A DNA stretch of 64,000 bases, taken from NCBI RefSeq assembly GCF_037392515.1, contig NC_090282.1:34461054-34525053 (forward strand), given 5' to 3'. Below, one piece after another: positions 1-64,000 of the stretch (position 1 is the first letter of the stretch; each line of letters begins with the position of its first letter). The DNA is from Haliotis asinina (taxonomy: Eukaryota > Mollusca > Gastropoda > Lepetellida > Haliotidae). A program made the translations under genes and the position numbers. Below the pieces are notes generated by a model. It was not told where the DNA came from. It was given only the letters and a program-made list of their open reading frames with translations, and made no database searches.

Positions 1-600
1 CATATACATTCATTTGAAAGCCTGGGTATCACAGCAAGGTCAGCAACACGGTTGACTGGCTGTGAGAAATGTTGCAGACGAGGACACGCCCATGTACTTG
101 CTCTCAATGCCTGGGCTGTTTCCAGTACGTCCATGCGAACAAACGTCGTGTGATTCTCCACATCAAAGCGGATTTATTAATGTGAACGCCCACTTGTAAT
201 AAACTTACTTATGTCGAGACAACAAAGGACTCAACAAAGCGATTACTTATACTTTCTCCACCACATGCCAGGAATGCTGGTGTAGCATTGCGGTGTGTTT
301 GCTAGAGTTGCTTAGGTTTAATTGTGTTTTGGACATGTACTCATGGTTAGCGATTTTAAAGTCATTATGTTCGCTAGTCGTTGTTTGTCAGCATGCTTTA
401 TCCTATATACATGCGTACTTGTATGACGGATCTACAACGCCCGTGTATGCTTCAGACGTGGTGACTCAGACTGTTAGACCATGACCGTACACGCATGCTT
501 GCTTGGCATGATGGAGGTGGCATCTGGATTAGAATTGGAGTTTAATACTTTTGTAGTGCGTGTAGACCTGCCCGACATGACAGGGAGTGAGTGCGCTTAT
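1..600. other. no recognisable gene or repeat
   Basis: Only short chance reading frames are present. I see no splice-supported coding exon, tandem repeat or transposon signature before the SINE that starts near 601. Confidence 0.5.
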
Positions 601-722
601 TTTTACGCGGCACTGAGCGGAGGGGGGAACACAAATGAGCTTAAATCAGTGTACCCACCGTGGGGAATCGAACCCGGGTCTTCGGCGTTACGGGCTTTAG
701 CCACTAGACTATCCCAACGCAA
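601..722 (-). mobile_element. tRNA-derived SINE (family 1), partial
   Basis: Read on the minus strand, a tRNA-like head carries a B-box-like GGTTCGATTCCCC (on the plus strand 'ggggaatcgaacccggg', about 662-678), preceded by 'actagtggctaaag'. The body is shortened and the tail-like 'ttttacgcggcactgag' lies at 601-617. The head is the best preserved part. Confidence 0.7.
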
Positions 723-939
723 TTGACAGAGATCGATATCATAAGCAGTGTGGATTGTAGTGATCATCTTTAGAGTCATGTAAGTCACCAAGCGTTATTA
801 TAAGTTACTGGGGAGTAGGTCCAATTTGGAATCCCCACGTAGTTTTCCTTTAAAGTATTAACTATCAACTTGTACTTGAATTATTTCCTGTACCCTGAGT
901 CAATATCCATAATATTAGTTCCACACGTAGTGGTAGTCA

Positions 940-1040
940 CAGAAGCTGCAGTAGCAGTAGCAGCGGTAGCAGTAGTAGTGGTGATGATGAACGTTTACCG
1001 GAGCTATAGCAGCATTCATCTTTGCAGCAGCAGTGACAGT
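940..1040. repeat. degenerate CAG/GTA trinucleotide-rich tract
   Basis: The tract is a run of interrupted 'gcagtagcagtag' and 'gcagcag' trinucleotides. It can be translated as an Ala/Val-rich peptide, but no start, splice or domain context supports coding. Confidence 0.6.
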
Positions 1041-1560
1041 TGCACAGAGCACTATATATAGCGACAATACCAAACTCTACATATGCACAAGGTAAATGTC
1101 AGAGTAAACATCACACATTCAATACACAACACTCTACCCAGGTAGAAATACACCAAACTTAGACACCTACACTTACCATGAAAGTAACTTTATTACCCAC
1201 TAAAAACTAGAGGGCAAAAGAGCGTGAACATCCTTATATTACTGATAGCATCGGAGCAAAACATACGATGTTTTATATTATAGCGCAGTTCATGAAGCCA
1301 GCATTTCGGACAATGCACAACCAGTTCTATGAGAATCTTATCGCAGATGAAGGGCACCTGTAATGTAATGGACCGAGGGGTGGGTATAGCACAGTTCACA
1401 GATACAACATGAGTCAGTCATGGGATGTCTCCGTCATTTCAAGTCTCTGGTCACGCATTCACATCCTTAGTACCGAGCGTGACCACCTCTAGCAACCGTT
1501 CTCGCCGTTCTCTCGTTCATGTCGTTCTCTCGTTCTTGTCGGTTCAATGGTGGTCGTGAT
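1041..1560. other. no recognisable feature
   Basis: Unique-looking sequence with short chance frames only. 'tctcgttc' tandem steps near 1500-1540 are the only visible structure. Confidence 0.4.
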
Positions 1561-1566
1561 CATCTT

Positions 1567-2030
1567 CTAACCAGGTGATCCCACCAGTGCTCTATGGGGT
1601 TCGGTGACGATGGAAGAACTTGCATATTTTGGGCGTTGAAGAAGTTCTGGACAGGGCCTGGTGTTGTCGTGCTGCAGAAGTGTTCTCTGTTGTAGCTGGC
1701 GAAGACATGGTATTGCCACGGGTTGAAGAATGTCATCTCCGTATCTCTGAGCGTACGCCTTTACACGTTTACAACCGATTTCTTGGACACATTCCATAAT
1801 GGATGATGGTGAATCGACTTTCTGTAAAAAAAAACACTCATTACCAATTTCGTTCCAGCCAGCTACGTACAGACTTTGCCCGTCGTTACGACGCTGTTTC
1901 TGGGCCTGTGACATTCCTCGACGTCGACTTCTGATACCTGCTGCCCGTAGACGTCGTAGCACGGTACGTCGACTGATGTCACGTCCTAGAGCCGTTGACG
2001 TGATGACCCTTTCGCGTATCTGCCTCTCTC
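1567..2030 (-). pseudogene. Tc1/mariner-like transposase relic with internal deletion
   Basis: The minus strand reads 'SRRTVLRRLRAAGIRSRRR' (about 1915-1975), typical of the second helix-turn-helix of Tc1-like transposases. Upstream in the same frame is 'IRERVITSTALGRDI', reaching about 2030. Downstream in frame come 'YGDDILQPVAIPCLRQ' and 'LLQHDNTRPC' (about 1640-1740). The latter matches the catalytic-domain stretch normally written as QDNARPH, here with Thr for Ala and Cys for His. The end reads in the wrong frame: the plus-strand bases for 'PNPIEHWWDHL' appear as 'EPHRALVGSPG'. The distance from HTH to QDN is far shorter than in a ~340 aa transposase, so the middle of the catalytic domain, including the first Asp region, is largely missing. 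No terminal inverted repeats were identified. It is an inactive DNA transposon remnant. Confidence 0.75.
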
Positions 2031-2255
2031 TCTCTCTCTCCCTCTCTCTTTCTTTCTCTCTCTCTCCCTTTCTCTCTCTCCCTTTCTCTGTCTCTCTCTG
2101 TCTCTCTCTCTGTCTCTCTCTCTTTCTCTCTCTCAGTCTCGGGGAGTGTGTAAAGAGAACAGTCTCAATGTCACTGTGCCAATGTCACGTCCTTGAGCCG
2201 TTAACGTGATGACCCTTTCGCGTATCTGCCCCCCCCTCTCTCTCTCTCTCTCTCA

Positions 2256-2295
<40 letters not shown>

Positions 2296-2374
2296 GGTTT
2301 TCAGTCAGCTGAGATGTATGGCCACCGATACGCTGCCTTTCCATACCTATCCTCAACAAGCATTTTACAAAATC
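1984..2374. repeat. duplicated cassettes around CT microsatellites
   Basis: A 40 bp segment (1984-2025) recurs at 2191-2230. It contains transposase HTH-coding sequence, so part of the Tc1 relic was duplicated. CT-rich microsatellites fill 2020-2135 and 2233-2296. Segment 2139-2180 recurs at 4054-4095, and segment 2320-2374 recurs at 3850-3904. Confidence 0.75.
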
Positions 2375-2764
2375 TCCGAGATGCACCTTTTGCCAGTTCT
2401 TGGGCACGTGCTTCTACACAGCCAATATGCTCATGAGTCAGTGTATGGGGGAACAGTTTCGGGATAAAAGGAGTGAACAACTTTGAAAAAAACAATTAAA
2501 AAGTGTTCACTTTATTTTGCCCATGAGTATGTACACACTTTTGAAACAGACTATTATGTACAGAAAACCTTCAAATCATATTCTCGCCAGTGTTGTCAAA
2601 TAGGTCTTCCTTATACTTGTAGAGTCTTTGCTTTTACATAGTACGTACAGACAAGCAAATATGCATGTTTGACAGTTAATCTTTCAGCACAGAGGATATA
2701 TTTCTCCTTTCCTTCTCTTGTAGATGTTCATGGATTATGTTATTAGCGAGTCTTCACACATTGT

Positions 2765-2836
2765 ACATGTGAGGAATCAAACCCCGATCTTCGGCATGAC
2801 GAGCGAACACTTCAACCACAAGACTCACACCGCCTT
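2765..2836 (-). mobile_element. SINE family 1 head fragment
   Basis: The plus strand reads 'gaggaatcaaaccccgatc' followed by 'ttcggcatgacgagcgaac', the reverse complement of the degraded tRNA-like head of family 1. The body is missing. Confidence 0.65.
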
Positions 2837-3057
2837 GCCAGTATTATCAAACATCATCGAAAATGTCATCAATATACTTAGTCAATGTATGTCAGACTCA
2901 TTGTTTAACTTCGAAGAGTTAATTATTGCCTACATTAGTGACCCATATGTTTCACATAATATAGTCCAATTACTGCTTGAAAATCACTGTTTTGATATTA
3001 TTGACATTGTTTCTAGCCTTATGAATAATAATCAACGTCAAATCTGTCTTTCTTTTA

Positions 3058-3058
3058 A

Positions 3059-3102
<44 letters not shown>
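3058..3102. repeat. (TCTA)n microsatellite
   Basis: About eleven uninterrupted tetranucleotide units. Confidence 0.95.
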
Positions 3103-3735
3103 GTTCCTATGCTGGTATTCGTGGGAATATAAATATAACTGGACAGGAGTTCAAACTACTGACAGCCGAAAAGTTGAAAACATAAACATGATGTGCTGGC
3201 AACTGTAATGATTTCCGTTACAGAATCAGAAGCGGCATCCGTGTCACGTGACAATGACGTCATCAATGACTAACGCAATCGGTCATCGTCAGTGTATTGA
3301 CACAAGGTGTGACAACACACTCACGACGGCTCATTGACTGGGACGTCGCCCTACGCCGCTAGAAGTCGCCGGCAACATATAATGCTTCCTGACATCAGCA
3401 TCATTATACAAGGAAGTAGTCCATCATATCATTAACTGTACTTGTCAGACATGAGAGGTTCATAGGAATAGTTCCTCTTTACCTAGCAGCAAATTGCTTG
3501 ATGCATCTTCATTAGGTGGCGTTTAGAAACTAGTATGATGAAGAGGAACAAGTTTATGGACTGACTACTCCTCTATTGCAATAGACGTGTGTGTATCTGC
3601 ACCGAAATGTCGCATCTGTTGAAACAGAGAAGTTGTCAGTTCATAACCTACTTTTCTTCGCGTCCATGTATGGTATCACCGATGAAAAAAAGTATCTCGA
3701 TCTGTCTCTGTTTCTGTTTCGCGCATGCCCAGTCT

Positions 3736-3850
<115 letters not shown>

Positions 3851-3903
3851 GCCACCGATACCCTGCCTTTTTATACCTATCCTCAACAAGCATTTTACAA
3901 AAT

Positions 3904-3966
3904 CACGTGTATGTTTCTATTTAACACGTGTATGTTTCTATTTAACACGTGTATGTTTCTATTTAA
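3904..3966. repeat. 21-bp tandem repeat, three exact copies
   Basis: The unit 'cacgtgtatgtttctattta' plus 'a' is repeated three times without mismatch. Each unit contains a CACGTG E-box palindrome. Identity between units suggests recent expansion. Confidence 0.95.
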
Positions 3967-4499
3967 CCTGTTAACGTTACTTTCAAGTCATGAGTCACCA
4001 TAAACGTCATATTTTTACATGTTCAAGTTAGTATTAACCGCAAACAGCCTTTCTCGGGGAGTGTGTAAAGAGAACAGTCTCAATGTCACTGTGCCGCCCA
4101 TCTCCTTCAAGGGATGATTACCTTGGTGTACGTGGACATCTGTGTGTAATTAATGTCTATAATTTGAGTTAATTGGGCTGTGCTCAAAGTACGATAATTA
4201 GGCTGTGATCAACGCAAGAATTCTAGACAGCACTTGCTGACAGGCATCGTCTTGAGAAATGCCAACATGTTGAAATGTCATGTTGGGCCTAGGAATATCA
4301 TATTAACTGTCATTTGATAAATGTGTCCAATATGTGACTGTTCATTAAAATTCAACGTGACAGCAGTTTTTAGCTGGATAATGGTATTTGTTTTACCCTT
4401 TCCGAAGATATGACTGATGCTTTTTACGCGTATACTGTTTTTCGAAACAAAATGTTCGGGTTTTTTTTTCACTTTTATCAGATGACCAAGAATCATATT

Positions 4500-4600
4500 A
4501 GAGTGACCATGGGGTTCGAACCTCTGAACATCATATTCTGGCACGGCAAAGGGAAGTGACTCTGCGCTTCGCTGAACATCGACTAGGCCATCACTGAAGA
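4500..4600 (-). mobile_element. tRNA-like SINE head of a different family
   Basis: The minus strand reads 'gatggcctagtcgatgttca' and then 'agaggttcgaaccccatgg', which resemble A and B boxes in a tRNA-sized span. The head differs from that of family 1. No full cloverleaf could be drawn, so a functional tRNA gene is unlikely. Confidence 0.45.
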
Positions 4601-4821
4601 GTATTTTATTCGAGTGAAACAGAGAACCCTACGTATTATGATAATGAGTGTCACAAACATCAAGTTTGCAGTAAGGCTTCCGTAACCTCTTCATCGAATA
4701 ACATGACTGATGAGCATCAATTTGAATTTTCTGAGACTGACACTTCATGTTAGAACTACCCTACTGTTCACACGTGTTCTTCGCAATGTAACTATCGTTT
4801 TAATGTTATAGTTTCAATGAC

Positions 4822-4986
4822 GCAGCTAGGTTAACCTGTTGGTTATAGTGCCCGCTCGTTACGCCGAAGATCCGGGTTCGATTCCCCACATGGATACAAT
4901 GTGTGAAGCTCGTTTCTGCTGTCCCTAGCCGTGATATTGCCGGAATATTGCTAAAAGCTACATCAAACCTTAATCACTCACTCACT
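4822..4986 (+). mobile_element. SINE family 1, near full length
   Basis: The parts, in order, are a tRNA-like head with 'gatccgggttcgattcccca', a middle 'tgtgaagctcgtttctgctg', the tail 'gatattgccggaatattgct', and a CACT-type terminal simple repeat. The orientation is plus. Confidence 0.85.
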
Positions 4987-5559
4987 CTCCAAGAAAATGG
5001 CATTTTTAATTTGTAACGATGCAACGATTTCCCAGCTACGTAGCAGAGTTGCATCCCTTTACAGACACTCTCAAACCATATCTCAGGTTGTTCAGTTTGA
5101 CCTGAGCTACTCTATATATGCGTGACCCGGGAGGTCCTTTGGCAACACGGCAGGTCGAGCTAATGTCCGTAAAATAGGGGAGCAAAGGATGTTGTGTTCT
5201 CGAGAAGCATCCGTACATCGGAAACATCGAACTATCTGTACCTTGCTGGGATTTTTTAAAGAAAATATTAGGATATAGCTGACGATTTCTCGACACTGAC
5301 ATGTCAAACGGCAACCTAGTCTCGGCGTTTCTGACATGCTGACAATCGACTGAGATGGAGATGCCTCCCTTTACAATAATAGCCCCAACCAGTTGTGACA
5401 AGGCCACGCAAATGTAATAGTATTCACTTGATCAGGTCAAGCTGAACAAGATGAGAAGCGGACACTTCATCTTATATCTCATATTATATCGGGATGAACT
5501 CAGCTGGTTCCTCCAATATTTAGTTTAATGTAATGATTTCACACCTAAACGCCAGTGTA

Positions 5560-5637
5560 TAGTCTGTCTCACAGTCCCCGAACTATATTATTTTTCCTAC
5601 TGCATAGTCCTACCTGCAATGCTCAAGCTCTAAATGA
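5560..5637 (+). repeat. dispersed repeat, copy 1
   Basis: It begins 'tagtctgtctcacagtccc' and includes 'agtcctacctgcaatgct'. A second copy lies at 7758-7838. Identity is high apart from small indels. The family is unknown. Confidence 0.75.
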
Positions 5638-6324
5638 AGTGGTTCTAGATTTCCCCACGTTCAAGCTCTGAATCTCTGGTCTCCTTTTCAATTTGAATGT
5701 CTTATTTGTCACAATCAATGCCAATATATATTAAGCGTTAGTCTTACGTCAGTGTCATAATTCCACAACCGTACGAAACTCCCAGCGTTCCATGCTGAGG
5801 AATTGCATTGTGCAATCAGAACTTCCCCCATTTCCTCACATCCTCATTAACAGGAAACCAGACACGTGGTGGGAAAGTATTCCTTGTGTCCCAGACTACC
5901 AGCCCCCGTTTGTTGTACTATCCAGCCTATACTACTACAGTTTTATTGATCACACAATATAAAATTTACAAGATAATTATCACCAACATCGTCACGGTGA
6001 CACGCCCCTTTCTACATCTCGTCACAGGTGTTAGTGACTGAACTGTTACAAATGATGAATGACTCTTAACTTCCAGTTTGATAATTACATTATTGCAGTT
6101 ATAAATACATTAGGACACAAAGTGAGTGGGTTCGATCTATAGATGCTACTTTACGTCTGGTTCGCGTTCACCAATGTTGTTCCCGGTAGCATCAGTAACG
6201 GCCTGACCCGAGATACAGCAATACGACCACACACAACAAGAAGGGTATGCCTCAGTATCGTGATCTCCCTGTACCTTGTGCAAGATGGCTCTTACAAACC
6301 CTTACTCAGGGTGTGTGAGATCGC
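5638..6324. other. no recognisable feature
   Basis: No exon-like frame, tandem repeat or transposon motif recognised. Confidence 0.4.
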
Positions 6325-6458
6325 TTTGTGGCAATAATCCAGCAATATCACTTGTGAGAACACCTGAAATGGGCATCACACATTGTACCCATGTGGGGAA
6401 TCGACCTCGGGTCTCAGCGTGACGTGTCACTTTAACCACTAGACTACCCCACCGCCCC
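6325..6458 (-). mobile_element. SINE family 1, near full length
   Basis: On the plus strand, 'taatccagcaatatcac' (the tail) comes first, then 'aaatgggcatcacacattgt', then the reverse complement of the tRNA-like head, ending 'ccactagactaccccaccgc'. Confidence 0.85.
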
Positions 6459-7757
6459 ATAAACCCTGGGATGAACGCACGGAATGAGTTATTGCCTCCT
6501 CATCAGTACTGCAGTAGTGTATGGGTTTCAAGAATTTTCACTAAAGGCGAATGTATACTATCTATATTCCTCAATATCCACCCTTTGGGAAAAGGTTAAG
6601 AGAATAAAAGCTGAGGATCTGAAGAACAAAATATCATTTTTTTAACCTAAGCATGCAACTTGTATATTTGGTGTCCATATGTAGATCACGTTAACATACT
6701 TTAACTGGTACTTGTCATCATTTGTTAAAGGGGAACAGGACCAGGCATATTCTGTTACATACAAATTAATTTGTGATTTCACAACCGTGTGGTTGTAGTG
6801 GTTTCATATCGGAATATGGCACTGAAAGCTTTATGGAGATGAATACGACTGGAATACGCAGCACATACAGTACGTGTTTGTTATAAACTCACGTCAGACC
6901 CTCGCTAGCCGCTGGGTCCACTCGGCTTATAATCTCCATGGTAACCAGTTGTCGAGTGTTCTGATGTTGAAAATAGATTATGGTTTTCTTTTATAACATT
7001 CTATATCAACATAGTCATGCAGTATGGGAGAGGCAAAGCGTTGTGCTGATTTAACATTTCCATCAAGCGTTTGGGGGGCTATACTCTGCATATTTCAGAC
7101 AGAATTCCAGCAATAGAGCAGTGCCAGCCCCTTGCAGTGGTATTTCGTCTCCTGGGCGACCAGGCTCTAGTAAATTGGTAGTCCACACACACTGATATTC
7201 ATGTCCCTACAACACCTTTGTAACACTGACATATATTCAAAGAAATTAATCTGTGTTATTTTTAAAATATATAATTAAAAAATAAAAAGTCAAGTTCAGT
7301 TATCAATATGGGAGAAATGGTGCATCCTCAGTTAAGGTCTGAAATACAGACTACGCATGCAGTTGTTAGAGCTTGCAATTCCAATTTTATCATGGATATC
7401 ACTTCATGCGATACTGTTTACTACCGAATTTACATAGGCATGGTGTATCCGTTTCACCCAGGTGATATCATTAACTGGGCTAAGAATGGACTCCAAAGAT
7501 CGGAGCATAGTTCTATCTTGCATAATGACCGTACTTCCTGGTACAAGATATCGGTTATACTGAAGCTATTAAAATGACAACATAAATGACATGACATCAA
7601 CATAATCGTTAATAGTTCTGACAGGGTTCAATATAGAGGTTTAATTCTATTTTATATGAAACATCTTTGGAGTGTATGGTATACAGAAAAACATTGTAAA
7701 GTGTTGTCTAGACGAATGAGGTCTGTACTAGTGAGATGCTGAGGTGTTATGCATGAG
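6459..7757. other. no recognisable gene
   Basis: AT-rich spacer. The longest frame (7308-7577, 89 codons) shows no domain, no splice context and no resemblance to a family I know. I treat it as chance. Confidence 0.4.
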
Positions 7758-7838
7758 GATAGTCTGTCTCACAGTCCCTAAACCGCATTATGTCCCTTTT
7801 CCCTAGTCCTACCTGCAATGCTAATTTAAGCCCTAAAT
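7758..7838 (+). repeat. dispersed repeat, copy 2
   Basis: Matches 5560-5637, starting 'tagtctgtctcacagtccc', with a few substitutions and a short insertion. Confidence 0.75.
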
Positions 7839-8189
7839 GTTGGTACATATAATGTGGATGGTATGGCTTGACAAAATGCAACAGAAAGAGCAGGGGGGAT
7901 GTAAAATACGATACAGCAAAAGAAGCAATTGCGTAGACTAGCCGCTGGGACAATCAACTCTGTACACATGTAGATATCACACAAGTCCGACCCAGCGTTA
8001 GTCTCGCTTCAAAGCAGTCACATTTCGCCGCATACACACCACAGTCAGCTGTTCTTGCTTGACTGCACTCGGCTCGACAAGACGAAACCACACACACACA
8101 AACAAGCAGCAATGCTAATGATGGGATCATAAATAAACAAACAACCAACAAAGTCGATCGACCGAGACAAAATCAATGACAGACAGCTC

Positions 8190-8250
8190 GTTTCGACGCA
8201 TGCGCACTGCAATGTGTGACAATGGGTGCAGGAGGGCGTGACGTCACGGC
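8190..8250. promoter_or_regulatory. possible promoter-like cluster (NRF1-like and CRE palindromes)
   Basis: The palindrome 'cgcatgcgca' at 8197-8206 resembles an NRF1 core, and a perfect CRE 'tgacgtca' sits at 8239-8246. The next ~200 bp are more GC-rich than the surroundings. No adjacent exon was recognised, so this is only a candidate. Confidence 0.25.
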
Positions 8251-8842
8251 TGTGGAATGTGGTGATACATGCCCCCACTCCCACAGTGCTCAAGCCGGTT
8301 TGACTACTCCAGGCGGGATTCCTATTACGTTCTCTGACAAATCTTGCTACTGCGAGCCTCAATGCACGGGGCCCCGAGGGCTCGGCAGATCGCTGATACG
8401 GCTAATCCTGTCTCACTGTAGCATACTTGCCTTACCTTTTTGTGAGCGCGCCGAGGAAGGCCGTTCCTGTATCAATGCATGTTGTGTGGGGCTATCGATG
8501 CAGGAGTACCTGTATCTCCTAAGCGTTTATGCATTATCATTTCAATATGTATTTCCTGTGAGGAAGCATAGTGTTTGTCTGTGTCCTATATGCGAAGTTG
8601 GTCTATGCTGTAGGTCTGTTTGGGTCTTTTTCTGGACGACTAAACAACCGCGTAGAATGTTAAAATGAAGGATGTGCAAACAGTTATGCAGTGATTGTTC
8701 TATCAATCATTGTTTCAGAATAGCTATGAATACAAGCATAGATTTTGTATGAAACAGATTCAATGCTAGTGACAGCAAAACATAAGCTATTCCGCGAAGG
8801 CTTGGAATGGTGTCGGAATAGCGTTTCAGGTGATCATGAAAG

Positions 8843-8994
8843 TTTAGTTTAACACCGCTTTTAGCAATATTCCAGCAAAATAGATCGGGGGACACCGGAA
8901 ATGGGCTTTACAAATTGTGACCATGTATTGAATCGAACCCGGGTCTTTGGCGTGATGAATCAAAGCTTTAACCACTAGGCTACCCCACTGCCCC
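8843..8994 (-). mobile_element. SINE family 1, near full length
   Basis: Begins 'aacaccgcttttagcaatat' and ends at 'accactaggctaccccactg' on the plus strand. The reverse-complement tRNA-like head with 'gaatcgaacccgggtcttt' is well preserved. Confidence 0.88.
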
Positions 8995-9118
8995 TATGAA
9001 AGGAAGTCACAGTTCGGCAACAATGTCATTAGAGACAAGGCGGTGTGGCATGTTGGGAGTGTCGCGTAACCGAAATGGAGGTTACAGTCAAAGTTATGCA
9101 GTAATGTAATATTATTGG

Positions 9119-9505
9119 GCGACGATTCAATAATGTTATAAAAGCGAGCTGGAGATGTCACCTGTATGCCCTGTCATGAGGGCGACGATTCATTAACGCC
9201 ATGAGAGCAACCTGGAGATGTCAGCTGTATGCACTAATGTCGTGAGGGCGACGATTCAATAATGCCCTGAAAGAGGGCTGTACACATCACCTGTATGCAC
9301 TAATGTCGTGAAGGCGACGATTCCACTATATGTCATAAAAGCGAACTGGAGACGCACTAATGTCGTGAAGGCGACGATTCCACTATATGTCATAAAAGCG
9401 AACTGGAGACGCACTAATGTCGTGAGGGCGATGATTCAATAATGTTATGAAAGCAAGCAGGAAACCTCACATGTATTCACTAATGTCATGAGGGCGACGA
9501 ATCAA
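9119..9505 (+). repeat. minisatellite, ~57-66 bp unit, about seven copies
   Basis: Each unit starts 'gcgacgattc' and contains 'gcactaatgtcgtgagg'. Most units are about 65 bp. Two adjacent units near 9310-9420 are a shorter ~57 bp form, nearly identical to each other, showing a recent local duplication within an older array. Confidence 0.9.
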
Positions 9506-10288
9506 TTACCGCGAGAGGGTGTCACAATTTTTTCCATTGTAATATGAAAGCGAAGTGCATATGACGTCAAAGGTATGCGGTAGTGTCATGATAGTGAGGA
9601 GGCGGTGTCATGACTACACTATATTCCCAGAGGGTCATGATACTGAACAGACTATAACATACTGTGTGTCAGTATTCTTGATAATTTTTATAAGCGAGCT
9701 TAGAGAATTTCTTAATTCTGACCTACAACACAATAACCCAACTTACCATATTAAGATAAAAAATACTAAGAGAAACCCCAACATGCAACGAGGAAATGTG
9801 CATCAAAAGAACACGAACTCTGGGAATGAAACAAAAACAGGGGATGAGCCGAGGAATGCTAGAACTGCACATCAGTCAGTGCCGACAGACACAGCAAGTA
9901 CCATCAGGCGAATACCATCTCTAACACCGTACAATTTCATCTATTAAACAAACACACGGACCGAACTACTCATCGTTAAACATCGGAACCATTCCGAGCC
10001 AGCAGATCCGAGCGTTGTATGCCATTATTCTGAACGACAGACAGCGTGATATGTCGGCTTTAGCTTCAGACAAAGAGTTGCATTTCTTTGTACAGCCGAA
10101 GCCATGGTATGTACATGCACAACTAAACACAGCGAATAAGAACAACTTGCTTATCGGACCTAAAGTTTGCACATGTTGCAATATAGGATACGGTCTGTTG
10201 TACAGACCCTAAACAAACAGAACAAATACATACATACCTAATACAGTCTAAACAGAAACCCTTTTTTATTTTCTATTTCAGTTGAAAC

Positions 10289-10700
10289 ATTCTATTGGAA
10301 ATGTTACCATCACGACAAAATGATGGGCAGACTGGTGGCTGAACCATTCTATTGTGAGAGAGTGAGAATACTACCAAAATATGAGCAGACGGTGGCCGAA
10401 CTGCCACGCAGACTGATGGCTCAAACAATCTATTGTGAGAGAATGCTACCAAATGATGAGTCGGCTTATTGTTGAACCATTCTATTGTGAATGCTACCAA
10501 AATGATGAGCAGGCTTATGGCTGAACTGCCACGCAGACTGATGACTGAACCATTCTATTGTGAGAGAATGCTACCGAAATGATGAGCAGACTGATGGCTG
10601 AACTGCCACGCTGACTGATGGCTCAAACACATCTATTGTGAGAGAATACTACCAAAATAATGAGCAGATTGATTCCTGAACTATTCTATTGTGAGAGAAT
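10289..10700 (+). repeat. minisatellite, ~80 bp composite unit
   Basis: Recurring blocks are 'ttctattgtgagagaatgct', 'accaaaatgatgagcag', 'actgatggctgaactgcc' and 'acgcagactgatggctcaaa'. The blocks occur in variable combinations, giving a higher-order, imperfect array. Confidence 0.85.
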
Positions 10701-11180
10701 ATTGCAAGATATGACCTTCAGACCATTGTGAGCTGTTTATTACGTACCATTGCAGCCATTGGAGCTCCTTTTTCATAAATCGTTTGGCTTTCGCGGTGTG
10801 TACATCTTTTTACATATTGGCTCTTAAATTCATCTCGTTTGGAACCTCCTGCCGTCGTTTACATATAGAAATAGTTAGATGACAAAAACGTTCACCTGAA
10901 GAAAGAATGTATAACTTCTGCGACACGTGTGATGTTGGCGTTGAATTCCATTGCATTTTTCTCTGCCCTTTATCCAACAATAAAAATCCCAATGAATTAA
11001 TATTCATCACATTGTTTAACTGTATACAAAGAAGTATTGAAAAGAAAACCTATGTATATTCTGTAACACCATCATGAAAACGGCACAATCTTCCATGTAA
11101 AAAGCATTCCGCCATCCTGTGCTATCCTATGTTATTTGTACATATTGCGCCAAGTATCCCGGCCTCAGCGTAACTAAAGT

Positions 11181-11290
11181 TCTGTTCTGTTCTGTTCTGT
11201 TCTGGTCTGGTCTGGTCTGTTCTGGTCTGGTCTGGTCTGGTCTGGTCTGGTCTGGTCTGGTCTGGTCTGGTCTGGTCTGGTCTGGTCTGG
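11181..11290 (+). repeat. (TCTGG/TCTGT)n pentanucleotide microsatellite
   Basis: About 22 pentamer units. The first are TCTGT and the later ones almost all TCTGG. The plus strand can be read as a Trp/Ser/Gly/Leu/Val repeat and the minus strand as an Arg-Pro-Asp-Gln-Thr repeat, both artefacts. Confidence 0.95.
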
Positions 11291-11438
11291 TCCGTATAGC
11301 TGCAATACTGCTGCATGCGGCGTTGAACATGGCCTAGCCGTGAGTCAGGGCCTAAATTTAGGGCCTAATTTTTGTGATATCCGTCTATAAACCTATGCAA
11401 CGTACATGACAAAAACAGTTCATTGTTATGCGGTTTCA

Positions 11439-11527
11439 CCAGCACCTCTATCTGCTCACACCCCTCCACCTCCATATGTTCATCCACAGCACCTCCATCT
11501 GCTCACACCCCTCAATCTCCATCTGTT
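11439..11527 (-). repeat. inverted outlier of the 12-kb minisatellite
   Basis: Units of 'cacctccatctgctcacacc' type are the reverse complement of the array at about 12060-12865. They lie about 530 bp away, with unique sequence between. Confidence 0.85.
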
Positions 11528-12059
11528 CAAAAATCAGTTAGATGAGTAATTGGGTTGTTGATCACTTCTAGTTCCTTAAGTTTGCCTATTTTCCAAAGGT
11601 CACATTCTCCTGCAATAAAACTCAGCTTAATGTATGCAGTTTTACATTACAGATCGATTGATGCCCTTGTCCAGGACATTGTTTGAAGAAACAACAAGTG
11701 CATATAAAGATGCATGGGCTGTATGGAACACCAACGGATGCATGATGGAATTAATTGATATATTTTAGATGTACACCGTATGGATGAGCAAAAGATATTC
11801 GGAAGGAAAGATGGTGGGTTGAAGGAAGGACCGATGTATAAAGAGGGGGTGGGTTAATGGATGAAAGGGTTATGTTGGAATGACTCTTTGCCTGTGAGGC
11901 CTCTAAAGGATGTATTGGTAGATGGTGGGCATTAGGTATGAAATTACCCGAATGATAAATTAATAGTAAAACACAGATGGCTGCATGGAAAAAGTGCCGA
12001 TATGAGAAGAGATCGGAGTGCAGAAGGATGAGCGGATGGAAGAGCATGTGGATAAGAAG

Positions 12060-12865
12060 CAGATGTATGCGTAAGTGGAGGTGCGGAGGGACGTGCAGAT
12101 GTATGTTTAGATGGAGGTAGAGGGTGTGAGCAGAGAGAGGTGTAGATGGATGACAGATGGAGGGTGTGAGCAGAGTGAGGTGCCATTGGATAAACAGATG
12201 GAGGTAGAGGGGTGTGGGAGCAGAGAGTGGTGCTCATGGATAAACAGATGGGGTTGGAGGGGTGTGAGCAGATGGAGGTGCTGATGGATAAACAGATGGG
12301 GGTGGAGGGATGTGAGCAGAGAGTGGTGCTGATGGATGAAAAGATGGAGATGGAGGGGTGTGAGCAGATTTAGGTAGAGGGGTCTGAGCAGAGAGTGATG
12401 CTGATGGATGAACAGATGGGGGTGGAAAGGTGTGAGCAGAGAGAGGTGCTGATGGATAAACAGATGGAGGTGGAGGTTTGTGAGCAGAGAGTGGTGCTGA
12501 TGGATGAACGGATGGAGGTGGAAGGGGTGTGAGCAGATGGAGGTGCTGGTGGATAAACAGATGGGGATGGAGGGATGTGAGCAGAGAGTGGTGCTGATGG
12601 ATGAAAAGATGGAGATGGAGGGGTGTGAGCAGATTTAGGTAGAGGGGTCTGAGCAGAGAGTGATGCTGATGGATGAACAGATGGGGGTGGAAAGGTGTGA
12701 GCAGAGAGAGGTGCTGATGGATAAACAGATGGAGGTGGAGGCTTGTGAGCAGAGAGTGGTGCTGATGGATGAACGGGTGGAGGTGGAAGGGGTGTGAGCA
12801 GATGGAGGTGCTGGTGGATAAATAGATGGAGGTGGAGGGGTGTGAGCAGAGAGTGGTGCACTATT
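12060..12865 (+). repeat. minisatellite, ~50-60 bp unit
   Basis: Units combine 'gtgctgatggataaacagat', 'gggggtggaggggtgtgag' and 'cagagagtg'. A longer block of about 240 bp (about 12290-12530) recurs almost exactly at about 12550-12790, so the array has a higher-order repeat. Minus-strand Pro/Ser-rich frames across it are repeat artefacts. Confidence 0.92.
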
Positions 12866-12869
12866 GAAT

Positions 12870-13967
12870 GGATGAATGTATGTGCAAAAGGCAACATGAC
12901 TGATGTTCAGCTGGAACAACCAACAGCACTGGTGGTTAGAATGGCTGGCACAGATGTAGGCATTATCAGAGAGTCAGATGTCCACATATGGTATCAGAGA
13001 CCCTATAATAGATTATATGCTCTCTGATGGCATCAAGAGGAAGGAAGTTTGTGTTTTCACCAAGATGATAACAGCCTTCCAATTTGTTTCACACTGATTC
13101 CTGGCTTGCCACATCATTCAATGGGAACCATGTGTTCAGAATGAAAAGAGCAGTCATTTGGATATTCAGAATCTTATTAAAACGGTATGCTTTTACCAGA
13201 ATTACGGATGTCTTGCTTTCAATACTTTAATTCTCTATTTTCATTCCTTCAACAGAAGGTGCATAACAACGGTAATTATGTTGCCTAGTAACCAGGTTGG
13301 TATTGACGTCAAGAATAGTGTGAATTACGTCAGGAACATATCGTTGCTTAGCACCCACTACAGTCCTTAGCAACACAGCAAATTATTTAAATCCAGTGTC
13401 TACTCAATAATGAGTTAAAATGTCCACCACCGGAGTTCAGTAAAGAAATGCAGGGACGTTCGTCAGCATAAATCTTTAACGCCAAAGAAATCTATTAGGA
13501 ATGAGCTTTCAGTGAAATATTATACTTTTCCGCATTCCCAAGGAACAGAACATGCACAGTGTCACATATGCAGTTCTAATCCAATGTGTCTGGATTTTCA
13601 CCAAAACAGCCCACAAGAGCAGCAACATTTACACATATTGTCCATTTCCTATGTGTGTCTGCAGAAAATGATGACCTTATTGACTTGTGATAAACAGCAG
13701 CTCATTTGCAATCGATGACAATTAAATTGTGGGATACATAAAGAACAGAAAGCAGGTCAAAGTGATGCCATTATGAAAAGCTGGTTCAATATTTAGACAC
13801 GGTGCGGAGTTACACAACAGGGCCATGTTGCAGATGAAATGAGCGTTATTTGAAATCTTAATGTAAAAGCGTTTGTTCACATACTTAAGTCCTCATGTTT
13901 TTGTCGGATACATCAGAGTTACAAGGAATTCATTTACGTGATAGACAAGTTACATTACCTAACAGAC
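12870..13967. other. no recognisable gene
   Basis: Short frames only (at most 77 codons), with no family resemblance. Confidence 0.4.
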
Positions 13968-14176
13968 CCATGAAGATCCGGGTTAGAATTGATATTCAGT
14001 AGCCCAAAGGCGACTAACGGGATCGGGTGGACAAGGTCGCTGACTTGGTTGACATATTTCACCATAACCCATTTTCAGAGATCGATGCGTATGATGTTGA
14101 TCACTGGATTGTCTGGTCCAGACTCGATTATTTAGAGACCGCTGCCATATAGCTGGCATATTGCTGAGTGCGTTGT
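13968..14176 (+). mobile_element. SINE family 2, near full length
   Basis: The parts, in order, are 'atgaagatccgggttagaat', 'ggcgactaacgggatcgggt', 'tgatcactggattgtctggt', and the tail 'gccatatagctggcatattg' with 'ctgagtgcg'. The last part is shared with family 1. Confidence 0.85.
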
Positions 14177-15267
14177 AGACAGACACACAGACAGAATACA
14201 AATTGTAAGGAAGGTGACCATTTCTGGGGATTTACCATATTTCCTAACTCTCTCTACACTATACGCTGAAGTGCTGATGAAATTACAATTCAACATTCTT
14301 CAATTTTGTTTCGGTATCAGCAAGATGTCAGGTTTAGAAAACTCATGCCGCGTCTTTTCGATATCATAATGTAAAATGCAGAGGGTTGGGCGTCTCTTGT
14401 ACACTTGCTCCAAACATCTGTCGCAAAGCAGTATCGCCAAAGTTTGTTGGATATGCAATTACTTTTGACAGTGCCGACTATTAAAACTCGGTTGTGTCCC
14501 GTTGGTTTGTAAGGATGCGATAATCGGTTCCAATCCGAAATTCACCCTGATTATACTTCATGATTTAAAGCACAATTTATGGTAAGCTGCAGTAAAACGG
14601 AAGTCAGCTTTAAAACGGCATAAAACACAACTCACACAGTCACTCATACAAATCATCAGTATACTCATAAATAAGTCCCATGACAAGCAAATCGTTTAAA
14701 TCATACACGATTTTCTCAACAAACAGAAAAGAAAATGCAAAACAAAATTTAATTAAGAATACTCAAAGAGGATAAAACGTTAATGGCTGGTGATGAATTC
14801 TTGCTTCTTTCGTTACAACGGTGACTTTATAACGGGGCAGGGAGTAGATAGGCCAGTATAGTGGTAAATCTATCAAGCGTGCTGTGGAGACATACAGCAG
14901 GGATACATTGCGCTAATAACTCAGCCTCTTTGCTCATTACCGACTCCATGGAGCACCTGCGGACGGACAGGTCAGCCATGTGGCCCTGATGGTAGCTTTC
15001 AACCGGCGGAAATCAATACACGGCTTCAACAGTGTACATACGGACTGCCTACCGCGACGAGGTCGTATACAGTCTGAAAGTCGGTGGTGTTGATGATGCG
15101 TAGATTGCTGCAGGAGCCACAGAACGCTTCAGTCCAAATGGTGTGTTGACAGTGGGAGGGAGTGACCGTATTCCTCATGGCATGTTTCATGAGCTGTTCG
15201 AGAAGGACAAGGACCCTGGGGCAACCCGTGATATGCTTTGTCCGCGGTTTGTTTGTTTTGTTCATTG
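14177..15267. other. no recognisable gene
   Basis: Nothing beyond short chance frames is visible between two SINE copies. Confidence 0.4.
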
Positions 15268-15483
15268 TTTAACATTGCACTCAGCAATATCCCGGCTATA
15301 CGCGGCGATCTGTAAATAATCGACTGACAATCCAATGATCAACAGCAGGAGCATCGGTCTCTGCAAATGGGGTGCAACGTCATGCGTCAACCAAATCAGC
15401 AAGCCTGACCACCCGATCCAGGTATTCGCCTCTTATCACACGCATTGGTCACTGAAGACCAATTCTAACCTGGATCTTCACGG
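15268..15483 (-). mobile_element. SINE family 2, near full length
   Basis: Plus-strand order is tail first: 'gcactcagcaatatcccggc', then 'tctgtaaataatcgactgac', 'gcctgaccacccgatcc', ending 'taacctggatcttcacgg'. Confidence 0.85.
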
Positions 15484-16220
15484 CAGTCTACTCATCGGCA
15501 AATCATAAACTAGTTTTAAAACTCTTGCTTAACTAATTACCTCCAAATAGAGTATGCCTTACTTGATTGGATATTGCGATAACCCTACGTCGCCTATACC
15601 GCGAACACAAGTATGCAAATGAGGTCAAAGAGCAGGAACTTCTGTTTTTTCCTATTTTGATTATTCCACTTGGTAAATGTTTTGGGTTGTTTTTTTTTCA
15701 AAATAAACATTGAATAAATAGTCTAATTAAAATGCAAAATGGCGTCGGTTTTCGCCCTGTTGTCCCCCGAGACCGCTGTGATGATGTGGGACCATGATAT
15801 CTATAGATAGCACTTGAGTAAGTACGTGTGATCAGTTCTCTGCATCTAACGACTCAGTGAACGTTGTAGGACGATGTCTGCAACACCATGTTGATGTGGA
15901 TGTTGTCTGTTAATACCTGATCCCGGATCAGACAGGTTGAGACCGACGACACAAGTCGTGATGTAGTCAGACACACAACAACCCGGCACATATTACTATT
16001 ATTTGTTCTGCAGTTAAGACGCCGCGCTGTAGAGGAAGTAGACTCATAGTTTGATCTTGAGTCCCACAAGTCGTTACCCGTGGGACCATGCATAAGATGC
16101 GGATTTGATTAACAAAATGTAAATCAGCATAAATTGCCGAACATATTTCTCTAGAGTACTGGGTAAGAATCCATCTGTACCCCTTGCGGTACCAAGTTGT
16201 CCGTACGGCAAGAGGCACCA
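15484..16220. other. no recognisable gene
   Basis: Spacer with a T-rich stretch near 15680 and only short frames. Confidence 0.4.
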
Positions 16221-16221
16221 T

Positions 16222-16310
16222 GGCACGGAGCGTTATGTCAGTCACTGGATTGCCTGGTCGGTACTATCGTTATGTTGCTTGAATATTGTTCAGTGTGGCA
16301 TTAAACATGA
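16222..16310 (+). mobile_element. SINE family 2, 3' fragment
   Basis: Contains 'cagtcactggattgcctggt' and the tail-like 'gcttgaatattgttcagtgt' followed by 'ggcattaaac'. Confidence 0.65.
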
Positions 16311-19150
16311 AGTCGACAGATATCCTTTTTGACAATAAACACTTCAGAAGCTCGTTAATGCGGACAGTTATACCGAAAGAACCCTTAAGGAAAGGTATGC
16401 GGAGTACTGTCCCGGTTTATGGCAAGTTCGACGAGTTCTCTATACCTTCTTCGCCACCAGGCACAGCTCCCATGAATCGATGAGTCTGCAGTCTGGGTAT
16501 GACCAAAACCAACGTGAAGTCATCTGAGAAAATATAAGTGTCACGGTGCTGTCAAGAGTAAGGGTCATTGGCTCAAGCACACGTGGTCTTCTAAAAGTGC
16601 CATATTGATCGCACCAATGAACTTCGATTAAATTAATATATATAAAGAGAGCACAACCCAATAATACCTTTTGTTAGGTCTATACACATGAAGATATGAA
16701 TCACCAAAATCAGATAAGTAATATGGAAAAACAATGAACTAGTATTTGAGGACTTTACCACATTAATCCTCAACTAAAATGAAGATAATGAAACTCTGTC
16801 ATAGCCTTTGTTCTAGGAAACATTTCATCCATCCAAAAATATCAATACCAACATGTCCCTGTCAAGACTAACAATCTAAAACTTACAACTGGAACGCCAG
16901 ACTGAAGGTAAGAATACAAGGAACTTATCAGCATATCCCTGTGTCCAGTGTCCCAAGGGATTCTAGGTGGTGTGAGTCCACCGTGGGAACTGCCACCAAC
17001 TAGAATGGTTCCTGAATTTATAGGTGTTTGGCGGACGTCGGAGGGGACAACCTCTGACTTGACCTAGAAATATTCAAACTGATACTTGGAACATAGTAAT
17101 TGTGTTGCTCAAGCATCAGGTTTTAATACATAGCAAACTATCAATTGATCTTATGATTTGCTAAATGAACATGTGATAGCAGACGCTACTGGCTACCTTC
17201 ACCTATAATTTTAACTGTCCTGGAGTAACTAATAATGAAGATATAGTTGAAATAAAGAGGATAACAATGATCTTCCACTGAGTTTATGGGAGGCCATAAA
17301 GCCTGAAAACTAGTTATAATGGGCTCAATTACATGAAGAAAAAGTTTCAGTAAAATTCAAATGTTGACATTTAATCTTGACATGAATTGTCCGTGACAAG
17401 CACAGAGACCATAATACAGGTCTTCGTCACAATAAGTCAATTGTAAATCATTCACCCAAACTGACAACTTCTAATCTAACTATTAATTCACTATACATAA
17501 ATTCTTCCTTAATCTGTATAAACCTTTCAAACAGAACGTCATTCTCAGATGTCTCATGTGAAATCTTGTTCAGTATGCAAAAGATCTTCGTTTTCTGAAA
17601 ACTCCAAACATAGAAAAAGTTTTACTGTTTGTAAACGACGCTGTTTCATACGCAGGTTGTTCTGCAGGTTGACCGCATTCATCTGGTGTAGCACAATCGC
17701 TGAACTGAGACTACTGATGTATCAACACCGGAAATCCAACACCCGGTAAACACTTATCACTGGGAGTTTAAGCCTCCGACCTGAGGATCCAGGAACGGCC
17801 AAGGGACGCAACTCCGTATATAAGGTACCATCATGATGCTAATAAATAGGATCCACTGAAGGTTATACCGAGAGTAGAGACAGCAGTCATCCCTTATAGG
17901 CAGTACAGCGTCTCACAGTCTAGCTGTATTCATGTCACATACGGAATGTCAAGATTAATCAATTAATAACACCACAGATGTCTCTAATTGGGAGGCACTA
18001 GTAGATGCTCACAGTGGTCAGACTGAATCAAATGACTCCGTCCTCCACTGACAGCTAATTACCAGTAATTGACCAGTACAACCGACATGTGGGCCAACAG
18101 TCGGGACATTGAAAAAATACATTAGTCCCACCAGAGTCCGTAATCATACAGGCATTGCTAAAAGAGGTATCTGAAAATCGATATAAATCTTATCTGTAGA
18201 TGCTGATTACGCTATAAAGGTTTACATTTGTTAAGTAACGGTGTGTAGTTAATGTATTGGTTGTTCCAATGGAACCCAGATTTACACATATTGTTGTGTA
18301 AGCACATCTCGCATAATGTCTTAACTCAAAACACATAAGACGTTACTAGGCATAATTATGTAATCAATTTGCAAATGGACATACAATGTACATTGAACGC
18401 GCTTCTCCGTGCTCTCTGACGGCAAATCAATTGTATCTATCGGCTGCAATTACCTAGCTAATTCTCTCTCATTTATTCCAATTTGCAGAAGAGAACGTCG
18501 ACTGAATTCAGATTGTTCAAGGCTTAGGTCTGCTTTCGGTCAAAATTAATGAATTCCTGCATAACGTTTGAATTCATTTTTATTGACAACATCTTGAACG
18601 GAGATCCTGAATCAGACTGATGGTAACCCTGTTTATCATGATGTGATCAGTTGCTGTGAGAATGGCCAGATTAACGAGGTTTGATAAGTACTCTTAGTGA
18701 GTTAGTTAAATATCATTCAAAAATAGTAGGAGGTATTCCGTTACGCGAGCATACCACTAGTCAACGCCAGTACATGTGAGAGAAGGTAATATATATCTAT
18801 ACAGATGAAACATTTCCAAAGGAATGGAATAAATTGTCACATTTTCCCTATATTTCTCTTCATCGTCTCTTTCCTCCTTGGCTTCATCATTTCCAATTTA
18901 TCAATCCCGTAAATCCAATGCTAGCATCCCCTACTTCTTTAATGGTATGTTCTTTTGTCATTTTGGTACAAAATGCATCCTTTTTGCACTTACAGCTTCT
19001 GAAACGTGGTATGATTTGGTTCGTTAGTGAAAATGATTTCAACTTCTGTTGGAAAAGTTACCGTGGGCAAATCCGCGACGTTAGAATGCCTGTATGCCTG
19101 TGCTGCATCATCTATATCCAGAAAATAAATCACATTACAGTAACCCCTAA
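16311..19150. other. long spacer with no recognisable gene
   Basis: About 2.8 kb, AT-rich, without SINE copies, tandem arrays or frames longer than about 75 codons. No conserved domain recognised on either strand. Confidence 0.4.
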
Positions 19151-19159
19151 ATTAGCCAC

Positions 19160-19880
19160 CTACACGTACAGGTTCCATCATCTACACCTACTGGCGCCAT
19201 CATCCACACATACTGGCTCCATCATCCACACATACAGGTTCCATCACCCACACATACTGACTCTATTGTCCACACATACTGCCTCCATCATCCACACATA
19301 CTGGCTCCATCATCCACACATACTGGCTCTATTGTCCACACATACTGGCTCTATCATCCACACATACTGGCTCCATCATCCACATATACTGGCTCTATTG
19401 TCCACACATACTGGCTCTATCATCTACACCTACTGGCTCCATCATCCACACATACTGGCTCCATCATCCACACATACAGGTTCCATCACCCACACATACT
19501 GACTCTATTGTCCACACATACTGGCTCCATTGTCCAGACATACAGCCTCCATCATCCACACATACTGGCTCTATTGTCCACACATACTGGCTCTATCATC
19601 CACACATACTGGCTCCATCATCCACATATACTGGCTCTATTGTCCACACAGACTAGCTCTATCATCGACAGATACTTGGTCCATCACCCACATATACTGG
19701 CTCTATCATCCATGCATACTGGCTCCATCACCCTCACATACTGGCTCCATCACCCACACATTCTGGCTCCATCATCCACACATACTGGCTCTATCATCTA
19801 TCATACTGCCTCCAACAATACATTACACACTGACTCCTTAATCCACACCTACAGGCTCAGTCAGGGCACACGTACTGGCT
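19160..19880 (+). repeat. 22-bp minisatellite, about 30 copies
   Basis: The unit is 'tactggctccatcatccac' plus 'aca', 22 bp. Variants are 'ctctattgtcc' and 'ctctatcatcc'. Because 22 is not a multiple of 3, all three frames cycle through the same peptide, so a long His/Thr/Trp/Leu-rich frame stays open without meaning. A second-order pattern (about 19200-19260 recurring near 19450-19510) is visible. Confidence 0.95.
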
Positions 19881-20530
19881 TCATCATCAATACGTATTAG
19901 CTCGATTATCGATTCGCACTGGCTCCATTCGTAAATACTTACTGCATTACATGTATCTATACAACTGGGTCCATCTTTCATACTCACACGTTCAATAAGT
20001 CGTACCTGATAGATGCATCTTGCGTACGGTGATTCATTGCAAGATGATGCGTAAGCGAAAAGTATATAATCCACATCGACATTAACAAGATTAGACAAGA
20101 CCTGAACCAATCACCGGCCTGTTGTAAATGCATACCCATGTACATCACGCATCAGAGGTTAAAGTAATCAATATTCAATACTCTCGTATATTTGTTCCGT
20201 ATGGTTGAGTGAGGAAGGAGAAAACAACCGATAATGGCATTTTTAAATTGTTTTTTAATTGTTTGACATATTTAAACAAACCAGAGTCCGTGGTTATCAA
20301 ACAGCCAATAAATAGGTGATCAGGTACCCAACATGATACGTGTTATGTAAAAATGATCTGAAAAATATCAAGAAATTGTAATGTAAAATGACTGAGGATG
20401 AATATATGATGAAGATCAGTTTTTTAAGTGAAGGCGAGAAAACACTCAGACTTGTAGCACTTGAAGACACGTCCTATGTTTTGTTGGACATCACTTTCAG
20501 TTTCTTGCTCACACTATGCGGTTGTCCCAT

Positions 20531-23500
20531 CTATTCAGACGTCCAGGACTGAAATGAGATTCAATAAAGGATATTGTTTTGTCCTAGTAGGCATGGTATA
20601 GATGCTCTGTAGTGAGCAAATCAATGTGGTTTTAAGCCGCTTTTAGCAATATTCCAGCAATATCACGGCTTAACATTTTTCTTCAACAAACATGTACATT
20701 ACATTACACGTTACATTAACACCAACGTAAAATTGGCAAAGGCGAGTTGCGATGATGAAATAGGTCGAACCGATCTTGTCACTAGACATCAAACGCTACA
20801 ATCTAAGTGGGAATTTAATTTAGCGTGCTGACCAACCCAAGTTCCAAATAACCTTCAAGGATTTAAACCGACTGCTTAAACCAATGATAATAGAAAACTT
20901 GCATGCCTTGGTGACGCAACGCTGTTCAGCGACTTACAGCACCATCAACAACCAGGTGACCCACGCCCGCCATTATCTACAAAGGTACTAGTGGCAGTAT
21001 ATGTACCTGTATAAGCATTAGTCATATCTACAAACTTCACTGATGCTGACGGACCCATAAGCAGGAACCCACGCATGTCGTAAAAGGCGACTAACGGCAT
21101 CGCTTGCTTCGCTGACATGGTTCACAAATGTCACATCCAAGTTGTGAATATTGATGTTTTTGTTGTTGATCACTGGATTGTGAGGTCTAGACATGATTAT
21201 TTACAGACCGCCGACACATAGCCCGAATATTGCTCAGTGCGGCGTCAAACAACAACCAGACAAACGATTGATGCTGACCAACCTTAACATTGTTCTTGAT
21301 AACTTGTATGATGCGTAAGCTCTCTTCCCATGTCTCCTTGTCCGCGATGTCGCTGTTCTCCTCCGCCAGTTCCACTCCCTGGTCAGCAAATCATAGGATT
21401 GTAAAGTTTAGCGTGTATTTTACATAAACTGAACAACACACTGAACTTGTATTTGCGGAGCACTCTTATTCTGATATCCTTGATATCAATAGAGACAGTT
21501 ATCTCAAAGCCGGCCCTCGCTCTAGTGGTGGCAACGATGAGTCTGAAAATATCGATTTCCTTAACAGCGCTGTAACTTAAATTTCAGTTTATTCAACGAA
21601 TGGTACACCATTTACTGTTGTTTAGGTGCAGGGGTTGTTGCACGGCCTCAGTCACTGTAATGGGTAGACAAACGAAACACATGAGACTCATATTAAGTGA
21701 GTGAGTATTGCACTCAGCAATATTCCAGCTATATGGCGGCGGTCTGTAAATAATCGAACCTGGACCAGACAATCCAGTGATCACCAAGATTTGCGCAATT
21801 GGGAACCGATGACATGTGTCAACCAACTCAGTCCCGTTATTCACCTCTTACAAGCATAGTCACACATGTAAGTCATAAAGGTCACCGTGTCCAGTGAACG
21901 ACTGTGTTATATCGTTTATTATATAGTTTTACAGATGCTAGAGACTTTTCCATACTGACAAGAATAGATTACAGACTTAGATATACCCTGTTCCCGATGT
22001 TGCAGGCCTTCTCTCTACTGTCCAGAATAGTGTAGTAGAACAGAGATATGTTGAGAACGAGACCTAGTCTGTTGGGATGGCTAGGCAGCAGTTCCTTCAT
22101 GGCGAGCTCCATAGCCTGCTGGTACGCGGTGGTGGCGGCAGTCACAGACACTGAAGGGGGAAGGGTCAAGGGTTCCTATAATGGACTGTATTAGTATACT
22201 AATCAGTAAATCGCCTGTACATGAAACAACGATTTGCTTTGTAACAACGCTGAGGCAGGATGTTCAGTATTCGCGAACACTTTGTGTCATGATTTTGTGA
22301 TGATATATCGAGTCATGGCCATGATTTGGTCGGATCTGCATGATCAACTCTGCTTGTGACAGGGATGTCTGTTAATCACGGAAAGGGTTAAAGTTTGCTG
22401 CTGTTTATTCACAGAAACAACCAAATTTCGGAAACGGAAAACACGTTTTAAAATTGCATAAATGTGATCAGATTTGTTCCGAAAACCAAAGCTCGTGCTT
22501 CATAATGAACGAGAGATCAAAAAGTATTATTTAGCCATACTTTTCGGTCTTTAGAAGGGTTTTGTTTGAACGCGAATAACTGTTTGACGGAATCTGATTT
22601 TATAACAAGAAGTGAGTACAGAAAATGAATTACTACTTCAAAATGCTTCTCTGACACTTTTGACCTGCTTAACCTGAAAAGGACATTAAGGAATAAATAA
22701 AATCTAAAACAAAATATTTCATCCTACTCAATGAAAGATAGTTAACCGTTTCAGTATTATTTATATGTACCATTTCCCGAGGACCAAAATATTACACCGT
22801 CCACTCCTTTCAAGATCATATCTTGAACAATAAAAATCTGAAAGTTACTTCAATGGGAAATGCGTGTGTTGTAATGAATGTATGAACATTATAACGAGCG
22901 TAACCTGTCCTCTTCTCTCCAGTCGTTATTTCAGCGATATACCGAGGGTAGTCTCCCTTTAATTTGAGAAGTAGGACTCTGGTATCGGGAGAGGTAGCTG
23001 TTTCCAGGAGGTACTTATCCAGCAGTGTCTGAAAGATATCATTGTTAGTATAGCATAGTTTCTGATTCATAGACTCAGCCAGTGTTTGTGACAGGTGTTT
23101 GTAAGGATATGCTATGCTTAAAGAACACTCAGTCAATACATGCATTTAGATAATCAGCTGAACCTAATCACCGTAATATTGTTCATGTACGACATGACAA
23201 GTGATTACTTTTTTTAAACCAAAGTGCGTATTTTCCTCAGTATATAATGAGTAAATCACCAGAAGGTCTTCGCAAATGTTTGTGATCTCCTTTTCTAGTA
23301 CATCCATGTATTCCTGGGCGAGTTCTCTCTTGACACCAGTTCCTGTGTTGTCTCTATCCTTCTTGGCTTCAGCACTCTGGCCTCGTGTGCCCGCTTTCAC
23401 CTCTGTGCCCTGGTTTACTATGTCGTTCATCACCCGCCACGATGACCTTCGTTCCCCCACGGCGTTCTTAAAGGCCACCGACAGCAGGTCCAGGGCACCT

Positions 23501-25322
23501 TGTTCAATAGGTCATTTCACTTAAATTAGGATTGGGATGGGTTGATGGTTTTATTGACATCCCCTTCCCATAATTTTGCAACATAATTTCAAATATAATT
23601 ACATGTAAAACATTGTTCACCATCGCCCCTTGTATATGAGCATATGAGTGCACAACTGATGACCCCCCACCTCCCAAGAACAAAATGTATGACCCCTAGC
23701 CATAAATTATGGACGGTCCCCTATAATTTTATGGTACAGGAAATAATCATCCACCCTAAAATTACAGGCGTGTTTATTTTAAAGACGGATTTGTTTTTAT
23801 TCTTTTTCCATCGCTTGGATAATGCACTAAAACGGCGTTAGATTGAACTGACATACCATATGATAGGTCAATAACTACTTGCATCTAAGCCATGAAGCAT
23901 ACAAGTCCGACCTGCAACAGGTGTCGGTTGTCGTGTGGTTTGATCACATGGTGAGTGAATCATTCTTTAGAGCATCACATGTCTGTAGCAAATCAATAGC
24001 TCGCAGTTTCTGCATGCGATGATTTCTCGGTTCATATGCACTAAGTTAGAGGACTTGAGATTGAAATGTCAATGAAACCCAAAGGTCACTTTGCTCTGGC
24101 TAGTAGTGGAAGCTACCGTCTCAAGGGACGAATAGATGGAAATTGCACGGTCGAACAATCCGGCATGTTATTACACTCTGCGGTCGGCAATTTTTGTATC
24201 AAAGATCCAATGCAGTTGCTTCTCTTAACTGACGCTGTACTATCTACTTGCGCGTTAATCGGTACCCCATGGACTCACGTGACCTCTGAACATATATATT
24301 ATGTGGAACTATAGCCTGGCTAAGTGAGTGTTACAAGAAGGGCAGAGTGTGAGTTGGGCGTCCTCACACATACCAACTAAACAGCAAAATGAGGACTCAG
24401 TCGAGCTGAGTTTCTCATCGTTTTGAAGACTATTGTTAGACTAGTGTAGAATTTGTATACTGCCCCCCCCCCCCCCCCCCATCAGAATGAATGTGTGTGT
24501 CCGTGCGCGCGTGCGTGTATGCGTGCTAGGGTAGGTGTGTGCGTGTGCGGACATGTGTAGGCTGGTGGACGGATATGTTTACGTACCTTCCAGTGGTACT
24601 CATTATACAGGATGCGTGAGTGAGTGAGTGAGTGAGTGAGTGAGTGAGTGAGTCTAGCTTTACGCCGCTTGTAGCTATATTCCAGCAATATCACTTGGGA
24701 GCATCGGAAATAGGCTTGACTGTACCCACTGACTAAACCCAATGAATTCTCACTTTCAAATGCATATTTATGATACTTTGTACGGATCAGTCTGCAACCA
24801 AACAAGTTATACACATTGCGTTGCAAATATGTATCTATGTGCTGCCAACATGTGTTGTGAGAATATACGGTAACCATGCATAATGAATACATTATCATGA
24901 AGATATGCCCAGCAGTAGATGTACAGAAACACATGGCACAAAATCACGTTCGCGTTAAGGTGAACTATAGAAAAGTTTCAGACACACGCAGAAGAGCCAC
25001 TAAATCCTGCTATGATTTGCCCACCCTTGTTTTGTACAGAGCAGATATAAACACATAAACAACGCAAACGGTAAAACCAACTCGTCTGGCCACAAGAAGC
25101 AGTTACCTCAGACAACTACTCTGGCACTTTCAGCGCCTGATTAAACACTAAGAGTAAGTGTTATCGACTTACAAGTAATACAGAAAGAGACTTACCATGT
25201 TTTTCAAGATAATCGGGATAGTTTTGCACTAAGCATTTCACATATTCCATCATCTCATCAAACCTCTCCCCTTGTTCTGCTAACTGAATCCGCGCCAACA
25301 TCCTTTCCGGACTTTCAGCCAT
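20531..25322 (-). CDS. 14-3-3 protein, divergent copy D (six coding exons, 255 aa)
   Basis: Phosphoserine/threonine-binding dimeric adaptor of the 14-3-3 family. Exons in transcription order: 25322-25196, 23498-23260, 23028-22905, 22150-21987, 21378-21283, 20548-20531. All introns are GT-AG, with phases 1,0,1,0,0. Start is ATG at 25322 ('MAESPERMLARIQLAEQGER'). Groove residues matching zeta K49, R56, R127, Y128 and N173 are K53, R60, R151, Y152 and N197. The residue matching E180 is Thr204. Helix I reads 'VIKNNVK' rather than the usual 'LLRDNLT', and the tail is only SWTSE, coded by an 18-nt final exon. Residues about 71-100 form a charged Gly/Lys-rich loop much longer than usual. The exon-5 donor is weak (AAG|GTTGGT), and the exon-2 acceptor is AAG with a poor pyrimidine tract. 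The frame is open throughout, so I call it a real, fast-evolving gene. Expression is unknown. Confidence 0.88.
20629..20672 (-). mobile_element. SINE family 1 tail fragment
   Basis: Reads 'aagccgcttttagcaatatt' and 'ccagcaatatcacggct'. It lies 81 bp upstream of the last exon of 14-3-3 copy D, within the intron. Confidence 0.7.
21053..21248 (+). mobile_element. SINE family 2 in intron of 14-3-3 copy D
   Basis: Contains 'aaggcgactaacggcatcgc', 'tgatcactggattgtgaggt' and the tail 'cgaatattgctcagtgcggc'. Its end lies only about 35 bp from the donor of the 96-bp exon (21283). It is inserted antisense to the gene. Confidence 0.85.
21695..21856 (-). mobile_element. SINE family 2 in intron of 14-3-3 copy D
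   Basis: GTGA run, then 'tgcactcagcaatattccag', 'tatggcggcggtctgtaaat' and 'gacaatccagtgatcacc'. The end is truncated after 'cccgttattcacctcttac'. Confidence 0.85.
24459..24740 (-). repeat. poly-C, GT-rich and GTGA tracts plus SINE family 1 remnant
   Basis: A poly-C run of about 20 bp at 24462-24480 precedes a GT/GC-rich stretch to about 24550. A (GTGA)n run occupies 24614-24652, followed by 'ttacgccgcttgtagctata' and 'ttccagcaatatcac', which is the tail and body of a family 1 SINE. Everything lies in the first intron of copy D. Confidence 0.8.
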
Positions 25323-25826
25323 GATGTGTGATTTTGTCCCAACTACTCTATAATTTATAATTGTCGTGAGCTTTCATCTAATAAATGTTGTATGAACCCT
25401 TCCTTGTGAGATACCACCCGCGCCTAGACAGACATATGGTCAGGCTGGAACCTGAAAGGTTACTTATGTTGTTGTACCAAACATCCTTTAGAACACCAAC
25501 TGCTCATGGCGGGAACACGGTCGTTCATGCATGCAGTTCCTCCTTGTATTTCCTGAGTCTTCTTTTCCAATCGATAGTTTACTTGCTGTTTTACAGGTAT
25601 CGATAACTGATTAATAAATTAATAGGTTGACGGGTACATTGTTCTTACCTTTCTATTCAAACAATTTCAAAATATCGATCTCGTGTGTCAGAAGGAGGGA
25701 TGGATGATATGGTGTTCTTTCAGCTACGTCAACAGAGTTTGTTTTGTTACAGTGAGTCTTCCTCTCTGTAACACCACAAGGAGACCTGTGACGATCCGAG
25801 GTGGAATAGGTCTTCAGCAAGATATG
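25323..25826. other. upstream region of 14-3-3 copy D
   Basis: Presumed promoter and 5' UTR side of copy D. No TATA box or initiator could be assigned with confidence, and no other gene is visible. Confidence 0.35.
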
Positions 25827-25984
25827 CTTGCCATGAAAGGCTAACCTGATCGGGTGGTCAGACTCGCTGACGTGGTTGACACATGTCATCGGTTTCCAAT
25901 TGCGCAGATCGATGCTCATGCTGTTGGTCACTAGATTGTATGGTCCAGCCTCGATTATTTACAGACCGCCGCCATATAGCTGAA
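25827..25984 (+). mobile_element. SINE family 2
   Basis: Contains 'ctgatcgggtggtcagactc', 'cagatcgatgctcatgctgt' and 'ttatttacagaccgccgcc', ending at 'atatagctgaa'. Confidence 0.82.
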
Positions 25985-26949
25985 AAAATAAACTCACCCA
26001 CTCAGTGGGAGGAGAACAAGTAGATTAATGATCCTAGGCACCTCGCGCCGCTTCCTAGTAGGACTACTTGTTCGAAGAGTCTCACAGAAACGTTCTCATT
26101 TGCAAACTACATCATGTTTCTTTGTTGGGCTGTTTCTAGCTCAGAATAAGCTGGATTTAAAGACGTTTTGAAAAAAATGTCCTTTAAACCCCATCGTTCT
26201 GGCATAATCTGAGAGAAGAGCCAAAAGTCATACGTCTTTGACTATTAAACCATGAAGCAAGCTTATTGTTCTAACATAAGATTTGCAATGAAGTAGATCT
26301 GGGATTCGAACTGACAATAACCATTTCCTGCCAAAACCAAGACATGTACAGTTCATTTCACCGACCATCAGATAATAAATAACTGATCGGTTTAAAGAAC
26401 ATTCAAGAACCTCTCTAATTTGTAGCACAAACCACATTATGATAGAGATACACTTGCACGCTGTGGTCGACTCAACCTAGTTCATGTACTATTACTGCCG
26501 TATCGATCTTGTAATATTAAAATATGCGTCTGTCTCCTTGGGAGATAGTTGACAGAAACTGGTAGTCCGGTAAACGCGTCCGTGGATAAATGACCCATTT
26601 GCACAAATTGATGTAGACGACACGCGGCTGATGGATAGCGCCAAACGGAACTGCTCGGAAAGACAACTGACACATGCCGGAACGGGGCGGCATTCCAGCA
26701 GAAACAACACTAAAAGAGCGTTAAGATTACTTCGTACATAACATCAACTTTAGGACACTTCCGCTTCACTCTTCTTTTGACTTAGCATTCACTCATCTGC
26801 TCACTCTGAACAGTTCTCCAACATCATGTCAGATTCAGCAAATCGGAGATACCTCTGGCTTTGCGGATATCCTGACACATGTATGTTCCTATCTTGTCAT
26901 TTGGCAGTGTCAGATGCCCGATCTGTCTCTGAGTAACCCGATATTTGAA
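25985..26949. other. no recognisable gene
   Basis: Spacer between copies C and D. Two overlapping minus-strand frames near 26480-26710 show no domain or splice context. Confidence 0.4.
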
Positions 26950-27252
26950 ACGCAAGCGTATCTCAACTTTTGTCACGTTTGTCTACCTCACTCGACAACG
27001 GACACGTGTGTCCGCCTCACCTGGCACTTGAAACATGTATCTCTGTCACCCACTACTTGAAACATGTGTCTATCTCACCCGACACTTGACACGAGTGTCT
27101 ACCTCACCTGACACTTGGCACATGTGTCTCTAGCCACTACTTGAAACATGTGTCCACCTCACCCGACATTTGACATGTGTGTCTATCTCACCCACTACCT
27201 GGAACATATGTCTCTCTCACCCACTACTTGAAACATGTGTCTACCTCATCCT
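26950..27252 (+). repeat. minisatellite, ~28-30 bp unit, about ten copies
   Basis: Units follow 'acttgaaacatgtgtctacc' then 'tcacccgac', with many substitutions and some 'acatgtgtctctcac' variants. The array lies in the spacer downstream of copy C. Confidence 0.85.
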
Positions 27253-27689
27253 ACTGTTATGCCCTGTTATCTCTCTCTAATATATGCGATTTCTAACTGG
27301 TGTATGTGTCTATGTAACCTGTTAGGGACAATTTGAGGGCATTAGTCACTATAAAGATAATACTTTATATTTGTTTGAAAGCTTGACGGAGCTATAAAAA
27401 ATAGTTCGTAGGATGGTCGAGGTCACTGTCTAGGTCGTGACTGAGCTGGGCTAACTAGTAGATAGGTAAATACAAAGAAATGTAAATAGGGTGTTTCCTT
27501 TTTGCGTCTTCAGATGATATCATCCAGTAGTTACAAAGCTTTAGTTTTGCAAAGAAGTGAAGCAAGAGGGGAAAACGTGACATGGACAAATCAACTCCAT
27601 GTATACATAGTACCTATTAAGTGCCGCTTACGTATTACATGTGTTCTGCTTGCAAATACTATTATTACGTCTTGCTATATAACCCCCCA

Positions 27690-27787
27690 ACACACACACA
27701 CACACACACACATACCTCCCCCCGCCGTCAAATTGCTAGAGTATTGTTAAAAGTGGCGTAAACCATATTCACTCACTCACTCACTCT
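27690..27787 (+). repeat. (CA)n microsatellite and SINE family 1 tail with CACT run
   Basis: A (CA)n run of 21 bp (27691-27711) is followed by 'attgctagagtattgttaaa' and 'agtggcgtaaacc', the family 1 tail, and a CACT run. Confidence 0.75.
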
Positions 27788-27934
27788 TGAGTTTGGTGAC
27801 TGGCTATTCCTTCTCTAAACATCTTCGACACAATGGTATATGAATGTCTCTAAACCCAGCTCTACGCCATGAAGGGAAAAAGCGTTACGTTAACTGCAAT
27901 CTGGCGTCCGATTTGGAGGTGACCACTGGATGCG

Positions 27935-28060
27935 GATAGGTATTCAAATAGCTAATTCGTTCACTCCTGACGCCAAAGTGTCAAGGTTGATTCCCACAAG
28001 AGGTGCTCATACCGTGATACTCCTGAAATGCTGCTAAAAACACTATACTCATCTACCCAC
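27935..28060 (+). mobile_element. degraded SINE family 1
   Basis: A decayed tRNA-like head ('ttcactcctgacgccaaagt', 'ggttgattcccac') is followed by 'taccgtgatactcctgaaat' and 'gctgctaaaaaca'. Confidence 0.6.
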
Positions 28061-28839
28061 TATAACGTTCCACGTTTGCAGTTTCCCAGTGCCCGAGGTA
28101 GAATATATATCTCTCTTGTGTCAGTCTGAAACAAGACGAGTTGTGACAAATGAAACAGTCAAGACATTATTTAGAGTATCCACTTTTATTTCTTCATACT
28201 CAGCAGTAAATATTGGATTGATCTTACCACATACTCCCGCATACAGTTCTTTTGAAGCGAATATTTATAACTTAATGCATAATAAGTAAATGTGTTGTGA
28301 AATCAATAAAAAGAATTTAAAATAAAAAGTTTGTGGTGAGCTTACGAAACTCTTTGTCATCGTTCTAACACAACTGTGTGTATAAAAGTATGTATTGCCT
28401 TAAATTATTATTACATGACTACGTGTTGTGTAAATGATTCAGTAGACTTGAAAACTTCATATAATAGACAAATAAAATAGGCCAACACGGTAATAATATC
28501 TCAAAGGTCAGAGGTCACATACAAACTACAAGTAGAAGAAAGCTATTCATGGATTGTGGAATGGGAAGTTGTGATAGTTCACATTCTCCTTAAGTTCGGT
28601 GAGCATAAACATTATAGATTTATACCATTGTTAACAAATAATACTAAAGGTGATCAATTGAAACTTTCAGCTAACATAATAAGTGTATTGATGTTAGCAA
28701 ATGCTTTCAACAATGACTCTCTGGTGATCAATTTTATGACATAAAGGGTTTGCTCAGAGCGCTTCCAAACATCAATAAGTTCAGTATATGAAAGTAAACT
28801 GATGGTGCACATCCAGTGTTTGAAGTAACGGACTCTGCA

Positions 28840-31800
28840 TCAATCTGTACTGTCATCTGGGTCCTCCGAAGTCCATAACTAGAAAATAGAACAGAAAAAG
28901 CTCTCTCAACCAATTAAATTACAATTTATTTGTATCAGTTCATATTCAGACTAAGGACTAATTACAACATTGAATGCGTATGATAGCGATCGTACTGTCC
29001 CCAAGTGAAATAAGATTTTGATTACTAGCACCTGTTAGAAGTAACATGCTGTAACATCACCATTGTTACGATCACAACATGGCCAAAGACTGAAGCGTTT
29101 GTCAAACTCAGGTATTAGATAAATAAATGACATCGATAGTGATAGCATATAGATTATTAACAGGTCATTTGGGAAGTGGATCCAGATCATGATGAAGTTA
29201 TTCAGGGTATCTCAGAACTCCCTGTTCTTATCAATATGTCATCACAGAAAGTTATATTGGGTCATCAAGTTAATATCGTGACTTAAAGAGGTATTTCGAG
29301 TCTCCAGTTCGAGATGTTGTGATGTGTGAACAGCGTGACGTGGCGAAACCTACCGTTAGGTTATCTCTGATGAGCTGGAGTATCTGGGTGCTGCTCTTGT
29401 AGTTGGTTTCATCAAGGTTGTCCAGATCTGCAATGGCCGCGTCGAACGCCTGAAAGATTAAGAAGGCTAGGGTCTGTGATGAATGTTATGTGGCGCGTGA
29501 GTCCACGGGTATAGTGACTGAGTGAGTTTACTGTTACCCTGCTTTAAGCTATATTCTAGCAATGTCAAGGCACCGGGCACCTATAATGGGCTTCACATAT
29601 TGAATACATGTGAGGAATCGAACCCGGGTTTCGAACGAACCCACTAGGTTACCCCATCGCTCTAACACCAGTGAAGTTCCGGATCGAAACTTTAACAACC
29701 ATCGTTTCTCCAGATCGGGTGATCAGACTCCTAACTATGCTTAATACATATCCAAATTGTGTGGATAGAATTTCTAATAACCAACCGATCAAAACGGAAG
29801 AATAGTAGCAACGACCAGCATTGCTAAGACCTACTAAGACTTTATCAATAGTTCCTTCACTTTAAGCCTTTTTGATCTGGTAAAAGACTTCATGGGGTAA
29901 CAACTTGGAGCAAATGAACATAGGATTTCAGAGGTGACCTCTGTGTATTTTGGGGTCTCGATATATCTTTCACGCTATCTTCAACTTTCATGCACATTAT
30001 AACTAACCTGTCTTTCAAAACGTCTAACATACCCCCATATCGTGGATGTACTGACCGATTTGGCTATTTTACAAGCATGGTGGCGATTCTCTGCAATCTC
30101 ATAGTAGAACACAGACATGTTGAGAGCCAGACCAAGCTTCTCTGGATGGGTCGGTGGCATTGATTCCACCTCAGTCGCGGCTCCTTTATAAAACTCCTCT
30201 GCATTTTTCACTGACGCTGAAATATTAACACATATCAGTTTATATCGCGTGCCTTTAAAACTCAGTATCATCAAACGGCATTAAAGAGACTAAAACTCGA
30301 TATTACCTGCTTTTTTGTCGCCTGTTTGAATTTCCGCCATATATCGAGAGTAATCTCCCTTGGTTTTGAGAAGACTGACCTTCGCATCCATCGTAGTTGC
30401 AACTTTGATTAAATGTGTGTCGATAATGTCCTAGTCAGGATCAAAAAAAGAGAATTAGGATATAACAGTTCATGTAAAACTATTTCAGTAAAAATATTAG
30501 GTTCACATATTTACACCATTAAAGGACAGATGTATTACAAGTACAGAGAAAGGTCAAAACCACTTGCAACTCGCGGTTATAAAGCAGGGATGTTGATGAT
30601 TGCTGGATAACATATAATTCATCCCAAAACATGGTAAATATGTAATAAACATATGATACCACTATCTCTGTGCAGTACTTTGTGAGCTCGTCTTCGATCT
30701 TTGCCAAAAACCGTTTCGTGATGTCTTTCTTCCTCTCGTTGGTGACCTGAGGTAGACTGTTGATGATTCTCCACGAACAGCGTCGGTGCCCGACACAGTT
30801 CTTGTAGGCGATCGACAGGAACTTCAGCTGACCTGGAACACGAACATTTTTTATAGACGAAAAGAGTCTAAACAGTACAGATTCTATTGGCCATGGTGCT
30901 GTTCCTTTAGTTAACTACAGGTCATGCCAGTTTGAGTTCCTGAAGACAACTGTCCTTGAACTTTGAACTAGCCCAGAACGAAAGAACCTATGGGTTACAA
31001 ACTGTACCTTCACCTGTCCTAGACAACAGAGATCATCTAAGTTATAAACCGTGACTTCACCTGTCCTAGACAACAGAGATCATCTAAGTTATAAACCGTG
31101 ACTTCACCTGTCCTAGACAACAGAGATAGTCTAAGTTATAAACCGTGACTTCACCTGTCCTAGACAACAGAGATCATCTAAGTTATAAACCGTGCCTTCA
31201 ATGGGCCGAGAACTAAACTACCAGCATATTATAATCTGTACCTTCACCTGTCCTAGACAACAGAAATCATCTAAGTTATAAACCGTGCCTTCAATGGGCC
31301 GAGAACTAAACTACCAGCATATTATAAACTGTACCTTCACCTGTCCTAGACAACAGAGATCATGTTGGCTACAGGTGCAATTTCCGCTGATCTTGTACAA
31401 AAGTTTGGGCTACGTTAAAACTGGACGTATTGTTGCTCTGAAACCGGAATTTTACAAACTGGTACTTCAGCTGGTCTACAAAACAGATCCTGCAGAATAT
31501 ATAAAGCATCTACAATTAGTTTGGGGTCAGATATCCTGTATGTTATACACTGTAGCGTCAGTGGACCTGGGACAAGGAAACAGTAACTTCAGTTGACCTG
31601 GAACACGTGGTCCTGTGTGTTAACGTATGACGGGAGATCTCGCAGAATAAAGACAAGCGACTACGCCGTTGCCAACTACTGCTTGGTCCAGTACAACATT
31701 AACACCACTTTATATAGCAAACATCGTTTCGGTGTGTTGGTTCGAAGCTATGATGTTGGAGATAGATGGTTTCTTTACAACAGTGCCAGTGCGACAAATT

Positions 31801-32205
31801 AGTTAGCAAGTTGTCGCATGATCTCTCTCTCTCTCTAAAATACATGAATACAATATTCACAAACGTGTTTACGACAATAATATTGATGTTAACGATTGAG
31901 TAAACAAAAACATTCCTCCCTATAATCACATCAGAGTTACAACATGTGATCCACGACATGTTACGGCGTAATGGGTGCATTCTATTTAATGCTTATCTGG
32001 GGCCCAGATGAGTTCAGGTCATACGGTGTGTTCTCTGTGGCAGACCTTAGGACAACAGAGATAATGCCAGCTCACCTTCTTTAATGAAATAATCCGGGTA
32101 ATCTCGGACCAAACGCTTCACAACTTCCAGCATGTCTGTGTATCGTTCGGCACACTCAGCCATCTTCATTTTATGAAGCAGCTTCTCCCGTTCACTCAAA
32201 GGCAT
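28840..32205 (-). CDS. 14-3-3 protein, divergent copy C (six coding exons, 240 aa)
   Basis: Exons in transcription order: 32205-32076, 30832-30660, 30430-30307, 30216-30056, 29449-29354, 28878-28840. All introns are GT-AG, with phases 1,0,1,0,0, identical to copy D. Start is ATG at 32205 ('[20 protein letters not shown]'). Phosphopeptide-groove residues are K54, R61, R130, Y131, N175 and E182 (zeta K49, R56, R127, Y128, N173, E180), and helix I reads '[13 protein letters not shown]', so the binding groove is complete. The tail is EDPDDSTD, shorter than that of copy A. '[10 protein letters not shown]' has Lys where zeta has '[10 protein letters not shown]'. Lengths match the family (~245 aa). 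A minus-strand AATAAA at 28185-28190 is a possible poly(A) signal. The first intron carries an unusual tandem array (30960-31610). Frames are intact, so it is probably a functional paralogue. Confidence 0.9.
29513..29663 (-). mobile_element. SINE family 1 in intron of 14-3-3 copy C
   Basis: Contains 'gctttaagctatattctagc', 'ataatgggcttcacatattg' and the head 'ggaatcgaacccgggtttcg'. It lies between the exons at 29449 and 30056. Confidence 0.82.
30960..31610 (-). repeat. 47-bp tandem array resembling the splice acceptor of the next exon
   Basis: Core units of 47 bp start at 31031, 31078 and so on. On the minus strand each unit reads 'tctctgttgtctag' followed by 'gacaggtgaagtcacgg'. The true acceptor of exon 2 of copy C reads 'cgtgttccag' then 'gtcagctgaagttcctg' at about 30844-30816. 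A closer duplicate, 'cgtgttccag' then 'gtcaactgaagttactg', lies at about 31607-31581. Longer units with 'aatgggccgagaactaaact' appear twice near 31200 and 31290. The array seems to derive from the intron-exon boundary itself. Confidence 0.75.
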
Positions 32206-32723
32206 ATTTGTAGAATTAACGCCTGTGTTCTTGACTGATAGTACTGTAGGTACGCCACTTAACTCCCTCTGCATGTATCCCACACAACTCCAACTTTACA
32301 ATAGATACCATTACGTTATACTGAGTAAGGGCCATTCTGTTTACTACTTTGGCCCTGATAGACTATATATCCCGTTGTAGTACAATAGCATTATTGATGA
32401 AGTGTATATTCATTGATTAGGCGGAGAGTCATTCACCCGTGCAAGCATCTCGATCGTGTCGAAAACTACTAGACTGCTGCTTATTAATATAAAAACACCA
32501 ATAACTACGATTTATAGGGTTGATGTTAATAACCTATTACAGGCTGTTAATACATACATATAGGAATGTGAGCTGTTGCATCATCGAGCTGACGGCCACG
32601 TGGTGAGGTATTGATTCTTGGAAGCGAGCTTTGGACGAAGTGTTGTTGGAGAATGTAAATATATGTGAAAAGGTTCTGTGATCTAGACAAATATAGCGTG
32701 GAAATACATAGTGCTGGTTGGCT

Positions 32724-32921
32724 GCTGTTTAAAGCCGCACTCAGTAATATTCCAGCTGTATGGCGGAGGTCTGTAAAGTATCGAGTCTGGACGACACCGT
32801 TCAGTGATCAGCAGCATGGGCACCGATCTACGACACTGGGATGCGATAATATTTGTCAACCAAGTCAGCGGGTCTGACCACCCGATTCCGTTGGTCATCT
32901 CTAACGACAAGCATGGGTTGA
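32724..32921 (-). mobile_element. SINE family 2 upstream of 14-3-3 copy C
   Basis: 'aagccgcactcagtaatatt', 'tgtatggcggaggtctgtaa', 'ggtctgaccacccgattccg' and 'cgacaagcatgggttgacc'. Confidence 0.85.
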
Positions 32922-33020
32922 CCTTGGTCTAATGGTTAGCTGAAGGTACCCATGGTGATCACTGAGCTTTACATGAGTAAGGTGTTGAACGTAGCATTCA
33001 GGATTATTTCGTGCACATCA

Positions 33021-33140
33021 GTGAGTGTGGTTTTAAGCTGACATGTACGGTAACAGCTTAAGGAACTTAACACATTGTACTGAAGGGAATCGATCCCGGA
33101 TCCTTTGGTGGGAAGAGCGAACGCCTTAACCACTAGGAAA
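33021..33140 (-). mobile_element. SINE family 1, internally shortened
   Basis: A 'gtgagtgtggttttaagctg' tail and a head with 'gggaatcgatcccggatcc' and 'cgccttaaccactagga'. Confidence 0.7.
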
Positions 33141-33279
33141 CATTCAGCATTATTCCAGGTATGTTACCTAGTGAGTGAGGTTTGATGGCGTGATATCTCA
33201 ATAATGTCACGGTTGGGGACACCAGGAATGAACTTCACTCAATGTTCCCATTTTACCTATACAGGGCCCACCCATCTGT

Positions 33280-33440
33280 TTTGGTGTGTGTGCGTGCGTA
33301 CGTCGAGTGGCGCGGTGTGTGTGGTATGTTTGAGGCGTGTGATTTGTTGCGGGGGGGTGGGGAGGGGGGCAGGGGAGGTGTGTGTGTCTGTCTGTCTCTC
33401 TCTCTCACTGTGTGCGTGCGTGCGTGCGTGCGTGTGTGTT
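33280..33440. repeat. GT/GC- and G-rich low-complexity tract
   Basis: 'gtgcgtgcgtgcgtgcgtgc' and 'gggggggtggggaggggggc' stretches are joined by a short TCTC run. The G-rich part could form G-quadruplex. Confidence 0.8.
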
Positions 33441-33479
33441 TTGGGTAGGTTTGGATTACGAACGGTGGCATGGTGGGAA

Positions 33480-33600
33480 CCAGAACCAGCGACTTTGGAC
33501 CAGATAATGTTGGACGTAATAAACATCGATGTACATCCATCAGTTCTGTTTGGATTCCTTTTGTCGCCTCTTACGACAAGCATATGCAGGTCACCGCTTT
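33480..33600 (-). mobile_element. degraded SINE family 2 fragment
   Basis: Only 'gactttggaccagataatgt' and 'gtcgcctcttacgacaagca' remain recognisable. Confidence 0.5.
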
Positions 33601-33689
33601 TCAGACACTGCGTGGAGGGTAGAACTACAATCTTCAATAAAATCTCTGTCATAAAGAGATAACTTCACTGACACTGACATTGCATCCTT

Positions 33690-33695
33690 TTTATT
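33690..33695 (-). terminator. candidate poly(A) signal of 14-3-3 copy B
   Basis: AATAAA on the minus strand, 371 bp downstream of the stop codon of copy B. The position is plausible but transcript ends are unknown. Confidence 0.35.
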
Positions 33696-34065
33696 GCACA
33701 AAACAAAACCAGATAAAATGGGTTTTATATATTACAAACCCTTTACGTCGCTTGAGACAACGGTTAACCCATATTTAAGATTGATATGCAAGTAAACATC
33801 TACGAAAAAAGGAGTCAGCTCCAGCTACTAGGCTAGAATCGATGTCAATAACGCCCAACACATCTCCTACACCATCAGACCTCGACCCACAACAGTCTGC
33901 CTCCGACATATGGTGGCGATACCACCCACTCCGGAACGATTCCAGTTTAGAATAATACAGGTGTTGGTGTGACATGTAGTTAGAATCCTGTCGAATCACA
34001 AATTGGACAAACGCGACAAACGTTCCCCTGTCAACGTCCGTCAGACTGGCGATATGCCTTCCCTC

Positions 34066-37000
34066 TCACTTCCGGTCTGTCAACAGTGTCCATTGCTGAA
34101 AGAATAAAGTACTACAATTAAACTCACAGTTTGACTGTATCTGACAGGGATGAGTTCAGTGAAACTTCAGTCTAACTTGCGGAGGTTAGCTGCGTAATTG
34201 TGCAAATATTGCGCACAAGTAGGCTAGAACTTGTTTAAATACTCAACATATGTGATCGTACACGCAAACAAACCTGTCATATCTTAGCTTGCGTACAGGT
34301 GGATAGATAAAATAACTTACGCACGTTGAGATGTTCTATTTCAGGACATGAACTTGCAGTCTATCTTATCGTTTCTCATATTTAGAATGGAATATAAAAA
34401 GCAAACAATAGCATTTAAACTTAGTTTGTGTGAGGCCAGTACAAATTACTTGGTTACTCAAAGGCGATTTGGATACCCAACTGAGACGTAAACAAGCGAG
34501 TAATTAACTCAATGAGCCAAAAACGATTTCTGTAGCTCTGAACATTTGAAAATCAATTGCTTGCTGATAGTAACTTTCACGGCACTACAGAGCAGGAGTG
34601 TATGGGTGAGTTTAGATTGAGGCTAGTGTATACAGTATTCCAGTCATACGACAGCTGTAGTGTGCCGGGTCGCGATTTCGAACGGGTGTGGACACTGAGG
34701 ACAAACCTGGAAAAAAATGGTTGTGAACCTGGATTCGAACCCATAACCAGAGATTGCAATTGCGCAGTACATTTCAGCGCCTTCGACGTGTGCCAGCCAC
34801 ATTGTAGCAAAAAGTAAGTATAAAGTGAGTATCCGTCTAGTTTGTCATTCTTAACCTCGAACTACCAACCATATGACAGTGGTAAATAATCACTTTTGGA
34901 TCGGTACCCTGCTCACAATGTAGTTCCTGGTAGTTCGTCTGTATCATAGCAACCACGTAGCTTACTCACAGCAGTAATTCAGTAACCTTCAAACATTTAC
35001 TTACCCTAAGCAAATTTACTGCTCGTTGATAACATGGTTTTCACATTCAGAGACAGAAAATACTCGCCCCAAAGACTTTTACTGACATCTTGTAGAACCT
35101 TTGCACCTAGTACTGGCTAGGTGTAAATTACATATGAGTGTAAAATGGCTCATAAATGTATCTATACATATATGTCAAGTATGGGAGCAAACGCTGTCGT
35201 ATGAATGGGGTCTTGGTGGCCCGATCACTTCCTTTTATTGAAGTGACTCGGCAACGTACTTTCTAGCATTTAGTAACACAGAAATCGCTCACATTTGCAC
35301 TGGATAACGTACATCTTGGCAACAATCTAACTCCGTCACATCTCAGTAAGCTGTAAGTTTCCTCCAATCTCAACCCCTTGACTCTGTATACTCACGGAGA
35401 GCGTCATGGTAAGTGGCACTTTATCTCCAGGTCAACAAGATGAATTGCAGTAATACCAGGACGATACACCCTGTTACACCGACACTAACACAATTTATGG
35501 AAACAGCCTCCGGGGACTACCGACCATGCAGGAACTATCTTGCTGGATCTGGGCATGTCTACTTGATCTATACTTGATGCTATCAGCCCGCTGCCTGGAG
35601 TGCACGGCTCGTTCTCATCCTAAATATCTTCATGGTGTCAGTTACCAGATATACTTGTGGTTTAGTCATTAATATAACCCCCTGGATGTTTTCACTGTGC
35701 AGTTGAATATCATGAAATGAGCTTGATAAGTTGGCTTGTTGTTTATCGCCGCAATAATCCAGCTATATGACGGGGGTCGGTAAATAGTCGAGGATGGATC
35801 ACACAATCCAGTGATCTACAGCATGAGCATCGATCTACGCAATTGGGATATGATGACGTGTCAGCCATAACTGAGCCAGTGAGCCTGACCACCCGATCTC
35901 TGTAGTCGCCTCTTACGACAAGTATGGGTTACTGAAGATCCAGTCTAACCCGGATCTTGCACTTAAAAAGTACCATAGCCTAATGTAGAAAACGGGTTTT
36001 GTGTTGTTGTTGTTGCTGCTGCTGCTGTTGTTGTTTTACGCTGTCCTTATTCCAACCATGCTGTGAAGGTAATCAGGTAAATGAGACTGGCCATCCAGTC
36101 CATAATGTTTCCCCGCACACCAGTATAGGCTGCTCTGGGACTGCTCTAACCCCGTGTCTCCAGGAAATCCCATCTTTGATGGGAAAACAAAGGAAGAAAC
36201 ACATTTACCACCTACTGGGTGAAACAAAACATCTTCCTCCGAGCAGATGGAGTAGCGTAAAGGATTGAGTGCCTGCCATGCCCAGTAGTTGCCCAGGTTC
36301 GATAGTTACACGCGGTCAAAGAAAGAAACCACATAGTCATGCTATTTTTGTTGTTTGTTATTGTTTGTTTGTTTGGGGGTTTGGGGGTTTTTTTTCTTCG
36401 TTGTTTTTTATGTTTTGTTTGTTTCTTTCTTTTTTAAGGGTTTTTTTGTTTGTTTTTGTTTTTTGTTTTCTGGGTTTTTTTGCGGGGAGGGATGGTTGGT
36501 GGGGGAGAGGTCTTTTGGGTTTTTAGTTTTTGTGGGGTTTTGGGGGGATTTCGGAGGGGGGGGGGTTGTTTGTTTGTTCTTGTTTTGTATTTTTCATCAG
36601 CACCAGACACTCAGCCCACCCCCAGGGCTCAAAAGTACGATTTTAGCACTACGTTTGTGCAACACCAAGCTCATAGCGTAATATTTACTCGTAGCACAGT
36701 GAAGGGGATGTGAAACCGGGTGTGTCGTGCCCAGACTTGATTTGAGATTTCGCTTCTTATACCACCGTGTACCGGTTGACAGCAGAAAGACTTACAACAA
36801 GATTGTCTCTCAGTATCTGCATGGTGCTGGTGCTGTTCACGTAGTCCTCCCCGTCTACTTTATGCACGGTATCCATGGCGTCTTCAAATGCCTGCAACAT
36901 GGTTAGACGGTGTACCGTAGTCAAAAGCGTCCAAATAATGTTTAGATTACTATTGGAATGTGTGTGATGTATCAGGACATCGAGTGGTCCAATTATGAAA

Positions 37001-40000
37001 TGCACTGGTTGTGTGTTACAACGCAGTGAGATGTCTATATTGCTCAGTAAATATACCTGGGTACCAGTAAGTTGCCATGTGCAGCGGCTGATGTTTAAAC
37101 ACGCACGTGTTATTTAGGAATCATAAAACAATGTGTTTCAAATGGAAATAATCTGCGACTGGAATACTGCTCTACCTTTCCTGCTAACAATAGAACACGC
37201 AATTTGAATGTATGAATATATCTATATGGAACAGTGTTGCATTATGATATATCGCAACGAGATGTGGGTATCTGAGGTATAGCGGTGGATGTTAGAGTAT
37301 CGTCAGACTGTTTTTCGTTGGATTTACGGGACAGTGGGGTAGCTTAGTGGTTAAAACGTTCGCTTGCTATGCCGAAGGCCCAGGTTCCGTTCCCCACATG
37401 GGTACAATGTGTGAAGCCCATTTCTGGTGTCCCCCGCCGTGATATTTGTGGAATATTGCTAGAGCGGCGTAAAACAATACTCGCCCAACTCATTCATTGG
37501 ACTGAATCCCAGGTTAACACAGGCTGTCACTGCTATGAAATCCTGCACAGGTTATGTTTAAGTGTTTACCAGCTTAGCTATCCTGCACGCCTCCTCCTGT
37601 TCGTGCATCTCAAACTTGAGGACTGAGTAGTTGAGAGCCAGTTCTAGCCTCACTGGATGACACGGCCGCAGCACTCCTATCACCCTCCTCATGGCCTCCG
37701 TGTACGTGGCATCGGCGTTCTCTAGGGAATCTTAAAAGCAAAGCATTGACTATGGTCTGAAAATCTTCAAACAGAGCAAAACGTCATAATGCTGACTAAT
37801 TCCAGGTCAGTACTCAATGATAATTGCAACAATTTATTTATTGTTTATAAAAATATAATTAATCTAATTTTTACTTCAGGGTAATACCTCTTGTCGAGTC
37901 TGAGTGAAAGATCTGAATTTAATATAGTCAGTTTGATTATATCATATGGATATGATCATCCGTAGCCATTTCACACATACTGCATATGGTGATGACAAGG
38001 AAGCATTTCAGCAAGAATGTAATAGTGTTTAAGGTCGTGTCTGGTTAAATATGGGGGGCGACTGGGGGGTGGCTGAACAATAAACCCATCCAGTTGTTAA
38101 CAAAGACATACAAAATAAAAATCAATGTGTTTCTTTGTGAGATGCCGGATTATGTACTTGTTTGTTGTCTAACGTAATGCTCAGTGATATTTCGCCAACA
38201 AACAGCTGCTTAAAACAATCTCGGCCATGCAATCCTGTGATAGTGGTATAATGAGCATGGATCAACACTATAGGGATACGATGACACGCAGTCATCTGAA
38301 GCAACCAGCCTTGCTATTGTTGACCGTATATTGTTAACCCAGCATATGCTGGATGACGTCTACAGAAAGTGCTTGAGATTGGTGCAGCGTCGATCTGAAT
38401 ATTACTCCAGCATTAACATGTCGTGTCAGATGGAGAAAGCCTTGTGTGTATTTCAAGATATAAAAGTGATCTATTACTACCATACATAAAATCGCATTTG
38501 AAACTCAAAGATTATTTCAGTCATGGTGTGTCTGGTAGCATATGATCAATCATCAGTCGCACTATGTAATCCTGCATATCCGTATCTCAAATATATAGTG
38601 AACATCTATTCATTCTGTTAGCCGGGTAACATAGGTTTATTGTTTAGAATCCTTACTGGCCAATACTAAATGGTGATGAACAACTCAGCTTTACCTAACT
38701 TATTTAACAAACCTTGCTTAGCTTCATCTGTCTGCACTTCCGCTTTGTACCGGAAGTAGTCACCTTTAAGCTTCAGAAGGAGAATTTCATTGGCATGGTC
38801 TTTCGTCTTGGGAAGAAGATGCTTGTTTATCAATTCCTGGACCAAATAGATAATACTGAAATAGACTGATGACAAAGTTCACCTACAAGGTTGCGGACTG
38901 CACTGGTCTTGTTTACCTATTTAAGGACCTCGAGTCTGTGTTCATGTAAAGTTCAGCATCTGATAGGTTTTTGTTCGGCTAGCATTTGTCATTTCATTTC
39001 GTTTCACGTTTTGTTTCTTTTTCCTTGGTAACCATCGGGTGGCATTTGCTTTCATCTGTAAATAATCCTAACCTTTTGAACATCGAGACAACTGTATCTA
39101 TAGTCACCACGTTAAATGACAATGACGTCCAATGATAAAGGAAAGATAAAATGTTTGAACACGTGTGAAGCGTATAACAAGTCGCATGAATGGTCTTGGC
39201 TATAGTTACTATTCCAAATGCATCGCGTGCTATGATAGTGCATCTAATTAGATAATTTGCTATTTATAATCCTCAGACAACAGCATGACACCTAAGCCAG
39301 TTGAACTGTGTCACAGTGGCACAGCTCAAAGGTAGTCCCCGTTTCCTTATACCTCATGAACTAGCTGGATCCATTGTTTCTTTGTTCTAGTTTAAAAGCT
39401 CTGTGTTCAAGACCAACCAAAATCAATAGGTTCCAATATGTAGCCATAACCGGAGGATTCCTATATTTACCCATCAAAGAGTTAAAGAAATGTTAATCTC
39501 GTAATTATGTGTCTCTTTATACCGGGGTTTTCACCTCATGTATACATCAGTTTGACGTCGTTGTTTGTTGAGATGAGTTCATTGATAATCATTAAAGGTA
39601 TTTGGATGAAAATACAAATGCGGTTCAACTCGATGTTAGAGGGAATGGGCACAATTAATATTGCTGAGGGCCATAGAGTCAAAACTGGACCGTAGGTATC
39701 CCTACGTTTTGTTCACACGAGTCTAGACTGGACCTAGGTAATATATTATTGAGTGGGTTGTGACTCGTTTCCCCACTGGTAAATTTATAATTGTACGAAC
39801 ATCACTTCGAACAAATGATTTTCTTAAAATGCTTACCAACATCTGTGTGCAGATGTCCAACAGTTCTGTTGCTATGGTGTTCTGGTAGTCATGCATGACA
39901 GCCGCCTCCTCTCTCGAACCACTGCCCTCCCATTCGTTCACACTCCTCCACGATGCCCGACGTTCCCCTACAGCGTTCTTGTAGGCCACAGAGATGTGGT

Positions 40001-40136
40001 GAAGGAGTAAGGGGTCAATGAAGCTTCCGGAATGGTTCTCCACAAGGTCATTTATGAACCTGACCATGTCGTCGTACCTCTCTGCTCGGTCGGCTAGTCG
40101 GACCTTAAGAAGCAACTGCATTCCTTCTTCAGACAT
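34066..40136 (-). CDS. 14-3-3 protein, divergent copy B (five coding exons, 236 aa)
   Basis: Exons in transcription order: 40136-39837, 38836-38713, 37730-37570, 36891-36796, 34095-34066. All introns are GT-AG, with phases 0,1,0,0. I chose ATG 40136 ('MSEEGM') because it puts 'AERYDDM' at the usual distance. In-frame ATGs also occur at 40142 and 40175. Groove residues K53, R60, R129, Y130, N175 and E182 are kept (zeta K49, R56, R127, Y128, N173, E180). The usual 'NFSVFYYEI' is 'NYSVLKFEM', '[11 protein letters not shown]' is 'KGDYFRYKAEV', and the tail after 'ILRDNLV' is QWTLLTDRK, without an acidic end. The 9-residue last exon (30 bp) is placed from its acceptor (TTTCAG|CAATGG) and its matching phase. 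The first coding part is one exon, as in copy A and unlike C and D. The last intron (2.7 kb) holds SINEs and T/G-rich DNA. Confidence 0.88.
34557..34806 (-). mobile_element. tRNA-like SINE, other family
   Basis: The minus strand starts 'gtggctggcacacgtcgaag' and has 'ttatgggttcgaatccagg' about 50 bp later, that is A- and B-box-like sequence, followed by a body with no clear similarity to families 1 and 2. The stems do not pair well enough for a functional tRNA. Confidence 0.5.
35738..35960 (-). mobile_element. SINE family 2 in last intron of 14-3-3 copy B
   Basis: 'cgccgcaataatccagctat', 'cacacaatccagtgatctac', 'gcctgaccacccgatctctg' and 'cagtctaacccggatctt'. It is nearly complete. Confidence 0.87.
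36001..36035 (+). repeat. (TTG/CTG)n trinucleotide tract
   Basis: Mixed 'gttgttgttgctgctgctgc' run, with no coding meaning. Confidence 0.85.
36341..36590 (+). repeat. T/G-only low-complexity tract
   Basis: About 250 bp composed almost entirely of T and G ('gtttgtttgtttgggggttt', 'ggaggggggggggttg'). On the minus (transcribed) strand this is an A/C-rich intron stretch. The plus-strand Phe/Gly frames are artefacts. Confidence 0.85.
37331..37497 (+). mobile_element. SINE family 1, full length, in intron of 14-3-3 copy B
   Basis: It starts 'acagtggggtagcttagtgg', has the B-box region 'cccaggttccgttcccca', then 'tgtgaagcccatttctggtg', and ends 'ggaatattgctagagcggcg' plus 'taaaac'. It is the best preserved family 1 copy here and defines the head-body-tail order. 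Confidence 0.9.
38155..38300 (-). mobile_element. degraded SINE family 2 in intron of 14-3-3 copy B
   Basis: 'acgtaatgctcagtgatatt', 'atgcaatcctgtgatagtgg', 'gggatacgatgacacgcagt'. Homology is clear only in parts. Confidence 0.55.
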
Positions 40137-40142
40137 TTTCAT

Positions 40143-41067
40143 GTATTGGATTCGACAAGTTAGAAGTCCGATCAAGTGTCTCGTATTGATTACTGAAGAT
40201 GTCGAGTAAGTGTGGTTCGTCTCAAAGCCTCATTGTAGAAGAAACTAGGGGAATACTTTCAGAAAAGCGTTCAGTTACAAGTAAAGACTAGATGTGGATG
40301 GGAGTGACAAGTGTTTGTGGATGATCAGCTTCTTTGATGTGCAGTTCGTTTCGGTATAGCCACCTACTTGCAGTTGTTCGAAATACCGCCTGTCGGGCGC
40401 CCAGCGCCGCTTGGTATTGTATCGGGTCGGCAGTTATAAATATTTGCAGGCCCTTGTGAACTTCGGTAAATTATTTGTCTTTTTACAACTGGAATCTTTT
40501 CCTTTTTTTATGCGTTACTAACGTTCAGGAATCATCCATGATCCTTCATGTTACGATAACTTCCTTCGCTTCCTGGTTTTTCAGCACTAAGCACGAGTCT
40601 TTAATAAATAGAAACGTCTCTCTGCATCATAGGATTAATTAATAAATTTTATTTGAGCCTAACAAAATAGGTCTGCAGATTTCATTCAGGGCCTGTAGAC
40701 TTCCGTGTAATATAACATTATGTTATGTTTGACAATTTTCTAAATGGCAAGTGTGTAAAAATGTAATCAAATGTTTACTTACTGACCACTGTGACCAACA
40801 TATGCCAATTCATGTAGCGTAGACCAACAACCAGAACTTGTATCGTATGTGTAATAAGTAGTAGCTCAAGGTCTGAACTGCCAAAATTGGTTGGTTGCTT
40901 TTGGGTTCTGTTGTTTTGTTGTTGCTGTTTGTTTTTGCTTGTTGTAGGTTACTTTTTCGGTGTTTTTTATCATAGATATCATAGATATGTTTGGTCTCTG
41001 GTATACACCTACATTAAATGGTTGTCATTTTTGCTGTGAAAATAAACACTCACTCACTAACCCTAAA
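40143..41067. other. upstream region of 14-3-3 copy B
   Basis: Presumed promoter side of copy B. There is a GC-rich patch 'gtcgggcgcccagcgccgc' near 40392. No TATA box is assignable. Confidence 0.35.
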
Positions 41068-41207
41068 CATTTTTCTTGCAGCTCTGGGGCCCGTTTCACA
41101 AAGCTCTCGTAAGTTTCCTCGTAGCATCCCTACCTCTTAAACTGTTACATAGGCGGTATCAGTGTTACGACAAAAGTGAAACGGGTCCAAGAGTTGCAAG
41201 AAAAATG
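41068..41207. mobile_element. foldback / MITE-like element with ~45 bp inverted arms
   Basis: The left arm begins 'catttttcttgcagctctgg' and the right arm ends with its near complement 'gagttgcaagaaaaatg'. The arms include 'ggcccgtttcac' against 'gtgaaacgggtcc'. The loop is about 50 bp. No coding capacity. Confidence 0.75.
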
Positions 41208-42507
41208 GTTATTACGTCTCGAAAACCCTCAAGAGACTTAACGCATCTGGAAGTCAGGTCCAGTGACTACTCGATTCTCGTGATATTCCAGTTGTAGCGT
41301 TCATAATATAAATCACTTATTTGTCTGGTCGAGATTCGATTATCTACAGGTCGTCCTCATATAAATATAGTATTAATAAGCAAGTAACTTTCAAACAATT
41401 TAGCACCGTTTTCGGGGATGAATAAATTCCAGAAATTAACTCGTTTCTTGAGACGACCCCCTTGTCTACATCGCTACACATCGTTGTGTGCATGCATTAG
41501 GTTGTATGAACTATCGATCTGTTTCTTAATGTTTAAGTATAACAAGAACCAATATCATTAGTGGCCTTCGCAAAGCTGTCGGTTGTTCCTTTGAAATATA
41601 AAAACGAAAGTTTTCTGAGACAGTTTCTGTTTATCACGCTGTCTTATGTTGCTGACCAACAGTTCTCAAGGTAGACTAATTTCGGGCTGCAGAGACTGCA
41701 AAAGGGGAAAATGCATTCCGTATATAAGCCTTCCCATCTAGCTGGGGTTGACAACGCTCGATCGATAACGTTACAGCATGAACCTTGACGCGCCTAGCAT
41801 GCAGTTTATGTATTATACCTGTAGGCAAAATCTGTGGATCTGCATTACCTCAAAAAACGACCAGTATAACCACAAAAGCATACTGTTTTTTCACGCTTTG
41901 GATCTACAGCACCATGTTAAACTTGCCACTCGCCTTTGTCCGTCACAATGCCAAAATTGATCAAGTCAATTTGAGTGGGTGTTCGAACACATCAAGCAGT
42001 TGTCTTGCTACTCAGTTAGCTCTGTAAATTGTCAGACCTGAACCAACAACCGACTAATATGGGCATCACGGATTCACAAGAAGTGTAGTTTTTCGGGTTC
42101 AAATTCTTCCACCGGAGATTACTTTCACAAACAATGCTCATGTGGGTTATTATACCAGGCACTTATTCTTAACGTGTTAAGAATGGGCTTCATGTGTTCG
42201 TAGATGGTCAGGTCTTTAATGTGAGGATATTAATCTATATTCATCCACAACGGTACGGCTAAAACACGGCTTGAAGTGTTTTTCTGGCCATATATTTTTT
42301 ACTGATACGGGATCAACTGATAATATCAAGCTGATCAACCCTTTCCGTGTGATTACGCCAGATGGGCCTCACCACATAAATGTACTTTGCATGCTGTTTG
42401 GAAGTTCACTCCAGGCCAGTCAGTGATCTAAACAATGGCAGCTAAGCAAGTATGTTGAATGTTTGCATTATCTCAACTCCATTCTCGGGAGACATGTTTG
42501 TACTTAC
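41208..42507. other. no recognisable gene
   Basis: Overlapping short plus-strand frames near 41780-42030 are unsupported. No repeat family was recognised. Confidence 0.4.
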
Positions 42508-42660
42508 AGGGGACTAACGCAATCGGATGACCAGGCTCCCTGACGTGGTGGACATGTCATATAATTGTGTGGATTGATGCTCATGACGTTTATCACTGGA
42601 TTGTCTGGTAAAGGTTTATTATTAACAGACAGCCCACACATAGCTGGAACGTCGACGAGT
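42508..42660 (+). mobile_element. SINE family 2, partial
   Basis: 'ggggactaacgcaatcggat', 'tatcactggattgtctggta' and 'cccacacatagctggaacgt'. Confidence 0.7.
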
Positions 42661-43216
42661 GTAACCGTTAACAAAAGAAAAACTTTGCCGGTGTAAATTG
42701 TATAACCATTCAGGAAATGTCCATAGTTTAAGAGAGGTGTAAGCGAGAAGAAAAAGGGATTTCTATTAATACTATTTCACATGGCAAAGAGAATTTAGCT
42801 TTGGTGAGCAAACATGTCAGCATGCATGGTAGTTCAACTAATATCAACCTGTACCACTTTGAACAAATCTGCTCAGCAAAGACGTTTCCGGACATGCCAA
42901 ATGATCAATTTCTTTGTATCTTTGCTCCAAGAGAACTAAAATCCAGCTCTCAGTACGAAGAGATAAAGTTGACAATGGAGTTACCATTACCCTCGTGTAA
43001 GGCGTGCGACTCTTCCAGATTCCTTCCGGGGGCATTTGATCAGTGTTTCATGTTAAAATATCCTGACAAGCTTGGGGCTTTTGAGTAATATATAAGCATG
43101 CTGTGTTGTGTATGTGCTCGTTTCCATTAGCGTATTCTCCGAATCAGTATTCCCGCAATTAGCATAATTGACTATTTTGCGCATAGAGGCTTAACCTAAA
43201 TGTTTAATTTGATTTT
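42661..43216. other. spacer with an unassigned 95-codon frame
   Basis: A plus-strand frame at 42801-43088 and an overlapping minus-strand frame share no similarity with families I know. I cannot tell whether it is repeat-derived or chance. Confidence 0.3.
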
Positions 43217-43573
43217 AGGGGTTCAAAAATCCAATCGCCCGACGCCCGGGACAAGTCAGTTTTTTTTTCTTTAGCGCTACTACATAATTTCTGCTTACGG
43301 TTTTTAACTACAAATACCCTTGGGTTACATCTCATGTCTGCTCAAAGTGTAGTCATTACATTTCGAAAGATAATAGAGTAACTGGTTTTTGTTTTTTGTC
43401 ACTTCTCAATGAGCACTAAATATTAACATCAAATACCATGTTGATTTATTCTTTCATAATTACAAGATCATTATTGTCATAAAAATCAGGGCAAGTGGAA
43501 AATTAGTCAGGACAAGTTTCTAAAAGTCACTTGCCATGTGGAGAGCGGCTTTTAAAAAACTTTTTGAACCCCT
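43217..43573. mobile_element. MITE-like DNA element with perfect 13-bp TIRs
   Basis: The left terminus 'aggggttcaaaaa' (43217-43229) and right terminus 'tttttgaacccct' (43561-43573) are exact inverse complements. The interior is AT-rich and non-coding, with 'cgcccgggacaagtcagt' near the left and 'gtcaggacaagtttctaaaa' near the right. A target duplication is not certain. The superfamily is unresolved. Confidence 0.75.
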
Positions 43574-43853
43574 GTTTTTCAGTAAATTAAAAATGGGCAA
43601 CGCTCATACCTTTAGAGATTTAACCATTTGCATTTTTAACGTTATGTAGAAAAACAAATGCCTCAGTCATGAATAATGAATTACTATTGATGGGCAATGT
43701 GTAAGTACTTATCAGTTCCTATTCCATTGCCGTTGTAAACCTATCACAGAATTGTTCATAATATGAATTACAAAACTTCCATCAAGATCATTTATCTATG
43801 GATTCACTTGCATGCTCTTACCTAATTTCTGGCAGAAACCTTGAGATGACATG

Positions 43854-43985
43854 TTCAGGGATGGCAATGGGTGAAAGTGATTTCTGCTGAATGTCAGCCT
43901 GGGGTCTGCAGGCCACAAGCCCCCAATTGATTTGCATTTAAATGTGCAGATTTCCGCAGATTTGCAGAAAATTGCCATCCCTGAA
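43854..43985. mobile_element. short MITE with perfect 15-bp TIRs
   Basis: 'ttcagggatggcaat' at 43854-43868 and its exact inverse complement 'attgccatccctgaa' at 43971-43985 bound a 132 bp element with no coding capacity. Confidence 0.75.
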
Positions 43986-44538
43986 TGTATTTGTAGAAAT
44001 GTTAACCTGTGATATTACAGTGTCTAATCAGAAAACAATGTCCACTTGAACTGTTCAGCATAAACAATGTTGGAAAGTATAATTCCTTCATTTGGATGAA
44101 TCAGTCAAAATGTATTGAACTATGCACTCTTCATGCAAACAGCTTAAATTAGTTATAACTGTAATCCCACCATTTATCCATCAATAGCAGAAAGTTATCA
44201 CAATCTTCACATGTTTACTTAAATCCACATTTCAAAGGCAACAAAATACAAATCTTAGTTCTCAGGCAATGCCAAATTATTCAAACACTCACACACAGTA
44301 TCACAATTCTGTTTAGAATTCCAGTTATGAATGAACAAAGATATGCATATGAAATCAACACATTTTACTACACCAATATTTCCAGTGGCCGTGGACATGT
44401 TCAAACAGTGATTAGACACTGTAGACTGAACTGTGGCGTACAGGTTGTCAGAGCTGCACCATCATGTTATCACTACGGTAATACCTGGATCAACAATTGA
44501 GCTGCTTGGGCACAAAGTCATATCTCAGGAACCTAAGA

Positions 44539-46884
44539 TTTATTCAGTTTATTTGATGTGAATATTACTCAAACTTAACTGACAGCCATGCACAACACTG
44601 ATGTACGGCAATTATTACAACTTTTGTTTTGCAAGGGGAAAAAAAACAAGACAAATGAAACTTTATGGTGAGGTGAAACAGTATTATGCATCTTTATCAA
44701 GCAAAGGATAGATGAAACATTAATACTCGCAAAAAATAAAAATAAAAAAAAAAATATTGGGTACATGCCAATGCTTTATCCAAACAGTATAACCCGTATC
44801 AGCATTATTGAGTACCCCTCTCTCAAAACTTCACTACTCCAGCATACAGCATCTTAATAAAGTCTTAAATTGATCTGCTAGTCACTTTCCAGTTATGACA
44901 AAGCTTCTGATTTGACAACAGTTATCCACATAAAGTCAACAATGGGCAACAGCAATGACACACTGACTACACAGGATAATAACAATCCAAGCAAAGCCAT
45001 TTTAGCTGTGATGTCATGAAAATATCTTTGGTTGTACCCAAGACGATAGTTCCCCAGCAGATGACAGGCTTTAGCGTTAGCTGAATTTCAGTCCTACATT
45101 TGGGTGGCAACACAAGCATTCATTCATCTCATGGCTAGGACATAGTAACAAGTGAAGTGCACACAGCAACATCAAGGCCTGGTTTGTTGGACATTGTTAT
45201 CGAGGATCTGGCCACAAACTAGAAAAGGGAATTAAAAATGTTTGGTCCTTACTAACTTGTTTCTGTGCAACAAAGAAAAATTTAGAGTTTTCATGACAAC
45301 CTTGACTGAAAACTGATGAACAGCGGTCTTGTCTGATCTCACCAGAAGGGGCATACTGTGTGGATCCAAACACATATTGCTTTATATGCCAGCAGTCATA
45401 GATTGGAGGGTACAAAATAACAGAGATGTCAAAGCACATGTAGCAAACACATTTACCACACAATCAAAATTCACAAGGCAACAGCTTCACCTGCCTTTCC
45501 TGGCATTAAAATGAAACGAGACGGGGAAAAGTATAAAAAATTCTGATCACTACACTTCTGTGACATCTCTGACAGATCGAAACAAAATGACTTCATCAGA
45601 AAAGAACAGTTGGTAAACAACTTCACTGATTGGTAGATCATAATACCCAACCACTAAAGAAAATAAGTAGATTCTGCCAATAATGTTCACAAAAGAAGGC
45701 GCTGCAGTCTGCATAATAACTGACATCATACTTGTAAGTATTACATACATACATGCAATGAATATGTATATCTATGTTATGTACGGCTAATAGTGTACTT
45801 TTGGTAAAGCATGCTTCTGTTTAGACAAGTATTTTGAATTTCTATCTAATTTCCAAACTGACCCTATGTTCAAAAATGTTTAACACATGTTTGTCCGATT
45901 TCCAATTTATTATTATTTAAGTGCCACAATAATATCAATAATGATAGATTAACAAGAGCAGCTTGCATACTTGGAAAGATAGACGATGCATCAACACCAC
46001 AAGAAGATCTGAGATTACAGGGGAAACTACTATGTACTTACGCCAGTAGTGGATAACTACGATAGACTAGAATCAGTAAAGGATTACAAACATACACAAT
46101 AACATATAAAAACACTTTTTCTGTTAGTTCCAATCCAAAACTCAGGTGACCATTTTATCAACAGCTCTAGCAACACAAAGGAAAATAAGGAGAAAGTGAA
46201 CAAGTTGCCCAGTTCAAACTTGGAAATACAGATTACATACATTAATGAATAATTTCTGGGCTATCTTCATCATCTCTATCATCATCATCAATGCAATCTG
46301 ACCATGTTCTACCTGTCAGCTGCAATGTTGTACTAATTATTGTAGATAAGTATGTATGTAAGTATGTATGCAAGGCTGAGTGAAGACTGTAGGATCAGTA
46401 ATGACTGATGACGATGGATTCACATCAAGAATAGACACATGAGATGTAGCGCTGCAGAGATATATAAAAAAAAAAATTAAAAAAAAAAAAAAAATCCACA
46501 TCAGATACAACTTTCGTTTCCATTTTCTGTTTCACAAAGCCTGGGCACAGTAAATCATTTCACCTCAAGTTTATCTCAATTGAACCATGACATATTCTTA
46601 GTTATCAGCGTACATGGAAATAAATGACATTGAGCTTGACTGTCTGCTGTATAAAAGTGACCAACGCAATGATCAACGAATCAATCCTAAATGGCGATGG
46701 ATCCTGCAGTGCCTGAGATGGCAAACCAACGACTGTCTATCTGTCTGCATGTCTTGTCTCAATGTCCATCAGAGTATGTGCGCTGCAGTCACCACTACCT
46801 CCCCCTCCCAGCCACCTTCCCTCCCTCTTGCCACTGGCAGCAGCAGCTGCAGACGGCCAACAAAGCTAGGCTGGATCTGTCTCA
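44539..46884 (-). other. probable 3' UTR / downstream region of 14-3-3 copy A
   Basis: About 2.3 kb below the copy A stop codon is free of recognised SINEs, unlike the flanks. Minus-strand AATAAA motifs occur at 44539-44544, 44548-44553 and 45906-45911. A long 3' UTR is plausible for a 14-3-3 zeta-type gene, but the true end is unknown. Confidence 0.35.
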
Positions 46885-49800
46885 CTACTGATCGTGCTGT
46901 TCACCCATTTCTCCATCGTCTCCTTGTGCATCAGAGGTCCAAAGCTGAAACAGTCATCATTACTCAGTATACATTCTTCCAAAAGTACAAACACAGGCTA
47001 TTTCATTGGCATAAGACCCATGAAGGTCCCGGGGTAGAACAGGCCTTCAGCAACCCATGCTTGCCATAAAAGGTGACAGTGCTTGTCCTAAGAGGTGACT
47101 AACGGGATCAGGTTGTCAAACTCGCTGACGCTGCCGTATAGATGGAATATTGCTGAGTTTGGCATAAAACGAAACTCACTCACTAATTGACATAAACTTT
47201 TCAATCATTAAGACCCTATACCACAAAGACCAATACAAGAAAATGAACAAGATATAGGTCTTGGTTTACTAATTTTATAATTGCACAAAGTAACACTTTT
47301 GCAAAAATATACTTGGTGGCTATGATACTGGATTCTGACATTAATAATGATGTGAGTATACAAGGAATAGGAAACAGTGTAAGTGACTGACAAAATACAG
47401 AATCAAACTAATGTAAACTGACCTGTTCAGATTTTGTTATCTCATCCATCACTACATACATTTTTCAGAGTGAAAACTGATTTGACCACCCTTCACTGGA
47501 ATAGTTAGAAACCTACTGACTTCTTAAGAAATCCATGGAAGATAAAGCCAATTGAACCATCAGCTCTTCATGTAAATAACTGTCACAAAGCACCAAGTCA
47601 TTCATTTCAAAGTCTAATAAATGTTAGCAGTTGAAATGAAGTGGAAAAACAATATTAACTCTCAGCACCTGTCGGGTCGTCAAAGAGTTATCATGAACTC
47701 AACATGAAACATGAGCTGTCAGGACTTGGGAGTAAGCAAGCCTGCAAATTCAATGGTCCTTGTGTATCGATATTATTTACTCAAAATTAAGAATGCTCAA
47801 TTTTCTTTGTGCTCACTACTCCTTTTCACACCTGTTATTATTGAAAATATAGGATATTTACTGTAATATATTGGTAGTCAATTAAAAACACATTGGAACT
47901 TTGAGTGCCTTCAAACTTTAGGCACCTACAGGATTACTGGAAATGAATATAAGCCCTGATAAAAACTTGTGAATGAGGTTAGTATTACGTTTAATCCCGA
48001 AACATTCCAGCAGTCCGTAAACAACTGAGTCTGGAATAGGCAATCAAGTGACAGATCTACTTAACTGGGATTTGACTCCGTTAGTCACCTCTTATGACAA
48101 GCAAGGGTTACTGAAAATCAATTCTAACCCGGATCTTCACGGTCACTAGAACAAAGAAATACATGCAGGTTACAAGGCATAACACTACTCACCGTAAGGT
48201 TATCTCTGAGAAGCTGCATTATCAATGTGCTATCCTTATAAGACTCTTCTGAAAGTGTATCTAACATGGCAATGGCTTCATCAAACGCCTGAAACAAAGG
48301 AGAAAGACTACAGCAAGCAGAAGAAATGTAAAAAGACAATAAAATCTTTGAAAGTAATTATATCAAATCCCCTAAAACACTAATTAAAAATTTCAGGTAA
48401 AAGCTTAAATGAAAACTGAACTAGAAAATCTGTTATGTAGGAAAAAGCTTGATCACAGACCTCTAGCAAGCAATGTCTATCATCAAAGATGTCAGAAACC
48501 AACATACAGTGAGACTGTTCAGATACAACCCTAGGTAATCCCTAATAATTTAATAAATTTCCTGTGTACTTTTTCATAAATAGTGAGTGAGTAAGTGAGT
48601 TGAGTTTTACACCGCACTCAGCAATAATCCAGCTATATGGCGGCAGTCTGTAAATAATCAAGTCTGGACCAGACAATCCAGTGATCAACAACATGAGCGT
48701 CGATCTGCGATGCGATTGAGAACCGATGACATGTGTGAACCAAGTCAGCGAGCCTGACCACCCGATCCCGTTAGTCGCCTCTTATGACAAATATGGGTTG
48801 CTGAAGGCCTACTCTACCCCGGGACCTTCACGGGTCTCATAAATAGAGAGCACTTCCTACATAGATTAATATTTAATATAATGTATGTGGACTGAAGGTT
48901 ACACCAAAATACATGTAAAGTCAATCTTTAATAGACATGGGAGGCAACTCATATACGGCAAAGATCATTCTCACTCAGGAGACATTAACTTGAAAGTATT
49001 TATTCAGTATCTACTTAATGTGCAGAGGACGAACGTTTATGACCTAGCCACCTAACTATTGGGGGTCAAGTTTCTCTAACACAGTTATGCTCATATCAGA
49101 CTTTCAAAGCCAGTGAAAAAGAAACTTAGTGTTCTACTAACTTCTAGATGTTCCCAGAGACTATGATGATAGATGAATTATACTGATCAATGAAAATATC
49201 ATCTAGTAAAATATCACAGCTACTACATGCCATACACACTTTGTGAGGCCCAATCCTTATAGTTAATAAAAAGTTATTTTTATCATAGCATTAAATAATA
49301 GCATAACATGGTTTCTAATGACACTTTTCATGAAGTAATCTGCAATAATTCATTCATATAAAGAACTGTAGAAAATATTGTAATCTTGCTCACTGACCTT
49401 TTTTATGTGGACTCACCGCCTAAGTAATGAGGATTTTTTTTTTTTTAAATTCACTGCAGAAAATAGGTACTAATTTTACATCAGCACAAGTGACAGGCAT
49501 GTTACCAAAAATACATACTGTACAAAAAATGCTAGGGATATTGGTACTTTTATGACTGAGTTTTCTATCAATGTCAATAAATACATAAATATATATATCA
49601 CTATTAATGATTCAGAAATTTACACATATCCGTAACTACTTGTGTACATAAATCCCTTTTGATATGGCTAGGGTCTGGCTGGTACATCAGCTTATAGTTT
49701 CTGGGTACAAGTGACGTGATTTTAACAACAATGATTAAATGTTATGGCAATAATAAGTTGACTTTGAATTCATTAACCCAACATTTTCAAGTTTATCTAG

Positions 49801-52800
49801 CAGAGATGTTTTGCTGCTAAATGCTGCACTCGTTAATGCTGTGGCTATATGGTATTTGGTATGTAAATAATCAAGCCTGGACGAGACAACCCAGCGATCC
49901 ACAGCATGCGCATCCATGAACACAACAGGGATAGAATGACATATGTCAACTAAATCAGCTAGTCTGTTAGCTGCTGCTTCTGGCAAACATGGGTTGAAGA
50001 CCTTCATAGGTTATATCTAGCAGTGAATCAGCTGGACAGAAATATTATGTGCAAGACACAAAACTTGTCATATATGTTAACACAATTCCATGATATTACT
50101 AATATGGACCCCTTCCCGACCACGTGCTGTCTTGAATCAGACCTTTGTTAGACATTTCTTGAGTCTAGAGATGAACAGTTTCATTTTAAACTTTAACCAC
50201 ACACAAGTTTGAATTCTGTCAAAATACAGAGTAGACAGATAATGTTATGCACAGGAAATATAAGGTATGCTAAATTGATTACAGAGACTGCCTAATCACA
50301 AGACTTTCCCATTATTATATTGATTCTGCCATATGTCATAAATCCATTGTATCCCCCAAAACAACCTGTTTTCCTTATTCAGGTCTTAAATGATCAAGCA
50401 AGTGGCTTTTATGTCAGAATCAGTATACTTACACTTTTCGCTAACTGACAAGCCTTTTCTGGATTGTTGGCAATTTCATAGTAAAATACAGAGAAGTTTA
50501 GAGCCAGTCCTAATCTGATGGGATGAGTTGGCTCCATTTTTGCTGCAGCCGTCTCATTTGCTTCCTTGTAAGCTGTTTCAGACTTTTCTACAATGGCTGC
50601 AACAAAGTAAATATAGAATTAGCATTAACCAAACCACACAAATGTTAGTTTGACCACATCTCAATAGTTTTGTGAAGAAAATTACGATGTATCTGTACCA
50701 TATTTTCTTGAATATGATAGGCATCCAAGCACAACAAATTACCCTCTATTTCAAGGGGATGCAGTAAATTCAAAGGGAAACAAGAAAGAATTGTGTCCAT
50801 GGACCCTGCTGAGGGAAGAGTTCCCTACAACAAGTGTGCTCTGGTGGATAGACTTCATTCTCTGTAACACTATATTCAGACCAAAATTCAACAAAATTTA
50901 TGCAAGTTCAAACTGCATTAAAATTGAAAAAATGAATAAAATACAAACTCAATATATGAGATGCACTCCTTTAGAGTCCATATAACAAGAATGTGTAATC
51001 TAAATGAATTCCATAAAGTAGTTTGAGGAGAAGTGGATAATGTACACGCCACCATCCCCAATCCCTCGTCCCCTATTACACTATCATCATAGCAAATTTT
51101 TTTGCAAAGTGTACTTAAGTTCAAACTTACAAAAAAACAACAAAAAAAACCAATAAAATAACAAACAAAATGGGAGATGCATATCATTAGTGTGCCAAGA
51201 AAGCCCATCAGGACAGACACAGAGGGTAACCCTATATGCACCCAGCCAAATTATAGCAGGGCATAAAATATCACTATAAGTGAAGAACTATGGTAGGACT
51301 GCTATTAATTGTCCTTTAAGGTGTTTGTAGGGAACAATTTAATGAACTGCTGTTAAGGTACACTCAGTATCAAACTACAGCAAATAGGTCTTTTGACAAG
51401 TCAAAGTATAGCTAATTCAAATAACTTCACACTTGATTTTTCCAAAATTAAATCATAATGTAGGCAATGAATGAAATTCAGAATAAAAAAATGAAAAGTT
51501 CAGGCATATGATGAACAGTTGTTTTCAGAGTGTAAAAATATGGCTAAGATGTGTACTTGAGAACTCTTTTTGTTAACACAGTATTTCCAGTGTTATGTGC
51601 TTAGAAGAACGTTGGTGTAATGTTAAAAGAACTGTCACTAATGTGGTCAGGTCTGTTAACAGCTGGGTGGTTCAGGTTTATCTTATATGTGTGCCAGTTA
51701 GAAAGATACTGTTACATCACTGTCAACAGTATCAATACAACAGGGCTTGTAAGAAGGTCAAGATACTTCATGAGACCTTACTTCTACCAATGACATTTCA
51801 TACCTTTTGAAATGATTTCATGGTTGCCAGTTGACAATAAGGAGCCTATAATCATTGGAGGAATAATAAATTTCCAATCTAACAGACTGTCAACAACCTG
51901 ACTGTCAACAACCTGACAGTCAACAATGTCTGTACACATGGTCTGATCATGTCAATTCATATTTGGCTGTATCGCAATTTGGAATCAGAACTGGTTCATG
52001 AATATACACAAATCTTACAGGCCCTGTATCAAACTGAAATAAAATAGTAAAACATACCAAAGCACCACAAGTGGTTGATAGTTGTACAGCACATTATGGT
52101 ATGTTGTACTCATTTTCCCTGCTGGAATTTATTTGTGCAACTCGATTCATTTATTAAAAATGCCCATGATTTGGCATCATCAAAGTGTTACAACAAAAGA
52201 TTTTCTTTTTTTAAAAAAAAACTTACTAGATGACAAGGAAACCATTATGGTATATATGTTAACACACCTGCCCTGTCTTCCCCTGACCTGACTTCGGCCA
52301 AGTACCGGTAGTAATCCCCCTTCATTTTCATATAGAAGACTCGACTATCATTCTTGTTGTCTTTAGCATTGCCAGCCTTTGTGTCAGAGGAATCTTCTTT
52401 TGTCTGTGGAATTAAGTGTTTATCCAGCAATTCCTGAAATGAACACAGAAGAATCAATAGTTACTAAGAGAAAAATGAAGAAGACATTTTAGCTTGCAAA
52501 TTTTCTCAAAATTTCCTTTAAACACTGGAGTCACCAACAGACTTTGGATTATGTTTGCAGTAATCTGATTTAGTGAAAGTAAGTGACAATAAAAAGTAGG
52601 AAATACCTCTTCAAAGCTGAAAACAAATTATCTACAATGAGAAGAGCCAACCTTCATTAGTTCCTAGTGATGACAAAGGACATATAGAATGATTCAAAGA
52701 ACAAACTCTTTTCTGTAATAAAGCTACTTACATATTTTCAGTAATGCATTTTGGTTTCACAAGACAGTCTTATTTAATGATCTTGTTGAGTATGTTTACA

Positions 52801-55800
52801 TTAAAGCTACATTGGACAAATAATTAAACTTTGCCTGAATCCAAACAAAAGCTTCTTTTGCGCAGATGAAGTATAAAGGTGATAGAGTAAATCTTGCTTT
52901 ATGGTAAATCCCTATGATTAACTAGCACACCAAGAGTTGCTGGGTCCTCATACACTAATTAATGTGTTGCATATATAATTAAATCAGACTTTCTCTAGTT
53001 GAAATAAGTAAACACAAAAAAGTGTTCATTTTAGTATGTGGCACCACTGTATATTTCCTATCAGCTTGCAGCAGTTGGGCAGGTTTTGAAATCAAATCTA
53101 GCATGCAACATAATAAACCTTTGCAAGTGTGCAAACAGTAGAAATTACAAACACGAAAGTAACAAGCTACAGAGCATTTCCCCTTATATAGTGACACTCA
53201 TGTTACCATGGTTAGCCTGCAGATGTTAGTGCAATAAGAGGCATTGACCAGCATCAGATTGTCGGTAAGTGTTCAACCACCTGACTTGATAACACTTTCA
53301 GTATCAGATTAATCACTCACTAACAATTACACTAACATGAAGGGATGTTTGTAACTTAAGACCCCAAAACTTTGGAGTTTTCAGAAGCCATCATAAAATG
53401 CAATGAGCCAGGGATAATATAAGGAGCCAGCAGTCAGTATTGTAGAGTGTTCACAAAAAGCATCTAACTCTCTGACAAATCCAGCATATTCCCCAACGGT
53501 CAGATAGAAGTTACCAACCCACCAGCTCCAGTGTCTTGTCTGAATATTTCACAATGACTTTGTCTGAAGTTCTTATTGATGGAAAATAACACTTGTGTTT
53601 CTGTTTATAAATCTCAAGTTTGTTAATAATTTTAAGGCCTACTATAAGAAATGTTAAATCAGAAATGTGTTTATTTCTGATTTTGTGGGTCCAGTCAATT
53701 TTCAGACACCTTAAACTTACAGGACTTGGCAGGACACAAAGTCCTGTTACTTTGAAACACCATTCATGAACAGAGAATGTAGCAAGACTAGTTCATCGAC
53801 ACCTTCACTCAGTTATGGCAAGTCTGACATTACCAGCAAGTCATGGTCATTTTCTTAAATTGCTATTCAATAGTAATTGACACTAGAATTCATTATGCAT
53901 GATTTTTCAAAAATAGAAACCAGCACTCTCATACAAAGGATTTGGCAGTTATGTGGCCTGTGCTATAAATTATGTGCAATGAGCGACTTCAGTTACATGC
54001 TGCTTTCAGCAATACTGCTACAGCATCACTGCCGGAGACACCAGAACATGTGTAAGGATTCTGTCACTGTTTCACTAAACATACTCAGTGCATCAATCGC
54101 TCGCTTAATACTGTAATCATTTACAGTATTAAGTGTATTAGTTAGCCGTTACTCATGCTATTTTTTTGTCTCAAAGTGGATTTGTTACAGTCCTGATATT
54201 ACATACCTATGCCCCTTAAAAGTTCAGGAAATTTAAATCTAATAGCTAATGTCACTGCCATATTGCAATGAAATTTTAAAACTGTAACTTACTGCCTATA
54301 AGCACTGTCAGACGCATACACTAAGAAGTGAACAGAACTGTAGACTTTGCAAACAAATATTAGTTTCTTTACTGGGTTGGAGCAAATAGAAATTATATGC
54401 ACTCATTTCCTTCCGACAACAGGCAATTCTTATAACACATATCAGCTTGATCAGCTGAACATCAAAATAACTATTTTAGCTTGTCTTATTCTTTACATCA
54501 GTTGCACATTTGTATGTATATTTCTGTACTACTGCAAAGGTTGTAACAGCAAAGAATTCACATGCTACACAAGATCATCATGATAGCTTATTTTCAGTGG
54601 TGGTATACCTAGCTTTAATAACCTAGAAAATGTCACACTCTTAAGTATTAATTATAGTTTCATGTTGTGGCTGTGATTAAAGACACAAGGGGGGCAACTC
54701 TACGCCATGGGAGTATCCTATTTTGGTAAGAGTTCCATCCGTAATCCCTGACTGAAATGTATTCCAATTATTATGATTTCTGGGGGTTAGGGTTTAGGTA
54801 TGAGATTTAGATTTAATATTATGTCAGGTTTAGGGTTAGGGTTTGGGATTGGCTTTCTATAAAATCTACTCTTAGGCATAGAATGATTTTTACATATGGG
54901 TGTTACAGACGGCAATGTTTCCTACGCAAGACTACCACCCCTATCCCCCTTAAGTTAAAATGATGAAAAAGTTTCCCTTTCAGTGGCATTTTTAGAAGCT
55001 GGATATGCCTTTGAGTTTGTTCAGATACAACGAAAGAAACATTTTAAAACTAATCGTTATCAGATGAGGAATACATATTCAGGTGATATATGATTTGGCA
55101 GGAATGAAGTCTAAGGGAGGATATGGGTGGATGTCTTTCCAATCTTCCTACCCATTCCTTGTTTGGTATGTGTGGAATATGTCCTTTTTACGTACCTTTT
55201 GCTATGAATTATATACAATCATTTCACATACATCTGCAGTAATAATGACACTACACAGAAAAGGGTTTGTGGTAAAGCCCCCAATGAAACACTGAACATT
55301 AAAAGTGGAAGTAGAATTCAAGACTCAATGATACAATGATAACAGCCTGATTATTACACAAGGTTTAGTTGAAACAGCAACACGATATGCACTATTTCAT
55401 TCCAACTGGTTTTCTTATCGTTAGTGGCAATATCATTCAAAGCAGTACAGGTATAGGGACAACGAACAGTTTGAAAGCATATAGAAAGTCAGTCTCGATT
55501 CCCCGGAGGAAATGGGAACATCACTACGTCCAAGTATGACATTCCTACAGACGTACTCATTGTGGATTGAAATAGGAGCAGTATATACATAGTGATTCGC
55601 GTACAGAAACATTTGTGTAATCCAACAAACACAAGGATACACATGCCATTTTAACATTAATAAAGCAACAATGACAATTTCATACCGATTTACTAGGAAA
55701 CATCCGCCCAAAAAGGCGTTGCCATAGAGCACCTACCAACACTTCCTCACAGATTTTTTTCAGCTCTTCTTCCACTTTCGTTCGGTAGGTTCTTGCCATC

Positions 55801-56066
55801 GATTGCTTTTTCTCTGCACCTTCTCCTCCTGCCATATCACCTTTCTGTTCGATACTACTAATGACCCTCCATGCAGAACGACGTGCACCAACGACATTTT
55901 TGTATGCCACGGATAGCAAGTTTCTTTCCTCGTTGGTAAGAATGTCAGATGTCTTGCCTGAGCAGCACTCCACGCACTGTTTCATCGCTGCTGCCATGTC
56001 ATCATACCTTTCAGCTTGTTCAGCTATTTTGGCCTTTTCAACAAACTTCTGTTTTTCCGAACTCAT
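46885..56066 (-). CDS. 14-3-3 zeta-like protein, copy A (five coding exons, 271 aa)
   Basis: Exons in transcription order: 56066-55737, 52433-52268, 50596-50433, 48288-48193, 46944-46885. All introns are GT-AG, with phases 0,1,0,0. Start is ATG at 56066 ('[20 protein letters not shown]'). Diagnostic sequences are '[19 protein letters not shown]', '[13 protein letters not shown]', '[18 protein letters not shown]' and '[17 protein letters not shown]'. Groove residues are K56, R63, R153, Y154, N199 and E206 (zeta K49, R56, R127, Y128, N173, E180). The protein is longer than the usual ~245 aa because of extra residues near 36-43 and 76-84 and a charged Asn/Lys/Asp loop at about 122-140. It acts as a cytosolic dimeric adaptor for phosphoserine/threonine clients. 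It is closest to the zeta/beta class and is the most conserved of the four copies. It is divergent from MRTO4, sharing an upstream region of about 0.58 kb. Confidence 0.95.
47011..47191 (+). mobile_element. SINE family 2 in last intron of 14-3-3 copy A
   Basis: 'cccatgaaggtcccggggta', 'tgactaacgggatcaggttg' and the tail 'tggaatattgctgagtttgg' with an ACTC run. The middle is shortened. Confidence 0.82.
47983..48142 (-). mobile_element. SINE family 2 near exon 4 of 14-3-3 copy A
   Basis: 'acaactgagtctggaatagg', 'ttagtcacctcttatgacaa' and 'aattctaacccggatcttca'. It ends about 50 bp from the exon donor at 48193. It is sense to the gene, opposite to the copy beside the equivalent exon of copy D. 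Confidence 0.82.
48582..48838 (-). mobile_element. SINE family 2, full length, in intron of 14-3-3 copy A
   Basis: GTGA run, then 'ttacaccgcactcagcaata', 'gtctggaccagacaatccag', 'agcctgaccacccgatcccg', ending 'ccgggaccttcacgggtc'. The most complete family 2 copy in the window. Confidence 0.92.
49812..50011 (-). mobile_element. SINE family 2, diverged, in intron of 14-3-3 copy A
   Basis: 'ctgcactcgttaatgctgtg', 'aatcaagcctggacgagaca', 'gggttgaagaccttcatagg'. More decayed than the copy at 48582. Confidence 0.75.
53990..54050 (-). mobile_element. SINE family 1 fragment in first intron of 14-3-3 copy A
   Basis: 'catgctgctttcagcaatac' and 'ccggagacaccagaacatg' match the tail and middle of family 1. 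Confidence 0.55.
54781..54860 (+). repeat. short degenerate telomere-like (TTAGGG-type) stretch
   Basis: 'gggggttagggtttaggtat' and, 35 bp on, 'gtttagggttagggtttggg'. Only about five recognisable units, in an intron of copy A. Confidence 0.5.
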
Positions 56067-56642
56067 TTTGACACTCTTTGGCAATGTTAAGTTTCAACTT
56101 CTGCAGACAGAAATTATCAAAACTGCTTCAAAATGGCGGATGGCGGGCCCTACTTTCGGCTGTCAATGACATAATGTATCACATCGCTCGGATTATAACT
56201 TTCGAACGAAAAAAATGATTAAATAGCCATATTTATGCCACAGTGTTACAACAGGATATCAAAATACGTAATACTAATCAACTGATCAACATTCTGACCA
56301 GAATCATATCTACAAAATCTGGAACTATATTCCGTATTTACATCACTGGTTTACAAGAGTTATCTACCCTTAGATTCCTGCGCCATTATGGGGAGTACAG
56401 TCGCTTTCCCAGGGTCGCCTTGACGTCATTGTCTCCATGCCAACCAAGGGGGCAGGAATATCTTATCCCCCTCAATATGATTTAGTTTTTCTTAATTATG
56501 GAAATATCCATTACTATATACGTTGGACGCATGTCACTACATGAAGTTAAAAATTGTAATAGTGGTGTCATAAAAGTTCCCATAACCTCAAGCAAGCGTT
56601 GTCAACTTCCGGTTGATTTGACCACATGGTTGCACTGCGAAA
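56067..56642. promoter_or_regulatory. bidirectional promoter region, 14-3-3 copy A / MRTO4
   Basis: The two start codons lie 576 bp apart in divergent orientation. A perfect CRE palindrome 'tgacgtca' is at 56421-56428. 'caaaatggcggatggcggg' near 56129-56147 contains a YY1-type ATGGC core close to the copy A start. No TATA boxes are evident, consistent with housekeeping promoters. Both 5' UTRs must lie here unless there are upstream non-coding exons. Confidence 0.6.
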
Positions 56643-58665
56643 ATGCCGAAATCGAAACGTGATCGGAAAGGTAGATTTACCAAGTTATCAATGAGACAAC
56701 GAAAGTATCATCATGAGTAATGTTAAGCTCCGATCTTTAGAGAGCGCTAATTAATTTTTAAAATTACTCGCGACACTTGATTTCATTATCGTTGTGACAT
56801 CTGGCATTCATTTCTCTGGGTAGGGGTTGGGGCTGTGTGTTAATATGTATGTAAAAAGAAAAAGGAACATTCAAGAACCTCAGATTCATCATGAAATTAA
56901 CTATATTTTGCTTAAGTCAGCAAAGGTTAATAATACATGCGCCGTACGTTTCATCGTTGTCCCAGTTCATACAATAAAGTCTATGCCCGATCACTCTAGG
57001 TGACAGGGTCTAACCAAAAGCTTGAAGAATGCATTGTTAGAAACTAAGATAGAAAGTCTCGAGTTACCTTTCGTTACCTTACTGTTGGAAAAGATTCAAA
57101 TGCTGTAGTATGAAACCTGAGGACTCTAAACAAAACAAACAATGTATGGCTTCTTCAGTCATCTGAATATGAAGTGTTCATTGTACGATAGCAACATGTG
57201 TACACAGCAACGTTTCTGTTTATGGAATGAACCCAAAACATTTCAAAGTACAAAAATGTGCCCACTAATCTAAACGACAGATGAGTACATGTTCTACAAC
57301 CAAAAACCAAAACCATATGTATGTATTCATGTTCAAATGACTGCAAGTGGTACTGTGCATAGCAAAATATTTGCTCGTTCATATATAATGCAGTCAGATG
57401 TATCTCATACAGCAGTATGACAATTGTGATTTAAAAAAAACTGGTATAAAGCGGGATGGATCCGTCCAGGGGTACGTTTCTGTTTTCAGATTTTGGCTAC
57501 TACCTGGGGTAGGCATCTGTAGTTCATATGCAGAAAACAACCCTACATAGCATTGTCCCAAGGCCACATTGTGATAAAACTTACAATCCTGTCACATCAT
57601 CCAGTGAATTTTAAATATTGCTTCTTCTGACGCCATTACATAAATACAAAAACTAGGAGCCTTATTCAACATCATCAAGTCAGCTTTGCACTTTGGGAGC
57701 CAAGAAGTGTTTGGTCTTCTGAAGTACAAAAAATTTGCTGTGCAAAAAGTGTTACTGCTGGTTTGAATTTCTTTTTATCCTAAAGTTTTTAAATGTCCGA
57801 GTCCTGCCTTACTTCCAGCTTTCTTTCCCCTGGAAGCGAACCGATCATGATATAATTGGTATACAGTTATGCCCATCTCACTTGTTTACGGTCATAATAT
57901 TTCAATAAATCTATGGTAAATAAAGACCGAAAGCTTGTCTTGTGACATTTGTCAGTGCATACAGGCAATTTTTATTTTGCAGTTTCTTTGACTCAGACAA
58001 GGAAAAAAGGATTAGAACTAAAACAGAAACTCGTTGAAGAGGTATGTATTTTGTTGAATATGCTGTCTGTCATAGTTATGAGCTGAAATGTATTCCAACT
58101 TATTCCCAATTTATTCCAACTCCATTTTCCCTTTTGTCATACTTGCCACATAAAGCTGTATCCTTGTGGTTAATGCATTAGGTCATTCTGTCAAAGATCC
58201 CCAGATGGGTGCTAAATGTGGCTGAAAACTCACTCACTCTCTCTCACACTCACTCACTCACTCACTCACTCACTCACTCACTCTGTGAAACAGGAAAATG
58301 CCCAAGACTGACACTGATAGAGTAGAGCTTTGATCTACAGCATTTATTTTTGCTTCATGTGATCAAATGTTCTTCAGTGCAACTCTTCATCCCAACTCTT
58401 CACTGTGATGATTAGGAATTTCAGCCAGTGTGAACTTCACCAGAAAGACATTGGTTAAAGTTGATGATAAACTGGTGGGAACTTCCACCTTTTCTGAATC
58501 AAATAACCACTGACTTTCACTTTTGGTTTATTCACCCAAATTTTCCTCTATTATTTTTCAGATTCGTGACACCATTGACCGATATGCTAGAATATTCACA
58601 TTTTCCGTTCAAAATATGAGGAATGTTCAGTTGAAAGACGTGCGACAGGAATGGAAACACAGTCG
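56643..58665 (+). CDS. mrto4: MRTO4 (mRNA turnover protein 4 homologue), 5' part, runs off the window
   Basis: Three coding exons on the plus strand: 56643-56670, 57983-58041, 58562-58665. Introns are GT-AG with phases 1 and 0, and the third exon ends in phase 2 at a GTCAGT donor. The product begins 'MPKSKRDRKVSLTQTRKKGL' and continues through 'LKQKLVEEIRDTIDRYARI' to 'VQNMRNVQLKDVRQEWKHSR'. This matches the conserved N-terminus of MRT4/MRTO4, a P0-like nucleolar protein that occupies the P-stalk base on pre-60S ribosomes until replaced by P0. About 64 of roughly 240 residues are visible. The next exon, expected to start near 'MFFGKNKVM', was not found up to 64000, so the following intron exceeds 5.3 kb. 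It is divergent from 14-3-3 copy A. Confidence 0.9.
58191..58282 (+). repeat. SINE family 1 remnant with (CACT)n run
   Basis: 'aagatccccagatgggtgct' followed by 'aactcactcactctctctca' and a CACT run to 58282. It lies in the second intron of MRTO4. Confidence 0.6.
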
Positions 58666-59159
58666 GTCAGTACTTGAATTATAATTAAACAATTGCATTT
58701 TGCAGCATGCGAAAAGTGAATGATGTAAACAGTAAACAGTATTTCTTCAATGCCTGTCTTTATGCTTGTATACAGTGCTTTCCACAAATTATTCTGTTTT
58801 GTTTTTCAGAAACTAAGACTTGACCTGCAGTTTGAATTTAATTCATGCAACACTTTTGTCTCTCAGAAATGTTTATGGTCAACTACCTGCCGTTGTTGGT
58901 AGTCTATAGCCCATTTTTATGTTGTATTGTCCTCTATAGTTAAACTGTTTTAGATTTAATTACTAGTTTTAAATGGATATGGATATCTGTGATATGCTAG
59001 TGGTGTTACTGTTCTTTGTCAGCAGACCTTTAGTTTCTAATTTTCTTGATATACAATGTAATTCATACTTGCCGATGTTATGATAAATATGAACTCTCAC
59101 TCTCTGAAATTTTCATTACACAAGCTATATATCACATAATTTTATGCTTTGTTATCCAA

Positions 59160-59406
59160 CCCCACATGTAATGTAGGGGATATAGTTGATGCGGCGTCCA
59201 TCCATAGTAATCATTTTCTTTCAGGAGTGTAACTCAAACACTGTTCAATATTTTTCAACAAAAATGGGTAGATGTGTCAGACAGAATCTAAAGAGGCCCA
59301 TCTTGCTATTTATAGCTTTTTGTCATTTTTAATTTTCTTGGTTTCCATGGAAACGATTCTGTCTTGGTCTCAAAATGAAGGGGTTGGCCATTCAATATAT
59401 TTTAAA
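59160..59406 (+). repeat. ~170-bp repeat family, left block
   Basis: 'ggggatatagttgatgcggc', 'cactgttcaatatttttcaa' and 'ggtttccatggaaacgattc' recur in the array at 62225-63145. It lies in MRTO4 intron 3. Confidence 0.75.
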
Positions 59407-62212
59407 CTTACCTTACCTCATGGTTATGTGCATATTTTCTTTATTTATCCAATACAAAGATTGGAAAGCATGATAGAAAAGTATTCTAGTGGAACCTTAC
59501 CATGAAACTACTGACGCAGAAGCACCCCCCCAATCCTGTCATGTGACAAGGAGGACACATCACTTTATCCTTTATCACACTGCGAGTACCATGATATATT
59601 ACACAAAAAATTGTACACACTGTTGGCTTTTTTTCTTTTTTCACCCTGTGCAGTATTTGTGGTTTTGTCTCGCATAGTTTTTCCAGCTTCGCTTCGGCAG
59701 TATGAGGTACTTTCTTCGTTAGCTTGGGGTGTTTTGGATCTTGCTTGATTAGTTTGAGACTTTTTTTTGTGGTTTCTCTTTGTGAGGTTTTTCATGTGTT
59801 TAGCAGTATGGCAGGTGTAACTAGGCAGAGCTGTTAGTGTGGGCTCTTTGTTGTCCGTTGGTTTCATACAGTGTTTTTCCACCATTTTTGCTTCACTGTC
59901 ACATTAACTTGGTGGCGTGTAATTTTTGTTTTGTAATTTTCTTGTCTTGGTACAAGACGGTTACCACAGTTATGTGGTTTTCCTCATGGCAGCTCGTGGT
60001 GGTTAGTTCATGCCATGTGTCTACTTTAATCTGTGCAAGTCTCAGAAGTCGGCTAGAGATCCCCGTCCTGATTTCCCAGTATGTACATGGTCTTCCCGGT
60101 TCGCATTTTGCCCAGACCTACCTGGCATCAATTTTATAATAAATGTTTTACTCAGTGCAAGCTCCTCATGGCTTCTGATGACATTGCTGTGTCAGCCCAT
60201 CTCTACGCCTTCAGAAAATGGCTGTTCTATGACTTTGCCTCCCTGACAATCTTCATTCACAGAACATTACTGAACAAGTCGCCTTACTCAGGCTTAGATC
60301 GACAATGCAGTGAATCGAGGCACTCCGTCAATTCTGCAGGATCCCTGGCTTATGAATCTTCTGGTGGGTCTCCTTGAAAGGGAGGATCATGATCAATCTA
60401 AGAAATGCCAGTGCTTGTCTGACAGGCGTTCCCCCACTGGAGAAGATCAGCGTTCATGTAGGAATCAGCATCCCCTGAACTTTCTCAAAGGCGTTTCCCT
60501 GCACGAAAAGTTTGGTGCTCTTCTCCTAGACCTTCGCGTTGGCGTTCTCCTTGGCATTCCTGTTCTCCAAGGCGCTCTCCTGTACAAGACAGTTGGCGCT
60601 CACCTATGTGTTCACCCAGCATTCATGTTCCAGATTTCCTTTGTTTAGATTGCAGGATTCTTCATCTATTTTGTCAGAAGTCATAGTTTGTTCTGGACTA
60701 TAAGAAAGACGATAGCCAGGGTCTGACACACTTGGGTGTTAATGCTTGGATAGCTGATAGGCTTATTAGTTGCCCATCTTCACGGTCGGATATCCCTCAT
60801 GCTACCTCTATTTGGTATGATCCGGAGCGGCTTTTTGCCACAGCAACCTATAGTGAATGTTGCTATTGCCTCCCTGGTTGAGTATTTCCAACAGTTGTCT
60901 GTCAGGCCCTCCATTAAATCTGCCAAAGTTCGCCATCAGGACTCCAAGGTGCAGGCTAGGGTTCTGTCTGGATCATGTTGATTTGGCCATAGTAACCACC
61001 ACGATTACTAGGAGGACTGGGTTACTTGTTCTAGTCAGGAGGAATTCAAAGAAAGACTGATGCGTGCCCTGTTTGTGGCTCCCACTTTATTCGCGGATGT
61101 TTTTCTCAAAGCATGCCTCTTCAACCCAAACAGATAGCACTCCAATCCTTTTGTCACTTTGCCACCATGTCAGTGCCAGCTACCAAGACCATGGATTTAT
61201 ACTGGTCCAGAGGGCTGTTGTTCTGTAGGGCCTTTGGAGGGTGTGGCAGGGTACATTCCAACAACTTCTAACATCGCCCCGCTGGTAATTACTTGGTAAG
61301 GACGTGGTTCAAACCAGCAAGCCCAAGTGCAAGCATTGCTGATGTTTTGGACAGCCACGACTGAGACCACCCATGATCAGTGATATATCTGTAGGCAGGA
61401 GGCTTAGGGTCTTGTGGCCCAATTGGACAATTCTAGGTGACCCGTTAGGCTATCAGTTACCAATAGCCAAATTCGCCCGGGTCTCACAAATATTCCATCA
61501 TTCAACACCAGCACCTCAACATGAGCAACATCCAGTCTTGGCTGGACAAGAAAGCTATAGAACAAGTACAAGTGTCTAGTCACTCCCCTGAGTTTTACTC
61601 TCCCATCTTCCTGCTGCCTAGAAAGAATTCACATAAGATAAGGATGATTCACAACATAGTGGTGTTCAACAAACTACCTTCCGTAGCCGCCACATTTTCG
61701 TTGGGATCTCAACATGGTTTTACAATACCTTCATGGGCATCTGTCTGAGCCTTTGTCTGTTTCGATGACTTGTCTCGGAAAACAGTTTTTCCGTTGGTGC
61801 TGACTACTCGCTTTAGATGTCACCAGGATTAGATTTTAACAAGTTCGTCACGGTTCCGTCTATTTGGGTCTTCTTTGGGATTTCATGGCCAAGAACCAGT
61901 TGCCTAGCCAATCGGATTGTTTGTTTGTCATTCCCATTCACTTTAGTGCTTGTTTTAAGGTAAATCCATGTTCTTTTGTGTTGTGTCTCTTTATTAGGAG
62001 CTGTGTGGGTGATATACTGTTTTTGTTTTGTCGATTCCAATGCTACATCAAGACAGTTTCCATGTCCCCTGCTGTGCTGGCTAGTCCTCACTGGTGTCCG
62101 ACCCTCTAGCCTTTCTTTCGAATCAACATGCACATAACCATAAGGTAAGATAAGTTAAAAAGTTATTAAAATCTAATTATTTTAGGTGTTTAATACTTGC
62201 CTTACCTCATGG
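59407..62212 (+). mobile_element. fossil DIRS-like retroelement in MRTO4 intron
   Basis: A broken, plus-oriented element of about 2.8 kb. An inverted end pair brackets it: 59407-59433 and 62128-62154, 27 bp with about two differences. A further copy of the left-end motif in direct orientation at 62195-62212 recalls the internal complementary region of DIRS elements. A gag-like stretch with Arg/Ser-rich and Cys-containing sequence lies at about 60.0-61.3 kb. A reverse-transcriptase-like stretch lies at about 61.5-61.7 kb, with a 'FYSPIFLLPRKN' signature similar to DIRS-type RTs. No tyrosine recombinase was recognised and the element is shorter than whole DIRS copies. It has many breaks and is clearly inactive. 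The well-matched ends suggest moderate rather than great age. An LTR-type assignment is less likely because no direct long repeats are seen. Confidence 0.5.
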
Positions 62213-62224
62213 CGTCTTACACTC

Positions 62225-63145
62225 TCCCTACGATGGATCTCCTCCCCTTCAAATGCAGGGGGATATAGTCAACGCCTTGTCTGTCAGTCAGTCCAATTGT
62301 TCTTAATCATTTTGTTTCAGGTGCATAACTCCAAATCCGTTCAATATTTTACGACAGCAATTGGCACATATATAAAAAATAACCTAACATGGTGCGTTTT
62401 GCCATTTCCAGATTTTTGTCATTTATATATTTTCTTGGTTTCTATGGAAATGATTTCATCTTTGCCTCAAAGGGAGAGGTGACCTTTGTTTCCAGAACAC
62501 AACTGAAGAACCATTTGATATCATCCAACAAAACATGGTAGATGTATCAAACATAAGCTAAAGTTGTGCCTTTTGCAGTTTACAGAAGTTTGGCATTTTA
62601 GTCTTTTTGGTTTCCATGGAAACGATTCGTACTTTGTCTCAAAAAAGGGAAGGGTAACCTTCGTATCTGGAGCAGAACTCGAAAAGGTCATAATATCTTT
62701 CAACAAAACCTGGCAGATATATGAGACAGATCTTGATGTATTGGCTTTTACTGATTTTTGTCACCTTTATTTTTCGTGGTTTCTGGAGTGCAACTGGAAA
62801 ACTTCGTAATATCTTTCTGCAAAACTAGGTAGATATGTGAGGTAGAACCCAAAGTGGTGTGTTTTGATATTTACAGAATTTTTGCGTTTTCATTTTTTTA
62901 TTTTCCACACAAATGATTTGGTCTCAAACGGGAGGGATGGGCTTTGTTTCTCGAAAACACAACTCAAAAACTATTTGATATCTTTCAACAAATCTTGGTA
63001 AATATGTGAGGCAGTACGTGAAGTGGTGCCTTTTGCTGTTTACTGATTTTTGTGAGATATCATTTTCCATGTAAAATTTTGGACTTTATCTGTAAAGGAA
63101 GGGATAGACTTCATTTCTGGAGCACAAGTCGAAAAATTCTTAAAG
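62225..63145 (+). repeat. ~170-bp diverged tandem repeat array
   Basis: It starts like the left block ('ggggatatagtcaacgcctt'). Then 'ggtttctatggaaatgattt' at 62437 and 'ggtttccatggaaacgattc' at 62609 show a 172 bp period. 'atatctttcaacaaa' and 'gtgaggcag' elements recur to about 63145. About five units, some shortened. No long direct coding frame. Confidence 0.75.
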
Positions 63146-63149
63146 GTCA

Positions 63150-63800
63150 CATGCAACCAAAAAATCAAACATAATTAAAACACATTTATCACTTATTCAT
63201 GACATATAATATACATTGCTGCTTTTAAAAAAACAAATAAACACAATTATAAGCGTACAATCGCGATTCAAAAGTGCAATATTTTGTACTTGGGCTTACT
63301 TCCCCCGAAACGAAGCCCTCGGGAGACCGAACCCAGTCATAGCGGGTGGATATGCACTCAAGTGTAACGACGGCTTCCGATTGGCTGTTTCATTTGCTGA
63401 TATGCTGAGGGCTGATTGTGTGTACAGAAAGATGATCTGTTTGATGGGCATTTTAGAAGTATAGCCAGTCACTTAAGATTCTTTATGGATAGCAACTTCT
63501 TTTTGTGTACTTGATGCGTCGTTTCAGTATGGATTCATATACTGTTGTCAAACAAAATCATATACACGAAAAGAAGTAGTTATGCATGAAGAGTGTATAT
63601 AGAGATGTTGGCTTTGGAAAATACATGTTCTCTGAATTTGCGCTCGATCCAATCAAAAATCATGTCAGTAGAGATGATAAACTACTGCGTGGCTGGAATC
63701 TGTCATAGGTCCAAGTACGAAGCAGGACTTGAAACTGACAAGAGTTTGCACCAGCTTCCATCAGATCCAGTCATCCGAAAAAAATGAATGTAGTTTGTTT
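63150..63800 (+). mobile_element. repeat-like segment with THAP-domain-like fragment
   Basis: Residues coded at about 63662-63787 read 'MSVEMINYCVAGICHRSKYE', and 19 residues on 'HQLPSDPVIRKK'. The spacing Cys-x4-Cys, then 'LP.D', resembles the start of a THAP zinc finger (C2CH), a DNA-binding domain found in P-element-like transposases and host THAP proteins. The frame ends before the conserved Trp. The flanking text ('ggtcacatgcaaccaaaaaa' near 63145) looks repetitive. It could be a transposon piece or a stray host exon. Confidence 0.35.
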
Positions 63801-64000
63801 GCAACCCACACACATAAAAACATGTCATGTGTATCACACGTGCCTAATTACATAATGTAGCAGACACGGGACTCGGGTGCGCGAGTCATAAATCAACTTA
63901 TTTTCTTTATGTCGTATAGTCTGATAGGTGTTAAGTTCAAATTGCACGTGGTCAGTGACTGAAGCTGTGTATTGCATGTTGTCTTTAGCAGACAGGCAGA
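63801..64000 (+). other. continuing MRTO4 intron
   Basis: No exon, repeat or signal recognised before the window ends. Confidence 0.4.

Follow-up and report, generated by a model that had tools for sequence, protein, structure and literature searches.

The locus analysed here raises the question of what four neighbouring but very unequal copies of one signalling adaptor do. 14-3-3 proteins are dimers holding two phosphopeptides, adaptors gripping phosphorylated proteins, and are among the slowest-evolving signalling adaptors. In the window (the whole stretch analysed, 64,000 nucleotides of Haliotis asinina DNA), the minus strand carries four complete 14-3-3 genes, A–D, arranged head to tail from 56066 to 20531, so that both the cluster of intact genes and its outer ends claimed by the initial annotation are borne out. 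In the preferred reading, to which we give a probability of roughly 0.55, the four genes form an old tandem array and all of them work; A would be broadly expressed and B–D would be restricted adaptors with altered clients or partners. The gene models consist of the following exons.

55737..56066, minus strand: gene A exon 1, 330 bp, start codon to phase 0
52268..52433, minus strand: gene A exon 2, 166 bp, carries a 14-residue insertion
50433..50596, minus strand: gene A exon 3, 164 bp
48193..48288, minus strand: gene A exon 4, 96 bp
46885..46944, minus strand: gene A exon 5, 19 residues and stop
39837..40136, minus strand: gene B exon 1, 300 bp
38713..38836, minus strand: gene B exon 2, 124 bp
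37570..37730, minus strand: gene B exon 3, 161 bp
36796..36891, minus strand: gene B exon 4, 96 bp
34066..34095, minus strand: gene B exon 5, 30 bp, QWTLLTDRK and stop
32076..32205, minus strand: gene C exon 1, 130 bp
30660..30832, minus strand: gene C exon 2, 173 bp
30307..30430, minus strand: gene C exon 3, 124 bp
30056..30216, minus strand: gene C exon 4, 161 bp
29354..29449, minus strand: gene C exon 5, 96 bp
28840..28878, minus strand: gene C exon 6, 39 bp, 12 residues and stop
25196..25322, minus strand: gene D exon 1, 127 bp
23260..23498, minus strand: gene D exon 2, 239 bp, carries a long loop insertion
22905..23028, minus strand: gene D exon 3, 124 bp
21987..22150, minus strand: gene D exon 4, 164 bp
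21283..21378, minus strand: gene D exon 5, 96 bp
20531..20548, minus strand: gene D exon 6, 18 bp, SWTSE and stop

The models encode 271 residues in five exons (A), 236 in five (B), 240 in six (C) and 255 in six (D), all on the minus strand, with open reading frames and GT..AG boundaries in 18 of 18 introns. An in-frame ATG 6 bases upstream provides an alternative start for exon 1 of gene B. The genes are neighbours in the same orientation with common intron positions, as in a tandem paralogue array. In zeta numbering, the introns common to A–D fall at residue 98 (phase 0), residue 140 (phase 1), residue 194 (phase 0) and residue 226 (phase 0); the 96-bp exon is therefore present in all four, and the matching exon phases proposed earlier hold across these four introns. 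The exon lengths 124/164/96 appear to agree with those of vertebrate zeta-class genes. A fifth intron, at residue 40 in phase 1, exists in C and D only, without a counterpart in A and B. The tiny last exons of B (30 bp), C (39 bp) and D (18 bp) are well supported. The pattern YAG-NNN-TGG-ACN occurs five times in 128 kb (both strands); four occurrences are the last exons of A–D, and the fifth lies within exon 5 of C.

A profile search of six-frame stop-free segments of at least 15 residues returned 24 matches up to E 10. The 18 non-terminal exons of A–D account for the eighteen matches with E below 1e-6; the remaining six have E of at least 1.1, one being the last exon of A. Since the strong matches are exons of A–D alone, neither a fifth copy nor alternative exons were found among segments of that length. 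Rfam gave no match. A pattern search of viral contigs yielded 49 matches and no relatives, and among 61 matches in prokaryote contigs one relative was found, a Pseudomonas gene, which was put aside as irrelevant here.

All four products belong to the family, with PF00244 scores of 326 (A), 213 (B), 250 (C) and 209 bits (D) against a cut-off of 33.2 and a profile span of 1–223 or 2–223 of 223, nearly end to end. This coverage, together with the pocket residues, is shared with the zeta class. Gene A is closest to the animal zeta class (human YWHAZ; PDB 6nyb chain C, presumably an insect zeta protein, 344 bits), with 71–72% identity to zeta and 64% to epsilon, yet it differs from zeta by insertions of 5, 5 and 14 residues, Ala at 58 (as in human sigma) and Lys at 5. 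Identity to zeta and epsilon, respectively, is 39% and 38% for B, 45–46% and 47% for C, and 40–42% and 39% for D, values that favour neither class decisively. In the PDB, 14-3-3 beta/alpha comes out top for B (172 bits), C (226 bits) and D (186 bits), far below the 344 bits of A to zeta, and other vertebrate isoforms score nearly equal. The 39–46% identity of B–D to the two zetas compares with 67.5% between human zeta and yeast BMH1. Three of the genes had been called highly diverged; this is true of B–D, at 34–49% identity to every other compared sequence, but A has diverged too, being about 10 points more distant from human zeta than insect zeta is.

Such divergence, together with the lack of a CpG sign of broad expression described below, could suggest that B–D are decaying or silent copies, a reading that we consider highly improbable. 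Each holds 236–255 codons without a stop or frameshift, all splice sites are intact, and the phosphate pocket is invariant. When A was decayed neutrally to 40, 50 or 60% identity, 0 of 500 runs at each setting stayed free of stops. Across the six gene pairs, codons differ at position 2 in 33–39% of cases and at position 3 in 61–69%; synonymous sites are near saturation, and second codon positions are not. The pairwise dN/dS of 0.22–0.34 is not reliable because of this saturation (three finite pairs with dS of 1.9–2.5; dS infinite for the other three; pS 0.69–0.77). The open frames, the contrast of codon positions 2 and 3, and the neutral simulation agree with B–D being intact, as the initial annotation had it, and under purifying selection; on the frames, splice sites and simulation, the pseudogene reading was rejected.

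Within the ligand groove, the two faces have fared differently. The lists of groove, dimer and pocket positions and the roles of residues follow zeta structures. K49, R56, R60, K120, R127, Y128, N173 and N224 are kept in A–D, as is the acidic pair D124/E131, and the Lys/Arg/Arg-Tyr residues pointed out earlier (K49, R56, R127, Y128) are indeed present in all four. In B–D the basic pocket (K49, R56, R127 and Y128, with R60 and K120) is kept at 18 of 18 positions and the hydrophobic face (L172, V176, L216, L220, L227), which we take to contact residues around the phosphoserine, at 7 of 15 (Fisher p 0.0005, indicative only because the five-residue list was chosen after the alignment had been seen). 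Per gene, the hydrophobic face keeps 5/5 residues in A, 4/5 in C, 2/5 in B and 1/5 in D. Kept positions in the groove against the rest give p 0.47 (A), 0.004 (B), 0.083 (C) and 0.028 (D). The idea of a spared groove thus stands for the basic pocket but is not supported for the groove as a whole, the hydrophobic face being largely kept in C and not in B and D.

This contrast bears on the possibility, on the unlikely side in our estimate, that B–D are ordinary adaptors with the clients of A, changed mostly by drift as narrow expression relaxed selection, with nothing gained. The changes do extend throughout the protein (of 78 other positions, B keeps 32, C 51 and D 33), and CpG at the intergenic level fits low or narrow expression; uniform relaxation, however, predicts no contrast between 18/18 and 7/15 within the same groove, a contrast resting on a small set (six and five positions) picked after the alignment was seen. 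It is improbable, more clearly so, that B and D serve as phosphate-binding decoys or dominant negatives that dimerise with A or epsilon across the retained interface, bind clients poorly and so lower 14-3-3 activity where they are expressed. The poorly kept hydrophobic face of D (1/5) and B (2/5), the E180T change in D and the retained R18–E89 pair are consistent with such a role, but W228, N173 and N224 are retained along with the six basic residues. Under the preferred reading, B–D would be dimeric phosphoserine/phosphothreonine-binding adaptors of restricted tissues or stages, probably serving fewer or other clients and pairing with partners other than zeta.

At the dimer interface, the R18–E89 pair is kept in A–D and some of the other charge pairs are rewritten in B–D. 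Position 5 is Lys, Gln, Lys and Arg in A–D, and Glu, Asp or Gln in six of seven references (Ser in sigma); position 54 is Glu, His and Glu in B, C and D, and Ala or Gly in the references. Human epsilon likewise lacks the E5–K74 and D21–K85 pairs, a loss that presumably favours heterodimers. Human sigma and epsilon are 59–78% identical to the other references and, unlike B–D, keep all five residues of the hydrophobic face. The acidic tail is almost absent from B and D. Fast divergence of the dimer-side helices had been proposed, but the data do not single them out: B, C and D keep 10, 8 and 9 of the 14 invariant dimer positions, a fraction that exceeds that of the remaining positions in B and D and falls slightly short of it in C. 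The comparison of groove and dimer positions showed no difference in A–D (p 0.35, 0.72, 0.15 and 1), which counts against a dimer-side hot spot. A more far-reaching reading, doubtful in our view, is that B–D form a lineage-specific class with a split groove (the phosphate half frozen, the sequence-reading half rebuilt) and a recoded interface, forming private dimers that would read phosphosites ignored by canonical 14-3-3. If true, the animal would have two 14-3-3 systems, the one made by the array running beside the housekeeping one and partly insulated from it.

As to origin, B–D probably descend from one already diverged ancestor. They share eight derived columns (ABC 0, ABD 0, ACD 1) and a common 2-residue insertion in the alignment, and their grouping is supported at 98/98 (LG+G4) and at 85/94 under the better model (C20), a value not starred, long branches making the grouping unsure. 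Seven derived columns shared by A and C are left to chance under this history. Support for a pair of C with D reaches no more than 65/31, and a pair of B with D is not rejected (p-AU 0.341). Probably, then, a single copy already diverged from the zeta class was duplicated to give B, C and D. In the best tree A does not join B–D; 2% of 200 bootstrap trees unite them, a single group of A–D is not rejected (p-AU 0.309), and the tree gives A no firm place among zeta, gamma and sigma. Local amplification of the array, as suggested earlier, is likely judging from position, orientation and shared introns; the best tree lends it no help, and the local origin therefore rests on position and shared introns, the latter of which may be ancestral. 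Recent duplication was rejected: non-coding sequence shared between units is mostly a dispersed repeat of approximately 200 bp, with a few short pieces besides, and the near-saturated synonymous sites (pS 0.69–0.77) also rule it out.

The CpG content separates A from the other genes. Intron CpG o/e is 0.29 in A, 0.70 in B, 0.70 in C and 0.79 in D (A against B–D, p 6e-12), and exon CpG o/e is 0.56, 0.64, 0.89 and 0.66. Introns of B–D do not differ from intergenic DNA (odds ratio 1.00); the intergenic set, with repeats unmasked, left out 43.5–46.9 kb because the depletion of that stretch was already known. The depletion over A spans a domain:

43500..55300, no strand: CpG-depleted domain over gene A, in 500-bp bins

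Its left edge adjoins an AATAAA about 3.4 kb beyond the stop codon of A, one of four in the 3.5 kb scanned (+973, +2331, +2340 and +3434). CpG is also depleted around the MRTO4 exon. The domain over A probably marks germline gene-body methylation, and the depletion at MRTO4 is read in the same way. Passages of an oyster study relate gene CpG o/e to measured methylation (rho -0.616) and report the least variation between tissues for methylated genes (PMC3840415). Because CpG in oyster separates broadly expressed from tissue-variable genes, A looks housekeeping-like and B–D look restricted in expression, by a rule taken from a bivalve; A would then be a zeta-like 14-3-3 of broad, steady expression, judging from the CpG loss over its gene body. 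The contrast of A with B–D sits in introns, whereas oyster methylation, in the passages concerned, favours coding exons (PMC4378273). Absence of CpG loss means absence of germline methylation and says nothing on where a gene is expressed. The suggested tissue restriction of B–D thus gains indirect backing, through introns that lack the CpG loss found in A.

That the array is a reproductive set, of gonad or sperm, with gonad suggested as an example in the initial annotation, is unlikely, though less so than the decoy role. The CpG hint of restricted expression would suit it, and tandem copies that diverge fast and are narrowly expressed are frequent among reproductive genes; nothing in the sequence, however, favours gonad over any other tissue, and the literature titles listed for 14-3-3, abalone and testis concern no such gene.

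The initial annotation held that most invertebrates have only a zeta-like and an epsilon gene; printed exceptions exist, as Hydra (HyA–HyD) and Nematostella (NemA–NemD) are described with four 14-3-3 proteins each, one with a changed groove (PMC1964759). In Hydra the hydrophobic face is conserved throughout, and HyD has lost one basic residue (PMC1964759). In the present array every residue of the basic face is conserved, and it is the hydrophobic face that has changed. For flatworms, a tapeworm interactome study describes stage-biased expression of at least three 14-3-3 proteins (PMC7204028). No mollusc 14-3-3 tandem array appears in the titles and abstract starts among the open-access matches listed.

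The 14-3-3 isoforms are so alike that their specificity is difficult to study. Here, one 36-kb array offers natural variants in which the phosphate pocket is kept and half to two thirds of the aligned positions differ from the references. B–D reveal which parts can change, and would allow testing whether the hydrophobic face sets client choice. Simultaneously, the adjacent CpG-depleted and CpG-normal copies form a natural pair for gene-body methylation against post-duplication divergence.

Four 14-3-3 genes, A to D, lie head to tail in the window, and it is near certain that all four are intact.

56066-46885, minus strand: gene A, 14-3-3, 271 residues, complete gene model
40136-34066, minus strand: gene B, 14-3-3, 236 residues, complete gene model
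32205-28840, minus strand: gene C, 14-3-3, 240 residues, complete gene model
25322-20531, minus strand: gene D, 14-3-3, 255 residues, complete gene model

All 18 introns start with GT and end with AG, every frame is unbroken, and Pfam PF00244 covers A, B, C and D nearly end to end with 326, 213, 250 and 209 bits (cut-off 33.2 bits), which bears out the four complete genes of the initial annotation. Introns at residues 98 (phase 0), 140 (phase 1), 194 (phase 0) and 226 (phase 0; zeta numbering throughout) are common to the four, and a fifth at residue 40 (phase 1) occurs in C and D only. The short last exons, doubtful taken alone, are backed by the pattern YAG-NNN-TGG-ACN, which occurs five times on the two strands of the window: four of them correspond to the four last exons, one per gene, and the fifth lies within exon 5 of C. 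Among six-frame stop-free segments of at least 15 residues (E up to 10), the profile search gives 24 matches; since the 18 with E < 1e-6 are the 18 non-terminal exons of A-D and the other six, including A's last exon, have E of at least 1.1, no fifth 14-3-3 copy or wreck was found among these segments of the window. A to D form a real array of working genes.

On the sequence evidence, all four are maintained. The share of codons that differ, across the six pairs, is 33-39% at the second position and 61-69% at the third. When gene A was decayed neutrally by substitutions only to 60, 50 or 40% identity, none of the 500 runs per setting kept an open frame, with a mean of 6 to 9 stops. Pairwise dN/dS, where finite (A-B, B-D, C-D), is 0.22-0.34, at a dS too saturated for this range to carry weight.

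Divergence was measured against seven references: human zeta, epsilon, gamma and sigma, a second zeta that we take to be from an insect, yeast BMH1 and another yeast protein. Identity to them is 36-40% for B, 44-49% for C and 34-42% for D, and 35-49% among A-D themselves. Gene A has 71-72% identity to the zetas, whereas human and insect zeta share 81.5% (human zeta and BMH1, 67.5%), so that A is no textbook zeta either. The best PDB match of A is zeta (6nyb, 344 bits); those of B, C and D are beta/alpha (172, 226 and 186 bits).

All of A-D carry the basic pocket (K49, R56, R60, K120, R127, Y128), N173, N224, the acidic pair D124/E131 and the dimer pair R18-E89; the pocket, groove, hydrophobic-face and dimer lists follow zeta structures. 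The hydrophobic face (172, 176, 216, 220, 227) is kept at 5/5 positions in A, 4/5 in C, 2/5 in B and 1/5 in D. Pooled over B-D, this is 7/15 versus 18/18 basic residues (Fisher p 0.0005, for a hydrophobic-face list picked after the alignment was seen). The earlier proposal that the groove was spared thus holds for the phosphate pocket but not for the groove overall. Among 118 positions invariant across the references (groove 26, dimer 14, others 78), A, B, C and D keep 26, 20, 21 and 18 of the groove positions, 13, 10, 8 and 9 of the dimer positions, and 76, 32, 51 and 33 of the others. Groove positions are retained more fully than the rest in B (p 0.004) and D (p 0.028), and less clearly so in C (p 0.083). 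These counts show no difference between groove and dimer positions and do not support a singling out of the dimer side for divergence. Single dimer positions are nevertheless striking. At position 5, A, B, C and D have K, Q, K and R, and the references E (both zetas), D (epsilon and the two yeast proteins), Q (gamma) or S (sigma); the 5-74 pair of A-D is K-K, Q-E, K-R and R-V in that order; in the 21-85 pair, B has T and D has V at position 85; at position 54, B and D have E and C has H. Ala replaces Ser58, a phosphorylation site of zeta, in A, and the tail is almost absent in B and D.

For introns, CpG observed/expected is 0.29 for gene A versus 0.70 for B, 0.70 for C and 0.79 for D (A versus B-D introns, p 6e-12), with no matching drop of GpC in A (0.97). 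The contrast persists with repeats masked (0.22 versus 0.67, 0.76 and 0.77) and is weaker in exons (0.56 versus 0.64, 0.89 and 0.66). Introns of B-D equal intergenic DNA, taken without 43.5-46.9 kb (odds ratio 1.00, p 1). In 500-bp bins the low-CpG stretch runs from ~43.5 to 55.3 kb, stopping just before A exon 1; its start adjoins an AATAAA ~3.4 kb beyond the A stop; the 3.5 kb scanned there contains four. A second, milder stretch at ~57.5-62.5 kb includes an exon-like frame that we take to be MRTO4.

58514-58681, plus strand: MRTO4-like exon-like frame (Ribosomal_L10, 25.0 bits, cut-off 22.8)

This exon and gene A are divergent and flank a higher-CpG stretch (~55.5-57.4 kb), which makes a common two-way promoter possible. 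Third codon positions have a GC content of 0.43 in A, 0.62 in B, 0.56 in C and 0.60 in D, consistent with a differing CpG history. Such CpG loss is a trace of germline gene-body methylation. In excerpts of Pacific oyster studies, the CpG observed/expected of genes falls as their measured methylation rises (Spearman -0.616), and methylated genes show the least variation from tissue to tissue (PMC3840415); methylation is found preferentially in coding exons and in housekeeping genes (PMC4378273). Should this pattern extend to the present genome, A and MRTO4 would be broadly expressed and B-D restricted or induced. The tissue restriction suggested earlier for B-D gains support on that condition; the CpG contrast does not point to the gonad, the example then offered.

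The window also holds repeats and fragments.

48592-48838, 35730-35956, 32717-32920, 25781-25985, 21694-21831, 21062-21258: copies of a dispersed ~200-bp repeat
12109-12859, 19162-19888: two large tandem arrays: nested periods (e.g. 24, 48, 265 bp) in one, a 22-bp unit x33 in the other
30994-31363: 47-bp tandem repeat, ~8 copies, in gene C intron 1
61467-61745, plus strand: retroelement-fragment-like frame (by eye)
1570-2184, minus strand: transposase-fragment-like frame (by eye)

The dispersed repeat, SINE-like in size alone, lies between and inside genes in both orientations, its longer copies 67-82% alike. Long open frames in the tandem arrays (maximum 249 aa) look like repeat by-products. 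The retroelement-like and transposase-like frames have no Pfam match reaching cut-off.

A 14-3-3 gene in a bacterium would be unusual. An intronless one of 237 residues occurs in the Pseudomonas sp. record NZ_QETK01000004.1 (locus L001:2995-3708, plus strand), with 180 bits to PF00244 and a best segment 29% identical to C. Inspection by eye shows Gln at the K49 position, a conserved R127-Y128 motif and bacterial-looking flanking frames within the 190.8-kb contig; contamination or gene transfer may explain it.

Eight derived columns are common to B, C and D and absent from A and the references (other trios 0, 0 and 1); pairs share 10 (C-D), 8 (B-D), 7 (A-C), 5 (B-C), 2 (A-B) and 2 (A-D). In the alignment, B-D also share a two-residue insertion ahead of helix C. 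Trees group B-D with support 98/98 (LG+G4) and 85/94 (mixture model, not decisive), and this grouping may be long-branch pull. A with B-D is absent from the best tree and present in 2% of 200 bootstrap trees; a single A-D group is not rejected (p-AU 0.309). The C-D pairing depends on the common intron, as the trees give it weak support (65/31) and do not reject B with D (p-AU 0.341). In the simplest history, a zeta-class gene beside MRTO4 would have duplicated, the second copy diverged, and two further duplications followed. Near-saturated synonymous sites (pS 0.69-0.77) show that the duplications are old.

Surplus 14-3-3 genes have precedents among invertebrates: excerpts report four proteins each in Hydra and Nematostella (fly 2, worm 2; PMC1964759; two fly genes also in PMC3364263) and three, with stage-dependent differences, in a tapeworm '14-3-3 signalling' cluster of nine proteins including kinases (PMC7204028). 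An excerpt places 14-3-3 epsilon in an abalone larval proteome (PMC5651566). No report of a mollusc 14-3-3 tandem array was found in the 14-3-3 literature among the matches listed. Hydra HyD, as excerpted, lost a basic residue and kept the hydrophobic face, the reverse of B-D (PMC1964759). What sets this array apart is the depth of divergence and a basic face frozen while the hydrophobic face changes. Taken whole, we give slightly better than even odds (about 0.55) that A is a zeta-like protein in broad use and that B-D are phospho-adaptors of restricted expression with retuned clients and partners.
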